From assembly GCF_900102815.1 (NCBI RefSeq), contig NZ_FNGF01000005.1, positions 1 through 64,000 on the forward strand: a stretch of DNA of 64,000 nucleotides, given 5' to 3'. A program made the position numbers and the translations under genes. This stretch comes from Glycomyces sambucus. GTDB taxonomy: Bacteria > Actinomycetota > Actinomycetes > Mycobacteriales > Micromonosporaceae. Below the pieces are notes generated by a model. It did no database searches. It was not told where the DNA came from and saw only the letters and a program-made list of their open reading frames with translations. The number at the start of each line of letters is the position of its first letter. Position 1 is the stretch's first letter. This document shows, one piece after another, positions 1-64,000 of this stretch.

Positions 1-30
1 GGGGGAGGGGGAGGGGGAGGGGGAGGGCGG
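1..30. repeat. GGGGGA hexamer tract
   Basis: Four copies of GGGGGA followed by further G-runs. With four or more runs of at least three G on the plus strand, the tract could form a G-quadruplex. It may extend beyond the window edge, so its full length is unknown. Confidence 0.8.
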
Positions 31-66
31 GCAGCGCGGCAAGCCTCTCGATATCGCGCATAGGTT

Positions 67-162
67 GTGAGCCGTGAGCCGTGAGCCGTGAGCCGTGAGC
101 CGTGAGCCGTGAGCCGTGAGCCGTGAGCCGTGAGCCGTGAGCCGTGAGCCGCGAGCCGCGAG
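67..162. repeat. GTGAGCC heptanucleotide tandem array
   Basis: Twelve uninterrupted exact copies of GTGAGCC (67-150) are followed by degenerate GCGAGCC and GCGAG copies. The array is non-coding: in-frame TGA occurs in one frame and no ribosome binding site precedes an open frame. It lies about 125 bp upstream of the methyltransferase start and could vary in copy number between strains. Confidence 0.9.
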
Positions 163-287
163 TGGGGGCGATCGGGTGACAGCGCCGCTGGTGGACTGGC
201 TTCGGGGCGGGCGGGCTACTGGCATCGGTCGCGGATCTGTCCTAGGGTGGGCCCAATGTGCGACGAGCCCGCGAAGGGGGCAGTGCC

Positions 288-1079
288 ATGGGACCGTCCG
301 ACCGGATGCTGCTCATCGAGCTGACCGAGCGGCTCAAGGGCCTCGGCGAAGCGGTCGCGGGCGTGCGTGAGGCGCAGGCGGGCATCGACCGGCGGCTCGA
401 CGCGATCGAGGCCGAGGCGCGGGCGGACCGCAAGGCCGCCAAGGCGGCCGCGCGGACCGGGTACGCGCAGGTCGAGGACCTGCTGGCGCTCTACCACCTG
501 ACCGGGGCCCGCGGGGCGCTGCCGCGGATGCGCGGTTGGGCCGCCGGGCCCGAGCTGACCCGGTTCCTCGCCGAGGAGGTCGTCGCCCGCGGCGGCGCGC
601 GGGTCCTCGAATGCGGTTCCGGGACGAGCACGGTGGTCCTCGCGCTCGTCTCCCGTGCGATCGGCTCGGGGCAGGTGACGGCCCTGGAGCACGACCCGCA
701 CTACGCCGCGCAGACCCGCGCCGAACTGGAGTCGCGCGGCCTCGGCGGCTGGGGCCGCGTGGTCGACGCGCCCCTGACCGATGTCGACCTCGGCGGCGAG
801 ATCTGGCGCTGGTACGACCCGAGCCTGCTGCCCCTCAACGAGATCGAACTGCTCCTGGTGGACGGCCCGCCCGCCCAGACCGGCCCGCAGGCCCGCTTCC
901 CGGCGCTGCCGGTGCTCGCCGAACGGCTCGCGAAGGACGCCCTCGTGGTGCTCGACGACGCCGACCGCCCCGACGAGCGCGCCATCGCCGCCCGCTGGGC
1001 CGACGCCCACCCCGACTTCACCGTCGAGCGCCTTCCGCACGAGCGCGGCACGGTCGTCTTGCGCCGCAACGCATCCTGA
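288..1079 (+). CDS. class I SAM-dependent methyltransferase (O-methyltransferase-like)
   Basis: A predicted cytoplasmic SAM-dependent methyltransferase of 263 residues. After an N-terminal helical, probably coiled-coil segment (residues 1-60, rich in E, R and A) comes a Rossmann fold with motif I VLECGSGTSTVVLA, an acidic ribose-binding position in TALEHD, and a post-motif LLVDGPP typical of O-methyltransferase-like enzymes. The ATG at 288 is preferred because GAAGGGGG lies 7 bases upstream; an in-frame start at 258 has no such site. A TAGGGT -10-like hexamer is at 242-247. The substrate cannot be read from the sequence. It stands alone, with no operon partner. Confidence 0.8.
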   Translation: MGPSDRMLLIELTERLKGLGEAVAGVREAQAGIDRRLDAIEAEARADRKAAKAAARTGYAQVEDLLALYHLTGARGALPRMRGWAAGPELTRFLAEEVVARGGARVLECGSGTSTVVLALVSRAIGSGQVTALEHDPHYAAQTRAELESRGLGGWGRVVDAPLTDVDLGGEIWRWYDPSLLPLNEIELLLVDGPPAQTGPQARFPALPVLAERLAKDALVVLDDADRPDERAIAARWADAHPDFTVERLPHERGTVVLRRNAS

Positions 1080-1259
1080 TTCCGATCCCGGCAGGAACGC
1101 CAGGCCGAGCCCAGGCCGGATCGGCGTACTGCACCGCGCGGCGAGCGACCCTCGACCGAATGCCGAACCGCATCCCGGCGGGTACAGCACACCGCTCATA
1201 GCCATGTTGCCTTACGCCGCAGGCCCATCAGCCGCACTCCCACGACCGGCCCGCCGTCA

Positions 1260-2150
1260 CTATCCCCGCTTGCTCCAGTGGGGCATCGGGATCGGGACGA
1301 ACCGGATCCTGGTCCCCGGGCGCGCCTGCGCGCCCGCGGCGCGGGCCTCGGGGCCGACGACGCCGACGACCGGGTAGCCGCCGGTCGTGGGATGGTCGGC
1401 GCCGAACAGGATCGGCTGGCCGTTCGGCGGCACCTGGAGCGCCCCGGCCGCGATGCCCTCGCTCGGCAGCTCCGCACCCGGGTTGACGCGCTTGAGCTCC
1501 GGACCCTCCAGGCGCAGCCCGATCCGGTTGGAGTGCTCCGAGACCGTCCACACACCGCGCGTCAGCTCCGCGACCGCCTCGGGCCGGAACCATTCGAGCC
1601 GCGGCCCCAGGTGGAGCTTCATGACGATCTCCTCGCCGATGCCCGCCCACGGCGCCGGCCACTGCGTCGGCAGCGGCGGATGCGCGAGGCTCGGGCCCAG
1701 CGGGATCGTGTCGCCGTCCTTCAGCGGCGCCGGACCCAGCCCCGACAGCAAGCACGTCGAGTGCGAGCCGAGGCTCGACTTCGGGTGCAGCCCACCGGAG
1801 AACGCCAGGTACGAGCGGACGCCGACCTCGGCGGGCCCGGCGTCGAGCACCGACCCGGCCTGGAGCTTCACCGGCTGCCCCCACGACTCGGGCCGCCCGT
1901 CGACGGTGACCGCGCACGGCGCCCCGCCGACGACCACGGTGACGTTCCGGTGCGCCTTCACGGTGGCGCCGTTCAGGGTCGTCTCCAGGGCGCACGCCCC
2001 GGTCGGGTTGCCCGCGAGCTGGTTCGCGAGCCTCCACGAAGGATGGTCGGCCGCGCCGGAGGGCGGCACCGCGAGGTGCCCCCAGCCGGGCCGGCCCGCG
2101 TCCTGGCAGGTCGTGAGCACGCCCGCGCGCAGGATCTCGATGTGGCTCAT
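1260..2150 (-). CDS. pxpC: 5-oxoprolinase subunit PxpC (biotin-dependent carboxyltransferase family)
   Basis: Third subunit of the PxpABC complex, which uses ATP to open 5-oxoproline to glutamate. The 296-residue protein opens with MSHIEILRAG and carries the family signature TTCQDAGRPGWGH...PPSGAADH (residues about 13-40). Later family blocks include LAFSGG and FGADHPTTGGYPV. It is about the usual length, 290-310. Its start codon overlaps the pxpB stop by 4 bases (ATGA), as expected for coupled translation in an A-B-C operon. KipA/allophanate-hydrolase-like naming is the older alternative; the pxpA neighbour makes PxpC the better call. Confidence 0.93.
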   Translation of the reverse strand: MSHIEILRAGVLTTCQDAGRPGWGHLAVPPSGAADHPSWRLANQLAGNPTGACALETTLNGATVKAHRNVTVVVGGAPCAVTVDGRPESWGQPVKLQAGSVLDAGPAEVGVRSYLAFSGGLHPKSSLGSHSTCLLSGLGPAPLKDGDTIPLGPSLAHPPLPTQWPAPWAGIGEEIVMKLHLGPRLEWFRPEAVAELTRGVWTVSEHSNRIGLRLEGPELKRVNPGAELPSEGIAAGALQVPPNGQPILFGADHPTTGGYPVVGVVGPEARAAGAQARPGTRIRFVPIPMPHWSKRG

Positions 2151-2800
2151 ACGCGCACCGCCGCGAACCGCACCCGCGTGCCGGGGACCAGGAGCGCCGC
2201 GGGTTCGCGGTGCTCGTTCCACAGCCGCCCCGGGTTCGTCATGGTCGCGATGAGCTGCCAGCCGCCGGGGCTGGAGCGTGGGTACACGCCCGTGTAGGGC
2301 CCGGCGATCGCGACTGACCCGGCCGGGACCTTCGTGCGCGGGCTCTCGCGGCGCGGCACCTGGTACCGCTCGGGGAGCCCTTCGAGGTACGCGAAGCCGG
2401 GGGAGAAGCCGCAGAACGCCGCCTCGTACTCGATCCCCGAGTGGATGTCGGCGACCGCGTCGGTGCTCACACCCCACAGGGCCGCAACGGCTTCGAGGTC
2501 GGGACCGTCGTAGCAGACGGGGATCTCGACCGCCTCGCCGGCGGCCTCGGGCTCCTCGGCGAGCGGCCAGCCCGGCAGCTCGGCGGCGAGGAGTTCGGGC
2601 TCGTCGACGCCGTCGACGAGGACCGTGGTCGCCCCCGGGACGAGGTCTTCGGCCTCCAGCAGCCCGGACATGCGCCGGTTCTGGAGCGAGCGGTAGCAGG
2701 CGCGGGCCGCGGCCGTCGTGCCGCAGTCGATCAGGATGCCCCTGGGCCCGGCCGGGAGTGGCCTGAGCCGGTGGGCGGCGGTCGTTCTTCCGGTGCTCAC
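2147..2800 (-). CDS. pxpB: 5-oxoprolinase subunit PxpB (KipI/allophanate hydrolase subunit 1 family)
   Basis: 217 residues. The characteristic block VCYDGPDL, the central GFSPGFAYLEGLP, and RRESPRTKVPAGSVAIAG followed by GPYTGVYPRSSPGGW identify the PxpB/KipI family. The start is GTG at 2800, which overlaps the pxpA stop codon (GTGA). The gene therefore sits inside a tightly coupled three-gene operon, pxpA-pxpB-pxpC. It forms the carboxyltransferase-like half of 5-oxoprolinase with PxpC. Confidence 0.92.
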   Translation of the reverse strand: MSTGRTTAAHRLRPLPAGPRGILIDCGTTAAARACYRSLQNRRMSGLLEAEDLVPGATTVLVDGVDEPELLAAELPGWPLAEEPEAAGEAVEIPVCYDGPDLEAVAALWGVSTDAVADIHSGIEYEAAFCGFSPGFAYLEGLPERYQVPRRESPRTKVPAGSVAIAGPYTGVYPRSSPGGWQLIATMTNPGRLWNEHREPAALLVPGTRVRFAAVRV

Positions 2801-3546
2801 GAGAAAGCCTCCACGTCGATGCCTCGTTCGTCCAATGCGGCCCGGATGGACGCGGCGACCGCGACCGCGTCGGGACCGTCGCCGTGCACGCAGATCGACT
2901 CGGCCGCAACAGGGACGCGGCTCCCGTCGATCGCGGTGACCTCGCCGTCGGCGGCCAGGTCGACCGCCTGCGCGACCGCGGCCCCGGCCCCGAGGAGCGC
3001 CCCCGGCTCCCCCCGCGGCACCAGGCGCCCGTCCCCCAGGTAGCCCCGGTCCGCGAACGCCTCGCCCGCGACCCGCAGCCCGGCCCCCGCCGCGGCGCGG
3101 TCGAGCTCGCTCCCCCGCTGCGTCAGCACGACCCCCACCCCCGCGAGGCGCGCGCCTTCCACGACGGCCGCGGCCTGGGCCGCATCCCGTCCGGCCCGAT
3201 GATAAAGGGCGCCATGGGGTTTGACGTAGGCGACGTGCGACCCGGCCGCCTCGGCGAAGACCCGCAGCGCCCCGATCTGGTACGCGACCTCGGCGGCGAG
3301 CTCCCGCGGCGGCACGTCCATCTCGCGCCGCCCGAACCCGGCGAGGTCCCGGTAGGAGACCTGCGCCCCGATCCGCACCCCCGCCGCGGCGGCGAGGGCG
3401 CACACGCGCTGGAGCGTGGCCGGGTCCCCGGCGTGGAAACCGCACGCGACATTCGCGCTCGTGACGATCCGCAGCAGTGCGGCGTCGTCGGTGAGCTCCC
3501 AGCGGCCGAAACCCTCCCCCAGGTCCGCGTTGAGGTCCATGCGCAC
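2797..3546 (-). CDS. pxpA: 5-oxoprolinase subunit PxpA (LamB/YcsF family)
   Basis: 249 residues from GTG 3546, or 247 from the ATG at 3540, which gives the canonical MDLNADLGEGFGRWEL start. Further family motifs are SANVACGFHAGDP, YVKPHGALYH and the C-terminal ICVHGDGPDA. PxpA is the TIM-barrel subunit thought to bind 5-oxoproline. First gene of the pxpABC operon. No clear ribosome binding site precedes either start, so the message may be leaderless. Confidence 0.93.
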   Translation of the reverse strand: MRMDLNADLGEGFGRWELTDDAALLRIVTSANVACGFHAGDPATLQRVCALAAAAGVRIGAQVSYRDLAGFGRREMDVPPRELAAEVAYQIGALRVFAEAAGSHVAYVKPHGALYHRAGRDAAQAAAVVEGARLAGVGVVLTQRGSELDRAAAGAGLRVAGEAFADRGYLGDGRLVPRGEPGALLGAGAAVAQAVDLAADGEVTAIDGSRVPVAAESICVHGDGPDAVAVAASIRAALDERGIDVEAFS

Positions 3547-3652
3547 AACGGTACCGGATCACTCGTTCGGGCGCATTCTGCGCACTCGGGCGCTGGAGGC
3601 GACGATCCTCGCCGGACCGGACGGCAGTGGGCGGGCGCGGACGCAGGTTGTA

Positions 3653-3664
3653 GAAAGCGTTTGC
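3653..3664. promoter_or_regulatory. LacI-type operator candidate upstream of the GH43-like gene
   Basis: GAAAGCGTTTGC is an imperfect palindrome with a central CG, the layout of LacI/GalR-family operators. It also lies within a looser AGCGT...ACGCT inverted repeat. It sits about 70 bp upstream of the glycosidase start, a normal place for substrate-responsive repression. The regulator is not encoded nearby. Confidence 0.45.
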
Positions 3665-3731
3665 CTACGCTACCTTTCAAGCACCCCACCAGGCCCGGCC
3701 ACCCCCGGCCGCCGACCACCATGGAGGAACC

Positions 3732-4703
3732 ATGACGACCGGTCCCGCCTCGAACCCCGACGACCTCCGGGCCCCCGCACCGCTCTTCACCGACCCGGTC
3801 TTCGACGGCCCCACCGACCCCACCGTCGTCCACGACCCCGAGTCGGGCCTGTGGCACCTCTTCTACACCCAGCGCCGCGCCACCGCCCCCGACGCGATCG
3901 GGAATGACAGCAGCGTCGCCTGGGTCCACGGCACCGACATCGGCCACGCCACCAGCCCCGACGGCCGCACCTGGACGTACGCCGGCACCGCCGCCGGCCC
4001 GGACTGCCAGAACCACGACACCTGGTGGGCCCCAGAGGTCCTGCGCCACGACGGCACCTGGCACATGTACGTCACCTACCTGGAGGGCATCCGCGAGGAC
4101 TGGACCGGCCCCGCCGAGATCCGCCACTACACCTCGGCCGACCTCGCGGCCTGGACGTACCGGTCCACCGTCGACACCGACTCCGAGCGCGCCATCGACG
4201 CCACGGTCCACCGCCTCCCGGACGGCAGGTGGCGCATGTGGTTCAAGGACGAGCGCCGCGGCAGCCACATCCACACCGCCGACTCCGACGACCTCTACGC
4301 CTGGACCCCCGCCGGCCCCGCCGTCACCGACCAGGCCCAGGAGGGCCCCACCGTGTTCGCCCTCGGCGGCGTCTACTGGATGGTCACCGACGGCTGGTCC
4401 GGCCTCCTCGTCCACCGCTCCACCGACCTCGACCACTGGCACCGCCAGCCCGTCCCGCTCCTCGCCGGACCCGGCCGCCGCGCCTACGACGAGGCCCTCG
4501 GCCACCACGCCATGGCCCTCACCCAGGGCCCCGACGAGGCGTACCTCTTCTACTTCACCCACCCCGGCGGCGGGCGCCGCTCCACCGTCCAGGTCGCCCG
4601 CCTCCACGTCCGCGACGGCTGGCTCCGCTGCGACCGGGACGAGCACTTCGCCTACCTCCCCGACCCCGCCAAGGCCGCCGCGATCCGCGGCGGAACGGCC
4701 TGA
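3732..4703 (+). CDS. glycoside hydrolase, GH43-like five-bladed beta-propeller
   Basis: 323 residues with no signal peptide, so predicted cytoplasmic. The protein is built of repeated beta-propeller blades with the pattern PTVVHDPESGLWHLFYT, WWAPEVLRHDGTWHMYVTY, AIDATVHRLPDGRWRMWFKD. The Asp in DPTVVHD, the WWAPEV Glu region and the AIDATV Asp match the spacing of catalytic and transition-state residues in GH43/GH32-type glycosidases. ATG 3732 is preceded by GGAGGAA. The gene is monocistronic behind a LacI-type operator. Substrate is unknown; arabinosides or xylosides are typical of the clan. It could also be an uncharacterised relative from another propeller family. Confidence 0.7.
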   Translation: MTTGPASNPDDLRAPAPLFTDPVFDGPTDPTVVHDPESGLWHLFYTQRRATAPDAIGNDSSVAWVHGTDIGHATSPDGRTWTYAGTAAGPDCQNHDTWWAPEVLRHDGTWHMYVTYLEGIREDWTGPAEIRHYTSADLAAWTYRSTVDTDSERAIDATVHRLPDGRWRMWFKDERRGSHIHTADSDDLYAWTPAGPAVTDQAQEGPTVFALGGVYWMVTDGWSGLLVHRSTDLDHWHRQPVPLLAGPGRRAYDEALGHHAMALTQGPDEAYLFYFTHPGGGRRSTVQVARLHVRDGWLRCDRDEHFAYLPDPAKAAAIRGGTA

Positions 4704-4867
4704 ATCGGGCCCGAACCGCCCCGAAAGCGGACGACACGAACTCCTGACACACTGTGAACAAGGTTGCCGAATCCCCTGGTGGAGCGGCACATTCAGGGGA
4801 CCCCAAAGTGGCGGCCCCGGTTTATGCTGGAGGCCACACCGAGTCCACTGAGACCCCCGGAGGCGGC

Positions 4868-5269
4868 ATGTTCGGTGAGGAAGCGATCGCCCAGCAGCTG
4901 GCGGAAGCCCGCTCGGCGCTCGACGAAGTCAGACAGCAGCAGGAGCGACCGGTGCAGTCCGTCACCGCCGAATCGGCCGACGGACGCATCGAGGTCACCC
5001 TAGGCCCGAACGGCCGCGTCACGAAGTTCCGCTTCGCCGAGGAGCGCGTCCTCAAGGAGGGCACCGAGTTCCTCGAAGTGGAGATCGCGAAGGCCGTCAA
5101 CGCCGCACTCGACGCCCGCGCCGAGGCGCTCTCGGCCGACGTGCCCACGCCCGACCTGGAGGCGATCGGCGCGGCCGTCGCCCAGATCCAGGAGCAGGGC
5201 GTGCGCCAGATGCGCGACATGACCGCGCACATCAGCCAGGTCATGGCGAAACTCCAAGGGGGGAAATGA
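4868..5269 (+). CDS. YbaB/EbfC-family protein of a WXG100 toxin locus
   Basis: 133 residues from ATG 4868, chosen because GGAG lies 5 bases upstream; longer in-frame starts at 4754 lack one. The core VTAESADGRIEVTLGPNGRVTKFRF is the YbaB/EbfC fold. In actinobacteria such proteins occur beside ESX/WXG100 genes, as EspL does in mycobacteria. The N-terminal helix and C-terminal Gln-rich helix are coiled-coil-like. The next gene starts 1 base after the stop, so the two are probably co-translated. A chaperone or escort role is inference. Confidence 0.75.
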   Translation: MFGEEAIAQQLAEARSALDEVRQQQERPVQSVTAESADGRIEVTLGPNGRVTKFRFAEERVLKEGTEFLEVEIAKAVNAALDARAEALSADVPTPDLEAIGAAVAQIQEQGVRQMRDMTAHISQVMAKLQGGK

Positions 5270-5270
5270 C

Positions 5271-5594
5271 ATGGTCGTGAAGATCGAGACCGACTCCATC
5301 CGCGAGGGCGCACAGCAGCTCGACGCCGCCACCGAGATGGTGCAGGGCCTGTTCGACCAGTTCAAGTCCTCTGTAGAGGGTCTTTCGGACTCCTTCGGCG
5401 GCGACATGATCGGCAGCCTCCTCGACCTGGCCCACCAGTGCTGCATGGAGGCCATCATCGAGTGCATCACCACCAACATCGAGGACCTCGGCGACTACGC
5501 CAACAGCCTGCGCCAGATCGCCGACGACCACGACGCCAACGACAGCGAGATCGAGCGGATCTTCCAGCGGATCCTCGCCGAGCTCGGCAAGTAG
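5271..5594 (+). CDS. WXG100-like helical hairpin protein
   Basis: 107 residues, predicted as two long helices joined near SDSFGGDMIG, which takes the place of the WxG turn. It starts MVVKIETDSIREGAQQLDAATEMVQGLFDQF in the style of ESX small proteins. A Cys pair (CC in QCCMEA) and a further Cys follow. SD GGGGAAA ends just before the ATG. It lies between the YbaB-like gene and the export-module gene, so it is probably the small T7SS partner of the downstream toxin. A specific ESX paralogue cannot be named. Confidence 0.7.
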   Translation: MVVKIETDSIREGAQQLDAATEMVQGLFDQFKSSVEGLSDSFGGDMIGSLLDLAHQCCMEAIIECITTNIEDLGDYANSLRQIADDHDANDSEIERIFQRILAELGK

Positions 5595-5723
5595 ACCCGG
5601 TCCTCCCTCCCCCCTCTCCCCCTCCCCCCCCAACGGCCGCCGGCACCGGCCCGCATCAACTCCTTCATAACGCTCCGTACCCCGGACGCTCCGCAGTGTC
5701 CCCTCCCTTCGAAGGAGACCCCA

Positions 5724-6218
5724 GTGGGTTTGCAACTGCCCTCCGAGCTGAGAAGCCTTCTCAGCATGCTCGGCTACGACTGGCCCGAGCCCGACGAGGA
5801 GAAGCTCTACAACCTCGGCGACACCTGGACGAACCTCGCCGACCAGATCACCGGCGCGATCGACAAGCTCGACGCCGCCGCCAAGACCGTCATCGACAAC
5901 AACATCGGCGAGGAGATCGCGGCGTTCAAGTCCGAGTGGGAGGACGGCGAGTCGGCCGTCCGCAACATCGCGGACATCGGCGAGCCCTCCAACATCATCA
6001 GCATCGGCCTCATGATCGCCGCCGGCGTCGTCCTGGCCCTGAAGATGCAGATGATCGTCCAGCTCATCACCCTCGCGATCCAGATCGCCCAGGCGATCGC
6101 GACCGCGGTGGTGACCTTCGGCGCCTCGCTGCTGGAGATCCCCATCTTCAAGATGATCACCTCCAAGCTCATCGACATGCTGCTCGACATGGCAATTGAG
6201 TCGGTGCTCAATGGTTAG
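5724..6218 (+). CDS. WXG100-like N-terminal export module (CpnT-type), no toxin domain attached
   Basis: 164 residues from GTG 5724 after GAAGGAGA. It begins with the LPSELRSLLSMLGYDWPEPDEEKL block, typical of the N-terminal WXG100-like domain of CpnT-type secreted toxins. This is followed by a helical region and hydrophobic stretches (IISIGLMIAAGVVLAL, ITLAIQIAQAIATAVVTFGA). Such proteins usually continue into a C-terminal toxin. Here the frame ends with TAG at 6216, while the next gene begins at 6211 in another frame and encodes a toxin-like domain. So export module and toxin are separate genes with an 8-bp overlap, or one gene split by a frameshift. Confidence 0.72.
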   Translation: MGLQLPSELRSLLSMLGYDWPEPDEEKLYNLGDTWTNLADQITGAIDKLDAAAKTVIDNNIGEEIAAFKSEWEDGESAVRNIADIGEPSNIISIGLMIAAGVVLALKMQMIVQLITLAIQIAQAIATAVVTFGASLLEIPIFKMITSKLIDMLLDMAIESVLNG

Positions 6219-6717
6219 GATGCGCACCCGCGCCGCGCGGAAGACCACCGCCAAGGGCGCCAAGATCATCTCCGGTCTCATCAGCAACACCAAGTTCTTC
6301 CGCACCGGCAAGGGCGGCGGCAACTGGGTCAACAAGACCGTCAAGAGCACCGCGCAGAAGGCCACGCGCTCGCGCTGGCGCGCCAGGGTCGGCAACGCCC
6401 TCAACAACGACTACAAGGGCACGTTCTTCAAGCAGCACCCCAAGCTCAAGGGCAAGGTGGTCGTCCACCACGCCGTCGAGCAGCAGGTCCTGCGCCGCTA
6501 CCCGGGCCGCTTCAGCGCCGCCGAGATGCACTCGCTCCAGAACCTCCGCGGCATCCCCAAGGGGCAGGTGAACAGCCGCGTCCACCTGAGCGAGATCCGC
6601 AAGGAGTGGAACCAGTTCTACAAGAGCCACCCCAACGCCACCCGGCAGCAGATCCTCGACCAAGCGACGAGGATCGACCTCAAGCTGGGCACGAACTTCA
6701 ATCCGTCCGTCCCTTAA
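6211..6717 (+). CDS. predicted nuclease toxin domain protein (HNH/His-Me-finger-like)
   Basis: 168 residues from ATG 6211, which overlaps the preceding stop (ATGGTTAG); ATG 6220 is an alternative. The N-terminal half is very basic (Lys/Arg-rich). The C-terminal half carries VVHHAVEQQVLRRYPG, SLQNLRGIPKG and HLSEIRKEWNQFY. I recognise this as a C-terminal domain of polymorphic toxins and Rhs-type proteins, with the paired His suggesting a metal-dependent nuclease; recognition is from memory and has not been searched. The following gene looks like its immunity partner. There is no secretion domain of its own. Confidence 0.65.
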   Translation: MVRMRTRAARKTTAKGAKIISGLISNTKFFRTGKGGGNWVNKTVKSTAQKATRSRWRARVGNALNNDYKGTFFKQHPKLKGKVVVHHAVEQQVLRRYPGRFSAAEMHSLQNLRGIPKGQVNSRVHLSEIRKEWNQFYKSHPNATRQQILDQATRIDLKLGTNFNPSVP

Positions 6718-6731
6718 GTTAGGATTCGCCA

Positions 6732-7154
6732 ATGAGCTACTACCTTCTGGAGCCCGAAGTCGCCGGCGAGCTCGGCGAGGACACGGTCATGGACACCTCG
6801 GTGCACCCGCCCGTCGTGTCCCGGCTCCAGTACGTGATCCAGGACTGGCTCGGCGACGAGATCCTGGAGTCGACCCCCTGCTTCGTCGTCACGGAGCACC
6901 TGGCCGGCCTCATCGGTGAGGCGGGACTGTCCGGCTACCGCTTCGCCGACGCCGAGGTCGTCCTCGGCGAGGACGCCGAAGAGCTCGCCGACGGCCCCAT
7001 CGACCTGCCCAAGTGGCAGTGGCTCCAGCTCACCGGCACCGCCGGGTCCGACGACTTCGGCGCCGCCTCCGACGGCAGCCTCGTCGTCTCCGAGCGCGCC
7101 CTCGGCGTCCTGCGCCAGGGGGTCCTCAACAACTGCGACATCGAGCCGCGCTAG
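6732..7154 (+). CDS. putative immunity protein for the upstream toxin
   Basis: A 140-residue acidic cytoplasmic protein starting MSYYLLEPEVAGELGEDTVM, with DTSVHPPVV, TPCFVVTEHLAG, and a terminal TGTAGSDDFG plus VVSERALGVLR. This matches my memory of small proteins found directly after actinobacterial polymorphic toxins. It begins 14 bases after the toxin stop and ends the operon at a strong terminator. Acidic protein next to a basic toxin domain fits a direct inhibitor. The specific immunity family is not assigned. Confidence 0.6.
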   Translation: MSYYLLEPEVAGELGEDTVMDTSVHPPVVSRLQYVIQDWLGDEILESTPCFVVTEHLAGLIGEAGLSGYRFADAEVVLGEDAEELADGPIDLPKWQWLQLTGTAGSDDFGAASDGSLVVSERALGVLRQGVLNNCDIEPR

Positions 7155-7164
7155 GCGCACGATC

Positions 7165-7200
7165 GAAGGGGCGGCCGGGTGTGACCCCGGCCGCCCCTTC
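7165..7200 (+). terminator. rho-independent-type terminator after the toxin-immunity locus
   Basis: A perfect 15-bp stem (7165-7179 with 7186-7200) around a 6-nt loop, 10 bases after the immunity gene stop. Confidence 0.85.
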
Positions 7201-7284
7201 CGCGTTCGCCGATGAATCCCGGCCCCGGATCTCGTCTGCAAGGGTGACACCGTCAGGCACTCGCGCCGCACGAAGGAGCACCGC

Positions 7285-7512
7285 ATGAGCGACCAGCCCA
7301 AGGGACCGACCTCGTACTTCCCGTCCATCGAGCAGAAGTACGGGCGCCCGATCGCCGACTGGCTCGCCGACATCGAGGCGAGCGGCCTCACCGGCCACAA
7401 GGCGGTCGTCGACCACCTCAAGGCCGAGCACGGCCTTGGGCACGGCCACGCCAACGCCCTCGCCGCCTACCACCTCAACCCCGGGAAGTGGCCCGCCTAC
7501 CCGGCGGCCTGA
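7285..7512 (+). CDS. DUF4287 domain-containing small protein
   Basis: 75 residues: MSDQPKGPTSYFPSIEQKYG, then the DUF4287 core SIEQKYGRPIADWLADI, a helix GHKAVVDHLKAEHGLGHGHANAL and a short C-terminus. The length is near that of single-domain members. The family is widespread in actinobacteria and its biochemical role is unknown. Start ATG 7285 follows GAAGGAG. It converges with the DUF1707 gene, only 3 bases separating the two stops. Confidence 0.8.
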   Translation: MSDQPKGPTSYFPSIEQKYGRPIADWLADIEASGLTGHKAVVDHLKAEHGLGHGHANALAAYHLNPGKWPAYPAA

Positions 7513-7515
7513 CGG

Positions 7516-7959
7516 TCAGAACAGGCCCGAGAACGCCGCCACCACGAACAGCACCAGGACCACCAGGACCCCGATCGCGATGTACAGGAACAGCTCCGGG
7601 GACAGCAGGAAGATCACCAGGCACGCCGCCGCGGCGATCGCGACGGCCACGCCCGCGATCTTCCACTTCGAGGAGCGCTCCTCCGCGGAGTCGCGCAGCT
7701 GCTGGTTCGCCTTCGACAGCGACTGGGGCCGCAGCTCCCGGGTCGGCTCCATCGACGCCTCCCGGTAGCCCGGCGGCGGGAGCTGCTGGAGGTCGGAGAT
7801 GAGGACGTCGAGCTCGGTGTACACGCGGGCGCGCATGGCGGCGTCGACCCGGTCCTGGTACTCGCCGACGTCCAGGCGGCCCTCTTCCACCGCCTGACGA
7901 AGGCGCTCCATGACGACCTGGCGGTCGCTCTCCGAGGCGCGCATCTGATCGCGGTCCAT
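7516..7959 (-). CDS. DUF1707 SHOCT-like membrane protein
   Basis: 147 residues from ATG 7957-7959, preceded by GGAGGTG. The N-terminal DUF1707 module starts [26 protein letters not shown] and contains the usual [27 protein letters not shown]. Two C-terminal transmembrane segments follow ([19 protein letters not shown] and [21 protein letters not shown]). The topology is a cytoplasmic N-terminal domain and a hairpin anchor. Function is unknown; relatives are often tied to cell-envelope stress in actinobacteria. A second DUF1707 gene lies at 23353. Confidence 0.8.
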
Positions 7960-8029
7960 TCGGCCACACCTCCAATGTCGGATGCTCCGTCTAGGATGCC
8001 AGGGCTCGGCAACTCCGCGCCACGACACT

Positions 8030-8056
8030 GCTCCAAGACCCTGCTCCAAGACCCTG
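8030..8056. repeat. 13-bp direct repeat CTCCAAGACCCTG, two copies
   Basis: Two adjacent copies plus a third partial CTCCA-GAC copy in the non-coding stretch between the DUF1707 promoter and nuoD. No function is apparent. Confidence 0.6.
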
Positions 8057-8188
8057 CTCCAGGACACCGCGCCACTGCACCCGCCGGCCGCGGCACCGCG
8101 TCGTGCCCGGGCCGCCACCAACCTACGACATGCAGGACCCGGCGCGGCCGCTCTTCCCCAAGCCGCCCGGAACTGCCACGATGAGGAG

Positions 8189-9325
8189 GTGACCGAACAG
8201 CTGACCGTCGGCGTGGGCGCCGGGACCGAACCGGCCGACATGGTGCTCAACATCGGCCCGCAGCACCCCTCGACCCACGGGGTCCTGCGGCTGCGCCTGC
8301 GGGTGGACGGCGAGCGCGTCACCGAGTGCGAGCCGATCGTCGGCTACATGCACCGCGGCGCCGAGAAGCTCTACGAGGTGCGCGACTTCCGCCAGATCAT
8401 GCTCCTCGCCAACCGCCACGACTGGCTCTCGGCGTTCTCCTCCGAACTCGGGGTCGCCCTCGCGGCCGAGCGCCTGGCCGGGATCGAGGTCCCCGAGCGG
8501 GCCGTGTGGCTGCGCATGGCGCTCGCGGAGATGAACCGCGTCCTCAACCACCTCATGTTCCTCGGCTCCTACCCGCTGGAGATCGGCGCGATCACCCCGA
8601 TGTTCTACGCGTTCACCGAACGCGAGCGCCTCCAGGCGGTCATGGAGGAGGCCAGCGGCGGCCGCGTCCACTACATGTACAACTGCGTGGGCGGCCTCAA
8701 GAACGACGTGCCCGACGGCTGGGAGGACCGGGCCCGCCGGGCCGTCGACGAGGTCGAGGCCGGCATGGTCCGCCTCGACAAGCTTCTGCGGCACAACGAG
8801 ATCTTCGCCGCCCGCACCAAGGGCATCGGCGTCCTCGACGCCGCGACCGCGGCCGCGTTCGGCGTCTCCGGACCGGTCGCGCGCGCCTCCGGCCTCGACT
8901 TCGACCTCCGCCGCGACGAGCCCTACCTCGCGTACGGCGAGCTCCACGTGCCGGTCGTGACCCGCACCGAAGGCGACTGCTACGCGCGCTTCATCTGCCT
9001 GCTCGACCAGGTCGCCGCCTCGATCGAACTCGCCCGCTTCTGCCTCGGCCGCGCCGTCACGACCCCCGGCCCGGTCAACTCCAAGCTCCCGAAGATCTTC
9101 AGACCGCCGGCGGGCGAGACGTACGTGTGGACCGAGAACCCCTTGGGCGCCAACGGCTACTACCTCGTCAGCCGCGGCGAGAAGACCCCGTACCGGCTCA
9201 AGCTCCGCACCGCCTCCTACGCGAACGTGCAGGCCCTCGCCACGCTCATGACCGGCTGCCTCATCCCCGACATGATCGCGATCCTCGGCTCGATGTTCTT
9301 CGTCGTCGGCGACATCGACAAGTAG
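8189..9325 (+). CDS. nuoD: NADH-quinone oxidoreductase subunit D (stand-alone NuoD)
   Basis: The 49-kDa subunit family of respiratory complex I, 378 residues. It has [15 protein letters not shown] near the N-terminus, [48 protein letters not shown], and the C-terminal [12 protein letters not shown]. The start GTG 8189 overlaps AGGAGG, so the true start may be a codon or a few downstream (GTG 8213 is in frame). No other nuo gene is nearby: a DUF1707 gene lies upstream and an unrelated membrane protein downstream. It may be a second nuoD copy, as some actinobacteria have, or a relocated one. Confidence 0.88.
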
Positions 9326-9350
9326 AAGACCGGCGGGCAGCGTACCGCCG

Positions 9351-9995
9351 TCAGGCGCAGCCGCCCGTGGTCTCGTGGACCAGGAACGGCTCGGCCGCAA
9401 CAGGTTCGGTCCAGCTCGCCAGCGCCTCCCCGCCCGGGCAGGGCACCGACCCGTACCGCCACGCACCGGTCGAGCCCAGGGGCGGTTCGGGCGCGAACGC
9501 GCCGACGCCGTCGCTCGACGGCCGGCAGCCCGTGACCGCCTGGAGCAGCACCGGCTCCGACCAGCGCCCGCCCGGCGGGTCCGGCTGTTCGGCGGTGATC
9601 CGCAGGCTCAGGTAGCCGTCGGTGTCGCCCGACCAGACCGCGGCCGCGACGTCGGAGGACGCGGCGAGCCCGAACCGGTCGGCGAGCCCTTCGATCTGCT
9701 CGGTCGTGGCGCCGGAGACCTGGATCGTGCGCGAGAGCGACAGGCCCGGCCGCACCGGCGTGACCTCGCACGCCTCCGCCTCCAGGGGCCCGGCGGCGAG
9801 GACCGCCGCGCCCGTCACCGCCGCCGCGGCCTCGCCGAGGAGCGCGTCCATCGCCGCGCGGGCGTCGGCCGCGGCGATCTGCTCGCGGACCGTGGCCCGC
9901 GTCCCCGCGAACGCGGCGGCCAGGAGCACGACCGCCCACACCGCGACGGCGACGCGCAGGCGGCGGCGCCAGCGCGCCGAGACGTTCGAGAACAC
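9351..9995 (-). CDS. membrane-anchored hypothetical protein
   Basis: 214 residues from GTG 9995. One N-terminal transmembrane or signal-anchor segment (LRVAVAVWAVVLLAAAFAG) is followed by an extracytoplasmic region with a helix (EQIAAADARAAMDALL) and Cys residues that could pair (EACEVTP, TGCRPS, SVPCPGG and the C-terminal GGCA). No family recognised. The gene is convergent with nuoD (25 bp between stops) and divergent from the sigJ operon. Confidence 0.55.
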   Translation of the reverse strand: MFSNVSARWRRRLRVAVAVWAVVLLAAAFAGTRATVREQIAAADARAAMDALLGEAAAAVTGAAVLAAGPLEAEACEVTPVRPGLSLSRTIQVSGATTEQIEGLADRFGLAASSDVAAAVWSGDTDGYLSLRITAEQPDPPGGRWSEPVLLQAVTGCRPSSDGVGAFAPEPPLGSTGAWRYGSVPCPGGEALASWTEPVAAEPFLVHETTGGCA

Positions 9996-10051
9996 GGGGA
10001 CCAGTCTGCCCTAGCGGAACTGCGAGACACCCGTCACAATCCGCGATCGGG

Positions 10052-10078
10052 TGTCACACTCTTGAACCATGCCCCGTC
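10052..10078 (+). promoter_or_regulatory. ECF41-type promoter of the sigJ operon
   Basis: TGTCACA (10052-10058) is followed after 16 bases by CGTC (10075-10078), the reported -35/-10 pattern of ECF41 promoters. It lies exactly at the sigJ start, which suggests autoregulation. Transcription would begin near 10085, making the ATG at 10087 a leaderless start. Confidence 0.65.
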
Positions 10079-10086
10079 CTCTCGAC

Positions 10087-11004
10087 ATGAACGAACCGGA
10101 ACCGAACGCCGAGGGGCCCGCGGCACCGCCCGCGGTCCGCGCGCTGGCGCACTTCGCGGAGCTGCGCCCGCGGCTCGCCGGCGTCGCCTACGGCCTCCTC
10201 GGCTCCGTCGCCGACGCCGAGGACGTCGTCCAGGAAGCCTGGGTCCGCTTGCAGCGCAGCGACATCGACGCGATCGACGACCTCACCGGCTGGCTCGTGA
10301 CCACGACCTCCCGGCTCGCGCTCGACGTCCTGCGCTCCGCGCGCGTCCGCCGCGAGGCGTACGTCGGCCCGTGGCTGCCCGAGCCCGTCGAGACCGCCCC
10401 CGACCCGGCCGACTCCGTGGGCCTCGCCGACTCCCTCTCGTGGGCCATGCTCGTGGTCCTGGAGACCCTGAGCCCCGCCGAGCGGGCCGCGTTCGTCCTC
10501 CACGACGTCTTCGGCCTCACCTTCGAGGAGGTCGGCGCCGCCCTCGGGCGCGCCCCCGCGTCCTGCCGCAAACTCGCCAGCCGCGCCCGCGAGCACGTCG
10601 AGGCCCGCAAGCCTCGCTTCGACGTCGACCCCGAGGAGCACCGGCACGTCGTCCAGGCGTTCTCGAAGGCCGTCGTCTCCGGCGACCTCGACGGGCTCAC
10701 CGCGCTCCTCGACCCCGACGCGGTCCTCACCTCCGACGGCGGCGGGGTCGTCAAGGCCGCCCGCAACCCGGTGCGCGGCGCCGAGCGGGTCGCCCGGTTC
10801 CTCATCGGCGTCACCGCCAGGTACGTCGACTTCGCGCACCGGACCACCACGGTCAACGGCGGCCCCGCGCTCCTCAGTGTCGTGGGCGGCGAGGTCGGCG
10901 GCATCACGCTCCTGGGCATCGCCGACGGCCGCATCGTCGCGGTCGACATGGTCCGCAACCCCGACAAGCTCACCGGCATCCACGAAGTGCACCGGCCCCG
11001 ATAG
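10087..11004 (+). CDS. sigJ: ECF41-family RNA polymerase sigma factor SigJ with C-terminal SnoaL-like domain
   Basis: 305 residues from ATG 10087 (311 from ATG 10069). Region 2 includes FAELRPRLAGVAYGLLGSVADAEDVVQEAWVR. Region 4 includes LSPAERAAFVLHDVFGLTFEEVGAALGR with the usual ASCRKLASRAREHV. The C-terminal SnoaL-like extension carries the ECF41 hallmark DGGGVV and ends with NPDKL. In this family the extension replaces a separate anti-sigma factor. A matching TGTCACA-N16-CGTC promoter overlaps the upstream start, so the shorter leaderless start is preferred. The carboxymuconolactone decarboxylase-like gene 12 bp downstream is the classic ECF41 partner. Confidence 0.9.
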   Translation: MNEPEPNAEGPAAPPAVRALAHFAELRPRLAGVAYGLLGSVADAEDVVQEAWVRLQRSDIDAIDDLTGWLVTTTSRLALDVLRSARVRREAYVGPWLPEPVETAPDPADSVGLADSLSWAMLVVLETLSPAERAAFVLHDVFGLTFEEVGAALGRAPASCRKLASRAREHVEARKPRFDVDPEEHRHVVQAFSKAVVSGDLDGLTALLDPDAVLTSDGGGVVKAARNPVRGAERVARFLIGVTARYVDFAHRTTTVNGGPALLSVVGGEVGGITLLGIADGRIVAVDMVRNPDKLTGIHEVHRPR

Positions 11005-11016
11005 GAAGGAACCGCC

Positions 11017-11517
11017 ATGGAAGCCCGACTCGACTTCACCGGCACCGAGTTCGCCAAGTCGTACTACGAGAACATGATCGCCAACGAGAAGCTGTTCCAC
11101 ACCGCGAGCACCGTCCCGCACCGGACGATGGAGCTCGTCAAGCTCCGCGCCAGCCAGATCAACGGCTGCGGCTACTGCACCGACATGCACTACAAGGACG
11201 CCGTGCACGCCGGCGACGACCCCGAGCGGCTCAACCTGGTGACGGTGTGGCGCGAGGCGCCCGCGTTCGACGCGGCCGAGCGGGCGGCGCTGGCGCTCGC
11301 GGAGGAGTCGGCGCGGCTCGCCGACAACCCGCACGGCGTGAGCGACGAGGTGTGGGCGGCGGTGCGCGAGCACTACGACGACGAGCAGATCGCGGCCCTG
11401 GTGGCGATGTGCGCGCAGATCAACGCCTGGAACCGGGTCAACGTGATCCTGCGGACCCCGGCCGGGTTCTACGACCCGGAGACGAAGACGGCCCGCTACC
11501 AGGACGCGAAGCGGTAA
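11017..11517 (+). CDS. carboxymuconolactone decarboxylase / AhpD-like protein
   Basis: 166 residues. The CMD/AhpD core holds the redox motif NGCGYCTDMHYKDA (CxxC followed by His at +3), preceded by MELVKLRASQI and followed by an all-helical region to AMCAQINAWNRVN. AhpD-like proteins use the Cys pair and His as an alkylhydroperoxidase-type relay; the substrate here is unknown. SD AGGAAGGA lies 7 bases before the ATG. It is the second gene of the sigJ operon and the expected target of that sigma factor. Confidence 0.9.
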   Translation: MEARLDFTGTEFAKSYYENMIANEKLFHTASTVPHRTMELVKLRASQINGCGYCTDMHYKDAVHAGDDPERLNLVTVWREAPAFDAAERAALALAEESARLADNPHGVSDEVWAAVREHYDDEQIAALVAMCAQINAWNRVNVILRTPAGFYDPETKTARYQDAKR

Positions 11518-11582
11518 GGGGCACAGAGAAACAGGGACACAGAGAAACAAGGGCACAGAGGAACAGAGGAACAGGGGAGCAG
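11518..11582. repeat. purine-rich degenerate tandem repeat
   Basis: Four to five degenerate copies of a unit like GGGCACAGAGAAACA lie between the AhpD-like stop and the terminator. It is strikingly AG-rich on the plus strand for this genome. Confidence 0.7.
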
Positions 11583-11595
11583 GACATGGAACGCC

Positions 11596-11629
11596 GAAGG
11601 GGCCCGCCGCTGATGCGGCGGGCCCCTTC
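11596..11629 (+). terminator. terminator of the sigJ operon
   Basis: A perfect 15-bp stem (11596-11610 with 11615-11629), TGAT loop, then T-rich sequence. Because the stem has A residues on its other side, it may also serve the convergent minus-strand gene. Confidence 0.88.
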
Positions 11630-11698
11630 TTCAAGCCCGGGACTGGGATTTACGAGCTGCGTACCTCCCGGCGTCGCCGCCGGCGTCCCCTGGCTGGT

Positions 11699-12025
11699 TC
11701 AGGGAGTGTCCCCTAAGCGGCTGACGGCGAGCCTGGTCTCGTTGACGCCGCGGGCGGCCTCGATCTCGCCGGTGGCGTCGCCGTAGCGCGAGAGCGCTCG
11801 GAGCGTCCACTTGCCGGGGGCGGCGAAGAAGCGGAACTGGCCGCCCTCGCCGGTGACGACCTCGGCGGTGAACTCGCCGGTGCCGTCGAGGAGGCGCACG
11901 TACGCGCCCTGGACCAGTTCGCCCTCCTCGTTGACGACCGTGCCGCTGAGCACGGTCTCCTTCGCGAGGTCGACCGACGCCGGCAGGGCCAGGTCCTGGT
12001 CGGGTGCAGCGCAGCTGTCAGACAT
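11699..12025 (-). CDS. DUF1416 / SseC-like protein
   Basis: 108 residues: MSDSCAAPDQDLALPASVDL, then KETVLSGTVVNEEGELVQGAYVRLLDG and GQFRFFAAPGKWTLRAL, a transthyretin/carboxypeptidase-regulatory-like beta sandwich. It follows the sulfurtransferase gene by 29 bp, the same pairing as the cysA2-sseC2 genes of mycobacteria. This suggests a shared role in sulfur transfer, perhaps thiosulfate handling. SD AAGGA lies before ATG 12025. The conserved Cys near the N-terminus (SDSCAAP) is notable. Confidence 0.85.
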   Translation of the reverse strand: MSDSCAAPDQDLALPASVDLAKETVLSGTVVNEEGELVQGAYVRLLDGTGEFTAEVVTGEGGQFRFFAAPGKWTLRALSRYGDATGEIEAARGVNETRLAVSRLGDTP

Positions 12026-12054
12026 GGAGATTCCTTTCGGTACCGTCGCCGGTG

Positions 12055-12906
12055 CTACTTGGTGCCGGGCTCGTCGCCGAGGGCGATCGGGACGCCGACG
12101 AGGGAGCCGTACTCGGTCCAGGAGCCGTCGTAGTTCTTGACGTCCTCGTAGCCGAGGAGCTCGCGGAGCGCGAACCAGGTGTGGCTGGAGCGCTCGCCGA
12201 TGCGGCAGTAGGCGATGGTCGACTTGCCCTCGTCGAGGCCGGCCTCGGTGACGTAGAGCTCGCGGAGCTCGGCCTCGGACTTGAAGGTGCCGTCCTCGTT
12301 CGCGGCCTTGGACCACGGGACGCTGAGCGCGGTGGGGATGTGGCCGGCGCGCTGGGACTGCTCCTGCGGGAGGTGGGCCGGGGCCAGGAGGCGGCCGGCG
12401 TACTCGTCGGGGGAGCGGACGTCGATGAGGTTCTTGACGCCGATGGCGGCCTCGACCTCGTCGCGCTTGGCGCGCAGGTCCCAGTCGAGCGGCTTGGCCT
12501 CGTAGGAGGTGGCCTCGCGCTTGACGGTCTCGGTGGTGACGTCGCGGGCGTCGAGCTCCCACTTCTTGCGGCCGCCGTCGAGGAGCTTGACGCTCTCGTG
12601 GCCGTACAGCTTGAAGTACCAGTAGGCGTAGGCGGCGAACCAGTTGTTGTTGCCGCCGTAGAGGACGACGGTGTCGTCGTTGGCGATCCCGCGCTCGGAG
12701 AGGAGCTGCGAGAACTGCTCCTGGTTCACGAAGTCGCGGCGGACCGGGTCCTGGAGGTCGTCCTTCCAGTCGATCTTGACGGCGCCCTTGATGTGGCCGC
12801 TGTCGTAGGCGGAGGTGTCCTCGTCGACTTCGACGAACACGACTCCGGGGGTGTCGAGGTTCTCTTCCGCCCAATCGGCGGTGACCAGCACGTCTTCACG
12901 GGCCAT
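12055..12906 (-). CDS. thiosulfate sulfurtransferase (rhodanese, CysA2/SseA family)
   Basis: Transfers a sulfane sulfur from thiosulfate or a similar donor to an acceptor thiol or cyanide. Its 283 residues form two rhodanese domains: an inactive N-terminal one (VVFVEVDEDTSAYDSGHIKGA) and a catalytic C-terminal one (LIDVRSPDEY). The active-site loop is IAYCRIGERSSHTW, with the nucleophile Cys near residue 235. Cytoplasmic. The sequence resembles mycobacterial CysA2/CysA3 closely, including GGNNNWFAAYAYWYFKLYGHE. Upstream is a short cysteine-containing leader peptide (13207-13284), so expression is probably tuned by translation of that peptide. Confidence 0.92.
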   Translation of the reverse strand: MAREDVLVTADWAEENLDTPGVVFVEVDEDTSAYDSGHIKGAVKIDWKDDLQDPVRRDFVNQEQFSQLLSERGIANDDTVVLYGGNNNWFAAYAYWYFKLYGHESVKLLDGGRKKWELDARDVTTETVKREATSYEAKPLDWDLRAKRDEVEAAIGVKNLIDVRSPDEYAGRLLAPAHLPQEQSQRAGHIPTALSVPWSKAANEDGTFKSEAELRELYVTEAGLDEGKSTIAYCRIGERSSHTWFALRELLGYEDVKNYDGSWTEYGSLVGVPIALGDEPGTK

Positions 12907-13206
12907 GGCTGTTCTCTCCTGAACGCTGAATGGAAATGGCTATCGACGGTTCCGAGTTCGAGAGGGCCCGGCGGTGCGGTGGCGCCGCGGTCGCGGCTGA
13001 GCAGGCAGGGAGATCCAGGGGATCGACGTTCCTGGATTCGAGGCGGTCCCGTTCACGCCGGTGGACGGCGGGTGGAAGGGGACCTGTGGAAGCAAGCCTT
13101 GCTCTGACTCTGCACTTCTGTACGCGTCGGTCGCACGATTCTCGTGCCGCGCACGCTGGGCCGCAATGCGGCGACTGCCGTCGGCCTCCGGGGCCGGGCG
13201 AGTCGC
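12907..13206 (-). promoter_or_regulatory. untranslated leader between leader peptide and sulfurtransferase
   Basis: About 300 bases with no plausible gene on either strand, lying between the leader-peptide stop and the sulfurtransferase ATG. An attenuator or antiterminator would be expected here. I see GC-rich short inverted segments but no single dominant hairpin with a U-run. Confidence 0.4.
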
Positions 13207-13284
13207 CTAAGGCATTCGACAGAGCGTGGCCGCGATCATGCAGTAGTCGATCGCGCGCCGCTTCGTGAGCAGAGGCTTGCGCAT
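13207..13284 (-). CDS. 25-residue putative leader peptide upstream of the sulfurtransferase operon
   Basis: This tiny frame runs from ATG 13284 to TAG 13207. It begins MRKPLLTKRRAI, continues DYCMIAATLCR and ends MP. The basic TKRR followed by D-Y/L-x-R/M and a terminal ATLCR matches the pattern of short actinobacterial leader peptides found before sulfur-metabolism genes. Two Cys codons sit at positions 15 and 22. The ATG lies 7 nt from a TAGCGT -10 element (13292-13297), so it looks leaderless. The sulfurtransferase starts 300 bp downstream. Role as a cysteine- or sulfur-responsive attenuator is inference. Confidence 0.7.
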   Translation of the reverse strand: MRKPLLTKRRAIDYCMIAATLCRMP

Positions 13285-13291
13285 GGGCAGA

Positions 13292-13297
13292 ACGCTA
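13292..13297 (-). promoter_or_regulatory. -10 element of the leader peptide/sulfurtransferase transcript
   Basis: TAGCGT on the minus strand, 7 nt before the leader-peptide ATG, the spacing expected if transcription starts at the A of the ATG. Confidence 0.5.
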
Positions 13298-13378
13298 GCA
13301 GACTTCGGGGGCCGAATCCACACCCGTTCTCGCGATGCGGACGGCCGGCCCCACCGAATGCGAGCGCGCGGTCACCGC

Positions 13379-14101
13379 TCAGGTGAGGACGACGTCCTCG
13401 GCGGTGCCCGAGATCGCGACCACGTCGCCCTCGAACGCGATCTCCTCCAGGGTGATCCCGTACGGCAGCTCGGGGATCTCGACGGTGGAGGTGAGCTGCG
13501 ACGCGAACTCCTCGACGAGCGGCTGGACGCTGGCGGGCAGGCCCTCGGTGACCGACTCCACGGCGTCGGGGGTGAAGCTGATGACCCCGTCGCCGACGTC
13601 GACCTTGCCGCTGGCCTGGAGGTCGACGGTGATCCCGCCGAGCTCCTCGGTCGCGGCGAGGGTGGCGTTGCCCTCCTCGTCGATCTCCAGGTCCCAGCCG
13701 GTCTGCTCGGCGAGGAGGTCCTCGACGGCGTCGATGGAGATGGACCCGGAGACGTCGAGGGTGCGGGCGACGGCGTCGCCGCCGTCGGAGAGCTCGCGCC
13801 AGTCGGCGTCGACGTCGTACGCGGTCATGGCGAGCTCGGGGAAGACGAGCCCTTCGGCGCCGACGTCCTTGAGGGTGATGTCGATCTGCTCGAAGTCGCC
13901 GCTCCACGCCTGGGTGAGGAAGGGCCAGCCGTGGATCGTCACGTCCGGGCGCTGGTCGGAGTAGGCGCCGTGGTCGGCGGCGGTGGCCGCGACCTCGGTC
14001 GCGATGCGCCGCTCGGCGACCGCGTTCGCGACCCGGTCGCCGAGGGCGGCCAGCGCGAGCACGACGACGAGGGTGATGAGGAGGCGGCGGAGGATCTTCA
14101 C
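13379..14101 (-). CDS. DUF2993/LmeA-family phospholipid-binding protein
   Basis: 240 residues from GTG 14101. An N-terminal signal anchor (LLITLVVVLALAALGDRVANAVAERRIA) leads to an extracytoplasmic domain with HGWPFLTQAWSGDFEQIDITLKDV. The HGxPFLTQ...G.F..I motif is diagnostic of LmeA-like proteins, which bind phospholipids and help build lipid-linked envelope glycans in mycobacteria. It lies 38 bp behind a multi-pass membrane gene, probably in one operon. The envelope role here is by family analogy. Confidence 0.85.
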   Translation of the reverse strand: MKILRRLLITLVVVLALAALGDRVANAVAERRIATEVAATAADHGAYSDQRPDVTIHGWPFLTQAWSGDFEQIDITLKDVGAEGLVFPELAMTAYDVDADWRELSDGGDAVARTLDVSGSISIDAVEDLLAEQTGWDLEIDEEGNATLAATEELGGITVDLQASGKVDVGDGVISFTPDAVESVTEGLPASVQPLVEEFASQLTSTVEIPELPYGITLEEIAFEGDVVAISGTAEDVVLT

Positions 14102-14139
14102 CAGTGGGCTCCAGGGAGAGTCGCGGGGTGCGGGGTGCG

Positions 14140-15168
14140 TCAGTCGATCATGTAATAGGCGCTCAGGAGGTAGACGACGGGGCCGGTGACGGCGAACGCG
14201 AGGAGGGGGCCGGCGGCGCTGACCACGGGGTTCGGGGCGGTGCCGGCGCCGTCGATGCGCCGGGACGCGGACATGTAGCCGCACGCGAGGTCGGAGAGGA
14301 CCGCGATGAGGGCGACGAGGAGGCCGCCGATCGCGGCGTGCTCGGGGTCGGGGCCCTCGATGACGAGCCCGGCGTACGCGGCGGAGGCGGTGCCGCACAT
14401 GGTGCCGATGACGATCCCGAAGGCGCCGCGGGTGACCTGACGGTTGATGCGCGGGTCGGGCATGACGAGGTCGACGGCGCGGGCGGCGAGGATCGCGGTC
14501 CCGGCGGCGACGACCGCCGAGTACATCGCGGGGGGCGCGGATCCCAAGCGGGACAGGGCGATGTAGCAGGCGTACCCGCATACGGCGATGCCGAGGACCA
14601 TCGTGAACCCGAGGCTCTCGGTGACCCCTTCGTGGGTGCGGCGCACGAGCTGCCCGGCGACGGCGGCCCCGAACGCGAGCGCGAGGAGCACGGTGACCGG
14701 CAGGAGCGAGACCGGCTGCCACGTGACGGCGACCCAGTCGGCGGCGACGGCGAGCGCGGAGGCGACCACGAGGGTGATCCACGCCCCCTCGATCCTGCGC
14801 ACCCACGTGAGCAGGGCGACCGTCGCGACCTGGAGGACGGCGATCCCGGCGGCGTAGACGGGCCGCTCCATCTGGGCGCCGAGCACGAGGCCGGCGCTGA
14901 CGACGATGACGACGGCGATGGCGGGGAGGCGGTGGATCAGGTGGGGGTTGGGGGGCGGGAGCGTGTGGTCCTCGCGGCCGCCGGCGGCCCGGTAGGCGCC
15001 GGTGTCCGCGCGCCGGCGCGGGCCCGGGGCCTCGGCGGCGCGGCGGCGCTCGGACCGGGTCGGCTCCTCGGGGTAGGTCTCGCCCCAGGCGGCGCCCTCG
15101 GCGGGAGGGGCCGCCTCGGGGGGCTCGTAGCCCCAGGTCTCGTCGGGTCGGCTGTACGACACCGTCAC
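14140..15168 (-). CDS. multi-pass integral membrane protein
   Basis: 342 residues from GTG 15168. A disordered Pro/Glu/Arg-rich cytoplasmic N-terminus of about 75 residues is followed by roughly nine hydrophobic segments, starting AIAVVIVVSAGLVLGAQ and ending LLAFAVTGPVVYLLSAYYMI. No transporter signature is visible. First gene of a two-gene operon with the LmeA-like gene, so a cell-envelope role is plausible but unproven. Confidence 0.65.
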   Translation of the reverse strand: MTVSYSRPDETWGYEPPEAAPPAEGAAWGETYPEEPTRSERRRAAEAPGPRRRADTGAYRAAGGREDHTLPPPNPHLIHRLPAIAVVIVVSAGLVLGAQMERPVYAAGIAVLQVATVALLTWVRRIEGAWITLVVASALAVAADWVAVTWQPVSLLPVTVLLALAFGAAVAGQLVRRTHEGVTESLGFTMVLGIAVCGYACYIALSRLGSAPPAMYSAVVAAGTAILAARAVDLVMPDPRINRQVTRGAFGIVIGTMCGTASAAYAGLVIEGPDPEHAAIGGLLVALIAVLSDLACGYMSASRRIDGAGTAPNPVVSAAGPLLAFAVTGPVVYLLSAYYMID

Positions 15169-15480
15169 AGCCTACGGCAAGGCCCTTGTGCACCGTTCAC
15201 CTTCGAAGGGCCGCAGGCGCGGGTGTCGGCCCGACCACTCGCGGGGGTGACGTTCCGTCCCGCGGCGTGATCGGCGCGTGTCGGTCCGGTGAACGGCGGT
15301 TTGCGCGGGTCTTGCGGCGGGCCGTCCCGCATAGTGAGGCGGCACGGTCACGACGCTGGTCATTCGCCCCGTGACCCTTTACACTTTGACGGGACTCCAC
15401 CTACCGCATGTAAGCCCGCCCGTCGCAGAAGCCGGGAAGAGCGATATTCGCGTGTGCTCACCTACCAGCGGAGGACTGCC
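15169..15480. promoter_or_regulatory. divergent intergenic region, membrane protein / glnR
   Basis: 312 bases without a credible gene. It must hold both promoters; a CTTTACACTTTGAC stretch near 15375-15390 is the most AT-rich, promoter-like part on the glnR side. I see no clear operator. Confidence 0.35.
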
Positions 15481-16203
15481 TTGGAAATCCTGATCCTCAC
15501 TTCCAACCCCGTACCGGAGTCCCCTGAATCGATCCTGCCGTCCCTGGAGCTGCTGCCGCACCGCGCGCGGTACGCGGGCCGGGACGTGCGCGCGCTGCTG
15601 AGCGGGCCGAGCCCGGACGCGGTCATGGTCGACGCCCGGTCCGACCTCGCCGACGCCCGCGCCACCTGCCGCGTCCTCCAGGCCACCGGCCTGACCGTCC
15701 CCCTCATCGCGATCGTCACCGAGGCGGGCCTGGCCGCGCTCCAGGCCGACTGGGGCGTCGACGACCTGCTGCTCGCCTCGTCCGGCCCGGCGGAGGTCGA
15801 GGCGCGCCTGCGGCTGGCGACCGGGAAGCCGAACGCGGCCACGGCCTCCGGGCCCGCGGTGATCCGCGCCGGCGACCTCACCGTCGACCCCGACACGTAC
15901 GCCGCGAAGCTCAAGGGCGCCCCGCTCGACCTGACGTACAAGGAGTTCGAGCTGCTGCGGTTCCTCGCCCAGCACCCGGGCCGCGTGTTCACCCGCGAGC
16001 AGCTGCTGCGGGAGGTCTGGGGCTACGACTACTTCGGGGGCACCCGCACCGTCGACGTCCACGTGCGGCGGCTGCGCGCGAAGCTCGGCTCGGAGTACGA
16101 GTCGATGATCGGCACCGTGCGGCAGGTCGGCTACAAGTTCGTGGCCCCGCCGCCGGAGAACCTCCGCGAGTCCGAGCCGGCCCCCGAGCGGGTCGACGCC
16201 TAA
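15481..16203 (+). CDS. glnR: OmpR-type nitrogen regulator GlnR
   Basis: 240 residues from TTG 15481, preceded by GGAGGA (15471-15476). The N-terminal receiver-like domain is atypical: [17 protein letters not shown] and [25 protein letters not shown] match GlnR orphan regulators. The winged-helix domain has [51 protein letters not shown] and [10 protein letters not shown]. GlnR controls glnA, amtB and other nitrogen genes in actinomycetes without a cognate kinase; those targets are not in the window. The MtrA/PhoP families are alternatives but lack the TEAGLAAL block. Confidence 0.87.
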
Positions 16204-16209
16204 AGGACC

Positions 16210-16277
16210 GGAGGCATTCGCCTCCCGTTCACCGAAAGCGACGGGAGAGGCGGTTCCGCATTACGGGGCCGCCTTTT
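16210..16277 (+). terminator. hairpin pair after glnR
   Basis: First stem GGAGGC-ATTC-GCCTCC (16210-16225), then a second AGGCGG...CCGCCT stem (16248-16274) running into TTTT (16274-16277). The second is a plausible intrinsic terminator. Confidence 0.65.
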
Positions 16278-16550
16278 CCATGTGCGTCCAAAGGTGACAC
16301 TGAGGCGGGAGTCGTCCCCTGTTCCTGGTGTGATGATCGGACCTGTTGCGGCGGTGAGCATTTCCGCCCGTTCAGGTGAACGGTCTCCCGGAGTCGTGCC
16401 AAACAGGAATATTAACCGATCTTTCAATGCGTCAAGCAGGCTCCTATCCGGACAAAAGACGCAACACTCAGTACCCAAGGCGTGGCACAGGGTGGATAGA
16501 ATTGAGACCGCTTTGGACCCAGACCCTCGTCCCCCTTGGAGTGTGACCCC
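16278..16550 (+). promoter_or_regulatory. promoter region of the first ESX-like pair
   Basis: Relatively AT-rich non-coding stretch. TAGAAT at 16496-16501 is a good -10 candidate about 50 bases upstream of the GTG start at 16551. No coding frame is supported. Confidence 0.4.
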
Positions 16551-16868
16551 GTGTCCGATCGCTCCGTCGACCCCGATGCCCTCGCCGAGTTCCGCGAGGT
16601 CGCCCAGGGCCGCTTGGATTTCCTCGAAACCCTGATCGAACGGCTGCGGCACGGCAACGAACTCGGAGTGGAGCCCGGCTTCGGGCTCCTCGACTCGGGC
16701 CAGACCGCCCGCGAGATGTACCGCGAATTCCACCGCCAGACCTGGTCCAACCTCCAGGACCTCAAAGCCGACCTGGCCGGCATCATCTCCACCGTCGACG
16801 CCGTCGCCGTACGCGCCGTCGAGACCGATGACGCCTCGGCCGCCAACCTGTCGCGAAGGGAGGCGTGA
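16551..16868 (+). CDS. small WXG-like helical protein, partner A
   Basis: 105 residues from GTG 16551, with GGAG 9 bases upstream. Predicted two-helix hairpin: VDPDALAEFREVAQGRLDFLETLIERL, then FGLLDSGQTAREMYREFHRQTWSNLQDLKADLAGIISTVD. Two paralogues in the window (49903 and 50483) share a pattern of VDPxAL, FG(M/L)LD, YxxFHxxTWxNLQxL. The conserved TW-NLQ sits where a WxG turn would be in ESX proteins. It overlaps the next gene (GTGA at 16865) or lies 5 bases from its ATG. It is probably the folding or secretion partner of the large protein that follows. Confidence 0.7.
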   Translation: MSDRSVDPDALAEFREVAQGRLDFLETLIERLRHGNELGVEPGFGLLDSGQTAREMYREFHRQTWSNLQDLKADLAGIISTVDAVAVRAVETDDASAANLSRREA

Positions 16869-16873
16869 ACGAC

Positions 16874-18478
16874 ATGCCCGAGACCCAGACCAGCGGCGAC
16901 ACCGGCCGCGACGACGACGAGCGCGACGACGAGCGCGACGAAGACGACGACGAGCGCGACGACGAGGACCGGGAGGACGACGAGGACGGCGACCACCGCG
17001 GCCGCGACCGCGACGACCACCCCCGCGGCCCCCGCGAGGAGTACGAGAACAACGCGCCCGACGACTCCACCGTCGTGGAGTACCAGCGCCGCGACGCCGA
17101 CGCGCTCTTCCTCTCCGGAGAACCCTGCGGCTACGGCAGCTGCCAGAACGTCTTCAACGAGGCCGAGGCCGCCTGGATCAAGCTCGTGTCGGCCATCCCC
17201 ATCGCCGGCCAGGTCCAGATGCTCACCGTCGAGACCAAGGGCACCCCCGCGCCGAGCCAGGACAGCATCCGCAACCTGGTCGCCGAGGTCCGCCCCGACG
17301 ACCCCGACAAGTACGCCCTCCGCATGGTCAGCGAGCACTGGCAGACCTTCAAGAATGACTTCGACACCGACCCCGCCAACGGGATCGCGCCGATGCTCAA
17401 GTCCGGCCTGCGCACGCTCTCCGAGACCTGGAAGGGCACCGACTTCGACGCGTTCGCCGAACAGGTCGAGATCGTCCTCGGCAACTGCGCCTCCGTGTGC
17501 GACGACATCGGCGACGCCACCACCGGCGCCGTCGGGCTCCTGGAGCAGAAGGCCGACGAGTTCTTCGGCCTCCAGGGCGGCGACTCCGGCGAACTGCCGT
17601 ACCCCGCGCCGCTGTACTGGATCTCCGACATGGAGTCCATGTTCACCGACCCGCTCGTCCACGTGCGGCCCCCGTTCCGCAGCGGCTGGTGCGACGTCAC
17701 CGCCGGCTGCGACAACGACGGCGGCCTCATCGGGGCCCTGCTGGAACTCGGCGGCTTCGAGAAGGACTATGTGTCCGAGGTCCAGGACTACGTCGAGAAC
17801 CAGACCGACCACTACATGCGCAAGCACAAGAACGACGAACCGCCGATCACCGAGGAGCAGGCGCGCGCCTGGGCGCAGGCCGACGCCAACAACAACATCA
17901 CCGCCGACGTCAACGCCGGCATCGACGACTACAACTCGCGCTCGCAGATCGCGAACGAGGACGTCGTGAACCGGTGGGAGAACGCGGAGGAGTCGGCCTC
18001 GACGTTCGAACCCGAGGCGTACCCGTCGAGCCCCTCGACGTTCCGCGACTCCTCCGACATGCTCGCCGACGGGTACGGCGGCCTCGACGGCGGCTCCGGC
18101 GGCCTCACGGGCGGCCTGCCCTCCGGCGGCGACGGCCTCGAACCGCCCGGCGGCGGGGGCGCGGGCGGCGGAGGCGGCGGCATCAGCGGCGGCCTGGCCT
18201 CCGGCGGCGCCGGCGGCGCGACCATGGGCAGCGGCGGGAACTTCCCCGTCGGCGCGGCCTCCGCGACGGGCCTCGGCGCGGCCGGCAACACGGCCGCCGG
18301 GCTGGGCGGCGGTGTCGGTGGCGGCGGCATGGGCGGCATGATGGGCGGCGGCATGGCCGGCGGCGGCCGCGGCATGGGCGGCGAGGACGGCGCCGAAGGC
18401 GAGCACAAGGACTGGCTCGAGGAGGACGAGGAGATCTGGGGCATCATCCGCGATGCCGAAGAGGACCCGTACGCCTGA
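16874..18478 (+). CDS. large DPYA-tailed WXG-containing protein, paralogue A
   Basis: 534 residues from ATG 16874, chosen because GAAGGGAGG is about 11 bases upstream; GTG 16865 is in frame. Order: an Asp/Arg-repetitive disordered N-terminus of about 55 residues; a CGYGSC...EAAWIKLVSAIP motif (Cx4C then SAIP); a helical region with SETWKGTDFDAFAEQV (WxG); GGDSGELPYPAP; HVRPP; a second helical region; and a Gly-rich low-complexity tail (about residues 395-510) ending in EEDPYA. Two paralogues (48336, 51594) share all of these. No signal peptide, so T7SS-type export is likely. Function unknown. Confidence 0.72.
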   Translation: MPETQTSGDTGRDDDERDDERDEDDDERDDEDREDDEDGDHRGRDRDDHPRGPREEYENNAPDDSTVVEYQRRDADALFLSGEPCGYGSCQNVFNEAEAAWIKLVSAIPIAGQVQMLTVETKGTPAPSQDSIRNLVAEVRPDDPDKYALRMVSEHWQTFKNDFDTDPANGIAPMLKSGLRTLSETWKGTDFDAFAEQVEIVLGNCASVCDDIGDATTGAVGLLEQKADEFFGLQGGDSGELPYPAPLYWISDMESMFTDPLVHVRPPFRSGWCDVTAGCDNDGGLIGALLELGGFEKDYVSEVQDYVENQTDHYMRKHKNDEPPITEEQARAWAQADANNNITADVNAGIDDYNSRSQIANEDVVNRWENAEESASTFEPEAYPSSPSTFRDSSDMLADGYGGLDGGSGGLTGGLPSGGDGLEPPGGGGAGGGGGGISGGLASGGAGGATMGSGGNFPVGAASATGLGAAGNTAAGLGGGVGGGGMGGMMGGGMAGGGRGMGGEDGAEGEHKDWLEEDEEIWGIIRDAEEDPYA

Positions 18479-18503
18479 CCGGACCCCTTGCGCGACAGCA
18501 CGA

Positions 18504-18540
18504 AGCGGCGCCCCGGAGCAGTGAGCTCCGGGGCGCCGCT
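18504..18540 (+). terminator. terminator after the paralogue A pair
   Basis: A perfect 16-bp stem (18504-18519 with 18525-18540) with a 5-nt AGTGA loop, 26 bases after the stop codon. Confidence 0.85.
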
Positions 18541-18687
18541 CACTCGTCCGGGTGAACCTCCGGGTCGCGGCGGGCCGCGGACCGGATTCCTGTCGGACCC
18601 GCGGGGGAGGATCGGCGGCAGGCTCCCCGGGTGGGTGGGGGAAGCAGGAGGGCCGGACGGAGCGGGGCCCGCCGGCCCTAGACTCCA

Positions 18688-18735
18688 CCGTCCTTAGACC
18701 TCGCCGTTCTTAGACCTTGCCGTTCTTAGACCTCG
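18688..18735. repeat. 16-bp tandem repeat CCGTTCTTAGACCTCG, three copies
   Basis: Three contiguous copies with one or two substitutions, flanked by weaker half-copies, between the terminator at 18504 and the arabinanase stop. A T-run (18739-18744) follows. Confidence 0.75.
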
Positions 18736-18757
18736 CGGTTTTTTGGCCCCGGCGTTG

Positions 18758-19795
18758 TTAGGCCCCGTCGAGCACCGGCCAGCCGCGGCGCCACTCGATC
18801 GCCTCGATGCCGAGGTCGAAGTGCCCGTCCTCGTGGTACGAGTGGTACGCCATGAGCCCGTTGTGGATCGACTGCCCGCCGGTCGCCACGTAGTCGCCGT
18901 GCGCGCCCAGGACCAGCGTCCCGCCGCCCTCGGTCAGCTCCACCCCGTCACGGTCGGTGAACGGCCCCGTCGGGGACGTCGAGCGCCCCACCCGGATGCT
19001 GTACGTCGAGTCCGCGCCCGCGCAGCACCCGTCCCACGACGTGAAGAGGTAGTAGTACCGGCCGTGCTTCACCAGCGAGGGCGCCTCGATCCCTGCGCCG
19101 CCGCGCCCCGCCACGAACACCGGGGCCGCACCGCGCTTCACCTTCCCCGAGGGCCAGGAGAGCTCGAGCATGTAGATCCCGCTCCACCAGGACCCGTAGG
19201 CCATGTAGCGCTTCCCGCCGGCCTCCAGGACCGCCGGGTCGATCGCGTTGTACGGGTCGCCCGGGTTCGACTCCCACACCTGGCCCCGGTCCACCCACTC
19301 GTAGTCGGGGTCCGCCGGGTCGAGCGTGGTGTTGGTCGCCAGGCCGATGACCGAGCGCTGGCGGCCGAAGGTGGAGGCGGAGTAGTAGAGGTAGAAGTCG
19401 CCGTCGTCCTCGACGATCTCGGGCGCCCACAGGTTGTCGACCCCGGGGACGGCCTCGGTGAGCCACGCGGGCTTGACGTCCCACACGGTGTCGGTGTAGC
19501 TCCAGGTGGCGCCGTCGTCGAGCGAGGTGCGGATGGTGATGTTGCCCTGGCCGAGCGGGCCCCACCCGGTCGCGAACACGTACCAGGGCCCGCCCTCCTC
19601 GCAGGAGGCGTACAGGCCCGGGTCGTGGGCGCCGAGGTCGCCGCCGAGCGCCCCGGGGGCCTCGGCCTCGCAGCCCCGGCCGTGCCCGTGCCCGCCGCCG
19701 CGACCGGGGTCGGCGAGCGCGGGCGATCCCGAGGCGACGAGCGCCGCGACGGCGAGGACCGACGCGGCGAGGAGGGGTATGCGCTTTCTTCTCAT
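18758..19795 (-). CDS. secreted GH43 arabinan endo-1,5-alpha-L-arabinosidase
   Basis: 345 residues. Signal peptide MRRKRIPLLAASVLAVAALVASGSPALA, then a His/Gly-rich linker and a GH43 five-bladed propeller. AHDPGLY carries the general base Asp, AIDPAVLE the pKa-modulating Asp and GIEAPSLV the acid Glu. WAPEIVEDDGDFYLYYSAS is another family block, and DGCCAG may form a disulfide. It would cut alpha-1,5-arabinan outside the cell. A TGTTAT-CGAGAACA palindrome 45 bp upstream suggests LacI-family control. Monocistronic. Confidence 0.9.
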   Translation of the reverse strand: MRRKRIPLLAASVLAVAALVASGSPALADPGRGGGHGHGRGCEAEAPGALGGDLGAHDPGLYASCEEGGPWYVFATGWGPLGQGNITIRTSLDDGATWSYTDTVWDVKPAWLTEAVPGVDNLWAPEIVEDDGDFYLYYSASTFGRQRSVIGLATNTTLDPADPDYEWVDRGQVWESNPGDPYNAIDPAVLEAGGKRYMAYGSWWSGIYMLELSWPSGKVKRGAAPVFVAGRGGAGIEAPSLVKHGRYYYLFTSWDGCCAGADSTYSIRVGRSTSPTGPFTDRDGVELTEGGGTLVLGAHGDYVATGGQSIHNGLMAYHSYHEDGHFDLGIEAIEWRRGWPVLDGA

Positions 19796-19839
19796 GGCGG
19801 ACCACCTTGTCCTGGAATCGAGGAATTGAGACGAGTCGA

Positions 19840-19853
19840 TGTTATCGAGAACA
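19840..19853. promoter_or_regulatory. operator candidate of the arabinanase gene
   Basis: TGTTATCGAGAACA is a 14-bp palindrome with one mismatched pair and a central CG, of LacI/GalR type. It lies 45-58 bp upstream of the start codon. Confidence 0.5.
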
Positions 19854-19994
19854 CATGGTCGGGGTCAAACACCGTCGGGGCCAGACGCGGCCGCGACCGG
19901 CCCGCGCCGCGGCAGGACACCCGGCCAGCGAACCCGGCCGCATCCGGACACCAGTCGAAGCCGTCCTCCTCCTACGCTCCCCGGGGCACGCGAA

Positions 19995-20026
19995 AGGGCG
20001 CCCGCCGCATCCGCGGCGAGCGCCCT
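19995..20026 (-). terminator. terminator of the subtilase gene
   Basis: Imperfect hairpin: AGGGCG (19995-20000) pairs with CGCCCT (20021-20026) and CGCCGC (20003-20008) with GCGGCG (20013-20018), loop ATCC. On the minus strand a short T-run follows. Confidence 0.7.
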
Positions 20027-20060
20027 CCCGTCTGTCACCTCGCTAGGCGTTCAAACGCCC

Positions 20061-23000
20061 TCAGGTCGCGATGCCCACGACCGTCGCGTCGATCGGCTCG
20101 CCGTCCGCCGCGTAGTCCAGCGTCCCGAGGTAGCGCGCGCCCTCCTCCAGGCCCGACCACGACACCGACAACTCGTACGCGCCGCCGGTCGTGACCGGCT
20201 GCTCGGCCGGGGTCACCGCGAGGTTCCCCTCGTCCGAACCCGGCACGACCCACGAGTGCAGGCTCGCCTCAAGCGGCGAGGGACCCGCCCACTCGTCGAC
20301 GAACACCACGAACGTGTAGCCGCCCGGCAGCGTCACCGTCTCGTTCGAACCGCCCGAGGCCGAGTAGCCGACCAGCGTCAGCTCCCCGCCCTCCTTCAGG
20401 TACACGAACAGGTCCAGGTCGGTGCCCGTCGGGTGCTCCTCCTCGAACGTCGCGAAGCGCACCAGCGCCGCGTCGGCCGGCGTCGTGAACTCGTACGACA
20501 CCGCGTGCGAGCTCTCCACCGGCGAATCCGACGGGAACGTCGACGAGTCCGGGTCGGTCAGCGTCGAGGTCGAGACCTCCGACGCCACCAGGCCCGACAC
20601 CGACGCGCCCAGCGTCCCCTCGAAGCCCGACAGGCCCGACAGGTCCTCCGAACCCGAAGCGCCCGTGAGCGACACCTCGTCGGCCGCCGCGAGCTGCGAC
20701 GGCTTCACCGTGATCGGCGAACGCACTTCGTGCTCCGTGCGGTTGCCCTTCGTCTCCACCCAGGTGATGTCGCCGAACGACCACTCGCCGAACGCCGCGT
20801 CAGTGCGCGTGATCGTCAGCGTGTACGTCGTCGACTCGCCCGCCTTCAACGTGAACCGGGACTTGTCGACCTCGACCTCGAAGCCCGCGGGCGCCGTGAT
20901 CTCGGCCTTGTACGTCGACTTCTTGTCCGACGCGTTCGTCACCGTACGGGTCACCTCGTAGACGCCGGTCAGCTCCGCGACCGTGATCGACGGGTAGTTG
21001 AGCTGCGACGGGTCAATCGAACCCAGAGCGTCGCAGTTCGACTGGATCTTGTACGCCTCCGGCGTGCCGCAGATGTACTGGATCCACTCCACCGGAGTCG
21101 ACTCGTACACCAGGCCCGGGTCGAACATCTCCGCGCCGTCGGCGTGGCCCGCACCGAAGTCGAACGGGGTCGCGTCCGCGCCCGCCCGCTGGATCGGGTC
21201 GCCTTCCTGGTCCTCCTGGTACGCCGTCGTCATGATCGCCGACTTGATCGCCATCGGCGACCAGCCCGGGTTCTCCGACTTCAGCAGCGCCGCGAGGCCC
21301 GCGACGTGCGGGCTCGCCATCGACGTGCCCTGGTTGGTACCGAAGTCGTTGCCCGCGTGGTTGTCAGGAGTGACACCCGCGACGACCTCCATGCCCGGGG
21401 CCGTGATGTCCGGCTTCAGCAGGTTCTGGCCCGCCGCGAGCGCCGGACCGTTCGACGAGAAGTCCGCCATCACCGGGGCGTTCTTGTCCTCCAGCTCCGA
21501 ACCCTCGACCTCGATCTTCGGGTTGGCGCGCGCGCCCACCCACTCCGAGAAGTCCTGGCCGTCCTCATAGGACAGGTGCAGGACCGGGACCGCCTGCGAC
21601 GTCACGACGCTCGCCGGACCCCGCTCGAACTGGTCCACCACGATCAGCGCCTTGCCGCCGAGCGAGGCGATGTAGTCCGCGTTGTCCGAGAACAGGTTCC
21701 CGCGGACGCAGACGATCGCCTTGCCCGCGACCAGCTCCGCGTCCAGCGTGCCCGCGTTGCACGTCGCCGCCGCGGACGGATCGGCCCCGTCGAGCGCGAC
21801 GTCCTCGGCCAGGCGCACCTTCCACTCGGCCTCGCCGACCATTCCCGCGGCCTCGACCTCGGTGCGGCCGTACTCGATCTCGGTGCGGAACGTCTTGTCG
21901 TGCGACGACGCCGCGACCGTGGTCACCCACGGCTCCTGGTGGTCGACCGTGGAGGTCGGGCCGTCGTTGCCGGCGCTGGCCGCCACGAAGACGCCCGCCG
22001 CGGCCGCGTTGAAGAACGCGATCGACACGGAGTCGACGAACTCGGGGGTGCCGGTCGAGCCGATCGAGAAGTTGATGACGTCGACGCCGTCGGCCACGGC
22101 CGCTTCGATACCGGCCACGAGGTCCAGGCCGGAGCAGCCGCCCCAGCAGACCTTGTAGGCGGCGACGCGGGCGGCCGGCGCGATGCCGGAGAACGTCCCG
22201 AGGTTCTCGCCGTCGATCTTGACCTTGGTCTTGTAGTTGCCGGCGGCCGTGGTGGCGGTGTGGGTGCCGTGGCCGTCGGAGTCGCGCGGCGACGCGTAGC
22301 TCGCGGCGGAGACCCCGCGGGCGTCGAACCAGCGGGCGCCGATGAGCTTGTTGTTGCACTCGATGTTGCCGGCCGGGTCCTCGTCCTCGCCGGTCTCGCA
22401 CTCGCCGTTCCACTTGGCGTCGATCTCGGCCTGGTCGGGGCGCGGCTCGGAGAGCGGCGCGAGGGCCGGGTTCTCGGGCCAGACGCCGGTGTCGAGGACG
22501 CCGACGATGACGCCTTCACCGGCGTGCTTGGCGGAGCCGAACTCCTCTTCCCAGGCGCCGTCCTTGCCGGAGACGTCGAGGAAGCCGGTGGCGTCGATCG
22601 CGCCGGTCGGCTGGTAGATGACGTCGGGGATGACCGCGAGGACCTCGTCGCTGGCGGCCAGCTCCTCGGCCTCGGCGGCGGTGAGGTGGGCACCGAAGCC
22701 GTTGAGGACCGTGTCGTACTGGGTCAGCGCGTCCACGTCGAACTCGTCGATGACGTCGGCGCGCTCGTCGGCGAGGAAGCCGGCGTACTCCTCGACCGCG
22801 TCGGCGGCGAAGTCGATCGTGCCGCCCTCCGCGGGGGCGGTCGCGTCGAGGCCGGAGACGCCGCCGTCATAGGTGGCGATGGGGTCGGCCGCGAGCTGGA
22901 CGACGTAGTAGCCGTCCTCGTACTCGACCGGCGCGGTGGCCTCTTTGAAGTACTGCGGCACGACCTCGGGCAGCGAGGGGTCGGCCGAGGCCGGACCCGC

Positions 23001-23117
23001 GGCGGCGGTGAGGCCGGCGACCACCAGCGGGACGGCGGCGGCCGCGGCCGCGGCTCTGGTTCCTGCTCTGGTGCGCCCTCGGGCGCGCCGAGATCGGTGT
23101 GGGTACGGAGTTCCCAT
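20061..23117 (-). CDS. secreted S8 family serine peptidase (plant-subtilase-like)
   Basis: 1018 residues from ATG 23117, with GAGGAG upstream. Layout: twin-basic signal peptide cut after AGPASA; an I9-like propeptide (VVQLAADPIATYDG...VLNGFGAHLTAAEAEEL); a peptidase domain with Asp in VGVLDTGVWPE (about residue 208), His in DSDGHGTHTA (about 284), Asn in ASAGNDG and Ser in GTSMASPHVAGL (about 597). A PA insert (VCVRGNLFSDN...GKALIVVDQFERGP) lies between His and Ser. A C-terminal Fn3-like domain (VTRTVTNASDKKSTY) and a further beta domain follow. It degrades extracellular proteins. It lies next to the arabinanase and has its own terminator. Confidence 0.93.
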   Translation of the reverse strand: MGTPYPHRSRRARGRTRAGTRAAAAAAAVPLVVAGLTAAAGPASADPSLPEVVPQYFKEATAPVEYEDGYYVVQLAADPIATYDGGVSGLDATAPAEGGTIDFAADAVEEYAGFLADERADVIDEFDVDALTQYDTVLNGFGAHLTAAEAEELAASDEVLAVIPDVIYQPTGAIDATGFLDVSGKDGAWEEEFGSAKHAGEGVIVGVLDTGVWPENPALAPLSEPRPDQAEIDAKWNGECETGEDEDPAGNIECNNKLIGARWFDARGVSAASYASPRDSDGHGTHTATTAAGNYKTKVKIDGENLGTFSGIAPAARVAAYKVCWGGCSGLDLVAGIEAAVADGVDVINFSIGSTGTPEFVDSVSIAFFNAAAAGVFVAASAGNDGPTSTVDHQEPWVTTVAASSHDKTFRTEIEYGRTEVEAAGMVGEAEWKVRLAEDVALDGADPSAAATCNAGTLDAELVAGKAIVCVRGNLFSDNADYIASLGGKALIVVDQFERGPASVVTSQAVPVLHLSYEDGQDFSEWVGARANPKIEVEGSELEDKNAPVMADFSSNGPALAAGQNLLKPDITAPGMEVVAGVTPDNHAGNDFGTNQGTSMASPHVAGLAALLKSENPGWSPMAIKSAIMTTAYQEDQEGDPIQRAGADATPFDFGAGHADGAEMFDPGLVYESTPVEWIQYICGTPEAYKIQSNCDALGSIDPSQLNYPSITVAELTGVYEVTRTVTNASDKKSTYKAEITAPAGFEVEVDKSRFTLKAGESTTYTLTITRTDAAFGEWSFGDITWVETKGNRTEHEVRSPITVKPSQLAAADEVSLTGASGSEDLSGLSGFEGTLGASVSGLVASEVSTSTLTDPDSSTFPSDSPVESSHAVSYEFTTPADAALVRFATFEEEHPTGTDLDLFVYLKEGGELTLVGYSASGGSNETVTLPGGYTFVVFVDEWAGPSPLEASLHSWVVPGSDEGNLAVTPAEQPVTTGGAYELSVSWSGLEEGARYLGTLDYAADGEPIDATVVGIAT

Positions 23118-23352
23118 GTTGCGATGAGCTCCTCTCAAGGGGGGTGCGCACCGCGGAGGGTGACTGATCCTCCACCGCAAGGTCACTTGGGGTGGCCGCG
23201 GCGCACGGAAAAGAGCCTATTGCGAGGAAGGTTCGGTTGTAAACCCTCGTCAGAGGAGTTGATCCCGATCCGGCATGACTGTTATGGGGCCGTTACATAG
23301 GACGCGGCAGCGACGGAATATTCACTGAATTCCATACGTCAACGGGAGCGGT

Positions 23353-23943
23353 CTACCAGCGCCACCACAGGAAACGGCGCTCGTGCCGGAACGTCACCGA
23401 ACTCGCCTTCGCCTTGCCCGAGAAGGTGAAGCGAATGCCCGTACCTCCTTTGTAGGGGGCGTGATTCGATATCGAACTCGCCATGACGTCCGTATTGTCG
23501 TCCGCCGCATAGGCGCCCTGCGGCAGGACCACCTCGAGCGAGGACGCGATGAGGTTGACGTCGATGTCGACCCTGCCCGAGCGGATGACCGCGTGGCGGC
23601 AGTCGAGCTTCACGGAGCTGGCCTTGGCGTCGATGACCAGGCGCGGGGGGACGACCCAGTCGCCCTTGCGCTCCATGGACGACGCTTTCGGGGCGAGGCG
23701 CATCTCGGCGGGGGCATTCGGGTGCGCGGGGGCCGAGGGCGGCGGGACGGCGAGCGCGCCGGTGGGCTCGGGGAGGTCGGCGAGGAGGCGCTGGACCTCG
23801 GCGTAGGTGCGGGCCTCGTACGCCTTCCCGGACCGCTCGGCGAACTCGTTGAGGTCGAGGCGGCCCTCCTCGGTGGCGGCGTGGAGGCGCGCGATGACGG
23901 CTTCGCGCTCGGCATTCGAGATGCGGAGGTTCGGATCGGTCAT
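23353..23943 (-). CDS. DUF1707 protein with LiaF-like C-terminal domain
   Basis: 196 residues. The N-terminal DUF1707 motif is LRISNAEREAVIARLHAATEEGRLDLNEFAERSGKAYEARTYAEVQRLLADLP. After a Pro/Ala linker the C-terminal half (KASSVKLDCRHAVIRSGRVDIDVNLIASSLEVVLP) repeats an ASS/ASSVxL pattern, resembling the beta-helical LiaF/DUF2154-like domain used in envelope-stress sensing. It ends in an aromatic RRFLWWRW. No membrane segment. It may work with envelope-stress regulators, by analogy only. Confidence 0.75.
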   Translation of the reverse strand: MTDPNLRISNAEREAVIARLHAATEEGRLDLNEFAERSGKAYEARTYAEVQRLLADLPEPTGALAVPPPSAPAHPNAPAEMRLAPKASSMERKGDWVVPPRLVIDAKASSVKLDCRHAVIRSGRVDIDVNLIASSLEVVLPQGAYAADDNTDVMASSISNHAPYKGGTGIRFTFSGKAKASSVTFRHERRFLWWRW

Positions 23944-23978
23944 GCGCGCGGTGTCCCTGCAAGCGGTGCCATGGCTAC

Positions 23979-24416
23979 TCATCTTCTCGTCGGGCCGGGG
24001 TTGAGGCGCCGCGGCCGTCGCACCAGGCCGCCGTTGCACCATTCGTGGTAGTCGAACAGGTCCGGCTGGCGGATGAGCGCTTTGGTGTTGGCTGCCCACA
24101 GTCCAACATACTGGTCCCGCGAGCCCGATGCGGTGTCGAGGAGCCGGTCGACGTGCTTGCGCGGGTGCACGCGGAACTTGGTGCGGACGGCGTCGCCGGC
24201 GTAGATGTAGAGGACGTGCAGCGCGAACGACCGCTTCGGGCAGGTCGCGTCCCCGGCGAGCTCCAGCCAGGTGTCGGCGAGCTCGTCGGTGGCGAGGGTG
24301 AGGTCCCACTGGCGCCCCTCGGGGGCGGTCGAGTACGGGTCGAGCGCCCACTCCTTGATCTCCTGCGGCGTGGGCTCGGCCGGACGCGCGAATCCGCTGA
24401 AGGTCCCTTCAGCCAC
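23979..24416 (-). CDS. conserved hypothetical protein, 145 aa
   Basis: A soluble protein, MAEGTFSGFARPAEPTPQEIKEWAL then LTLATDELADTWLELAGD, HVLYIYAGDAVRTKF and LWAANTKALIRQPDLFDYHEWC. The helical, Trp-rich character suggests a small all-alpha fold. I do not recognise the family. Its stop lies 35 bp upstream of the DUF1707/LiaF-like gene on the same strand, so the two may be co-transcribed. Confidence 0.6.
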   Translation of the reverse strand: MAEGTFSGFARPAEPTPQEIKEWALDPYSTAPEGRQWDLTLATDELADTWLELAGDATCPKRSFALHVLYIYAGDAVRTKFRVHPRKHVDRLLDTASGSRDQYVGLWAANTKALIRQPDLFDYHEWCNGGLVRRPRRLNPGPTRR

Positions 24417-24834
24417 GTGCGCTCCCCGCCGTATTCGAACAATGCTCGCACCGATCCTAGCCCGCCCGCGCCTGCGGGCGGCCCGGTGTTTTCACCACCT
24501 GGAAGCCCGTCACCCGGACCGGCCCGAACAGCGCCTCCGGGGCCCCTCCCCCCCGCCCCCACCCCACCCCTCGCCCCCTCCCGAACCCGTCCGTGCGGCA
24601 ACTGCGGCAGGCCGCGCTGGCGTTGCGCCTTGCCCCGAACCCCTCTCCTGCCGCAACCGCGGTCGTGCCCCGGTCGATGGCGCGCCCGAAGTCTGTACTG
24701 CCTTCCTGTCGCGGCCGCGGTCGTTCAGCCGCGGTCGTCCATCCGCCCCACTGCGGCTCCGTCGGGCGCGGCTCCACTCGGCACCAGGGCCTGGCGGTGA
24801 ACGCTCGGCTGCGAGCTCGGGAGGCCGGTCCTGA
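24417..24834. other. non-coding GC-rich stretch
   Basis: About 420 bases with no supportable gene on either strand. A C-tract (24541-24590) and repeated CCGCGGTCGT-like segments (24660-24750) are the only structure I see, plus a CCGCGCCTGCGGGCGG hairpin near 24467-24482. Long translated frames here are GC-bias artefacts. Confidence 0.5.
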
Positions 24835-24889
24835 CGGGTCGGGAGGCGCCTTCCCGGTCCGCCGGACCGGGAAGGCGCCTCCCGACCCG
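24835..24889. terminator. 26-bp perfect hairpin, terminator of the endonuclease-like gene
   Basis: 24835-24860 is exactly complementary to 24864-24889, leaving a 3-nt GCC loop. It lies 16 bases past the stop of the minus-strand gene at 24906. The stem is unusually long and perfect. Confidence 0.8.
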
Positions 24890-24905
24890 ATGCGCGGCCT
24901 CGCTG

Positions 24906-25751
24906 CTACTGCTTCAGGGCCAGGGAGACCTCCTCGATGCTCGTGTTGATGTCGTGGAGCTCGTTGGCGCTCGGGTCCCAGCCCTTGCGCAGGAGGAGGT
25001 CGCGGAGGCGGACCAGCCAGGGGCGCGGGTGCTCCATCACGTCGGAGGCGGTCAGGACCTCGATCTCCCAGCCCAGGTTCTCCAGCAGGTGGTGGCGGCG
25101 CCGGTCGCCGGTCTCGGCGGCGAGGCCCAGGTGGGTCGCCATGCCGTCGTATTCGACACCGACCCGCCACCGCTCCCAGCCGAGGTCGAGGAACCTGGAT
25201 CTGCCGTTCGGCGTGCGGACCCGCAGTTGCGGGACCGGCGCGGGCAGGCCCGCGTCCGAGATGAGGCAGCGGGTCCAGGACTCCATCGGCGACTCGGCGC
25301 GCGGGTCGGCGGCGAGGAGGGCCGCGTTGGCCCGGCGGAGCCGGTCGCCGTGCAGCGGTTCGAGAGCGGCGGCCAGGCGCCGGGTGTCGACCCCGGCGCG
25401 CAGGAACTGGTCGGCGGCGGCGACCGCTTCGAGCCGCGGCAGGTCGGCGGCGCAGTCCACGAGGGTCCGCGCGAGGGTGGTCACTGGGAGGCCGTCGACC
25501 ACCGTGACCTCGGCGAGTGGTGGATCCGAGGAGCTCTCGATCGGCCAGCCGCGCTGGTCGGCGCCCGGTGGAAGCACATCGAAGCCGTGGATCCAGGCCG
25601 CGGTGCGGCCCGTGGCGACCTGGCTGAAATCGGACTCGAAGACCGTCTCGAAGCGTAGGAGCAGGTCCTCGCCGGGGCCGGTCAGGTCGTCCGCCCAGAA
25701 GGGTTCGGGGAGTGTTGCCGTGGTGCTGCGGTACATCGAAATCTGCGTCAT
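24906..25751 (-). CDS. DUF559/Vsr-like endonuclease-domain protein
   Basis: 281 residues. The N-terminal part resembles AbiEi-type proteins (SQVATGRTAAWIHGFDVLP, PVTTLARTLVDCAADLP). The C-terminal PD-(D/E)XK-like domain has SPMESWTRCLISDAGLP, FLDLGWERWRVGVEYDG and LLENLGWEIEVLTASDV. The E-SxxE, D-L-G-W and V-E-Y-D-G positions are the expected catalytic residues of DUF559/Vsr-type nucleases. Widespread in actinobacteria; a role in DNA repair or as an abortive-infection antitoxin-like factor is not settled. Confidence 0.72.
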   Translation of the reverse strand: MTQISMYRSTTATLPEPFWADDLTGPGEDLLLRFETVFESDFSQVATGRTAAWIHGFDVLPPGADQRGWPIESSSDPPLAEVTVVDGLPVTTLARTLVDCAADLPRLEAVAAADQFLRAGVDTRRLAAALEPLHGDRLRRANAALLAADPRAESPMESWTRCLISDAGLPAPVPQLRVRTPNGRSRFLDLGWERWRVGVEYDGMATHLGLAAETGDRRRHHLLENLGWEIEVLTASDVMEHPRPWLVRLRDLLLRKGWDPSANELHDINTSIEEVSLALKQ

Positions 25752-25802
25752 GAGTCAACAGTCGCCGAGATCGCGCCGGGTGTCGAGAAATGATTTCCGG
25801 CC

Positions 25803-25845
25803 TGTGGATAACTCTGTGCAGTGGGTGGGGCCGACCTGTGGATAA
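25803..25845. repeat. two TGTGGATAA boxes (DnaA-box-like) in an intergenic region
   Basis: TGTGGATAA, the complement of the consensus DnaA box TTATCCACA, occurs at 25803-25811 and 25837-25845, same orientation and 34 bp apart, in the gap upstream of the endonuclease-like gene. Confidence 0.6.
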
Positions 25846-25883
25846 CTCCTGCGATCTTGGACTCGACCGCGATGGACCCGCAG

Positions 25884-25927
25884 ACGGCGGTGGGCCGCTC
25901 CCCTCTCGGGGAGCGGCCCACCGCCGT
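25884..25927 (-). terminator. 20-bp perfect hairpin, terminator
   Basis: 25884-25903 pairs exactly with 25908-25927 around a TCTC tetraloop, 27 bases past the stop of the gene at 25954. Confidence 0.85.
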
Positions 25928-25953
25928 TCAAGCTGGAACCGGGTCGTTCCGGA

Positions 25954-26832
25954 CTACTCCATGAGCCCGTATTCGAGGTCGTACAGCTTCCACTCGCCGT
26001 TCTCCTCGACCAGCGTGTAGGTGTAGCCGCCGATCACGTCGTCGGCCGAGGCCGGGGGCCCGTCCGACCAGGTGTAGCCCGCCCACGCCTGCACCGTCCC
26101 GCTGACCTCGCGCGACATCGCGAAGAACGGGTAGCTGCCGGGCGCGGTCGTGTCGTCGATCTCGTACTGGAGGTCCCAGGCCATGTCCTCGGTCATGTCC
26201 GCCGCGCACAGCGACTCCAGGGTCGCGTCGTCGCCGGTGTCCTGCGCCACCTGGTACGCCAGCGCGACGCCCTCGGGGGTGGTCAGGTCGTAGGTGTAGT
26301 CGCCGTCGGAGCTGACCGGGGTGCCCCAGCTGTCCCAGCCGCCGCCACCGGTGTCGCCGCCCTCGGTCGGCTCCTCGGTGGCTTCCTGGGTGGGCTCCTC
26401 GGACGGCTCGTCCGAGGGCTCGCTCTCGCTGGTGGGGTCGTCGCCGCCGCCCGCCTGCGGGTCGTCGTCGTCGCCGGTGAGCTTCGGGATGAGGAGGACC
26501 GCGGCGACGCCGAGGACCACCACGAGGCCGACCACGACCGCGAGGATCACGCCGAGGTTGCCGCCCTGCTTGGCGGGCGGGATCGGCGGCGGGAGGACGG
26601 AGCCGGGGGCCGTCGGGTAGCCGGGCTGGACGCCGACGGGAGGCGGCGGTCCGGGCTGCGTGTACTGGGGCGGGGGCTGCATCTGCGGCTGCGAGTAGCC
26701 GGGCTGCTGCTGGTAGTAGTTGGTGGGGGGCGGAGGCGTGTTGTACCCCTGCGCGTAGGGGTCGCTGGGCTGCTGCGGCTCGGGCTGCAGCTGGTACTGC
26801 GGGTTCTCGCCGCCGGGGGGCGGATACGTCAT
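25954..26832 (-). CDS. proline-rich single-pass membrane protein
   Basis: 292 residues. A Pro/Gln/Tyr-rich cytoplasmic N-terminus (about 90 residues), one membrane segment (LGVILAVVVGLVVVLGVAAVLLI), an acidic Ser/Glu/Pro linker, then an extracytoplasmic domain of about 120 residues (YDLTTPEGVALAYQVAQDTGDDATLESLCAADM...YTYTLVEENGEWKLYDLEYGL). The C-terminal domain looks like an NTF2-like/DUF4878-type fold. No family is certain. Found commonly in actinobacteria as envelope proteins of unknown role. Confidence 0.65.
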   Translation of the reverse strand: MTYPPPGGENPQYQLQPEPQQPSDPYAQGYNTPPPPTNYYQQQPGYSQPQMQPPPQYTQPGPPPPVGVQPGYPTAPGSVLPPPIPPAKQGGNLGVILAVVVGLVVVLGVAAVLLIPKLTGDDDDPQAGGGDDPTSESEPSDEPSEEPTQEATEEPTEGGDTGGGGWDSWGTPVSSDGDYTYDLTTPEGVALAYQVAQDTGDDATLESLCAADMTEDMAWDLQYEIDDTTAPGSYPFFAMSREVSGTVQAWAGYTWSDGPPASADDVIGGYTYTLVEENGEWKLYDLEYGLME

Positions 26833-27171
26833 AGCTCTAACACGCCTCGTCTGCTCAGGGGCTTGGGGCCGGACACAGCGGATGGGTTCCGCCGGGTGCT
26901 TTCGATCGTACAGCCCCGGGACGACATTGTGGCACCCGCGAATGCGCAGGTACCGGGCCCGGTTCGGCGGCGGGGACCGGGGAGGGGTGCGAATCGGGCG
27001 CGGCGACCGCGTTCGGGCGCGTGTCGCACACCCTGTGCGACCGCGGATGGCGTTGGAGGACTACGCTTTATGCCCCGGCCCTCTGCGCCCGGCCCCTCGC
27101 CGGGGCCCGCACGGCGCCGTACCGAGAAGTTCAGGCAGCACCGAACACCGCTTCTACCCGAGGTTCAACGT
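26833..27171. promoter_or_regulatory. divergent intergenic region before the HEAT-repeat gene
   Basis: 339 bases with no supportable gene. It must contain both promoters. GAGG at 27160-27163 is the ribosome binding site of the plus-strand gene. No repeat or operator stands out. Confidence 0.35.
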
Positions 27172-28290
27172 ATGGCGAACGCAGATGCAATGGGGCTCTG
27201 GACGCTCAGGTTCTCCTCCGTCCTCGCTCCCGTCCCCGTAGTGGAACTCCTCGAGATCAACCGGTTCTGGGGCTACGGGCTCCTGGGGCCCGCGATCGCC
27301 GCGACGTGGGCGACCGGCCTGTGGCAGCGCCGCCGCCAGCTCGCCCGACTGGGGCCCGCCGAGGCGCCGGGCGAGGAGGTCCGTCCGGGGTTCTGGGACG
27401 CGGCGGCCGTAGTGCCCGAAGGGCCTGTGGACGGGCATGCGGAGCGGCGCGAGCGCGCGATGACGAACCTGGTGTCGTCGATCAAGGACGAGACGGTCGA
27501 CGCCGATGTGCGGGTGCAGTTGATCCAGGACCTCGTGGACCTGGGCGGTGAGGACATGGCGCTGCGGCTCGCGCCGGTCGCCGTCGCATCCGAAGTGGAC
27601 GTGGAGGTGCGGCTGGAGGCCGCGGAGCACTTGAGCCGCTTCAGTCTCGGGGACGCGACGCAGGCGCTGGAGGCGATCGCGACGGACCCCGGGGTCGGCG
27701 ACAAGTACCGGCTCGACGCGGCGAGCGCGCTGGCGGACAGTGCGGCCCGGCCGGCGGCGATCGCGCTCATGCAGCTGGTGACCGACGACGGGGTGAGCGA
27801 GTACGTGCGGCATTCGGCGGCGAACGCGCTGCGGCGCGTGAACCGGCCCGCCGCGGCGATGGCGCTGCGGCACTTGGCGAACGCGCCGCTGGTGACGTCG
27901 CGGCTGCGGATCATCTGCGCGGAGCAGCTCGCCGACGACAACCTGGACGACGCGCGGGACGCGCTGTGGCGGCTGGTGAAGGGCGTGGAGGCGGTCATGG
28001 ACCACCACCTCGGGATCGACGCGGCCGAGGCGATGCACGTGATCGACCCGGAGGCGGGCGTGGAGGCGTACTCGGTGCTCGCGGTCGACTCGTGCTTCCA
28101 CTGGTCGGGGCGGATCGAGGCGGCGTACCGGCTCGGTCGGCTCGGGGTGGGGGACGGGTTCGACCTGCTGAGCGACTTCGCGTGCGCGGAGGGCGTGGAC
28201 GACGTGTACGGGCTGGCGGCGCTGGACCGGCTGTTCCAGTTGGAGATCGAGTCGGGGACGCTCGACGCCGAGGACTTACGCGGGTCTGAC
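27172..28290 (+). CDS. HEAT-repeat-like protein with an N-terminal membrane segment; end uncertain
   Basis: About 370 residues from ATG 27172, preceded by GAGG. A possible membrane segment near GYGLLGPAIAATWATGLW is followed by helical HEAT/armadillo-type repeats: VDADVRVQLIQDLVDLGGEDMALRL, VDVEVRLEAAEHLSRFSLGDATQALEAIA, VSEYVRHSAANALRRVNRPAAAMALRHLA. The frame has no stop at the expected end; it stays open to 29115 across the convergent methyltransferase, where the residues become the Gly/Val/Glu-rich composition of an antisense frame. The real C-terminus is probably near 28275-28290, so a lost stop or frameshift at the junction is likely. The end given is my estimate. Confidence 0.6.
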
Positions 28291-29151
28291 GGCGGTGTAG
28301 ACGGTGTCGATCGCCAGGTGGTGGAGGTCGCGGCGGTGTCCGAGCCAGTCGGGGCCGGCGGGGTCGAGGAGGCGCGTCCACGTGTGGCGGTCCTCGTCGG
28401 TGAGGTAGCGGTCGAACCATCCGACCCGGGTCGCGAGGGCGTCGAGGGCGTGGTCGAGGTCGGCGCCGGTGAGCGGCGCGGGCTTGGCGACGAGTTCGTC
28501 GATGGTCCTGACCTCGGTGAGCCCGGCGTGTTCGAGGGCGACGTTCCAGCCGTGTACGAGCGGGGTGCCGCCGTGCTCGGCGAGTTCGTCGGCGAGGCGG
28601 CGGGCGCCGGCCTCGATGAGGCGCAGTTCCAGGCCGGGGCGGCCGGTGCCGAGGTTCGCGGGGAGGAACTGGGGCGCGGTGCCGCCTTCGCCGATGGCGA
28701 GGCGCCCGCCGGGGGCCAGGAGCGCGGCCAGGTTGCCCAGGGCCGCTTGGGGGTCGGCGGCGTGGTGGACGACGTGCCCGGCCCACAGGAGGTCGGCGGG
28801 GGCGCCGACGGCCGCGGCGAGGGCGTCGGGGTCGTCGACGGAGGCGAGGGCGGTGGCCATGGGGGTGCCGCGTTCGGCGGCGCGCTCGGCCACGAGGTCG
28901 AGCATCGCCGGTTCGGCGTCGACGGCGGTGACCCGCACGCCCGGGACCGTCTCGGCGAGGGCGAACGCCATGCTCGCGGCCCCGCAGCCGATGTCGGCGG
29001 CGACGCGCGTCCCGGGCCCGGCCAGGGCCTGGGCGAGGCGCCGGTACCGGCCGGTCTCGGCGTCGGCGCGGGCCCGGAACCGGGGCGCGGCCTCGGCGAA
29101 GTCGAACGCCGCTGATTCGCCGTGCCCGTGGTGGTGTCCGTGCGCTGCCAT
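28276..29151 (-). CDS. class I SAM-dependent methyltransferase
   Basis: 291 residues from ATG 29151. A His-rich N-terminus (MAAHGHHHGHGE) precedes a Rossmann fold: motif I VAADIGCGAASMAFALAE, motif II VTAVDAEPAMLDLV, motif III DLLWAGHVVHHAADPQAALGNLAALLAPGGRLAIGEGG. The helical C-terminal half has DLDHALDALATRVGWFDRYL. Substrate unknown; the layout is that of UbiE/Coq5-type small-molecule enzymes. The His cluster might bind a metal. Its 3' end collides with the upstream-facing HEAT-repeat gene. Confidence 0.82.
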   Translation of the reverse strand: MAAHGHHHGHGESAAFDFAEAAPRFRARADAETGRYRRLAQALAGPGTRVAADIGCGAASMAFALAETVPGVRVTAVDAEPAMLDLVAERAAERGTPMATALASVDDPDALAAAVGAPADLLWAGHVVHHAADPQAALGNLAALLAPGGRLAIGEGGTAPQFLPANLGTGRPGLELRLIEAGARRLADELAEHGGTPLVHGWNVALEHAGLTEVRTIDELVAKPAPLTGADLDHALDALATRVGWFDRYLTDEDRHTWTRLLDPAGPDWLGHRRDLHHLAIDTVYTAVRPA

Positions 29152-29197
29152 GCGCGCCAACCTATCACCGGGGACCGGCGGCGGGGCGCACGGCGAA

Positions 29198-29220
29198 GGG
29201 CGGCCGCAGTGCGGCCGCCC
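29198..29220 (-). terminator. terminator hairpin after the sensor-domain gene
   Basis: GGGCGGCCGC (29198-29207) pairs with GCGGCCGCCC (29211-29220), loop AGT, between the two minus-strand genes. Confidence 0.75.
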
Positions 29221-29252
29221 GGTGTCTCGGATGCGGTTCAGGAGGTGGCGGT

Positions 29253-29960
29253 TCAGGCCTGCGAGAGGCGCCCCTGGACGCGGGTGACCTCGGCGTCGGC
29301 GAGCGCCGAGCGGACCGGGCCGTGCGGGTGCTCGGCGTCGGTCATCGAGGCGAGCAGGCCGCGGGACAGTCCCGCCTGGGTCAGGGCGAAGCCGCGCAGG
29401 ACCAGCGGGAGCAGCAGGGCCATGACCAGGCCGCCGGCGACCGCGAGGGCCGAGACGGCGAGGTAGGAGTCGCCCCAGCCGAGCCACTCGGTCGCGTAGT
29501 GGAGGCCGTCGCCGTCGTCCGTGGCGCGGCGGATCGCCCAGGCGTACAGCGGGTAGGCCAGCGAGGCGACCGTGGCGGCCCACCAGCTCAGGGCCACCGC
29601 GAAGCCGGCGACGGCGAGCGGGAAGTTGACCAGGCCCCACAGGAGGTTCAGCCACGACTGGCCGTCCGTCAGCGGCGTCAGGAACCGGCGCAGCGCGGAG
29701 GCGCCCTCGGGGGCGCGGCGGTACCGCGGCGGGTGCACGGGCCGGCCGAGGACCGATTCGAGCTGGAACCGGCCCGCCGCGGCCAGGCCGCGCATCGCCA
29801 GCAGCGTGGCGGCGAGGATCGGGACGCCCACCCAGACGACTGCGGTGCCGACTCCGGCCGCGAAGCCGGTCACGGTGATCACGAAGGCGGGAAGGGCGAT
29901 AGGGAACGAGGAGAGCAGGTACGCCGAGTCGGCGCCGAGCTGCTTGAAGATCGAGTTCAT
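29253..29960 (-). CDS. stand-alone sensor-domain membrane protein
   Basis: 235 residues from ATG 29960. Membrane pairs at both ends (AYLLSSFPIALPAFVITVTGF / GTAVVWVGVPILAATLLAM and FPLAVAGFAVALSWWAATVASL / AVSALAVAGGLVMALLLPLVL) flank a loop with PRYRRAPEGASALRRFLTPLTDGQSWLNLLWGLVNFP. This matches the putative sensor domain (PF13796-type) normally fused to actinobacterial histidine kinases. Here no kinase part is present, so it is a stand-alone version; many such genes exist next to PadR or two-component genes. Confidence 0.75.
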   Translation of the reverse strand: MNSIFKQLGADSAYLLSSFPIALPAFVITVTGFAAGVGTAVVWVGVPILAATLLAMRGLAAAGRFQLESVLGRPVHPPRYRRAPEGASALRRFLTPLTDGQSWLNLLWGLVNFPLAVAGFAVALSWWAATVASLAYPLYAWAIRRATDDGDGLHYATEWLGWGDSYLAVSALAVAGGLVMALLLPLVLRGFALTQAGLSRGLLASMTDAEHPHGPVRSALADAEVTRVQGRLSQA

Positions 29961-30165
29961 GAGGTCAATACTCGTCCCCGCGGGAGGTTTCTTCGAGCCT
30001 GCGAGCAGGCATTCCGCTGGTAGGGACAGCCTTACCGGGAGGGTCGGGGCCGCCCCTGGGGAGGGGCGGAGTGCAGGTGCGGCCCGGGTCGTTGACCTCG
30101 ACACCGGGCCGCCATGTGCCACATAGTGGCCGCTGCGGTCTGCGGTGGCCGTTCAGTCTGCTGCT
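29961..30165. other. non-coding region next to the tRNA-like pieces
   Basis: About 200 bases without a gene. Contains the promoter side of the sensor-domain gene and a GTGGCCG/CGGCC-rich segment (30110-30150) that could pair with sequence upstream of the tRNA 3' half. Short frames here are artefacts. Confidence 0.35.
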
Positions 30166-30243
30166 AGCACAGTGCTCTGCCATTGAGCTACCGCCGCATG
30201 TGGTGCGGCGGGAAGGATTCGAACCTTCAACTCCTGTGTCCCA
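30166..30243 (-). tRNA. tRNA-Pro(UGG)-like sequence with halves in permuted order
   Basis: On the minus strand a 3' half (30243 down to 30201) comes first: TGG anticodon, GA, stem CACAG, variable GAGTT, T arm GAAGG-TTCGAAT-CCTTC, acceptor CCGCCGC, A and encoded CCA. After only 3 nt (CAT) comes a 5' half (30197 down to 30166): acceptor GCGGCGG, TA, D arm GCTC-AATGGCA-GAGC, A, stem CTGTG, CT. Joined 5' to 3' they make a canonical 75-nt tRNA: acceptor 7/7, D 4/4, anticodon 5/5 and T 5/5 pairs, with U33 and G37. No normally ordered tRNA with matching acceptor arms can be folded here. Could be a circularly permuted gene or the eroded junction of tandem tRNAs. Confidence 0.5.
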
Positions 30244-30289
30244 GGAGACCACTCGCCTACACGCGCGGCGTGGCGAATGCTGATACTGG

Positions 30290-30400
30290 AGCGAGAATCT
30301 GCGTCTTCGCGGCTTGCCTCTGCCAGTTGGGCCACCCCGGCATGGGTGCCGGGGGAGGGACTCGAACCCCCACCTCTACCGCGCTGTACTGCGATTGAAC
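30290..30400 (-). tRNA. second permuted or degenerate tRNA-like sequence
   Basis: The same arrangement recurs on the minus strand: T arm GGGGG-TTCGAGT-CCCTC and acceptor CCCCGGC-A (3' half, ending near 30347) followed after a short CCCAT by acceptor GCCGGGG and a D-arm-like TGGCCCAACTGGCAGAGGCA (5' half, starting at 30341). The acceptor arms match 7/7. The anticodon arm is not clear: several weak pairings (such as CCGCG with CGCGG) are possible and a U33 is not evident. Probably a degenerate tRNA remnant; limits are approximate. Confidence 0.35.
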
Positions 30401-30434
30401 CTCAGTTTCAGCGTTGTTCGGCGCTTGCGCGCCA

Positions 30435-30456
30435 CCCCTGTCGCTCAAAACAGGGG
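30435..30456 (-). terminator. hairpin after the 30467 gene
   Basis: CCCCTGT (30435-30441) pairs with ACAGGGG (30450-30456). On the minus strand the loop begins TTT. It lies 11 bases past the stop; a weak terminator candidate. Confidence 0.5.
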
Positions 30457-30466
30457 AGCCTGTGTC

Positions 30467-31201
30467 CTACTCGCCGAGCAGGTACGCGAAGACCCGCGCG
30501 CCGATGTGCTCGTCGACGACCTTGGTCCCGTTCGCCTCCTCGCGCGCGAACTTCACCGCGAACTGGAGCTTCTCCAGGCGGTCTGAGAGCTGCGCGACCC
30601 GGTTGGCCGGGGCCGAACCGGAGAACTTCACCGTCGTCCAGTACCCGACCGGGATGTCCTCGTAGTAGACCTCGACCTGCGCCGGGTGCTCCTCGGTCGC
30701 CTCGGCCTTCACGTGGTTGCGCGGCACCTTCTTCGTCCGGACCGTCTTCACCGGCTCGGTCGCGAAGCAGTCCGCGGCCTCGTTGAACGACCACGACTCG
30801 CCCGCGTCCAGCACCGGCAGGGCCTTCACGAACGCCTGGAGCTCCCCGAGCTGCTTCTCCAGGAACAGCAGGTACGTGACCGGGACGTCGGCGGCCAGGA
30901 CCTCGCCGTCCACGGTGATGTCGGCCGTCGCGACCGCGTTCGTGCGGTCCTTCGTCGCCGTCACGTCGAACAGCCGCGTCATCGCCGCGGAGACCTCGCG
31001 CAGCTGCGCCTCGACCCGCCGCTGCACCTTCGTCGACTCGGGCGGCAGCTGCTCGCCCTCCTCGTCCTTCGGCTGGTAGGTCCGGGAGATCCCCGACAGC
31101 AGCGGCGCCTTCCCGAGCTCGCGCCCGGCGTCGCCGAGGGCGCGGGCGGCCTTCGCCTTGACGCTCTTCTCGATCGCGATGATCTGGTTCAACTTGGTCA
31201 C
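30467..31201 (-). CDS. conserved hypothetical protein, 244 aa (DUF7873-like)
   Basis: Start GTG 31201 follows a GAGGG ribosome site. The protein begins VTKLNQIIAIEKSVKAKAARAL, then LLSGISRTYQPKDEEGEQLPPES and VEAQLREVSAAMTRLFDVTATKDRTN, and later YYEDIPVGYWTTVKFSGSAPANRVAQL. I recall closely similar single-domain proteins in many actinobacteria and in actinophages, without known function. Soluble, mixed alpha/beta. Its position beside the tRNA-like array is notable because such arrays and this family both occur in phage and conjugative elements. Confidence 0.65.
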   Translation of the reverse strand: MTKLNQIIAIEKSVKAKAARALGDAGRELGKAPLLSGISRTYQPKDEEGEQLPPESTKVQRRVEAQLREVSAAMTRLFDVTATKDRTNAVATADITVDGEVLAADVPVTYLLFLEKQLGELQAFVKALPVLDAGESWSFNEAADCFATEPVKTVRTKKVPRNHVKAEATEEHPAQVEVYYEDIPVGYWTTVKFSGSAPANRVAQLSDRLEKLQFAVKFAREEANGTKVVDEHIGARVFAYLLGE

Positions 31202-31260
31202 GGGGCAACCCTCACTTTCGCGCCCCACCATAGGAGACGCGCGCCACCGCCGGCAACGTC

Positions 31261-31791
31261 TTAACGGTCGCACCACCGCGCCGACCGCGCCGCCCCCAGG
31301 AAGCACAGCACCAGGATCGACAGGATGATCCCCGTGCAGTCGAACTGGTAGGTGAGCGTCCCTCCCTCCTGGAGCGGCGCCATCGCCGAGAACAACACCA
31401 TCTGCGCGACCACCTGGAGCCCGATGCTCACCCCCTCCACCGCCAGCGCGCCCCGCCGGGCCGACGCCGAGCGGCGCATGATGCGCACCGCGAACAGGGA
31501 GCGCAGGGCCGCGAGGCCGAGCGCCTGCACCGACGAGAGCAGCAGCACCAGCGGCGTCCAGCCCTCCAGGCCCGGGTAGAACCGGACGAACAGGTCGGCG
31601 TTGGCCGTGAGTGAGACCGCCCACAGGACGCCGTTGAGCAGGCCCAGGCCGACCAGGATCCACATGAGGACCACCGCGGCCGTCGTCAGGCCCGGCCGCC
31701 GGGGCGGCTGCGGGTACGGCGCGAACTGGTACGGGTACGGCGGGTACTGCGGCGGGTAGTGGTACACGGGGTACTGCGGGGGATCGGCCAT
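31261..31791 (-). CDS. integral membrane protein with Pro/Tyr-rich N-terminus
   Basis: 176 residues from ATG 31791, preceded by GGAGGCGG; a start at 31824 lacks one. N-terminus of about 35 residues rich in YPPQYPPYPY, then four hydrophobic segments (LTTAAVVLMWILVGLGLLNGVLWAV, TPLVLLLSSVQALGLAALRSLFAV, GVSIGLQVVAQMVLFSAM, FDCTGIILSILVLCFLGA). No recognisable family. Function unknown. Confidence 0.65.
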   Translation of the reverse strand: MADPPQYPVYHYPPQYPPYPYQFAPYPQPPRRPGLTTAAVVLMWILVGLGLLNGVLWAVSLTANADLFVRFYPGLEGWTPLVLLLSSVQALGLAALRSLFAVRIMRRSASARRGALAVEGVSIGLQVVAQMVLFSAMAPLQEGGTLTYQFDCTGIILSILVLCFLGAARSARWCDR

Positions 31792-31978
31792 CGCACCGCC
31801 TCCGGGGATGTCAGGGGATGTCACCGAGTGTAAGTGAGCGGGCGGGGCCGCGGGGTCCCCGGAAAAGCGGGCCCGACCCCGCCGCCGCGGTTTTCAACCC
31901 CCGGGTTCCGGGGTACTAGGGTGGTCGCGGGCCGTCTCGCAGCTTCGCCGGCGGCACCGCGGCAGGACGGAGCACGAC

Positions 31979-32716
31979 ATGATCATGCGGCTCGCCCAGT
32001 CGCTCGGTTACGAGGTCGTCACCGTCGAAGACGGCGACGGGGTCCTCGCCGTGGGCGGCCACGACGGCGCCAGCTCCCTCCGCGTCGGATGGCGGCCCCT
32101 CATCGTGGAGGGCTACACCGGCTCCGGGTCCATCGACCGGTTCGCGATCCGCACCCGCGACGCCCGCCACCGCGAGAGCCTGCGCGACATGCGCGACCGC
32201 CTGCGCTTCCCCGACCGGTGGGACGACCCCGTCGAACTGGCCGGGCCGATCCTCAGGCTCCTGGAGTCCGGCGCGTACGGGGTGCGGCGCTGGCCGGACG
32301 CGAACGTGCACATCGAGCCGTTCGGGGAGAACCGGTCCGCGTGGTGGTACCCGTACGAGGCGATCGGCACCGAGGGGACCGCGGTCATCCCCACCGACAA
32401 CTGGCCGCCGCCCAACGTCGCCATGGTGGACTTGTACGCGGACGCGATCCGCCGCGGCGAGCGGCCGCTCGCGGTGCTGCTGCGCTCCGAGCCGCCCGGC
32501 GACGAGCAGGACTGCGCGGCGTTCCTCATCGACGGCCACCACAAGCTCGCGGCGTACCGCCGCACCGGGACCGACCCGCACTTCCTCGACATCGCGCGCC
32601 TCGCCGACCGGCGCCCGTGCGAGCCCGCGGACCTGCACGCCGTCATCGGCGGGGACGGGAAGCTCGCGCAGTCCGCGGCGAACCTCATGCGGTACCTGGA
32701 GCACGCCGGGCAGTGA
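31979..32716 (+). CDS. uncharacterised protein with a ParB-like DGHHKLAAY motif
   Basis: 245 residues from ATG 31979, downstream of a GGAG site; a TAGGGT -10 candidate lies at 31917-31922. The central segment NWPPPNVAMVDLYADAIRRGERPLAVLLRS then CAAFLIDGHHKLAAYRRTG resembles the ParB/Srx fold, where the phrase IDGHHR(L)xAa binds nucleotide or is remodelled. The rest is not recognised. No membrane segment. It could be a ParB-like NTPase-related enzyme of unknown substrate. Confidence 0.6.
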   Translation: MIMRLAQSLGYEVVTVEDGDGVLAVGGHDGASSLRVGWRPLIVEGYTGSGSIDRFAIRTRDARHRESLRDMRDRLRFPDRWDDPVELAGPILRLLESGAYGVRRWPDANVHIEPFGENRSAWWYPYEAIGTEGTAVIPTDNWPPPNVAMVDLYADAIRRGERPLAVLLRSEPPGDEQDCAAFLIDGHHKLAAYRRTGTDPHFLDIARLADRRPCEPADLHAVIGGDGKLAQSAANLMRYLEHAGQ

Positions 32717-32781
32717 ACGGCGCGTGCACTGCCCAGTGGTGACGTGCACTGCCCAGTGGTGAACGGTCCGTTCACTGCCCG
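32707..32781. repeat. nested inverted and direct repeats between convergent genes
   Basis: CGGGCAGTGAACGG (32707-32720) is complementary to CCGTTCACTGCCCG (32768-32781). Between them are two adjacent exact 20-bp copies (32723-32742, 32743-32762), each containing the palindrome CACTG-CC-CAGTG. Acts as a possible bidirectional terminator. Confidence 0.8.
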
Positions 32782-33458
32782 GGGCGCCACGGGCCCATCG
32801 GCACGCCGCCGGGCCGGTCCAGCGCTTCGAGGAGCGCGGTCGTCGCCGCGTCCGCGGTGACCGCGCCCTCGACCGCTTCGAGGTAGTCCTCCATGAACGT
32901 CCGCAGCGCCTCCCCGTCGACCGCGTCGCCGTGCCTGAGCTGCGGGGCGGCGTGCAGGACCAGCAGGAGCATGCCGAGGACGCGGTGCCCGGGCCCGCCG
33001 AAGCCCGGCTGGAAGTAGGGGACGTCCAGGACCTGCGCGCCCGCGGCCTCGTAGAACGCCAGGCGCCGACGCGGGTCGCCGTGCGCGTCGTGGGCGGGCG
33101 CCCGCGGGTCCTCGATCTCGGCGACCACCAGGCACGGGTCGCGCCGGGCCGCCCACGCCCCGACCGCCTCCCGCAGCAGCCGGCCCCCGATCCCGCCCCC
33201 GCGGGCCGCGGGACCGACCGCGAGGTACGTCAGGAGCTGGACGCGCGCGTGCGCCGACCACTCCCCGAACGCCGCCGCGACCGGCGCGCCCGCGTCGTCG
33301 ACCACCGCGAACAGGTCCGCCGAGCCGTCCCGCAGCGCGTCGGCCAGCGACGCCTCGGAGCCGAGCTCCCCGGGCGGGAACGACGGGGCGAACAGGCCCC
33401 GGTACACCGCCGTGAACAGCGCGTCCGGCCGCGACCGCTCGACCGTCGTGAACCCCAT
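32772..33458 (-). CDS. GNAT family N-acetyltransferase
   Basis: 228 residues from ATG 33458, with a G-rich ribosome site upstream. The GNAT core is VQLLTYLAVGPAARGGGIGGRLLREAV, where the R/G-x-x-G-x-G/A acetyl-CoA loop appears as RGGGIGG, followed by DPCLVVAEIEDPRAP and RRLAFYEAAGAQVL. N-terminal TTVERSRPDALFTAVYRGLFAPSFPPGEL is usual for this subgroup. Substrate unknown. Monocistronic and convergent with the ParB-like gene across a repeat-rich terminator. Confidence 0.85.
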   Translation of the reverse strand: MGFTTVERSRPDALFTAVYRGLFAPSFPPGELGSEASLADALRDGSADLFAVVDDAGAPVAAAFGEWSAHARVQLLTYLAVGPAARGGGIGGRLLREAVGAWAARRDPCLVVAEIEDPRAPAHDAHGDPRRRLAFYEAAGAQVLDVPYFQPGFGGPGHRVLGMLLLVLHAAPQLRHGDAVDGEALRTFMEDYLEAVEGAVTADAATTALLEALDRPGGVPMGPWRPGQ

Positions 33459-33547
33459 GGCGCCCCCTTTCGGCACCGCCAGTGTTCCACCGGGCGCGGC
33501 CCGCGGGGCCCGAAACGGTCCGCAGCCCGCCGGCCGCGGCGACCCCG

Positions 33548-35917
33548 TCAGGGCCGGGCGATGCGGCGCAGCCGCAGCCGCGCCGCCCGCAGGTGCGCGC
33601 GGCGCACCGCCCGCGCCGGGGCGTCGGCGAGGAACCGCACCGTCGACCAGAGGCCGCCGTTGTAGGACACCCACTGCGCCGCCACGTACACGGCCGCCCA
33701 CGCGGCCACGACCACCGTCGCCGCGCCCCAGCCCGCCGGGGACCAGAACCCGGCCGCCTGCCAGATGCTGATCGCCGCGCACACCGACAGCGCCGACACC
33801 GCCGCCGTCAGCGAGTCCCGCACCCGCTGGTGCCGGTCGCCCTCCCAGCGCTGGAGCGTCGCCTCCGACTGGTCGGCCATCACCTCGTTCAGGCGGGCGC
33901 TGAAGCCCTCCAACTGGTCGTCGATGTGCTTCGCGGCCAGGAGCCGGCGCAGCGACGCCGAGTTCGACGGCGACCGCAGCAGCCCCGGCGAGTGCAGCAG
34001 CGCGATGACCTGCCGCGTCTCGCCCTCGAACTCCAGCATCTGCATGCGCTTGCGCTTCATCGCCTCCATCTGCGCGGTCCGGTCCGCGCCCGGGAGCGCG
34101 TACCCGGCGATGATCTCGGCGACCCCGGCCCGGTACGCGTCCAACTGGTGGTTCCACGCCGCCAGCATGCCGCTCAGGCACGCCGTGAACTCCGCGATCG
34201 CCTCCAGGTCCCCCGAGATGAAGTTCGGGGCGTCCAGGGCCGCGATCACCGTCGTGTTCTCCGTCGAGATCAGCAGGTCGCCCTGGTTGCGCTGGTTCCA
34301 TATCCGCTTGCTGTGGTCGTCCGCCAGGCGGATCCAGTCCCACAGCGACTCCTTCGCGTCCGGGGCGGCGTGCAGCAGCACCGAGGAGCCCGTCAACTCC
34401 AAGAGGCGCCGCCCGTCCTGCACCAGCGGGCGCGCCTCGTCCCCGAGCGTCTGGTCGAACTCCCGGTCCCGCTCGCTCGCGCGCAGCACCCGCACCAGCA
34501 CGTGCGACCGGCCCCGGTGGATGCACACCGGCGGGCCCTCCACCGCGGCCGCGCCGTCCAGGTCCGCGCGGGGCGCCAACTCCTCCGGGAGCTGCCGCCC
34601 GATCAGGTCCCTCGCGAAGCGCGACAGGCGGTCCCACACGGCGCCGCTCCCCTCGCACGACACCTCCACGGTGCCGTGCTCGCGCGCCGCCCGGAACATC
34701 GCCGCGTGCAGCTGGCTCGGGTACAGGTCCTCCACGTTCCGCTCCAGGCGCAGGCTGTGCACGCCCATCGGCGAGAACCGCAGCGCCGCGTTCAGCTCCT
34801 CCACCGTGTCCCCGTCGACCTGCAGGCGCACCTTCGGGAGGACCAGCTCCAGGCCGTCGAACCGCTTCTCCTTCTCCAGGCGCGGCTCCCAGATGTCCGC
34901 GTGGTACGTGAAGTGGTCGATCACCGCCAGCGGCCGCACCGCCCCCGCGCCCGGGCCCGCGAACGACCGCTTCAGGCGCGCCCGGATCGCCTCGTAGTCG
35001 ACGCCCGTCACCCCGAACGGGAACAGGTACACGATCCTGCCCTCGTCGATGCGCATCCACTTGTCCTTCTGGGCCTCCCGCAGCCGCTCCAGGGCCTGCC
35101 GGTGCGCGTTCATCTTGCTCAACTCAACGGACGAGAACGGCCACGCGTTCACCAGGCGCCGCAGCACCTTCCGCACCTCGAACCGCTCCCGCTGGCCCGA
35201 CGACTGCGCCACCAGCGCGCGGTGCAGGTCCCGCAGCACCAAGTGGTACTGCCGCCGCACCGCCACCTCGCCCTCCACGAACCCGCCCACCGGACCGCCC
35301 TCGGCGCCCGCGTCGTGCAGCAGGCCCGCGCACGAGCCGATCACCTTGTCGAGCGCCTCGGTGTAGCGCGGGCGCGACCCGGTCTTCAGCGCGTCCTCGA
35401 GCGCGATCTCCTCCCGGACCAGGTCGCACAGGCGCAGCGCCAGCTCGACCGACACGTCAGGTGCGCCGTCGAGGTCCCAGGCCCGCCGCACGAGGTCTCG
35501 GAAGCGCGCCATGCACTTCATGAGCATGTCCACCCGGTACGTGTGGTTCCAGGCGCGGACCGAGGAGTGGTGCACCCACAGGCACAGCAGGGCACGGTCC
35601 GCAGGGGTCGGCGTCAGCGCCGCCTGCCGCTCGAACTCGACCCCCGCCCGGTGCAGGAACTCCTCCTCCACGTCCGACTCGCCGCCCGGGTCCACCTCCG
35701 ACTGGAGCCCGTTCCAGATGAAGCAGTCCCGCACCGCCTGCGTATCGACCCCGCAGCGGTCCCGCAGATGCGCCTCGATCAGGCGCTGCACCGCCATATC
35801 ACGCGCCTCAAGCACCGGCACGGCCGCCGACGCCGATCCGGCCACGCCGCCCCTTGGGCTGGGGACGGCGGCGGCATCGGCCGCAGACTCGTTGGGGCGC
35901 ATCGAGGGGTGGCTCAT
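33548..35917 (-). CDS. large uncharacterised membrane-anchored protein, 789 aa
   Basis: Begins MSHPSMRPNESAADA. Mostly helical and soluble, with a middle alpha/beta part (RIVYLFPFGVTGVDYEAIRARLKRSF, HRGRSHVLVRVLRASERD). It ends in a long helix (IDDQLEGFSARLNEVMADQSEATLQRWEGDRHQRVRDSLTAAVSALS) and two closely spaced membrane segments (ALSVCAAISIWQAAGFWSP and GAATVVVAAWAAVYVAAQWVS), followed by a basic tail. That C-terminal layout resembles CorA-type channels, but no GMN motif is seen. A TAGACT -10 lies 6 nt before the ATG, so the mRNA is leaderless. Function unknown. Confidence 0.6.
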   Translation of the reverse strand: MSHPSMRPNESAADAAAVPSPRGGVAGSASAAVPVLEARDMAVQRLIEAHLRDRCGVDTQAVRDCFIWNGLQSEVDPGGESDVEEEFLHRAGVEFERQAALTPTPADRALLCLWVHHSSVRAWNHTYRVDMLMKCMARFRDLVRRAWDLDGAPDVSVELALRLCDLVREEIALEDALKTGSRPRYTEALDKVIGSCAGLLHDAGAEGGPVGGFVEGEVAVRRQYHLVLRDLHRALVAQSSGQRERFEVRKVLRRLVNAWPFSSVELSKMNAHRQALERLREAQKDKWMRIDEGRIVYLFPFGVTGVDYEAIRARLKRSFAGPGAGAVRPLAVIDHFTYHADIWEPRLEKEKRFDGLELVLPKVRLQVDGDTVEELNAALRFSPMGVHSLRLERNVEDLYPSQLHAAMFRAAREHGTVEVSCEGSGAVWDRLSRFARDLIGRQLPEELAPRADLDGAAAVEGPPVCIHRGRSHVLVRVLRASERDREFDQTLGDEARPLVQDGRRLLELTGSSVLLHAAPDAKESLWDWIRLADDHSKRIWNQRNQGDLLISTENTTVIAALDAPNFISGDLEAIAEFTACLSGMLAAWNHQLDAYRAGVAEIIAGYALPGADRTAQMEAMKRKRMQMLEFEGETRQVIALLHSPGLLRSPSNSASLRRLLAAKHIDDQLEGFSARLNEVMADQSEATLQRWEGDRHQRVRDSLTAAVSALSVCAAISIWQAAGFWSPAGWGAATVVVAAWAAVYVAAQWVSYNGGLWSTVRFLADAPARAVRRAHLRAARLRLRRIARP

Positions 35918-35923
35918 ACCACA

Positions 35924-35929
35924 AGTCTA
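35924..35929 (-). promoter_or_regulatory. -10 element, leaderless promoter of the 789-aa protein gene
   Basis: TAGACT on the minus strand, 6 nt before the ATG at 35917. Confidence 0.5.
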
Positions 35930-36075
35930 GGACGAACCCGCACGTCACCCGGGACATCGCGAGCGGGTTGGGGTGGGTAGCAGGGTCACTTGGGACCGCG
36001 CCTCCTTAAGTCGTGACGCCGCTTGAGGAACGCGTTCCCGCCACGCCAGGGCGCCGCTTCCGAGGTGTCTTCCGG

Positions 36076-36105
36076 TTGAGCCGAGTGGGCTCCGTCCCAT
36101 AGGCT
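36076..36105 (+). promoter_or_regulatory. leaderless promoter of the 36112 gene
   Basis: TTGAGC (36076-36081) and TAGGCT (36100-36105) with 18-bp spacing; the ATG is 6 nt beyond the -10. Confidence 0.55.
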
Positions 36106-36111
36106 GTCCCC

Positions 36112-37092
36112 ATGCGAAAGGGTCTGTTCCGCCGCACCATCAGGCGCGCCCGCACGGCCCGCCGGACCGGCGCCCCCACCATCAGCGACGCCGCAGGCAA
36201 GCGATACCGCGTCGTCCCCGTCGACGACCCCGAAACCGCCAAGTACGCCGACCCCCCGCGGAAATGGCCGAGAGTCGGCGCCATGGCCGCGGTGTGGGCG
36301 GTCGTGCTGGCGCTCGGAGCTTGGACCGCACCGGGGATCGCGGCAAGCGGCAGCGAGGACAATGAGGACGCTCGAGACCAGGAGGCGACCGACTCGGTCG
36401 GAGCGGCTCTGCGATTCTTGAAGAACGGTTCGGAGGAGGACGCCGAGCGCGCGGACGCGGCCCTCTGCGACGGCGCGTCTCCCCAGGTGAGCTCCTCGGA
36501 CCTGGACGACCTCCGCCAGTCGTACGACGAGGAGTTCGGCGGGATCGAGCGCGTGAACCTCGATGCGGGCGAACCGGTGTCATCGGTCGACGGCATCGAG
36601 ATCGCGGTCAGGGTCTGGTACGTCTACCAGAGCAGACAGGAGAGCGAGGACTTCCTTGTGACCGTGCAGGAAGACGACGGGGTCTTCTGCGTCTCCGAGA
36701 CGGTTCTCCAGAGCGTCGAGGAGGAGCCGAGCGAGAGCGGCACGACCGGCATCGAGGAAGAGGTCGACACGCAGGCGGTCGCCACCGATTTCCTCCGGGC
36801 GATCGTGGTGGACAGGGAGCCCCAGACCGCTGCGAGCTTCCAATGCCAGACCTTCACGGGGATCACACCCCAGGAGCTCAACGATGCCATCACCGACTGG
36901 GCTGAAGCAGGCGAGACCGTCATCGGCTATCTCGACGGATTCGACTCCGTCGACTCCGACGACAGCTCCGTCGACGCGTTCGCGGCCGACATCAAGCTCG
37001 ACGGCGACATGGACATCGAAACGTTCTCGTTCCAGCTCACGGTGCAGGGCGACTGCGTCTCCTCACTCGAAGGCGGCGACGACCTGATCTGA
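36112..37092 (+). CDS. single-pass exported protein of unknown function
   Basis: 326 residues. A basic cytoplasmic N-terminus (RKGLFRRTIRRARTARRTG), one membrane anchor (VGAMAAVWAVVLALGAWTAPGIA), then an acidic extracytoplasmic region in two parts. Each part looks like an NTF2-like or DUF4878-type unit (ATDSVGAALRFLKNGSEEDAERADAALCDG and VATDFLRAIVVDREPQTAASFQCQTFTG), with paired Cys residues. Convergent with the T4SS-like operon end (22 bp apart). Could be an accessory lipid-face factor of that system, but nothing proves it. Confidence 0.6.
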   Translation: MRKGLFRRTIRRARTARRTGAPTISDAAGKRYRVVPVDDPETAKYADPPRKWPRVGAMAAVWAVVLALGAWTAPGIAASGSEDNEDARDQEATDSVGAALRFLKNGSEEDAERADAALCDGASPQVSSSDLDDLRQSYDEEFGGIERVNLDAGEPVSSVDGIEIAVRVWYVYQSRQESEDFLVTVQEDDGVFCVSETVLQSVEEEPSESGTTGIEEEVDTQAVATDFLRAIVVDREPQTAASFQCQTFTGITPQELNDAITDWAEAGETVIGYLDGFDSVDSDDSSVDAFAADIKLDGDMDIETFSFQLTVQGDCVSSLEGGDDLI

Positions 37093-37114
37093 TCGACCAG
37101 ACGGTGCGAAACGG

Positions 37115-38278
37115 CTATTCGAGCGGAGCGCCCATCTGCTGCATGAAGGCGATCGGGTCGACCGCGCCCGCCGGGCTGCGGTCGGCGTTCAGGTGGGTCT
37201 CGAAGTGCAGGTGGGGGCCGCTGGAGCGGCCCGAGGAGCCGACGTAGCCGAGGATCTGGCCCGCCTGGACGACGTCGCCCTCCTTGACCAGGGGTGCGGA
37301 TCCCATGTGGCAGTAGCGGGTCAGGTAGTCGCCGGCGTGGATGATGTTGACGTACCAGCCGCAGCCCGCGACCTCGGGGGAGCCGTCGACGTCGCACGAG
37401 TACGACTCGCCGTACAGGCTCGCGTTGCATTCCGAGGTGATGACGGTCCCGCTCGACGCGGCCACGATCGTCGCGCCGCGTGGCGCACCGATGTCGACAC
37501 CGTTGTGCGTGGGCCGCTCAGGGGTTTGAAAACCCGAGTTGACGGGTCCCTCGACCGGCGCCATCCAACCTGCGGCGGAGAGCTCGCCGGGCTGCGCGCA
37601 CGTGCCCATCTGGGTACTGACCGCCGAGACGTTCGCGCCCCCGCCGGTCAGCGTGTTCACGATCTCCGTCGCGAGCGGTTCGTGCTTCGCGTACGCGTCC
37701 GGGAACGCCGAGATCTGCACCCGCTGCGCGGCGACCGTGAGCGGCAGCGTCTCCCAGTCGTCGACCTTCACCAGCTTCTCGTAGAACTTCGTGGACGCGT
37801 ACACGGGGTCGGTGACCTGATCGGGTGTGCCCCAACCGGACGAGGGCCGCTGCTGGAAGAGGCCGAGCGAGTCGTGGTCGTTCTGGTCGCCCAGGTGGCC
37901 GAGGTTCGTCAGCCGCGACTCCTGCATCGCGGTCGCGACCGCGATGACCCAGCCGCGCACCGGGATCTCCAGGTCCTGCCCGACCGCGATGATGACCGCG
38001 GCGTTCCCGATCTGCTCCGAGCTGTACGGGCCGATCTCGGGGAACTCGGCGTTCGGATCCACGGTCGTCGTGCCGCAGCCGGCGGCGATCACGTTGCCGT
38101 CCTCGTCATTCGACTGGTCCGACAGCAGCTGCACGATCGAGATCACCGCACCGAGGCAGCACACGCTGAGCACGGCGAGCGTCCACACCAGCGGCCGGAG
38201 CCGCTTCGGCACCTTCGGCGGGACCGGGTCCTCCGACCGCTCCTTGGCGGTCTGCTCTTCTCTGCTGACGACGCTCAT
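37115..38278 (-). CDS. T4SS-associated peptidoglycan hydrolase (SLT plus M23)
   Basis: 387 residues. Cytoplasmic N-terminus, membrane anchor LRPLVWTLAVLSVCCLGAVISIV, then a lysozyme/transglycosylase-like domain (GWVIAVATAMQESRLTNLGHLG, SLGLFQQRPSSGWGTPDQV), and a C-terminal M23/LytM peptidase with zinc motif HNGVDIGAP and HLHFETHLN plus CHMG. Such bifunctional enzymes (VirB1/TcpG-like) open the cell wall for a conjugation channel. Last gene of the operon; its ATG overlaps the preceding stop (ATGA at 38275-38278). Confidence 0.85.
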   Translation of the reverse strand: MSVVSREEQTAKERSEDPVPPKVPKRLRPLVWTLAVLSVCCLGAVISIVQLLSDQSNDEDGNVIAAGCGTTTVDPNAEFPEIGPYSSEQIGNAAVIIAVGQDLEIPVRGWVIAVATAMQESRLTNLGHLGDQNDHDSLGLFQQRPSSGWGTPDQVTDPVYASTKFYEKLVKVDDWETLPLTVAAQRVQISAFPDAYAKHEPLATEIVNTLTGGGANVSAVSTQMGTCAQPGELSAAGWMAPVEGPVNSGFQTPERPTHNGVDIGAPRGATIVAASSGTVITSECNASLYGESYSCDVDGSPEVAGCGWYVNIIHAGDYLTRYCHMGSAPLVKEGDVVQAGQILGYVGSSGRSSGPHLHFETHLNADRSPAGAVDPIAFMQQMGAPLE

Positions 38279-38811
38279 GACTGCTCCCAGTCGATCGCCG
38301 AGACGAGCCAGCCGTTCTCGGTCCAGGGGTTGGAGCCTTCGACCATCGTGAGCGTCAGCGTGCCCGTGTCCAGCGGGACGCTCACCTTCAAGCCCTCCGC
38401 GGTCGCCTCGCCGACGACCTCCTCGGCGGGGACCGTCTCAGGGTCGACCCCCTCCATCGCGTCGGCGGAGTCGCTGGTCAGGAACGGCTCGATGGAATCG
38501 TGCCAGCCCTGAGCGCTGCGGCCGTCAGGGTTCAGCCACGCCTCGGCGAACTCGACCGCGGTCTCGACCGCCTCCTCCGGGAGCTCGGCGTCGGTGAAGC
38601 AGCCGTCGCCCTCGCACTCCTCGGTCGCGAACCCGTCGTCCTCGCGCAGGCCCTCGGACGTCGCCTCGCCCTCGGAGCTGTCGACGCCGTTCGTGCCGTC
38701 GAGCGGGGTTTCCTGACGCCGGTTGGCCAGCGCGATCACGCCGAGCACCAGGACGAGGATGATGACGATGATCCCGTAGCGGGAGAAGATGATCCGGAGG
38801 GCGCGGTTCAT
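38275..38811 (-). CDS. VirB8/TcpC-like (NTF2-like) membrane protein
   Basis: 178 residues. N-terminal membrane segment IIFSRYGIIVIILVLVLGVIAL, a Glu/Asp-rich linker with a Cys pair (EECEGDGCF), then an extracytoplasmic domain (AVETAVEFAEAWLNPDGRSAQGWHDSIEPFLTSDSADAM...EGSNPWTENGWLVSAIDWEQ) with the helix-sheet pattern of VirB8/TcpC NTF2-like folds. In Gram-positive conjugation systems this protein helps assemble the channel. 3 bp separate it from the VirB6-like gene. Confidence 0.7.
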   Translation of the reverse strand: MNRALRIIFSRYGIIVIILVLVLGVIALANRRQETPLDGTNGVDSSEGEATSEGLREDDGFATEECEGDGCFTDAELPEEAVETAVEFAEAWLNPDGRSAQGWHDSIEPFLTSDSADAMEGVDPETVPAEEVVGEATAEGLKVSVPLDTGTLTLTMVEGSNPWTENGWLVSAIDWEQS

Positions 38812-38814
38812 CCG

Positions 38815-40743
38815 TCATTCCCTTCTCGCAGGCCGGTAGACCTCTCCACCACTAGAACTGCCGCTTGCAGGCGAGCCGGAACCCGACCCGCTCGTCGAAC
38901 TCGCCGGCTTGTCCGATGTCGTGGTCTGCTGCTCGGGCAGTGAGTCCTTGGAACTGCTGCGAGGAGAAGAGCGCACGGTCTCGGAGTTCTCCTCGGGACG
39001 GGCGTCGTCCCGGCGCTGACGGGCGCGTTCCAGGTCCCGTTCGCGGTCGCCGTTCCGATCGGGGTCGCTGACACGCCGACCGAGGAAGGCGTCCGCCGGG
39101 CCGCTGCCGCCGACGAGGCCCGCGATGCGTCTGCCCGGCCGTAGGAGCAGCCAGGCGGCCACGCCTAGGAGCCCGATCAGGACGACCTGGAGCCAGACTG
39201 GGAGCGCAGTGCCCAGGATGCGGCTGGACGCCCAGATGTAGATCACGGCTGCGAGCGAGAAGATCGCGACGTTGATGATCGCGCCCAGGACCGTGTTCAC
39301 CAGGCGTTTGAAGGGACCGCCCGCGGGGCGCAGCAGGGCGATGGTGCCGATGATCGGCAGGGCCACGATCGCGAACCGCACGATCATGAAGCCCAGGATG
39401 ATGAGGATCGACGCGGTGAGGTCGAACAGCGAGAAGAAGATCGCCGTCAGCAGTGCGAGGAATCCGGTGCCGGTGCGCTCCCAAGCGCGTTGACCGCTGA
39501 TGTTCGCGTAAGCCTCGGGGTCTTCGGTCTGGATCTGCGCGACGAGGTTCTGCCAGGTCTCTTGCTTCTCCTCGATGAGGTCGTTGCGGTATGTGGCCGA
39601 GTCGTCCGCGTCCGCGGCCTCCTGCCAGGTGAACGCCTGCGCGGCGAAGAGGGCGGGCCCGTACTTGTAGGCGGCGTTGGACTCCACGACGACGGGGTTG
39701 CCCTCTTCGTCCAGGACCTCCTCGCCGCTGCGCTGCTGGTAGGTGACCTCTTCGCTCTGGCCGAGCATGGTGCGCAGCCAGTTCTGATAGAGGACCTGTC
39801 CGGAGACGGTGTCGGAGGCGACGACCGCGGCGGACCGCGTGTCGATGCAGAAGTCCTCGCCGTTGAGCTCCTTGAGCTCGTCGTAGCGGTCCTGGGTCAT
39901 GCCGTCCTCGCGGATGCACCCCTCGACCCGGTCGTCGTTGATGAGGACCGTGCTCAGATTCATGCCGATGGTGAGCGCCTGGTCGGTGTACTCGGCGGCC
40001 TTCACCGGCCAGCGGACCACGGCGGTGACCAGCACGAGAATGAGTACGGCCCAGGCGACGGTGGTGACGGCGTTGTTCATGTCCGCTTGGCGCGAGCGCC
40101 AGAGCAGGTACAGACCGATGAGGCCGACGGTGACGGCGCCGAAGACGGTGAAGATCTGGCGGTAGAGCACCTCGGTGCCCTGCTCCATGAAGCGGTTGGA
40201 CCAGCCCCACATGGTGTCGGGCTCCCACGCGGCCTGGCGCATCGAGTTCGCAGCGCCGACCGTGGCGACCGACAGGTTGAACTCCATGTTCGCGAGGGCG
40301 TTCGCGGTGTCGGCCCCGTTCGGGATCGACACCGAGTCCACGCATTGGCCACCGACGCTCATCTGCTGGGAGCCGTACATCGGCAGTTGGTACCCGGCGT
40401 AGCCGTAGGCGCTGTAGGTGCCGATGCCCTCGCTCTGGTCGAGGCGGCCCGGTTCGGCGAACCAGCCGGCCATGCCCGAGTCCGGTGAGGCGGGCTGAGG
40501 GGCGGCCTCGCACTGGAGTTCCTGGCCCTCGGGCAGTTCATCGAGGCAACCCGACCACTCGGTGTGCCACTCGTAGTCCGAGCACCCCTCCGCGTCCCCC
40601 TGCGCCCCCGCCGTTCCCGGCGTCAGGACCAGGGCGCCCAGGGCCGCCGTCAACGCGATGAGGATCCGGGCGGCCCGGCCGCCGAGGCGCGCGAGGCGGC
40701 CTGCGGCGGGCGGGGCGAGGTCGTGGGCGGAGGGGTCGGTCAC
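38815..40743 (-). CDS. VirB6/TrbL-like polytopic membrane protein
   Basis: 642 residues from GTG 40743. Signal-peptide-like N-terminus (LIALTAALGALVLTPGTAGAQ), a long extracytoplasmic region (SDYEWHTEWSGCLDELP...), then membrane segments VFGAVTVGLIGLYLLWRSRQ, VAWAVLILVLVTAVVRWP, LLTAIFFSLFDLTASILIILGFMIV, IVALPIIGTIALL, IINVAIFSLAAVIYIWAS and WLQVVLIGLLGVAAWLLL. The C-terminus is disordered and charged (DPDRNGDRERDLERARQRRDDARPEENSET). The topology and operon place match VirB6-like proteins that form the conjugative channel. GTGA overlap with the ATPase gene. Confidence 0.8.
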   Translation of the reverse strand: MTDPSAHDLAPPAAGRLARLGGRAARILIALTAALGALVLTPGTAGAQGDAEGCSDYEWHTEWSGCLDELPEGQELQCEAAPQPASPDSGMAGWFAEPGRLDQSEGIGTYSAYGYAGYQLPMYGSQQMSVGGQCVDSVSIPNGADTANALANMEFNLSVATVGAANSMRQAAWEPDTMWGWSNRFMEQGTEVLYRQIFTVFGAVTVGLIGLYLLWRSRQADMNNAVTTVAWAVLILVLVTAVVRWPVKAAEYTDQALTIGMNLSTVLINDDRVEGCIREDGMTQDRYDELKELNGEDFCIDTRSAAVVASDTVSGQVLYQNWLRTMLGQSEEVTYQQRSGEEVLDEEGNPVVVESNAAYKYGPALFAAQAFTWQEAADADDSATYRNDLIEEKQETWQNLVAQIQTEDPEAYANISGQRAWERTGTGFLALLTAIFFSLFDLTASILIILGFMIVRFAIVALPIIGTIALLRPAGGPFKRLVNTVLGAIINVAIFSLAAVIYIWASSRILGTALPVWLQVVLIGLLGVAAWLLLRPGRRIAGLVGGSGPADAFLGRRVSDPDRNGDRERDLERARQRRDDARPEENSETVRSSPRSSSKDSLPEQQTTTSDKPASSTSGSGSGSPASGSSSGGEVYRPARRE

Positions 40744-43700
40744 TGTTCCTCCCCGGGGGTGGTGTTCAGGTAGTCGAGGAGGCCGCGGACCCAGCTGAAG
40801 TCGGCGCGGATGCGCTGGACGCGGCCGTCGACGTCGCGCATGACGAACTCGCGGTAGGGGAGCTTGCGGGTCTCGGAGGCGTCCACTTCAGACAGGGACG
40901 CCAGCACGGACTCGTAGCCGACCCCGGTCGGCACCCGCAGCAGCTTCAGAGCCTCTTCAGCGATGGTCGCGTCCTCGGCGATGCGGCCGACGAACACGGT
41001 CGAAACGAGGTTCTGGACGTCGAGGCCGAGGATGTCCTTCGGGTTCTGCGAGGCCACGAGCGCCGCGAGGTTCCACTTGCGGGAGTCGCGGGCGAGGCGC
41101 ACCAGGAAGGAGCGGCCGGACTTCCAGCCCTCCATGAAGTGGGCCTCGTCGAGGCCGACGAGCTTGCGGCGGTGCATGTCGCCGCCGTAGGCGCGGCGGA
41201 CGGCGAGGCGGTGCGCGGTGTGGAGCATCGGCAGCGCCAATGCCTCCTCCGCCGACCAGTACTCTCGTTCGATGCCGAGGTCGGGCAGGCGCAGGCCGGA
41301 CATGGTGATGACGGTGAGTGCCGTGTCGTCCTCCAGGACCCCCTTGTCGGGGCTGCCGAAGAACAGTTTCGCGAGCGGCATCTCGGCGGTGTCGAGCAGG
41401 AGCGCGGCGAGTTCGGCGCCGTCGCCGGTGACGTGGTCCTCGGCGTCCTGGAGGGACTCGACGAGGTCTTCGAGCGCGGAGTCCTCCTCGGCGGGGACGT
41501 GGCGGGCGGCGTGGCGCAGGAGGCGGGCGGTGCTCGCCTCGCGCTGGACCTGCGGCGGCAGGAGCATCGCGCAGATGTCCTGGACGAGCATGCGCCGCTC
41601 GGACCTGGCGTTGGAGACGGCGATGTCGTACTCGCGCTGGCCGTCGGGCGAGTCGGCGTAGTGCTCGCGGCGCGGGGACGGGATGAGCGCGTAGGGCGCG
41701 AGCGTCCCGTACTCGGAGCCGGTCAGGTTGAGCACGCGCGAGAACGGCTTGAGCTCGGGCATCTCGCACAGCTTCGCGAGCGGCCCGGACGGGTCCAGGA
41801 GCGTGACCTGGACGCCGCGGCGGGCGGCGAGGTAGCCGATGGCGCCCATGAGGGTCGACTTGCCGCCGCCGGGCTCGGCGACGAAGACCGACAGGCCGGA
41901 CTTCTCGCGGACCTCGGTGGCGAAGTGCAGGTCGAGGAACACCGGGCTGCGCGAGGTGCCGGCGGTGCGGCCGATGAGGTCGCCGCGGCGGTCGCCGACG
42001 ACCGAGGCGGCCTGCGGCATCGCGGCGGACATGAGCTTGACGGGCATCCGGCGCACGTACCCGGTCTGGGCGACCGGCTCGCCGGGGATGAACTCGCGGG
42101 CGAGCCAGTCCTGGTTCTTCGGGTGCTGGAGGCTGATGCGCATGTCCCGCTGGTACATCTGCATGAGCGTGCGGGCGCGCTCCAGGCACTCCTCTTTCGT
42201 GTCGGCGGTGACGGCGAGGCGGTGCCAGCCGTGGGCGCGCGCGGCGTCGATGGGCAGGCCGGTGGTCATCTCGTCGCCGACGCCGAGGGCGCGCTCGGCG
42301 AGGCGCTGGAGCTCGGGCGGGGCGTCCATTGCGTGCTCGTCGTAGTCGCGCTGCTGGGAGCGGATGAGCCGCAGCCGGTGGTCGAGGTCGCGGAACGCCT
42401 CGCCGGCGCCGAGGATGTCGATGCGGCTGGAGAGCTCGACGGGCCACGGGCAGCGCTCGTGGAAGTGCAGCCACGGCTCGTGGCGCTGGGGGATCTCGAG
42501 CTCCTCCATGCGCCCGACGGTGAGGACCGCGGTGTGCTTCTCCTCGCCGGTGAGGCGGTTGACGAGCTTGACGGTGGAGCCGTACGGGCTGCGGTAGCGC
42601 TCGATCGACTCGGTGAGGGCGAGGACGTCGCCGGGCTCCCAGTCGCCGTTGGACCCCGAGAGCAGGCGCGGCGGCTCCATGCCGAGGGCGACGGAGCGGA
42701 ACACGAGCCATTCGAGCTCTTCGGTGGTGGCGCGGCGGGCGCGCACGCCGAAGGAGCCGAGGACCTCGTCGAACTGGAGGCTGCGCTTCTCGATCTTCTC
42801 GCGCTCGGAGAGCTTGGTGCCGCGCCCGAACATGCGCCCGACCTTCTCGCCGACCTGGTCGAACGCGCCGCGCCGGGAGAAGGTGATGCCGAGGAACGTC
42901 TCGCCCTCGGCGTGGGAGAGCTGCTGGAGGTGGCGCTGGGCGGCCACGAGGTGGTCGGCCCAGCTGGTGCCGCCGGGGACGGTGCGCAGCGGCCGGGCCG
43001 TGTAGCGGTCGACGGTGCGCGCCCACTGGTCGGCCGGGAACGGCCGGGTGGTGCGGCGCAGGTGCACGCGCATGCCGGCGAGGCCGGCGTACTGCTCGGC
43101 GATCGCGACGATGAGCGCCTCACGTTCGAGGTCGGGCCGGAAGGACCAGCGCACGCCGGGCAGCTTGTACCAGGCGGTGACCGACGCGGGCGTGAACGTG
43201 ACGTGCCCGGCGATCTCGGTGAGGCTCAGCTCCCGGAGCGGCTGGCGCTCCTTCTGGGCGCCGATCGGCTTGACGCGGACCGGCTTGCCGTCGCCGGTGG
43301 TCGCCGGCAGCGCCGCGGCGCGGGACTGGCGGACCGGTACGAGGTCCTGGCCGGGCGGCCGTTGTGTACTGGTTTGCGCTGCCTGACGGCGACCTGTGGA
43401 AACATTCCCGCGGGCCTGGTCAGCAGGCTGTGGATAACTCGGCCCCTGCTGTGGATAACTGCCGTTGCGCTGTGAATGACCCTGTGGATTACCGCTGGTC
43501 GGAGGCGGTGCGTAGCGCTGTGGATACCCCTGTGGATAACTCGGCTGATTCTGTGGATAACCCTGGGGATAACCCTGTGGACGAGTACTCGACGGCGGTG
43601 TCATCGACGCAGGTGGCGACGCGTGTCGCAGCGACTCCACTGGGGACGCCTGGCGCGGCTCCTGCGGCGCGGTCCGCTGCTCGCCAGTGCCGGGCCGCTT

Positions 43701-43874
43701 TGCGGGCTCGCCACTGCCGGGCTTCTTTGCGGGCTCGCCACGGAACACCGCGTCCGCCAGCGCGGTCGCGTCGTCGCCGAGGTCGCCGGACGACCGCTCC
43801 CGGTCCCGCACGGGCGCGGGGGGCCGGGGGGCCGAGAACTTGGCGACGGGCTGACGGCGGTCCTCGCCGCTCAT
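40740..43874 (-). CDS. VirB4-like conjugation/T4SS ATPase
   Basis: 1044 residues from ATG 43874 (GAGGAG upstream). About 190 N-terminal residues are low complexity, with YPQG/YPQ repeats. A helical middle region (NGDWEPGDVLAL, RYRSPYGSTVKLVNRLTG) and a C-terminal RecA-like ATPase follow: Walker A VFVAEPGGGKSTLMGAIGYL (about residue 670), Walker B KLVGLDEAHFMEGW (about 908), ASQNPKDILGL as sensor-like. VirB4/ConE proteins power T4SS substrate or pilin movement. DnaA-box-like 9-mers lie in the YPQ-coding part. Translationally coupled to both neighbours. Confidence 0.88.
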   Translation of the reverse strand: MSGEDRRQPVAKFSAPRPPAPVRDRERSSGDLGDDATALADAVFRGEPAKKPGSGEPAKRPGTGEQRTAPQEPRQASPVESLRHASPPASMTPPSSTRPQGYPQGYPQNQPSYPQGYPQRYAPPPTSGNPQGHSQRNGSYPQQGPSYPQPADQARGNVSTGRRQAAQTSTQRPPGQDLVPVRQSRAAALPATTGDGKPVRVKPIGAQKERQPLRELSLTEIAGHVTFTPASVTAWYKLPGVRWSFRPDLEREALIVAIAEQYAGLAGMRVHLRRTTRPFPADQWARTVDRYTARPLRTVPGGTSWADHLVAAQRHLQQLSHAEGETFLGITFSRRGAFDQVGEKVGRMFGRGTKLSEREKIEKRSLQFDEVLGSFGVRARRATTEELEWLVFRSVALGMEPPRLLSGSNGDWEPGDVLALTESIERYRSPYGSTVKLVNRLTGEEKHTAVLTVGRMEELEIPQRHEPWLHFHERCPWPVELSSRIDILGAGEAFRDLDHRLRLIRSQQRDYDEHAMDAPPELQRLAERALGVGDEMTTGLPIDAARAHGWHRLAVTADTKEECLERARTLMQMYQRDMRISLQHPKNQDWLAREFIPGEPVAQTGYVRRMPVKLMSAAMPQAASVVGDRRGDLIGRTAGTSRSPVFLDLHFATEVREKSGLSVFVAEPGGGKSTLMGAIGYLAARRGVQVTLLDPSGPLAKLCEMPELKPFSRVLNLTGSEYGTLAPYALIPSPRREHYADSPDGQREYDIAVSNARSERRMLVQDICAMLLPPQVQREASTARLLRHAARHVPAEEDSALEDLVESLQDAEDHVTGDGAELAALLLDTAEMPLAKLFFGSPDKGVLEDDTALTVITMSGLRLPDLGIEREYWSAEEALALPMLHTAHRLAVRRAYGGDMHRRKLVGLDEAHFMEGWKSGRSFLVRLARDSRKWNLAALVASQNPKDILGLDVQNLVSTVFVGRIAEDATIAEEALKLLRVPTGVGYESVLASLSEVDASETRKLPYREFVMRDVDGRVQRIRADFSWVRGLLDYLNTTPGEEQ
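43429..43572 (-). repeat. cluster of TTATCCACA (DnaA-box-like) 9-mers within the VirB4-like gene
   Basis: On the minus strand TTATCCACA occurs exactly at 43429-43437, 43450-43458, 43531-43539 and 43552-43560, with one-mismatch copies at 43483, 43519 and 43564. They encode Y-P-Q in the low-complexity N-terminus. Confidence 0.8.
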
Positions 43875-44260
43875 AGGCGCTCCTCAGTTCGGACGGGCTC
43901 CACGAGTGTGGGCCGCAGGCGGATCGAACGGGTCGTGAACGCCGGTATGCGGACCTCGCGGCCGTCACCGCGCGTGTGCTTCCAGTCGGTGAGCAGCGTG
44001 CGCAGGACGGTGGTCGCGGGCCGGTCGGCGTCGACGTAGCGGAAGATCAGCGAGGTCGCGACGAGGGCGAGTGAGATCTCGATGGCGGGGAAGAGGTCGA
44101 CGTCGCCGGTGAACGCCCAGCGCAGCAGCATGAACAGGGCCAGGATGGCGGCGAAGGCGCCGTACTGGCCGTACGGGAGGTGGACGGGGAGCGTGTAGCC
44201 GGGGGGGCCGAGGTACAGCAGGCGGGCACGGTAGATGTCGTCGTCGGTGCGCAAGCGCAT
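43871..44260 (-). CDS. PrgI/VirB3-like inner-membrane protein
   Basis: 129 residues: YLGPPGYTLPVHLPYGQYGAFAAILALFMLLRWAFTG and EISLALVATSLIFRYV form a membrane hairpin, with a basic C-terminal cytoplasmic tail (TRSIRLRPTLVEPVRTEERL). Small two-helix proteins of this layout, placed just before the VirB4 gene, are VirB3/PrgI-type components. GGAGGA lies ahead of ATG 44260. ATGA overlap with the ATPase start. Confidence 0.7.
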   Translation of the reverse strand: MRLRTDDDIYRARLLYLGPPGYTLPVHLPYGQYGAFAAILALFMLLRWAFTGDVDLFPAIEISLALVATSLIFRYVDADRPATTVLRTLLTDWKHTRGDGREVRIPAFTTRSIRLRPTLVEPVRTEERL

Positions 44261-44308
44261 GGGCGTCCTCCGTCCGGCCTTACTGCAACAGGGGCGATGT
44301 GGGGGCTG

Positions 44309-44590
44309 CTAGTCCTCTTGGCTGAACAGCACGTCGACCAGGCCGCCGCCGACGGCCACCAGGACGACCGCGCCGGCGATGAACGCGATGCCGATGATGG
44401 CGATCGTCGACGAGGTGAGGACCCGGCTGACCTCGCCCTTGTTGGCGCGGGCGATGAAGATGAGGCCGAGGATGGCCAGGAGGATCGGGGCGATCTTCGA
44501 CAGGAAGAACCCGATGATCCCCTGCGTGTTGATCTCGGCGCCGGCCTGGGCGTGCGCGGCGACCGTCCAAAGAGTCTCGTGAACCGTCAT
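44309..44590 (-). CDS. VirB2-like small membrane protein
   Basis: 93 residues from ATG 44590; GGAAGG lies 9 bases upstream and rules out the in-frame ATG 44599, which is too close. A short N-terminal part is followed by two hydrophobic helices (FFLSKIAPILLAILGLIFIARA and IAIIGIAFIAGAVVLVAVGGGLVDV) joined by a polar NKGEVSR loop. This is the layout of VirB2/TrbC pilin-like proteins and of the small membrane proteins at the head of Gram-positive conjugation operons. First gene of the T4SS-like operon. Confidence 0.7.
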   Translation of the reverse strand: MTVHETLWTVAAHAQAGAEINTQGIIGFFLSKIAPILLAILGLIFIARANKGEVSRVLTSSTIAIIGIAFIAGAVVLVAVGGGLVDVLFSQED

Positions 44591-44687
44591 CAGTACCATC
44601 CTTCCGTCACATAAGTCACTAGAGCCTCACGTAACGCAATTTTCACTCATGTTTCTTGTCTCCCAACCCATCGCGGGGTCTGCCCTC

Positions 44688-44693
44688 ATCATA
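44688..44693 (-). promoter_or_regulatory. -10 candidate of the T4SS-like operon
   Basis: TATGAT on the minus strand, about 95 bases upstream of ATG 44590, in the most AT-rich stretch of the region. Confidence 0.4.
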
Positions 44694-44809
44694 TGCCGGA
44701 CCCCTGACGGAACGCACCTTCGTCGGCTCGAAGAGCGACCGTAAGACCGGACACCGAGAACTGAAACAGATAAGCCGGGAAGTATCAATCCGATGGCCGC
44801 GATCACTGC

Positions 44810-44827
44810 GTGTCGGCAATCCGACAC
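44810..44827. promoter_or_regulatory. palindromic operator candidate between the two divergent operons
   Basis: GTGTCGG-CAAT-CCGACAC is a perfect 7+7 palindrome directly abutting a TAAGAT -10-like hexamer (44828-44833) facing the plus-strand gene at 44934. A bound repressor would block that promoter. Confidence 0.5.
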
Positions 44828-44933
44828 TAAGATAGGAGTGCCCGGTGTCCTACGATCAAGCCGCACAATAGAGCCCGAAGCCCAGCACCGCCCACCGGCC
44901 GAACGGCCGCGCACCGACCTCGCGGAGACCACC

Positions 44934-45743
44934 ATGGACTACATCGACGACATCGCCGGCCGGCTCACCGCCGCGGCCGTCGCCTTCGCCGTCGCCGGTC
45001 TCGCCGTCGCCGCGCTCTCGGCCGCCGCCCTCGGCGGGGTGCGCGCCTCCGAGAAGTGGCCCTCCGCGCCCGTCCCGCGCCTCGGCCGGCCCGCCGTCAT
45101 GGCCGGCGCGCTCGTCGGCCTCGTCGTCTTCGCCCTCGCCGCCGGACTGTTCTCCCTGGCGCGCTTCGGCACCGATTTGAACGCCAACCTGCGGGTACTC
45201 CTGGCCGTGGGCGTCGACCTCCTCGCCCTCACCGCCGGACTGTGGCTCGTCGGCCTCGTCGCCGGCAAGGTCGAGATGCGCACGCTCATCGCCGTCCCCG
45301 ACCACCACGCGACCCCGCCGCCGATCCCGGTCTCCGGCGACCCGACCCGCTACCAGATCCCCGACTACACGGAGACGCCCGTGGAACCCGACCCGCAGGA
45401 CCAGCCGCACCACTACCCGCCGGAGCCGCGCCACCCGCAGGCCCCCTACGCCCCCGACACCTCCGCGACCGGCGGCCTCCCCGCCGCCCGGTCCAACGTG
45501 CCGACCATCCCCACCGACACCCGGCCCGGCTGGGTCTTCCAGGACAAGGGCACCGGCGCCTTCTACGCCGCCGTCGCCCAGAGCCGCGGCGGCATCAGCC
45601 TCCTCGCCCTCGACGACTTCACCGTCGCCCGCACCGCCTCGCTCGTGGGCCCGCTCGAACTCGTCGGCTCCGTCGAGGCCACCGTGTGGCCCCTGGAGAA
45701 CGGCGACGCGCGCACCGAGGCCGGAGCCGACCGCACTGCCTGA
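44934..45743 (+). CDS. membrane protein heading the ESX-like gene chain
   Basis: 269 residues from ATG 44934, preceded by GGAG. Several membrane helices (LTAAAVAFAVAGLAVAALSAAALGGV, PAVMAGALVGLVVFALAAGLF, LRVLLAVGVDLLALTAGLWLVGLVAG) precede a Pro/His-rich linker (QDQPHHYPPEPRHPQAPYAPD) and a small C-terminal domain (RPGWVFQDKGTGAFYAAVAQSRGG). No family recognised. As the first gene behind the palindrome at 44810 it may be part of the secretion-related operon. Role unknown. Confidence 0.55.
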   Translation: MDYIDDIAGRLTAAAVAFAVAGLAVAALSAAALGGVRASEKWPSAPVPRLGRPAVMAGALVGLVVFALAAGLFSLARFGTDLNANLRVLLAVGVDLLALTAGLWLVGLVAGKVEMRTLIAVPDHHATPPPIPVSGDPTRYQIPDYTETPVEPDPQDQPHHYPPEPRHPQAPYAPDTSATGGLPAARSNVPTIPTDTRPGWVFQDKGTGAFYAAVAQSRGGISLLALDDFTVARTASLVGPLELVGSVEATVWPLENGDARTEAGADRTA

Positions 45744-45812
45744 ATCGGCAGTCCTCACGGAGCGCGCGGTTCGCTATCCTCGGAGTGACCTCGAGCGAAG
45801 CGAGCCGCGACT

Positions 45813-46550
45813 GTGAACGACGCCGACCAGGTCTTCACCGACCTCGACGAGCACGTGACGCTGCGCGTGCTCGACGGCCGCATCACCGTCGAACTCTCCG
45901 CCTCCGGCTTCCGCCAGACCCCCGGCGCCATCGCCAACCTCGTCGTCGAACTCGCCGGGCGCATGCCCCGGCCCGGCGCCGGCTCCGACGCCGCCCTCGC
46001 CGCCGGCATCGACGCCGTCGCCGGCCTCCAGCAGGCTGCCGCCACCGGCGGCTTCGAGGACTTCGCCGCCGTGATGCGCGGCCGCCTCGGCATCGAGGCC
46101 CCTAGGCAGACCCTCAGCCGCGACCCCGAGTTCGACCGCGCCGTCGCCAACCGCCTCGACGGCGTCCTCAACTCCATGCGCGCCGCCCAGACCGCCCGCG
46201 CCGCACCCGCCCGCGAAGTCCTCACCGCCGAGGCCGCCACCGACGAGGGCGACGTCACCGTCGCCTCCAGCTCCGAGCGCGCCGTCGCCGGCGTGTGGAT
46301 CGCCCCCGAGGCCCGCGGCCGCGGACTCGAAGGGCTCGCCACCGCCCTGACCGACCTCATCGCCCGGGCCCGCGACGAGGTCGGACGCCTCGCCGAGGCC
46401 CGCGCGAAGGCCGGCCTCCCCGACGAGGTGGCGAAGACGATCGACAATGCCCCTGAGGACGCCGATCGCGCCGGCACCGCCACCGCGCGGATCGTCGACC
46501 GCATCGCCCAGGCCAACGAGACCCTCCAGAGGAAGGCAGGACAGGCATGA
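45813..46550 (+). CDS. double YbaB/EbfC-like protein
   Basis: 245 residues from GTG 45813. Two similar units can be read: VTLRVLDGRITVELSASGFRQTPGAIANLVVELAGR in the N-terminal third and VTVASSSERAVAGVWIAPEARGRGLEGLATALTDLIARA in the C-terminal half, each a YbaB-type beta-sheet followed by a long helix, joined by a variable linker. A TATCCT -10 lies at 45775-45780. ATGA overlap with the next small gene. YbaB-like proteins next to ESX substrates recur at 4868, 58557 and 58889; here two domains are fused. Escort function is inferred. Confidence 0.65.
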   Translation: MNDADQVFTDLDEHVTLRVLDGRITVELSASGFRQTPGAIANLVVELAGRMPRPGAGSDAALAAGIDAVAGLQQAAATGGFEDFAAVMRGRLGIEAPRQTLSRDPEFDRAVANRLDGVLNSMRAAQTARAAPAREVLTAEAATDEGDVTVASSSERAVAGVWIAPEARGRGLEGLATALTDLIARARDEVGRLAEARAKAGLPDEVAKTIDNAPEDADRAGTATARIVDRIAQANETLQRKAGQA

Positions 46551-46849
46551 CCCGGATCTTCGACCCCGAGTTCGTCCGCCGGCTCGGCGAGGGCATCGAC
46601 GCCAAGGTCGTGCCCGTCCTCGAGTCCACCGACGAGGTCCTCCCCGCGCTCAGCGAGATCGACCGCAGCCTCTACACCACCGTCACCCTCCCCATGGCCG
46701 CCGCGTACTCCCTGGCCACCTCCACCGTGACCGAGTCCATGGCCGGCGCCGCCGAGTGCTTCCGGCAGATGCGCGACGCCCTCGACTCCTGCGCCCAGGA
46801 CATGACCGACACCGACGACGCCTGCTCCAAGGCGTTCGGCGGCGAGTGA
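46547..46849 (+). CDS. small helical ESX-like protein, 100 aa
   Basis: 100 residues: MTRIFDPEFVRRLGEGIDAKVVPVLESTDEVLPALSEIDRSLY then YSLATSTVTESMAGAAECFRQMRDALDSCAQDMTDTDDACSKAF. The heptad-like pattern with a central break is consistent with a WXG100-type helical hairpin, though no WxG is present. Three Cys residues lie in the second helix. Translationally coupled to the YbaB-like gene; 12 bp separate it from the next. Confidence 0.6.
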   Translation: MTRIFDPEFVRRLGEGIDAKVVPVLESTDEVLPALSEIDRSLYTTVTLPMAAAYSLATSTVTESMAGAAECFRQMRDALDSCAQDMTDTDDACSKAFGGE

Positions 46850-46861
46850 GGGAGGCGCCGC

Positions 46862-47805
46862 ATGAGTACCGGGCAGAGCCTCTACGAGGCCGGGGAGGAG
46901 ATGTCGCCGTACTACAACGGCGTCATCAAGTCCTGCGCGGTCGCCATCGCGCCCCCGGCCGTGGTCTTCGGCCTCGCCGTCCAGGCCATGGCCACCAGCA
47001 TCTACCTCAATCAGTGCAACCCCGGCGACATCCTCAAGGCCGCCGGCGCCTGGGTCTCCCTCGCCGAGAAGAACATGGAGGCCGCTGAAGAACTCCAGGC
47101 CGAGGTCGACACCGTCAACGACGGCAACTGGAAGGGCGACGACGCCGACGCCTTCCGCGAGGCCGCCGGGAACGTCAAGTCCCAGCTCCAGCAGCTCGCC
47201 GTCACCGCGTTCCTCATCGGCGCCCAGCTCCTGGCGTTCTCGGTGATGCTCACCGTCTACTGGCTGTTCCTCACCGCCTGCACCATCGTCATGGACGCGT
47301 TCCTCGCCGCCTACCTCGCCGCGCTCGCGGGCGTCCTCACCGCCCCCGGCGCCCCCGCGATCATGGCCAGCGCCCAGGCCGTCGCCACCAGCCTCGTCGC
47401 CTCCATGAAGAGCATCGAGGCGTACCTCATCGCCGTCTCCACCGGCTGCGCCGCCCTCACCGGCGGCCTCACCGCCGTCACCTTCGGGTTCCAGAAGGTC
47501 CAGGGGAACCCCGTCGACCCGCTCGACATCGCCGGGGCCGGGCTCGCGAACATGCTCGAAGGGTTCCTGGTCTACGGCATCAACGTCGCCACCATGACCC
47601 CCGGCGGGCGCCACGCCGGCGTCACCGACGCCATGCACGTCTTCCAAGGCGTCTCGGCGATCTTCCCGACCTACAAGGGCGACGGCGAGACCGGCGCGCT
47701 CTTCGAAGGCGGCGGCCCCGCGCTCGGCATCCCCGACTCCCTCCTCAACCTGTGGGAGGACCACGCGCCCGACCGGTTCACCAACCCCGAGACGATCGAA
47801 TGGCG
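46862..47805 (+). CDS. membrane-spanning WXG-type protein (EspB/PPE-like layout); end uncertain
   Basis: About 310 residues from ATG 46862. A WxG-like turn appears in TVNDGNWKGDDADAFREAAGN, followed by hydrophobic stretches (LAVTAFLIGAQLLAFSVMLTVYWLFLTACTIV, AFLAAYLAALAGVLTAPGAPAIMASAQAVATSL). The native protein seems to end near 47800, where the next gene starts in another frame, but this frame stays open to 48295 in Ser/Arg/Pro-rich out-of-frame sequence. A missing stop or single-base frameshift at the junction is likely. The end given is my estimate. Confidence 0.6.
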
Positions 47806-48246
47806 CTTAACCCCCGTGCCGTCAGGCGGACCGTCGCCGCGCTCTTCGTCCTGGTCCCGCTGCTCGCGCTGGCGGTCACCGGGGTCCGGTACCTGGAGTT
47901 CCGGTCCGCGGCCGGCGGCGGCGGGACCCACGGGACCGCAGTGGTCGAGAAAGCAGGTGTCTCCGGCGGCGGGGACGAGGTCTGCACCGGGGAGTTCACC
48001 CCCGACGGCGGCGGGCCCGCGACCGCGGTCGACATCGAGGTCGACGGCCGGTGCACCGAGGGCGAGGAGCTCGACGCGTTCCTCGTCGGACCCGCTGCGC
48101 TGCATCCGGACTGGTGGGGCGGGACGAGGGCCTGGACGGCCGGCACCGGCACCGGCGAGCACCTGGCGCCCGTCGTGGCCGTGGTCGCCTTCCTGGTGCT
48201 CCCCGTCCTGCTCGCCGTGCTGGTCTTCCGCCGCCGGGCCCGGTAG
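47800..48246 (+). CDS. two-pass membrane protein with extracytoplasmic domain
   Basis: 148 residues from ATG 47800. N-terminal segment VAALFVLVPLLALAVTGVRYLEF, an extracytoplasmic beta-rich part (GTAVVEKAGVSGGGDEVCTGEFTPDGGGPATAVDIEVDGRCTEGEELDAFLV) with a Cys pair, and a C-terminal segment LAPVVAVVAFLVLPVLLAVLVFRRRAR. The hairpin layout resembles DUF3592-type proteins. It belongs to the ESX-like chain. Confidence 0.6.
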   Translation: MALNPRAVRRTVAALFVLVPLLALAVTGVRYLEFRSAAGGGGTHGTAVVEKAGVSGGGDEVCTGEFTPDGGGPATAVDIEVDGRCTEGEELDAFLVGPAALHPDWWGGTRAWTAGTGTGEHLAPVVAVVAFLVLPVLLAVLVFRRRAR

Positions 48247-48335
48247 GCGCCGCATTCTCGGTGCTGTCGCGAGGGCGTCGCAGTTGGTACGGTGAGGGGG
48301 AACCGCCACCCGTCCCCCTCGCGAGGTGAGTATCG

Positions 48336-49862
48336 ATGAGCGACAACGAGTCCTACCAGGGCCTCGACGCCGCCGCCCCGGCCGCCGCGGCACCCGCCTT
48401 CGGGACCGCGGAACCCCCGGGCGCGGTCGAGACCCGGCCGGACCTCGCGACCGCGCGGCCCGGCTGCTCGAACCCCGAGTGCGGCAACGCCGCGGTGCAC
48501 CCCGCGGAGGAGGGCTGGCAGCGGCTCGTGTCGGCCGTCCCGGTCGAGCGGCAGCTGTACCGGTTGCGGCCCAAGGAGTCCGCGATGTCGTACCCGACCG
48601 AGGCCGACTTCCGCGCCGCCGTCGCCGCGGTCCGCCCCGAGCACGCCGACGCGCACTCGCTCCAGCGGCTGCGCACCGCCTGGACCGAGGACGTCTCCGG
48701 GCGCCTCGCCGACTGGTCCGACCAGATCCGCTCCGGCCTCGCCGACCTCGCCGAAGGCTGGTCGGGCACCGACTTCGAGTCGTTCGAGGCCGCCTGCGGC
48801 CAGACCCGCGAACTCGTCGAGGACCTCCTCGACGACGTCGACGGGACCGTCGCGAGCCTCCAGGTCACCGAGGACGCGCTGTACGCGATCCAAGGCGGCG
48901 ACTCCGGCGAGATCCCCTATCCCGCACCGCAGTTCTGGATCGACGGCGACTGGCACAGCTGGGTGTCCGTGCACCTGCGCCCGGCCTGGTGGCACGGCGA
49001 CTGCATCCAGTACACCTGCCAGGACGCCGAGCACGTGCTCGCCCTCGGCGGCGGCGACCCCGAGCTCGCCACCGAGATCATCGACTACATCGACGAGCGC
49101 ATCCTCCACTACATCGACCACTACTCCAGCCCCGTCACCATCGAGCGCGAAGGGCTCGACCCGGCCAAGGGCCTCACCGTCGAGGAGGCCAAGGAGCTCG
49201 CGGTCGCCGACGCCGCCGAGCACTACGGGACCCTCGTCGACCAGAGCTGGGGCGCCTACGACGCCCGCCACGCCGCGATCGACGACGACATCGCCCAGCG
49301 CAGCGCCGACACCGACGCCGAGGACCGCTCGGTCCGCACCGTCCGCAGCGACAAGGACTACCCGGACGCCGCCGACCCCGCGTACATGGACCTCGAACCC
49401 CCGCCCATGGACCAGCCCGCCGGTACCGCTGCGCCCCAGGCCACCGAGGACCCGTCCCTCGAACCGCCCGCCGGCGAACCCCCGGCGGAGGCCGACGAGC
49501 CCGACATCGAGGCCGACGACGAGGACGCCCCGAGCGGCGGCCTCGCCAGCGGCGGGACGGGAAGCACGAGAACCGTGTACGGGGGAGGTGCCGCGGGCGG
49601 GGCGGCCTCGGCCGCACCTGCGGCGACGACCACCGCAGGGACCGTTTCGGTGGCGGGAGCGGCGATCGGCGCGACCGCCGCGGTCGGCACCGCAGGAGCG
49701 TCGTCGACCGGACCGCGCGGAAGCGCCCTGGTCATGGGCGGCCCGGGCGGAGCGGCCGGGCAGCGGCCGATGGAGGACAAGGAACGCGAACCCGACGTCG
49801 ACCTGGTCGAGGACGCGAACATGTGGGGCTACGTCGACGAAGACGACGACCCGTACGCCTAG
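48336..49862 (+). CDS. large DPYA-tailed WXG-containing protein, paralogue B
   Basis: 508 residues. Same order as paralogues A and C: disordered Ala-rich N-terminus; PGCSNPECGNAAVHPAEEGW (Cx4C) then QRLVSAVP; a helical domain with AEGWSGTDFESFEAACGQT (WxG); IQGGDSGEIPYPAPQFWI; VHLRPAWW; a helical second half; an Ala/Gly/Thr-rich tail ending DEDDDPYA. No signal peptide. The Gly-rich tail is shorter than in paralogue C. The small partner (49903) lies 40 bp downstream rather than upstream. Confidence 0.72.
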   Translation: MSDNESYQGLDAAAPAAAAPAFGTAEPPGAVETRPDLATARPGCSNPECGNAAVHPAEEGWQRLVSAVPVERQLYRLRPKESAMSYPTEADFRAAVAAVRPEHADAHSLQRLRTAWTEDVSGRLADWSDQIRSGLADLAEGWSGTDFESFEAACGQTRELVEDLLDDVDGTVASLQVTEDALYAIQGGDSGEIPYPAPQFWIDGDWHSWVSVHLRPAWWHGDCIQYTCQDAEHVLALGGGDPELATEIIDYIDERILHYIDHYSSPVTIEREGLDPAKGLTVEEAKELAVADAAEHYGTLVDQSWGAYDARHAAIDDDIAQRSADTDAEDRSVRTVRSDKDYPDAADPAYMDLEPPPMDQPAGTAAPQATEDPSLEPPAGEPPAEADEPDIEADDEDAPSGGLASGGTGSTRTVYGGGAAGGAASAAPAATTTAGTVSVAGAAIGATAAVGTAGASSTGPRGSALVMGGPGGAAGQRPMEDKEREPDVDLVEDANMWGYVDEDDDPYA

Positions 49863-49902
49863 GCCCGCACCGAGACCCCGCACCGAGACAAGGAGCCCCC
49901 GC

Positions 49903-50241
49903 ATGGCCGTCCGCGCCTTCGACCCCGCCGCGCTCGAACGCTACCGGCAGTTCCTCGGCGATCTCATCGACGAGCTCGAGAACGACGTCATCCCGTCCCT
50001 GCGCGACGGCGCCCTGAAGAAGGCCCCCGCCTTCGGCACCGCGCCCGGCGCGGGCGAGCACGCCGCCGTCGAGTACGCCGAGTTCCACGCCACCACCTGG
50101 CGCAACCTCCAGTACCTCCGCGGCACCCTCCACGGGCTCCGCGCGGGCCTGCAGTCGGCCATCGACAACGGCGGCGTCGTCGACCAGCAGACCGCCGCCG
50201 ACCTGCTCCGACTCACCGACGGCGACGACCTTTACGCCTGA
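49903..50241 (+). CDS. small WXG-like helical protein, partner B
   Basis: 112 residues: FDPAALERYRQFLGDLIDELENDVIPSL, then FGTAPGAGEHAAVEYAEFHATTWRNLQYLRGTLHGLRAGL, with the TW-NLQ signature of partners A and C. It ends TDGDDLYA, echoing the DPYA tail of the large proteins. Two long helices are predicted. Co-transcribed with paralogue B. Confidence 0.7.
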   Translation: MAVRAFDPAALERYRQFLGDLIDELENDVIPSLRDGALKKAPAFGTAPGAGEHAAVEYAEFHATTWRNLQYLRGTLHGLRAGLQSAIDNGGVVDQQTAADLLRLTDGDDLYA

Positions 50242-50482
50242 TTTCCACGCATTGCGAGGCACGGTCACGGTGCGTGATGGACCGGTTGTTCAAAGGCGCA
50301 CGGTTTGCACACCCCTGCTAACCTGAACCGTGAACTTACCGTCGAGACCCGCGTAATCCCCCCGAAGGACGCATGGCAGCGCGCCGACTCCGCACCGCCC
50401 CGCTCGCGCCCTCGCGCGAAGGAGTCCGACCGCATGTCGGGGGACCGTACCGCAGGTACTGAACTCACAGACAGGGAATGCG

Positions 50483-50794
50483 ATGCCGAACGTCGACCCA
50501 GAAGCGCTGCGTACGTACCAGCGAACGGTACAGGCGCAGCTGGACAAGCTCGAAGACGAGATCATCTCGCAGCTCCGCAACGGCCAGCCCCTCGGCAAGC
50601 TGCCCGCCTTCGGCATGCTCGACGGCTCCGAAGCCGCCCGCACCACGTACCAGACCTTCCACGAGACCACCTGGAACAACCTCCAGGCGCTTCGTGAGTC
50701 GCTCGATGGGATCGTCACCACCCTCGACGAGGCGGCCAAGGGCCACGAGGACTCCGACGACGTCAGCGGCCAGAACTTCGACGCTCAGCTGTAA
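50483..50794 (+). CDS. small WXG-like helical protein, partner C
   Basis: 103 residues: VDPEALRTYQRTVQAQLDKLEDEIISQLRNGQPLG, FGMLDGSEAARTTYQTFHETTWNNLQALRESLDGIVTTLDEA. Shares VDPxAL, FG(M/L)LD and TW-NLQ with partners A and B. It heads the third cassette (partner, lipoprotein, large protein). A TAACCT -10-like hexamer lies near 50319. Function as T7SS-type partner is by analogy. Confidence 0.7.
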   Translation: MPNVDPEALRTYQRTVQAQLDKLEDEIISQLRNGQPLGKLPAFGMLDGSEAARTTYQTFHETTWNNLQALRESLDGIVTTLDEAAKGHEDSDDVSGQNFDAQL

Positions 50795-50841
50795 CAGTGG
50801 TCAGCCGGCAACCGGGCGACCGACAGAGAGGATCTATTGAC

Positions 50842-51591
50842 GTGACCCGAAAACTGACCCTGATCAAGGGCTTCGCGGCGGTCGGTGCGGCCGGGCTGCT
50901 GCTGTCCGGGTGCGGCGGCGACGAGCTTCCCGGGTCGTCCGGGAACGGCGACTCGGACTCCGACAGTTCCGGTTCCGGCTCGTACAGCGTGATGGCCGAA
51001 TGGGACGGGTGCCCGGCACTCGGGGACATCCAGGCCATCCACGACTACATGGGCGTCACCGACTGGGGTTCGAACGGACTCACCTCCAGCGACATTCCCA
51101 GCGGCATGGACGGCGAGGCGTTCAACTGCGGCGCCGTGCTCGCAGAGCTCGCGGTCTTCCACCAGGACAACGAGGCGACCGCGGACCGGGACATCCCGGG
51201 GACCGCGAACATCGACGTCGGCGTGGCCCCGTGGGACTCCGACTCCGAAGCGACGGAGAACTTCCAGACCCGCGTCGAGCAGCTGAAGACCGCCCTCGAG
51301 ACCGGCGGCACCGAGTACTCGGACGTGCAGGAAGGCGAGTTCGAGGGCGACTGGGACGAGACCTACTACTACGCAGGCAGGTCGGCCGACGGCTTCCTCA
51401 TGGACGCCATCGCCCGCAAGGGCGACATCGTGATCTACGTGTTCATCGACTACTCGAACGACCCGGCGGTCGTCGCCGGCGAGGACCCGGTCTACCCCTT
51501 CACCGACCAGGAGTTCACGGACTGGGTCCTGAACGAGTACCTGCCGCCGACCTACGCGGACCTCCTCGCCAAGAAAGAGAACGGACTCTAG
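50842..51591 (+). CDS. lipoprotein between partner C and paralogue C
   Basis: 249 residues from GTG 50842, preceded by AGAGGA. A lipoprotein signal with lipobox LLSGCGGDE (Cys near residue 23) is followed by an Asp/Ser/Gly linker and an acidic globular domain (YSVMAEWDGCPALGDIQAIHDYMGV, ETYYYAGRSADGFLMDAIARKGDIVIYVFIDYS). Resembles the DUF3558-type extracellular lipoproteins of actinobacteria, but only loosely. Its stop is 2 bp before the next start, so it is co-expressed and may hold the secreted partner near the membrane. Confidence 0.65.
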   Translation: MTRKLTLIKGFAAVGAAGLLLSGCGGDELPGSSGNGDSDSDSSGSGSYSVMAEWDGCPALGDIQAIHDYMGVTDWGSNGLTSSDIPSGMDGEAFNCGAVLAELAVFHQDNEATADRDIPGTANIDVGVAPWDSDSEATENFQTRVEQLKTALETGGTEYSDVQEGEFEGDWDETYYYAGRSADGFLMDAIARKGDIVIYVFIDYSNDPAVVAGEDPVYPFTDQEFTDWVLNEYLPPTYADLLAKKENGL

Positions 51592-51593
51592 CC

Positions 51594-53294
51594 ATGGCAG
51601 ACGAATTCGAGAAGGAAGAGTACGGCGACGCCCAGGAGGGAATGGCCAACTCCGCGATCCAGGCCCGGATCAACCAGTTGATGAAGACCCCCACCTGCAG
51701 CCTCGGCGAATGCACCAACAAGACGGTGGACCCCGCTGAGGAAGCGTGGCTCAAACTGATGTCGGCGGTGCCCAAGGGCGCCGGGGCGACGGCGAACATC
51801 CGGCCCTCCCGCGATATCGAGGGCTACGCCCTGCCCGACGGCCAGTCGGTCCAGTCGCTCGTCGCCTCGCTCCGCCCCAGCAACCCCGACGACCACGCGA
51901 TCCTCGTGATCAGCCAGAAGTGGAAGGACCTCGCCGGCACGTTCGTCGCGGTCCCCGAAGACCTCCAGGCCGGCCTCACCGCGCTCTCCGGAGAATGGGA
52001 GGGCGCCGACTACGACGCCTTCGAGGAGCAGGTCCAGACCGTCATCAAGAACTGCAACAAGGTGCTGAAGGACATCGAGGGCGAAGGCGGTGGCGGCGGC
52101 GCCGTCAAGAACCTCGAGGACAAGGCCACCGACATCCTCAACCAGCAGGGCGGGGACGAGTGCCCTTACCCCTCGCCGAAATTCCACCTCGAGGATGCGG
52201 CCGCCTGCTCGCACAAGATCCACATCCGCCCCCCTTACTTCCCGTCGTGCGAGGTCTTCGCCGACGACGAGACCAAGGTGGCGATGGAGTGGGCCGGGTT
52301 CGACAGCAACATCGTCGACGAGGTGCAAGAAGAGCGCGAACGCATCTACAACATGTACAAGGACCACACGAACCAGTACCCCGACTACGAGGAGGACGGC
52401 CTGCGCGGCGAGGAGCTCGCCAAGACGCGCGCCGACGAGTACGCGAAGCGGGCCACCGACGACCTCGGCACCGACGGCCAGGACCAGCTCCAGGAGCAGG
52501 CGTCGATCGTCAACGAGGACATCACCGACCGCACCAGCAACACCAACATGGCGGTCTCCGAGATCAAGCCCGAAGCGGTGCAGTCGGAGCCGACGACGTT
52601 CAACAAGGGCGACGTCGAGCCGCCCGGTGGTCTCGACGGCGGCGGGGCTCCTCCTGGTGGCGGCGGCGCGCCTCCCGGCCTCGGCGACATGAAGCCCCCG
52701 GGCGGCATGAAGCCGGTGTCGCCCCCGTCGCCGAACCTGCCGGACACGGACACGGGCAACCCGGACCTCCCTGGGAACGGCGATCTGCCCGGTAACAGCG
52801 ACATCCCCGGCCCCGGCGACCTCGACGACAACCCGTGGGAGCCGACTTCTCCCGACCCTGACGACCTGCCTTCGGGTGGTCTCGCCGGTGGCGGTGGTGG
52901 CGGCCTCGGTGGTGGTATCGGCGGCGGTGGCCTCGGCCCCGGCGGCGGTGCCGGTCTCGGAGGCGGCGGCCTCGGCGGCGGTGCCGGTGGCGGCATTGGC
53001 GGCGGCGTCGGTGCAGGCGGCATGGGCGGCATGATGGGCGCCGGCGGCGCCGGTCGTGGAGCCGGTGGTGTCGGTGGCGGTCGTGGTGCCGGTGGTCGTG
53101 GACCCGGCGGCATGGGGCGCGGCGCTGGTGCCGGTGGCATGGGTCGTGGCGGTATGGCCGGCGGCATGATGGGCGCCGGTGGCGGCCGCGGCATGGGCGG
53201 CGTGGGCGAGGACGGTCAGGAGACCGGCACCTGGCTCACCGAGGACGACGACGTGTGGGGCATCGGGAACGAGAACGAGGACCCGTACGCGTAG
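51594..53294 (+). CDS. large DPYA-tailed WXG-containing protein, paralogue C
   Basis: 566 residues. PTCSLGECTNKTVDPAEEAW (Cx4C) then LKLMSAVP; a helical domain with SGEWEGADYDAFEEQVQTVIKNC (WxG); QQGGDECPYPSPKFHL; HIRPPYFPSCEVF; a second helical region; a Pro/Gly linker (PPGGLDGGGAPPGGGGAPPG) and a Gly-rich tail of about 160 residues made of GG(L/I/M)G repeats, ending NENEDPYA. The tail is the longest of the three paralogues. No signal peptide. Followed by a strong terminator. Confidence 0.72.
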   Translation: MADEFEKEEYGDAQEGMANSAIQARINQLMKTPTCSLGECTNKTVDPAEEAWLKLMSAVPKGAGATANIRPSRDIEGYALPDGQSVQSLVASLRPSNPDDHAILVISQKWKDLAGTFVAVPEDLQAGLTALSGEWEGADYDAFEEQVQTVIKNCNKVLKDIEGEGGGGGAVKNLEDKATDILNQQGGDECPYPSPKFHLEDAAACSHKIHIRPPYFPSCEVFADDETKVAMEWAGFDSNIVDEVQEERERIYNMYKDHTNQYPDYEEDGLRGEELAKTRADEYAKRATDDLGTDGQDQLQEQASIVNEDITDRTSNTNMAVSEIKPEAVQSEPTTFNKGDVEPPGGLDGGGAPPGGGGAPPGLGDMKPPGGMKPVSPPSPNLPDTDTGNPDLPGNGDLPGNSDIPGPGDLDDNPWEPTSPDPDDLPSGGLAGGGGGGLGGGIGGGGLGPGGGAGLGGGGLGGGAGGGIGGGVGAGGMGGMMGAGGAGRGAGGVGGGRGAGGRGPGGMGRGAGAGGMGRGGMAGGMMGAGGGRGMGGVGEDGQETGTWLTEDDDVWGIGNENEDPYA

Positions 53295-53303
53295 CAAGAC
53301 CTG

Positions 53304-53343
53304 AGACCGGGCCGGAGGCGAACGCCTCCGGCCCGGTCTTTTC
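53304..53343 (+). terminator. terminator after paralogue C
   Basis: A 16-bp perfect stem (53304-53319 with 53324-53339), 4-nt loop, then TTTT. Confidence 0.9.
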
Positions 53344-53388
53344 AGTTCTCGAACACCATGCCCTCCCAAGGTCCCTCAGCACGGCATC

Positions 53389-54741
53389 TCAGTTCTCGGA
53401 GAACGAACCCAGGTACCGGGTGAGCTGCTGGCCTTCGGCGTCGGAAGTGATCTCGATGAAGGCCACCGCTTCGATCGAGGCAGTCCCGTCGAGGCTGAGA
53501 TCGACGGTTCGGACCAAACCCGGCTCCAGTTCGACTTCGGTCCGTTCTCCCGCAAGCAACTCGGGTGGCGGCGGGATCTCGACCGCGATGCGGTGGCGGC
53601 CCGGCTGGAGCCGGTACTCGTTGACGCCCCAGAGTGAAGGCACGGGTTCGCCGTCGATGCGCACGACCGGTGCCGCGACCCAGGGCCGGACCTCGGGCGG
53701 GTACGTCTCGCCGAACCGGCTGCGGCGCTTGCCTGCCGCCTTCGCCTCGTCGGTCTCGTCGACCGGGCGCCGCGGGTCGTAGCGGTTCGGGCCGACCACT
53801 CGCACCGGCACCTCTTCCCCCATGCGCCAGCGCCGCCGGAGCGGCGGGCGCGACCCGCGACCGGGGTCGAAGGCGTGCGGAGTCTGGACGTAGGCGAGGG
53901 TGAGCCGCAGGGCGGCCATGCCCTCGCCGGTCCGCGGGGCCGTGGTGTCGCGCGGGTCGACCGGTCGCCATGAGCCGCCGGGGAACGCGGTCGGGCGGTG
54001 GGTCGCGGTCCGCACGCCGCCCGCCAGGCGCCGCTCGGCGGCTCGCAGCACGAGGCGTTCGATACCCTTGGCCAGCAGAGATCCTGCGATCGCGCCCGCG
54101 AGTGCGGCACCCCCGGCCAGCAGCAGCCCCGGTGTCTTCCCGAGTGCCGCGTCCGCGAGTGGCAGTGCGAGCGCGAGGAACCCCACCAGCGCGCCGATGA
54201 GGCTGGCGTACATGGTGAACCGGCGTCCGAGCCGTGCCGGTGCGGCCGCGGTCGGGATCAGGAACAGGCTGCGGAGCAGAGCCGGGGCGCCGCCCGCGGG
54301 GTGGAGGCGCTGGCGGGTGAAGCCGGTGAGGCGCACCGTGCCGCCGGGCGGGAGGTCGACGGGCCAGTATCCGGCCGAGGCGCCGGACTGGAGTTCGACC
54401 AGGTGCGGGCCGGGTGCGAGGAGGAGGTCGGCGCGGCCGAAGCCCGTGGCGGCGGGTTCGCCGTCGATGAGCAGGACCGGGGTGAACGGGCGCGTGTCCT
54501 CTGCGCCGACCACGGGGCCGAGCAGGTCGGATTCGAAGACGAGCACGCCGTTCCCGGTGCCGCCCTTGGCGGGGGCGAGAAGTGCGGGGCCGTCGCGGAG
54601 CCGGAGCCTGGTGCGGCGCAGGTTCCTTCCGGCCGCGTAGTACTCGTGCGGCTGGAGCGCGTGGTCGCCGAGCGGGTGGCGCGCGATCTCGTACGGCGCC
54701 GCGTAGACGGTGCCGAGGGCGCGGAGCCAGGCCCAGTTCAT
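53389..54741 (-). CDS. membrane protein with tandem PEGA-like beta domains
   Basis: 450 residues from ATG 54741, overlapping the previous stop by 4 bp. Two similar beta-sandwich units flank a membrane hairpin: PVLLIDGEPAATGFGRADLLLAPGPHLVELQS... (N-terminal) and APVVRIDGEPVPSLWGVNEYRLQPGRHRIAVEI... (C-terminal), both with the V-x-IDGEP...L-PG-H-V pattern of PEGA-like domains. The membrane segments are MYASLIGALVGFLALALPLADAAL and LLLAGGAALAGAIAGSLLA. No enzyme motif. Last gene of a three-gene operon with WXG-type proteins. Confidence 0.6.
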   Translation of the reverse strand: MNWAWLRALGTVYAAPYEIARHPLGDHALQPHEYYAAGRNLRRTRLRLRDGPALLAPAKGGTGNGVLVFESDLLGPVVGAEDTRPFTPVLLIDGEPAATGFGRADLLLAPGPHLVELQSGASAGYWPVDLPPGGTVRLTGFTRQRLHPAGGAPALLRSLFLIPTAAAPARLGRRFTMYASLIGALVGFLALALPLADAALGKTPGLLLAGGAALAGAIAGSLLAKGIERLVLRAAERRLAGGVRTATHRPTAFPGGSWRPVDPRDTTAPRTGEGMAALRLTLAYVQTPHAFDPGRGSRPPLRRRWRMGEEVPVRVVGPNRYDPRRPVDETDEAKAAGKRRSRFGETYPPEVRPWVAAPVVRIDGEPVPSLWGVNEYRLQPGRHRIAVEIPPPPELLAGERTEVELEPGLVRTVDLSLDGTASIEAVAFIEITSDAEGQQLTRYLGSFSEN

Positions 54742-55892
54742 TGGACCGCCTGCTGGGCCGTCCTGGTGGTGGTGACGATGGCGTTCCGGTGGTCCTTGAG
54801 GAAGTCGAGGACGGGCCGGATCCTCTGGAGGACCTCGGCGATGGTGCCGACGACCTTGCCTGCGGCCGTGGAGATCCGCAGGACCTGCGCGATGGACCGC
54901 AACGCGCTCATCACCATCGAGGCGATCTTGGCGACGCCGGTGGCGATGGCCGTGGCGAGCCCGGCGCCGAAGGTGGCGACTGACGCGGCGACCTGGGGGA
55001 GGAGCGCCGAGAGCATCCAGGAGACGCCCTTGGCCATGAGGTCGACGATGTCCTGGCGGAGCATCTTCGCGAGGTCGCCCATCTGCGTGAGGAGCGCGTT
55101 CATGCCGACCGCGACGAAGCCCATGGTCGACACGGCGCGGCCCATCTCGCCGACGCTGCCGCGGGCGGCGTCGCCGTCGGCGCCGGTCCAGTCGGCGAGC
55201 GCGGCGCCGCCGGTCTCGGTGATGTAGTCGCCGACCTGCTGGCAGCCGTCGGCGACCTTGACCCACATCTCGGCGGACTTGCGCATGCGCGACTCGTTGC
55301 CGGAGACGAGCCCGACGAGGTCTTCGAGGGGCTGGAAGAGCTGGATGAGGAAGTCGAGGAGGGTGCCGGCGAGCCATTGGACGGGGTCGAACTTCGGGTC
55401 GGTGACGCCTTCGACGAACGCCGCGTACTGCTGGGCCATGTCCATGACGGAGGTGAGGTCCCCGGCGAGGCCGGTGACGGCACTGGCGATGCCGTCCCAG
55501 TCGTTGAGGCCCTCGATCTTGGAGAAGTTCGTGTACGTGTTCAGCCCGGCGGTGATGGGCGCGGTGGCGCTGTGGAGCATGTTCATGCCGGTGTTGCCGT
55601 GCTGGGACCGGGCGTTGTAGAGGAGGCCGCCGTCGGTGTCGCGGCCGCTGACGCGCGTGTCGGTGCCGACGGCGTCGCCGGCCCGGTTGACGCGGGTGTC
55701 GTTGCCGCTGCCGGCGAGTACCGAGTTCGCCCACTGGTGGAGCCCGGAGTGGGGGTCGCCGGAGTCGGCGGTGCGGGATCCCTTGCCCGCCACGGCGTCG
55801 TAGGTCTCCTGGGCGCCGGGGGTCCAGTCGTTCGTTGCGGTCTGCTCGGGGAGCGGGCCGTCGTCCCAGGTGGGTTCGCGGACGTCGGTCAT
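54738..55892 (-). CDS. PPE/Esp-like WXG-domain protein
   Basis: 384 residues from ATG 55892, overlapping the upstream stop (ATGA). A disordered N-terminus (TDVREPTWDDGPLPEQTATNDW), then helices ending in VADGCQQVGDYITETGGAALADWTGADGDAARGSVGE, whose WTGADGDAA is a WxG turn of the WXG100/PPE fold, followed by long hydrophobic helices (LMAKGVSWMLSALLPQVAASVATFGAGLATAIATGVAKIA). Likely secreted by a T7SS, membrane-inserting. Partner is the small gene upstream. Confidence 0.68.
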   Translation of the reverse strand: MTDVREPTWDDGPLPEQTATNDWTPGAQETYDAVAGKGSRTADSGDPHSGLHQWANSVLAGSGNDTRVNRAGDAVGTDTRVSGRDTDGGLLYNARSQHGNTGMNMLHSATAPITAGLNTYTNFSKIEGLNDWDGIASAVTGLAGDLTSVMDMAQQYAAFVEGVTDPKFDPVQWLAGTLLDFLIQLFQPLEDLVGLVSGNESRMRKSAEMWVKVADGCQQVGDYITETGGAALADWTGADGDAARGSVGEMGRAVSTMGFVAVGMNALLTQMGDLAKMLRQDIVDLMAKGVSWMLSALLPQVAASVATFGAGLATAIATGVAKIASMVMSALRSIAQVLRISTAAGKVVGTIAEVLQRIRPVLDFLKDHRNAIVTTTRTAQQAVQ

Positions 55893-56215
55893 CGGTCCCG
55901 CCCGAGGTCGGCGGCGATCTTCTCGAGGTCGGCGGCGATGCCGGCGTCGTTGTCGTCGTGCGCCTGCGCGCATTCCTCGAGGCGGGCGGCCAGGCCCTCG
56001 ACGGCGGTGCGGGCGTCTTCGAGGGAGGGGTGGAAGATCCCTTCGGCGACCCCGAAGTAGAGGCCGGCGAAGGGGATGCCGCCGAGGCCCCACGTCCACC
56101 AGTCGGGGTCGGACTCGCGGGCGTAGTCGGCGACGGCCTGCACCTCCCCGGCGGTGTCCTTGATCTGGGAGGCGGCGTCGCGCAGCGCCTGGGGGTCGAC
56201 GTCGATCCATGGCAT
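55889..56215 (-). CDS. ESX/ESAT-6-like small protein
   Basis: 108 residues: WIDVDPQALRDAASQIKDTAGEVQAVADYARES, WTWGLGGIPFAGLYFG, then AVEGLAARLEECAQAHDDNDAGIAADLEKIAADL. Two amphipathic helices around a Gly/Trp turn match WXG100-type partners. First gene of the minus-strand trio and divergent from the PPE-like gene at 56439. Confidence 0.68.
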   Translation of the reverse strand: MPWIDVDPQALRDAASQIKDTAGEVQAVADYARESDPDWWTWGLGGIPFAGLYFGVAEGIFHPSLEDARTAVEGLAARLEECAQAHDDNDAGIAADLEKIAADLGRDR

Positions 56216-56438
56216 GGGGCATCACTCCGGGGGGTACCAGTGCCGGTCGCTCATTGCCGGGCGGCGGCCCGTCTGGGCTCGGTCCGAACCGTCCGATTCC
56301 ACATCATAGTGACACGGCGCCACGCGATGGCGCCTGCGCGTGGGCGCCGGTCTGGCGACGGTGCGCTAGCGTGGAACGACGGCGCCGCGGCCGGCCCCCG
56401 CCCGCGCCCCCTCACGCCCCCTGTCCAGAGGAGTTCGC

Positions 56439-57731
56439 ATGTCGGATCAGTACGGCTCTGACATCACCCAGTACGGGACCCCCGAAGCGCCGGGGGACTT
56501 CCGGCGCGCCGTCAACTCGACCCCGGTGGTCGGTTCGGCGACGAGTCTCGCCGAGAACATCTACGGCACCGTCGCGGGCGACGACCGGCTCTCGTCGGCC
56601 GCGGGCATCCCCGGCGACATCGCCGGGATCGCGATGCAGGGCCTGCTGGCCGTCCGCGACCCGATCTACGCGCTGGTCAACGCGGGCCTGGGGTTCCTCA
56701 TCGAGCTCATCGACCCGCTCCAGGAGCTCATGGACTCCGTCGCGGGCGACAAGGACGAGATGGCCCGCCAGGGCGAGGTCTGGGGCCAGGTCGGCGAGGC
56801 GCTCGGCGCGCTGAGCGGCGAGACGGGCGACGCGGTGCGCGGCAACCTCACCGGCTGGTCCGGGCAGGCGGCCGACGCCGGGTACAACCAGCTCAACGCG
56901 ATCGAGGCCGCGATCATGGCCGCCTCGCAGGAGGCGCTGAGCGTCCAGACGCTGCTCGGGTGGGCGCAGGCGCTCGCCGAGGCGATCGAGGGGTGCATCC
57001 GCTCGATCGTGGCCGAGCTGCTGTCGTGGCTGGTGACGCGCGGTCTGATCGCGTTGGCGAACAGCGCGTGGTCGTTCGGGGCGTCGGTGGCGACGTTCAT
57101 CCTCGGCGCGGCCGCGAAGGGCTTCGCGATGTTCACGCGCGCGATGCAGTGGGTGCAGAAGAGCGTCAAGGTGTTCTCGAAGCTCGCCACGGTCATGCTG
57201 AAGTTCCTGGGCAAGAACCCGTTCCGCGGCATCAACCCCGCGAACGGCTTCGAGCTGGCGGGCAAGGGCCTGTGGCTCGGGGTCCTCAAGAACGTCGGCG
57301 TCAAGGCCGGCACGGGCCTGCTCCAGGGCCGGGGCACCGCGCAGAACACGGCGAAGGGTGCGGGGAAGAACGCGATCGCCGGGGCGATGGCCGACACCAG
57401 CGGTGCGACCGGCGCGCCGGTGACGGTGGACCTCGCGTCGCTGGAGACCACCGCGGGCAGCTTCGACGGCCTCGCGACGAACGCGGGTTCGATCCAGAAC
57501 GTCGCGCAGGAGGCCTCGGTCGCGCAGATGACCTGGGGCCTGACGGGCGCGTTCGGGTTCGAGGAGGCGTACCGGGACAACACCGAGGGCCTGGCCGAGG
57601 CGATCACCGCGATCGAGGGGGCGCTCGGCGGCTCCGCGATCCAGTTGCGCGGCACCGCGGCCGACTACCAGGCCGCCGACGACGAGGCCGCGGCCGAGCT
57701 CAACCGGATCCTCCAGGAATTCGGGAGCTGA
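56439..57731 (+). CDS. PPE/Esp-like protein with two WXG-type regions
   Basis: 430 residues. N-terminal segment (MSDQYGSDITQYGTPEAPGDF), a helical domain with RGNLTGWSGQAADAGYNQL (WxG), hydrophobic helices (LLSWLVTRGLIALANSAWSFGASVATFILGAAAKGFAMF) and a C-terminal hairpin (VDLASLETTAGSFDGLATNAGSIQNVAQEAS...TGAFGFEEAYRDNTEGLAEAI), itself WXG100-like. So it resembles a fused heterodimer of T7SS substrate and partner. No secretion signal peptide. Confidence 0.68.
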   Translation: MSDQYGSDITQYGTPEAPGDFRRAVNSTPVVGSATSLAENIYGTVAGDDRLSSAAGIPGDIAGIAMQGLLAVRDPIYALVNAGLGFLIELIDPLQELMDSVAGDKDEMARQGEVWGQVGEALGALSGETGDAVRGNLTGWSGQAADAGYNQLNAIEAAIMAASQEALSVQTLLGWAQALAEAIEGCIRSIVAELLSWLVTRGLIALANSAWSFGASVATFILGAAAKGFAMFTRAMQWVQKSVKVFSKLATVMLKFLGKNPFRGINPANGFELAGKGLWLGVLKNVGVKAGTGLLQGRGTAQNTAKGAGKNAIAGAMADTSGATGAPVTVDLASLETTAGSFDGLATNAGSIQNVAQEASVAQMTWGLTGAFGFEEAYRDNTEGLAEAITAIEGALGGSAIQLRGTAADYQAADDEAAAELNRILQEFGS

Positions 57732-57734
57732 CCG

Positions 57735-58382
57735 GTGGCGGACCCGGCGGTCGACCTCACCCGCGACGCGGCGCGCGTCCTCGGGGCGGGCTGGCTCGAA
57801 CCCGACGAGCGCCTGATCGAGGCCGCCGCGGTGTGGAGGCTCCCGGCCTTGGACGGCATCCCGAAGCCGCCGTGGCCCGCCGACCAGCTCGGGGCCCGGA
57901 TCCTCAAGACCACCGGGCTGGTGCTGCTGTGGATCGTCGGGTCGGTCGTCGTGCTCATCGTGCTGATCGTTCTCGCCGACGGCCTGGGCGGCGGCGGTGG
58001 CGAGAGCGGGAGCCCGAAGACGAAGGGCCCCGCGGTCGTCCTGCACGGCAAGGGAAGGGACTCCCTCGCCGGGAGGCTCGTGACGCCGGGGCTGCGGCGG
58101 CGCGGCTGGTGGGTGTTCACCAACCGGCGCGTCGCGTTCGTGGCCCCGCGCGGGCGCGTGAGCGGGAGGTTCTGGAGCGGTTCGGGACCGGAGCAGGAGT
58201 TCCCCGGGCCCGTCCCGGTCGACACGGTCGCCGAGGTCCGCGACAGCGCGTACACCTACGAGGGCGACGTGGACCGGGTGCGGCGCACCAGGATCCTGCG
58301 CCGGTCCAAGCCCGCCGGGCTCTACAAGCGGGTGCGGTTCGCCGACGGCTCCGGGATCGACTTCCGCCGCCGCCACCAGTGA
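57735..58382 (+). CDS. membrane-anchored protein following the PPE-like gene
   Basis: 215 residues from GTG 57735, 3 bp after the previous stop. A soluble N-terminus (DLTRDAARVLGAGWLEPDERLIEAAAVW), a membrane segment LVLLWIVGSVVVLIVLIVLADGLG, then a basic C-terminal domain (GWWVFTNRRVAFVAPRGRVSG, YKRVRFADGSGIDF) that looks like a bacterial PH-type domain. Possibly co-expressed accessory factor; function unknown. Confidence 0.55.
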   Translation: MADPAVDLTRDAARVLGAGWLEPDERLIEAAAVWRLPALDGIPKPPWPADQLGARILKTTGLVLLWIVGSVVVLIVLIVLADGLGGGGGESGSPKTKGPAVVLHGKGRDSLAGRLVTPGLRRRGWWVFTNRRVAFVAPRGRVSGRFWSGSGPEQEFPGPVPVDTVAEVRDSAYTYEGDVDRVRRTRILRRSKPAGLYKRVRFADGSGIDFRRRHQ

Positions 58383-58556
58383 GGGGCCCGCGTTGCGCCG
58401 CTTCGCATCCCCGCCCGCCACGGCCGTGGCGAACCGCCGCAGAAGCCGCTCGCGGCGCATCCGTTCCCACCCGCAACCCGAGCGAGCGGCATGCCGTTAG
58501 CATCGTGTGATGTGGCGGCCGACCCACCGGCCGCACCTGCCCGGGAGGAGAGCGCC

Positions 58557-58892
58557 ATGCCGGATGATCCGGCCGAGGAGATGCGCCGCAGAGCCGAGGA
58601 CATCGAGCGCCTCGCCGTCGAACTCGAAGGCGAGGCCGTCAGCGAGGACGGCGCGGTCCGCGTGGTGACCGGCGCCGCCGGCAACGTCAAGGAGCTGGAC
58701 CTGCGCATGAGCGCGTACCAGATGTCCGGCGTCGAGCTCGGCGAGCTCATCGTCGCGACCATCCGCGAAGCCGACCGCCGCACGCAGGCCGACCTCGCCG
58801 AGCGCGTCGGCGCCATCATGGGCGTGCCCCTGACCCCCGACGACCTCGGCGGCCCGGGCCTCGCCCACATCGACACCGAGGAGCCCCGATGA
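58557..58892 (+). CDS. YbaB/EbfC-family protein 1 of a tandem pair
   Basis: 111 residues from ATG 58557 after GGGAGGAG. Core VSEDGAVRVVTGAAGNVKELDLRMSAYQMSGVELGELIVATIREADRRTQ is a YbaB-type fold; the N-terminal helix EEMRRRAEDIERLAVELEGEA is coiled-coil-like. ATGA overlap with the next YbaB-like gene, an arrangement repeated next to ESX proteins. DNA binding cannot be assumed. Confidence 0.78.
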   Translation: MPDDPAEEMRRRAEDIERLAVELEGEAVSEDGAVRVVTGAAGNVKELDLRMSAYQMSGVELGELIVATIREADRRTQADLAERVGAIMGVPLTPDDLGGPGLAHIDTEEPR

Positions 58893-59278
58893 GCGACCGC
58901 GACCCCGAGGCGATGATGCGCCGCCTGGAGCAGATGCAGGCCGAGGCCGAGTCGATGCTCGCGAAGTTCAACGAGCTCAGCGAGCGGCTCGGCGCCGAGG
59001 CCGTCGAGGTCCGCTCCGAGGACGGCCGCATCCGCGTCAAGCTCGACGCCGAGGGCAAGGTCGCCGAGATCGGCATCGACGAGTACGCGATGCGCATGCG
59101 CCAGTCCCTGGCCCCCACCATCATCGCCCTCATCGAGGAGGCGACCGCCACCCACGCGCTCAAGATGGCGCAGATGGCCCAGTCCCTCGTCGGCGACCGC
59201 ATCGACGTCATGGGCATGGTGAACCGGGACGTCCCCGAGCACCTGCGCGACCGCGCCCGCGACAACCTCGACCGCTAG
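58889..59278 (+). CDS. YbaB/EbfC-family protein 2 of a tandem pair
   Basis: 129 residues: MMRRLEQMQAEAESMLAKFNELSERLG, VRSEDGRIRVKLDAEGKVAEIGIDEYAMRMRQSLAPTIIALIEEATATHALKMAQMAQSLVGDRIDVMGM. Typical YbaB core with a long C-terminal helix. Could form a heterodimer with the preceding protein. Confidence 0.78.
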   Translation: MSDRDPEAMMRRLEQMQAEAESMLAKFNELSERLGAEAVEVRSEDGRIRVKLDAEGKVAEIGIDEYAMRMRQSLAPTIIALIEEATATHALKMAQMAQSLVGDRIDVMGMVNRDVPEHLRDRARDNLDR

Positions 59279-59281
59279 CGC

Positions 59282-59316
59282 CCCTGCGGCACCGGGCCCC
59301 GGGCCCCGCCGCAGGG
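59282..59316 (+). terminator. hairpin after the YbaB pair
   Basis: CCCTGCGGC (59282-59290) pairs with GCCGCAGGG (59308-59316) around a GC-rich 17-nt loop, 3 bases after the stop. Confidence 0.7.
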
Positions 59317-59340
59317 CCGCCGGCCGTTGCCCCTCCCCGG

Positions 59341-59346
59341 TATCTT
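59341..59346 (+). promoter_or_regulatory. -10 element, leaderless promoter of the 59353 gene
   Basis: TATCTT lies 6 nt before the ATG, as in other leaderless genes of the window. Confidence 0.5.
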
Positions 59347-59352
59347 GCTCGC

Positions 59353-60234
59353 ATGGGAATGAAAGACCGCCTGGAGCAGATGAAGCAGCGCGCGCAGGAC
59401 GCCGGGAAGATGGTCGTCGACGTCGGCGTCGAGAGCGCCCGCGAGAAGCGCGACGCCGCGACCGGTTTCGCCAAGGGCAGGGTGGACGCCGCCACCGGCT
59501 TCGCCGTGCAGAAGCGCGACGCCGCCAAGGACCTCGCCGTGAACACCAAGTCCGCGTTCAAGGAAGGCGACTTCGAAGAACTCCTCGCCCGCCTCCCGCT
59601 CCCCGCCCGGCCCGTCCAGGAGGACTGGCAGTGGAGCCTCGCTAAGCTCATCACCTCCGGCGCCAAGCCCCCCACGGGCACAGGGATGCTCCTGGGCCTG
59701 CTCGACAACTTCGGGACCATCGACATCGGCCCCAAGGAGGTCGGCTTCGACGGCGGCACCGCCAAGTGGCACAAGGTGAAGGCCATCCGGACCCGGTCCC
59801 TCGACGGGATCCTCCAGAAGCTCTCGACCGACACGTTCACCGAGACCATCGAGAACCTGCTGCCGCCCGTCCCGGGCCGCGGCTGGGTCTCCGAGAAGGC
59901 CACCTCCGCGATCTTCACCCTCTGGGCCATGGTCGCCGACCTCGCCATCCGCGACCCCGAGGCCGGGCGCCGCCAGGTCGTCTGCGAGATCGAGTACAAG
60001 GGCTGGATCTTCACGAAGGAGGCTGCGACCGGGTACTTCACCGGCCCCGTCATGGCGCTCCTGCCGAACCTCGACACGATCTTCCGCGAGGAGGCCGCCT
60101 CCCGCGGCGTCGTCGTGGAGCAGGCCGAGGACACCGCGATCGAGAACGCCGAGACGCGCGTCGCCTGGCTGCGCGAGAAGCACGCCGCCATCGCCGCCAA
60201 GCGCGCCGAGGCGCAGAAGTCGATCGAGTACTAG
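59353..60234 (+). CDS. conserved hypothetical protein with helical repeat N-terminus
   Basis: 293 residues. The first 80 form charged helices with a repeated K-R-D-A-A-T-G-F-A pattern (EKRDAATGFAKGRVDAATGFAVQKRDAAKDLA). A globular alpha/beta region follows (WSLAKLITSGAKPPTGTGMLLGLLDNFGTIDIGPKEVGFDGGTAKWHKVKAIRTRS) and a C-terminal coiled coil (AAIAAKRAEAQKSIEY). No membrane segment, no family recognised. Confidence 0.6.
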   Translation: MGMKDRLEQMKQRAQDAGKMVVDVGVESAREKRDAATGFAKGRVDAATGFAVQKRDAAKDLAVNTKSAFKEGDFEELLARLPLPARPVQEDWQWSLAKLITSGAKPPTGTGMLLGLLDNFGTIDIGPKEVGFDGGTAKWHKVKAIRTRSLDGILQKLSTDTFTETIENLLPPVPGRGWVSEKATSAIFTLWAMVADLAIRDPEAGRRQVVCEIEYKGWIFTKEAATGYFTGPVMALLPNLDTIFREEAASRGVVVEQAEDTAIENAETRVAWLREKHAAIAAKRAEAQKSIEY

Positions 60235-60237
60235 GGC

Positions 60238-60262
60238 GTCGCGCGGGGGAGCCCCGCGCGAC
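60238..60262. terminator. bidirectional terminator hairpin
   Basis: GTCGCGCGGGG (60238-60248) pairs with CCCCGCGCGAC (60252-60262), loop GAG, exactly between two convergent stops. Confidence 0.85.
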
Positions 60263-60265
60263 CTC

Positions 60266-61267
60266 CTACGACTGCTTCGGGTGGGTCTCGCCGGGGTAGC
60301 GCAGGCCGATCCGCTCGCGCACCGCGTCGAGGATCTCCATGACCTCGATCGTGCTCTGCGGCGGCACCAGCGTCGACTCCAGCCGGCCCTGCCGCAGCGC
60401 CCGGTGCACTTCCAGGGCCTCGTGGACGTAGCCGTGCCCGACGTAGGGCGCCTCGAACTCGCGCGAGCCCCCGTCGTACCGCACCAGCGTGTACCCGCTC
60501 GGCCGGTACGCGTAGTCGTGCAGCTCGATCCGGCCCTCGGTGCCCGCGATCGTGACCTCGTTCGCCGCCCCGCCCCGGTAGGAGCAGGAGAGCTGCGCGA
60601 TCGCGTTCGGGTACTTCAGGGTGATCGCGGTCTGCGCGTCGACGCCGGTGACCGCGTCCATGACGGCCTCGGCCGACACCGACTCGGGGACGCCGAGCGC
60701 CAGGTGCGCCAGCGTCACCGGGTACACGCCCAGGTCGAGCAGGGCGCCGCCGGCGAGCTCCGGGTTGCGCAGGCGGTGCGAGGGCGGGATGTCGCCGGAG
60801 ATCGCGAAGTTCCCGTTCACGGACACGACCTCGCCGATCATGCCCTCCTTGATCGCCCGCCGCATCTCCCGGATCGCCGGGTTGCAGCGGGTCCACATGG
60901 CCTCCATGAGGAACCGCTGGTGCTCGCGGGCGACGTCGAACATCGTCCGGGTCTGGGCGGCGTTGTACGCGAACGCCTTCTCGCACAGCACGTGCTTGCC
61001 GGCCTCCAGCAACCGGAGCGTCGGCAGGTAGTGATGGGAGTGCGGGGTCGCGACGTAGACGATGTCCACCTCGTCGCTCGCCGCGAGCGCCTGGACGGAG
61101 TCCAGGGCGTGAGGGATGTCGTACTTCTTGGCGAACGCGGCGGCGCGCTCCGCCGATCGAGAGGCCACAGCGGTGACGCGGCAATCGTCGAGGAGGGCAA
61201 GATCTTCCACAAAGGTCGATGCGATTCCGCCGGTCGCCAGGATTCCCCATCGGATCGGTTCAACCAT
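60266..61267 (-). CDS. Gfo/Idh/MocA family oxidoreductase
   Basis: 333 residues from ATG 61267 (MVEPIRWGILATGGIASTFVEDL). The Rossmann NAD(P)-binding start has GILATGGIA in place of GxGxxG, then TAVASRSAERAAAFAKKYDIP, VDIVYVATPHSHH and VLCEKAFAYN, whose EK dipeptide is the family hallmark. The C-terminal half (GEVVSVNGNFAISGDIPPSHRL, GGGALLDLGVYP-type stretch GGALLDLGVYPVTLAHLAL) is the substrate domain. Substrate, probably a sugar or cyclitol, is unknown. A longer in-frame start at 61342 has no support. Confidence 0.9.
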   Translation of the reverse strand: MVEPIRWGILATGGIASTFVEDLALLDDCRVTAVASRSAERAAAFAKKYDIPHALDSVQALAASDEVDIVYVATPHSHHYLPTLRLLEAGKHVLCEKAFAYNAAQTRTMFDVAREHQRFLMEAMWTRCNPAIREMRRAIKEGMIGEVVSVNGNFAISGDIPPSHRLRNPELAGGALLDLGVYPVTLAHLALGVPESVSAEAVMDAVTGVDAQTAITLKYPNAIAQLSCSYRGGAANEVTIAGTEGRIELHDYAYRPSGYTLVRYDGGSREFEAPYVGHGYVHEALEVHRALRQGRLESTLVPPQSTIEVMEILDAVRERIGLRYPGETHPKQS

Positions 61268-61446
61268 GGACGTAAGCACACCACAACTTCCGGCGATCGT
61301 CAACACGAGGGTGAGCGGTACTATCTCCGCCAACCGGGCCATTTCCGCGCGCCTCAGTGACGGTGCGTGATCGCACCTTGCCCCCGGGTGGGCGGTGTGA
61401 CGATTCCCCCACCGGGGAACCGATCCCGCCGTGGCACCATAGCCGA

Positions 61447-62085
61447 ATGCAGACGACCCGAATCAAAGGCGGCGCCGCGCTCGCGCTGGCCGCCCTGGCA
61501 GGAGGGGCCCTGTCGCTGGGACTCGCCGCCCCCGCCTCCGCGCACGCCGCGCTCACCGGCACCGACCCCGAGGACGGCGCGACCCTGGCCGAGGCGCCCG
61601 CCGAGGTCTCGGCGACGTTCTCGGAGAACCTCGACGGGCCCTCCACCGAGATCGCCGTGACCGACCCGTCCGGCGCGGTCGTCGCCGTGGCCGACCCGGT
61701 GTTCGACGGCGACACGTTCACGCAGCCGATGCTGTACACCGAGCCGGGCACCTACACCGTGGCGTTCCGGGTCATCTCCGAGGACGGCCACCGCATCGAC
61801 GACGCGGTCGAGTTCACGGTCGAGTCGATCCCCGAGGGCCTGTACGCGCCCGGTTCGGAGCCGGCGGCAGAGACCACCGAGAGCGCCGCCGCGACCTCCG
61901 AGGAGCCGACGGAGACGACCGAGGAGACCACCGCCGCCGCGGCGGAGGACGAGGACTCGAACGCGGGCGCCGCACTGGCGGCGATCCTGCTGGGCCTGCT
62001 CATCATCGTCGTGGGCGGTGTCGTGCTGGTGAAGACCTTGGGCCGCAAGAAGCAGGCGGGCGACGGCGGGAAGACCGAGAGCTGA
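61447..62085 (+). CDS. copC: CopC-domain protein with C-terminal membrane anchor
   Basis: 212 residues. Signal peptide (AALALAALAGGALSLGLAAPASA) and CopC domain: N-terminal HAALTGTDPEDGATLAEAPAEVSATFSENL with the mature N-terminal His that binds copper(II), then YTVAFRVISEDGHRIDDAVEF with DGH as the second site. A Thr/Glu/Ala linker leads to a C-terminal anchor (AALAAILLGLLIIVVGGVVLVKTLG). Binds copper outside the membrane. No copD neighbour is present, so it works alone or with a distant partner. Confidence 0.88.
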   Translation: MQTTRIKGGAALALAALAGGALSLGLAAPASAHAALTGTDPEDGATLAEAPAEVSATFSENLDGPSTEIAVTDPSGAVVAVADPVFDGDTFTQPMLYTEPGTYTVAFRVISEDGHRIDDAVEFTVESIPEGLYAPGSEPAAETTESAAATSEEPTETTEETTAAAAEDEDSNAGAALAAILLGLLIIVVGGVVLVKTLGRKKQAGDGGKTES

Positions 62086-62118
62086 CCGCCTCCCTGAGCG
62101 GGCGGGATTTCCTTCGGC

Positions 62119-62227
62119 TCAGGGACAGTTCACCTTCTCGGCAGTGCTACCTGCGACAGTGCCTCTGCCTCCTCAGGGACAGTTCACCCACTCGACAGTG
62201 CTTCTGCCTCCTCAGGGACAGTTCACC
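62119..62227. repeat. degenerate repeat of the moaE 3' end
   Basis: CTCAGGGACAGTTCACC occurs at 62119-62135, 62172-62188 and 62211-62227. The last copy contains the moaE stop codon and its last codons; the others lie downstream of the gene. A shared CAGTGC segment lies between copies. Confidence 0.8.
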
Positions 62228-62637
62228 CATTCGTCGGTGCCGTCGTCGAAGAACTGGTGCTTCCAGATCGCCAGGCGCGCCTTGACCGCGTCCACGAGGT
62301 CGGCGCAGGCGTCGAACGCCTCCTTGCGGTGCTCGGCGGCCACGGCCGCCACCAGCGCCGGGTCGCCGATCGCGAGGTCGCCGACCCGGTGCGAGACGAC
62401 CACGCCGCGCACCCCGGGCCGCGCCGCGAACTCCTCGGCGATCCGCCGCAGCTCCTCGCCCGCGGACGGGTGGCCCTCGTAGGAGAGCGACAGCACCCCG
62501 CGGCCGTGGTCGTGGTTGCGGACCACCCCGGCGAACGAGACGACCGCGCCGGCCTCGGCGGAGGCCGCCGTCCGCTCGTGCTCCTGCACATCGAGCGGGG
62601 CGTCCACGACCCACGCCCGGATCACCGGATTGCCCAT
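62212..62637 (-). CDS. moaE: molybdopterin synthase catalytic subunit MoaE
   Basis: 141 residues. Large subunit of the enzyme that adds dithiolene sulfur to precursor Z. Core GAVVSFAGVVRNHDHGRGVLSLSYEGHPSAGEELRRIAEE, then RVGDLAIGDPALVAAVAAEHRKEAFDACADLVDAVKARLAIWKHQFF, with the K-ARLAIWKHQ block containing the conserved Lys. Length typical (about 140-150). It follows moeA by 30 bp on the same strand. Confidence 0.93.
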   Translation of the reverse strand: MGNPVIRAWVVDAPLDVQEHERTAASAEAGAVVSFAGVVRNHDHGRGVLSLSYEGHPSAGEELRRIAEEFAARPGVRGVVVSHRVGDLAIGDPALVAAVAAEHRKEAFDACADLVDAVKARLAIWKHQFFDDGTDEWVNCP

Positions 62638-62667
62638 CGCCGTACTCCGTTCATCGCCGAATCCTGC

Positions 62668-63831
62668 TCACTGCCACACGCCAGGGACCGTCGCGAGGCC
62701 GACCGTGCTCCCGGCCGCGGCCTCCGCATTCGGGGGGACCACGGCGAACCCGGCCGCGCCCGCGAGGCCGCGGAGCATCGCCGAGCCGTGGTGCGCGAGC
62801 CGGCGCCCGGCCGGGTCGACCAGCGCGAGGTGCGTGAACGAGCCGCGGCCCGGCACGTCCTCGGCGAGTTCGACCGTGCGCAGTGGCGGCAGCGGCAGGC
62901 CGCGCAGGCCCGCCAGCAGCGGTGCGACGACGGTGACGACCGCGATCACGGCCGACTGCGGGTTGCCGGGGAGCCCGGCCACGAATTTGCCGTCCGCGGT
63001 GCGCGCCAGGAGCATCGGGAAACCCGGGCGGACGGCGACGGTGTTGAGCACGTACTCGGCGCCGATCTCGGCGAGCGCGGCGTGCAGGTGGTCGACCGGG
63101 CCGACCATGGTGCCGCCGGTGGTGCACACCAGGTCGGCGTCGTTCAGGGCTTCGCGCAGGGCCGCGACGTGGGCTTCGAGGGTGTCCTCGACCGGGCCGA
63201 TGCTCGGCCCGGCGTCGGCGCCCGCGGCGGTGAGCAGGTGGGGGACCATCGGGCCGAGCGCGTCGCGGATGCGGCCCTTCCCGGAGACGCCGCTGGTGAG
63301 CAGCTCGTCGCCGAAGACCACGACCCGGGCGCGCGGGCGCCCGTGCGCGGGCAGCGTCAGGTGCCCGGCCGCGGCGGCGAGGCCGATCACCGGCGGGGTG
63401 ACGGGCGTGCCCGCGGGCAGCAGCTCCTCGCCGCCGCGGGCCTCCTCCCCGGCCTCGCGCCATTCGCGCGCGTGCGGGCCGGTGACGAAGCCGTCCTCGA
63501 CGGTGCCGCTCTCGAGCCGGATGACGCCGTCGGTGCCCTCGGGGACCTGCGCGCCGGTCGCGATCGTCACGGCCGCACCGGGTCCGATGGCGTCGGGGAC
63601 GTGCCCGGCGAGGACTTCGCCGCCGGTGCGCCACGGGCCCGGCCCGGCGACGGCCCAGCCGTCGACCGCGGAGGTCGGGAACGCGGGCAGGTCCGACACG
63701 GCCACGAGCGGTGCGGCGAGCGCCGAGCCGGCGGCCTCGTCGAACGACAGCTCGGCGGGGGCCGGCTTCGCGTCGTAGCCTGCGGCCCAAGCGGTCTCGC
63801 GGGCCTGGTCCCAGGCGATCGGGTCGGTCAT
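62668..63831 (-). CDS. moeA: molybdopterin molybdenumtransferase MoeA
   Basis: 387 residues from ATG 63831. Inserts molybdate into molybdopterin-AMP. N-terminal DLPAFPTSAVDGWAV (the AxDGxA signature), IATGAQVPEGTDGVIRLE, then the MoaB/MogA-like domain ARVVVFGDELL and TTGGTMVGPVDHL (GGTS-like motif), VAGLPGNPQSAVIAV (GNP motif). Shares an ATGA overlap with the upstream partial gene. About usual length (390-420). Confidence 0.92.
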   Translation of the reverse strand: MTDPIAWDQARETAWAAGYDAKPAPAELSFDEAAGSALAAPLVAVSDLPAFPTSAVDGWAVAGPGPWRTGGEVLAGHVPDAIGPGAAVTIATGAQVPEGTDGVIRLESGTVEDGFVTGPHAREWREAGEEARGGEELLPAGTPVTPPVIGLAAAAGHLTLPAHGRPRARVVVFGDELLTSGVSGKGRIRDALGPMVPHLLTAAGADAGPSIGPVEDTLEAHVAALREALNDADLVCTTGGTMVGPVDHLHAALAEIGAEYVLNTVAVRPGFPMLLARTADGKFVAGLPGNPQSAVIAVVTVVAPLLAGLRGLPLPPLRTVELAEDVPGRGSFTHLALVDPAGRRLAHHGSAMLRGLAGAAGFAVVPPNAEAAAGSTVGLATVPGVWQ

Positions 63832-64000
63832 GCGTTCCTCTCATGGTCGCCGTCGTGCAGCTGCGCCACGGCGTGCTCCACGAACCTCGCCGTGAGCACG
63901 GAGAGGCCGTCCTTCGCGGCGCCGCGCGAACCGGCGAGGTTCACGATCAGTGTCCTGGCCGAGACCCCGGCGATCCCGCGCGAGAGCGCCGCGTGCGGGG
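63828..64000 (-). CDS. MogA/MoaB-family molybdenum cofactor protein (partial)
   Basis: The gene runs off the right edge of the window; only the C-terminal 57 residues are visible, reading PHAALSRGIAGVSARTLIVN then LAGSRGAAKDGLSVLT and ending DHERNA. The SRGIAGV...TLIVNLAGSRGAAK block is the C-terminal signature of MogA/MoaB (molybdopterin adenylyltransferase). It overlaps moeA by 4 bp. Confidence 0.85.
   Translation of the reverse strand, partial: PHAALSRGIAGVSARTLIVNLAGSRGAAKDGLSVLTARFVEHAVAQLHDGDHERNA

Follow-up and report, generated by a model that had tools for sequence, protein, structure and literature searches.

The window, i.e., the whole 64,000-nucleotide stretch of DNA that was analyzed, has a G+C content of 71% and derives from a 5.6-Mb Glycomyces genome. 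It hosts three genes for large WXG-type proteins, each lying beside a gene for a small protein, and the positions and sequence features that an initial annotation had given for these six ORFs were confirmed. The features relevant to our analysis are as follows.

16551..16868, + strand: small partner 1, 105 aa, with TWSNLQ and with AVETD at the export-like site (ORF and alignment)
16874..18478, + strand: large protein 1, 534 aa, with an acid-rich N-terminal extension and the tail DWLEEDEEIWG...EEDPYA (tail box match at 18413-18439)
45813..46550, + strand: 245-aa protein that matches YbaB/EbfC weakly (E 0.014, 16.0 bits vs cut-off 25.5), a possible chaperone of the EspD/EspH kind
46547..46849, + strand: 100-aa protein whose gene occupies the place of a PE partner, without a Pfam match
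46862..48295, + strand: PPE-like protein (PF00823, 27.1 bits, cut-off 26, first 368 aa), whose frame extends beyond the end point of its relatives
48336..49862, + strand: large protein 2, 508 aa, with the tail DLVEDANMWGYVDEDDDPYA, a degenerate form of the box (ORF and alignment)
49903..50241, + strand: small partner 2, 112 aa, with C-terminal DDLYA and with GVVD at the export-like site (ORF and alignment)
50483..50794, + strand: small partner 3, 103 aa, with HEDSD at the export-like site (ORF and alignment)
50842..51591, + strand: lipoprotein, 249 aa, with the lipobox-like LLLSGC (ORF and alignment)
51594..53294, + strand: large protein 3, 566 aa, with a WXG100/PPE-like domain, a Gly-rich linker, and the tail TWLTEDDDVWGIGNENEDPYA (alignment and model)
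51696..51713, + strand: invariant Cys35-x4-Cys40 of large protein 3 (alignment)
52221..52250, + strand: invariant His210-x-Arg212 ... Cys219 of large protein 3 (alignment)
53229..53259, + strand: C-terminal tail box TWLTEDDDVWG of large protein 3 (DNA pattern search)

The large proteins had been described as a three-member family, and a search of the host genome revealed six paralogues, the additional ones lying at loci L009, L010, and L011. A small partner adjoins the large protein in all six copies, as had been noted for the first three, and its motif reads TWxNLQ in L009 and L010 and MWRSLQ in L011. In three of the six host pairs (window, L009, and L010), a lipoprotein gene of ~240 aa lies between the small and large genes; the one in the window was absent from the initial annotation. 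Two Cys residues beyond the lipobox are invariant across 24 aligned relatives (alignments A6, A7, and A8 were built from 21, 24, and 24 chosen rows, respectively), and comparison of the lipoprotein with Pfam and PDB sequences gave chance-level matches, including one to PknH_C (E 0.038).

Among named records, the nearest large-family matches are in G. albidus and G. dulcitolivorans. A scan of our genome collection uncovered 65 loci, 64 of them in Glycomyces records and one in a metagenome-assembled genome. An improved profile was run against 250 genomes drawn from the same GTDB family and matched 27 of them at E <= 1e-12; absence is weak evidence there, since only eight candidates were scored per genome. 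These 27 comprise the host, 21 genomes of the same genus, and G401, G407, G408, G420, and G896, with the match spanning the whole large domain in G401, G407, G408, and G420 and the WXG part only in G896. Absence carries equally little weight in the order search (six candidates scored per genome) and the phylum search (three per genome); the G246 match in the latter (E 2.2e-4) covers model positions 413-520, i.e., the Gly-rich part.

Among 79 distinct large ORFs from the host and the 65 fetched loci (E <= 1e-15, duplicates removed by the last 150 residues), the gene order is small-lipoprotein-large in 31, small-large in 17, and large-small in 28, and no small gene was found for three, two of which are cut by the end of the locus. 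When the other genera were included and domains that were identical or shorter than 250 aa were excluded, a small partner was located within 1.6 kb of 84 of 88 full large domains. The remaining four are at L064, L104, L105, and L109, with L104 and L105 having a small gene at a greater distance. Moreover, small and large proteins diverge in step, and we therefore regard their pairing as more than chance. Across the 84 pairs, the two divergences correlate with r = 0.92, a value to which the species tree contributes (best of 2000 permutations, 0.10), and for the six host pairs, where the species tree plays no part, r = 0.84 (matched by 3 of 720 permutations).

The ordered motifs previously noted in the large proteins hold up in alignment. 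Within WxGxD, the W is retained in 83 of 84 large domains and the G and D in all 84. Of 71 large-family matches, the N-terminal domains of 68 were analyzed after exclusion of three fragments; the WXG100 Pfam family was matched by 38 of them at E <= 0.1, with a best E of 2.4e-7, and profile comparison likewise places the large domain in the WXG100/PPE-like class (HHalign, 98%). The model of this domain shows a helical hairpin, and its top fold matches are PPE41 and an EsxEF chain. It differs from PE25-PPE41 in a strand-rich insert of ~30 residues that holds the His and the third Cys, and in lacking a PF00823 (PPE) match, which was found neither in the 68 N-terminal domains at E <= 0.1 nor in the three full-length large proteins of the window. 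EspA/EspE, for which we take a Pfam model to exist, is absent from the 17 Pfam families matched by the 68 domains at the same threshold. Individual large and small proteins gave sub-cut-off matches only against Pfam and NCBIfam. The initial interpretation is supported in so far as the proteins form a real family that neither Pfam nor NCBIfam names, with a dedicated small partner, a conserved Cys site and C-terminus, and probable export.

The Cx4C motif had been proposed as a metal or disulfide site. As a conserved Cys site it stands, and it proved to belong to a larger C..C..H..C set that is invariant in all 84 aligned paired domains (the four unpaired ones not being included), with the x4 spacing in 79 and other spacings in five. 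Homologues that have lost these cysteines, which had been envisaged as a possible counterexample, were not encountered among the 84. DSSP bridges at model residues 4 and 188 are compatible with metal ligands in proximity, and most likely the set forms a predicted zinc site that holds a compact domain. Such an invariant set is an unusual trait for an ESX substrate.

In its second half, the profile of the small partners matches Esx proteins (82.7%, E 9.5e-6), and the acid falls in register there. The initial annotation had seen no YxxxD/E export motif, and this is correct for the Tyr, which is retained in 2 of 57 rows, and incorrect for the acid. Indeed, of the 53 residues aligned at the acid position, 50 are D or E (alignment of 57 rows from 78 small matches), and this is the most acidic column among those printed from 61 on; the acid is missing in 5 of 10 rows of the L011 type. 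In addition, the small partners of L110 and L111, two loci from other genera, carry canonical YxxxE (NYGKAE and NYDETE). Compared with the extended WXG100 pattern HxxxD/ExxhxxxH, as given in PMC3935865, the small partner mostly shares the acid and the hydrophobic residue seven positions later, whereas the first hydrophobic position is mostly A, H, or S. Among the 57 small partners, the EspC family (PF10824) was matched by two at E <= 0.1 (best E 0.0048) without reaching its cut-off (14.5 vs 23.5 bits for window:50483), and DUF2563 (PF10817) by four; for small partner 3, no Pfam family scores better than the latter, although this match too is below cut-off (18.6 bits, cut-off 21.2). Against PDB sequences, the best E for the small family was only 0.34.

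The C-terminal DPYA, formerly described as fixed, is variable and only the terminus of a longer tail, typically WLxEDxDxWG. In the 71 uncut large ORFs, the last four residues are DPYA (43), DPYN (12), DPFA (4), DPLA (3), DPYS (2), or, once each, DPYV, DPFK, NPYA, DPYL, and DPYI, and two broken copies have none of these. Homologues without DPYA are therefore common (28 of the 71), and the large proteins of L110 and L111 end in APPSLLH and APPSLLR; DPYA as an essential tag was rejected on the strength of these 28 copies. The tail itself is conserved, and the linker preceding it is not: WG occurs within the last 22 residues in 69 of the 71 copies and DP at positions -4/-3 in 68. The strict DNA pattern WLxEDxDxWG was found in four of the six host copies, the other two reading DLVEDANMWG and DLARRETGNPWG, and the invariant core of the six host tails consists of L, E, WG, and DP.

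The DNA pattern of the box matched 30 of the 101 family genomes searched and 17 of the 296 drawn from the class, other families included; the reversed control matched none of the 101 or the 296. In all loci read (30 of 45 family places and 15 new ones of 17 class places), the box lies 21-68 aa upstream of the stop codon. Outside the genus, at least 18 of 34 box matches lie within 15 kb of an EccC, a lower bound obtained with 45 listed EccC positions, while rough arithmetic with ~four EccC per 9-Mb genome predicts fewer than one of 34. Eleven of the 16 matches without a listed EccC nearby belong to a single genus (g242). The box also occurs, with a WXG-type domain and a Gly-rich linker, in PPE-like proteins of the host ESX core (L090:7299-8573) and of L112-L115, which come from other genera in the same GTDB family. 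These are single proteins rather than a large-small-lipoprotein set, they lack the C-C-H-C set (alignment of eight), and they carry tips such as APGVLR and APPVVG in place of DPYA. Those from other genera have box-type endings (STWLQEDEDVWGGGDAAPGVLR and TWLTEDEDPWHSDENTAPPVVGM), and the one from the host ESX core ends TRETWLREDDVDWSRNR... A listed EccC lies near the PPE-like genes of L114 and L115. The spread of the tail suggests an undescribed C-terminal signal.

A link to ESX is seen in L110 and L111, where the lipoprotein-small-large triad is embedded in an ESX core, between EccC/Esx and EccB/mycosin. In L110, EccB, EccC, and one of two mycosins exceed their NCBIfam cut-offs, the other mycosin falls below, and WXG100 proteins are present; L111 has the same layout, with EccC identified. 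The host genome contains one EccC over cut-off (C7:533485), which is also the one match at E <= 1e-100. It lies on the contig of the window, ~480 kb or more from large protein 3, near an EccB just over cut-off, a sub-cut-off mycosin match, and two Esx-like genes recognized by eye; a further, sub-cut-off EccC match (76 bits) occurs ~14 kb past large protein 3. None of the six host pairs is at the ESX core locus, and given their distance from EccC, they look like satellites that would all depend on one core. The mere presence of EccC is uninformative, since all 101 family genomes have it, as is the lack of a host-genome match to the EspG chaperone (PF14011), which 14 controls also lack.

The closest known parallels are the ESX-1 modules EspA-EspC(-EspD) and EspE-EspF(-EspH). 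PMC6107294 places WxG in EspA and EspE and YxxxD/E in EspC and EspF, and describes EspD and EspH as YbaB-like chaperones. Here, too, a large WxG protein is paired with a ~100-aa partner, and the YxxxD/E site and the YbaB-like chaperone have possible counterparts in the export-like site of the small partners and in the weak YbaB match. Unlike EspA/EspE, the Glycomyces large family has no match to an EspA/EspE model and adds the C-C-H-C set, a PYPAP/HxRP insert, a long Gly-rich linker, and the C-terminal box; unlike EspC, the small partner has no over-cut-off match and has mostly lost the Tyr of the export site. Its DUF2563 match is likewise below cut-off, and some Glycomyces loci have an additional lipoprotein gene. 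Since neither EspA/EspE nor PPE was matched, nor EspC at cut-off, we filed the pairs as a new T7SSa substrate family working like those. The espACD genes, too, are located outside the ESX-1 core. No paper on the large-small pair family was found in open-licence PMC, nor anything there on type VII secretion in Glycomyces or on the string EDEDVWG.

Collectively, we consider it likely that the large and small proteins constitute a new family of cognate pairs, akin to EspA-EspC and EspE-EspF, that are substrates of the ESX (T7SSa) machine and use the single EccC of the host. The families, the gene-order pairing, the co-divergence, the fold class, the invariant residues, and a tail common to ESX-linked proteins are all observed, and from these we infer the binding and export of the pairs, their metal, and the role of the tail. 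The small protein would form a helical hairpin that packs, in the cytoplasm, onto the large protein's WXG/PPE-like hairpin. The acid in its C-terminal helix (Y/H/A/S-xxx-D/E) would then allow the folded dimer to dock on EccC, and the pair would cross the membrane together. Beyond the compact C-C-H-C domain, the long Gly/Ala linker would lead to the C-terminal box and the DPYA-like end, and the box could act as a hold or processing signal recognized by the ESX membrane complex or by its protease, mycosin. In loci with a lipoprotein gene between the small and large genes, the lipoprotein probably receives the exported pair at the membrane or holds it there.

Alternatively, the pairs could be ESX accessory parts, such as a chaperone or plug, that remain cytoplasmic or membrane-associated, with the tail docking on EccC or mycosin. 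The frequent proximity of extra-generic tail matches to EccC (at least 18 of 34 within 15 kb), the conservation of the tail over the linker, and the degenerate export site of most Glycomyces partners would all suit such parts. We nevertheless consider this improbable: six divergent copies distant from the single over-cut-off EccC form a substrate-like pattern, the lipoprotein beside some pairs implies an extracytoplasmic step, and the ESX-linked homologues possess YxxxE. WXG-type N-terminal domains head many T7SS toxins, including T7SSb examples, and together with the order of a large plus a small gene they would be in keeping with pairs of a secreted toxin and its immunity protein or with polymorphic effector pairs, in which the small protein would provide immunity or serve as an adaptor. 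This is very improbable, however, because the C-terminal part of the large protein consists of a Gly/Ala-rich linker whose end is conserved (WG in 69 of 71 uncut copies), five full-length large proteins gave no toxin-domain match, and the small partner is Esx-like; a polymorphic toxin was rejected as there is no variable C-terminal domain. Equally far-fetched is the separate secreted system, with DPYA as its tag, that had originally been proposed: the missing Pfam or NCBIfam name, the conserved C-terminus, and loci of their own away from the EccC would agree with it, but neither the fold class nor the partner logic nor the ESX-core position in two other genera supports it, the terminal residues vary, L110 and L111 combine ESX-core linkage with YxxxE, and the gene lists read for part of the loci contain no recurring export-apparatus genes apart from a conjugation-like cluster beside one locus type. 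An independent system was rejected on account of the ESX linkage in other genera.

Returning to the substrate-pair reading, our tentative first choice for the tail is recognition by the ESX membrane complex or by mycosin, followed by surface retention, which we think unlikely. More broadly, and rather doubtfully, the box (TWLxEDxDxWG-type) with its short end may be a second, undescribed T7SSa signal, carried in several actinobacterial families by the WXG/PPE-like partner and not by the YxxxD/E one. It would dock the exported protein at the ESX membrane complex or at mycosin, or retain it there, and Glycomyces would have combined it with a zinc (C-C-H-C) domain and, in some loci, a receptor lipoprotein. 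If so, the host would possess a set of six ESX products that are held in the envelope and depend on metal. To our knowledge, little is known of ESX substrates outside mycobacteria, and six cognate pairs with one EccC in this genome constitute a coherent set in a soil bacterium. Such a set is suited to asking how one machine discriminates several pairs, whether the Tyr of YxxxD/E is truly needed, and whether the WxG partner has a C-terminal signal of its own.

YbaB-like proteins may act as chaperones here, as in EspA-EspC and EspE-EspF. The YbaB-like, PE-position, and PPE-like genes lie directly upstream of large protein 2, and the same order was recognized by eye in L117, L119, and L009, in the last case upstream of the small-lipoprotein-large set. 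At the equivalent position, L009, L117, and L119 each contain a gene that, by eye, resembles 45813 in length and N-terminus.

Copies of the large protein grouped with the one starting at 16874 carry a very acidic N-terminal extension in loci L035, L041, L042, L044, L046, L048, and L050, with up to ~165 amino acids ahead of the first Cys. A second tail class (L138, L149, L151, L153-L155, and L158-L167) has a WLxEDEE/DVWG box followed by ...APAV(V/I)GR or a similar stretch and then ~30 more residues, often basic at the end. The large proteins of L104 and L105 terminate in KDEYR, and their lipoprotein genes are doubled in tandem between the small and large genes. Three copies are broken (tail missing, or stops within the frame):

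L061:11452-12249, broken large-protein copy
L074:12996-14108, broken large-protein copy
G766:C31:171699-172709, broken large-protein copy

The small partners of the 48336 class (49903-50241 and relatives) end in DDLYA, or in AEDRYA, GDDIYS, or EDEIYS. These ends echo the large protein's DPYA end.

Further genes in and just beyond the window are as follows:

4868-6215, consecutive YbaB/EbfC, weakly WXG100-like (below cut-off), and WXG100_2 proteins
37115-44599, - strand, conjugation-like cluster including an AAA_10 ATPase (40743-43874) and an M23 peptidase
54741-56215, - strand, second T7SS-like pair: EspC-family (PF10824, 36.0 bits) and WXG100_2 (31.6 bits) proteins, both over cut-off
G000:C7:67282-67758, FtsK/EccC-type match (76 bits, below cut-off) within a frame of 815 aa that lies a little beyond the window

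The description of 37115-44599 as conjugation-like is our own reading. Relatives of the 43874-44260 and 44312-44599 proteins occur in L119, directly upstream of YbaB-PE-PPE-type genes.

The PPE-like open frame at 46862-48295 runs ~110 codons beyond the end point of its relatives in L117 and L119, which terminate in NPETIDWR and NPDEVQWK, respectively. These extra codons overlie the next gene in a different frame, and the overlong frame reflects either loss of the stop codon or misassembly.
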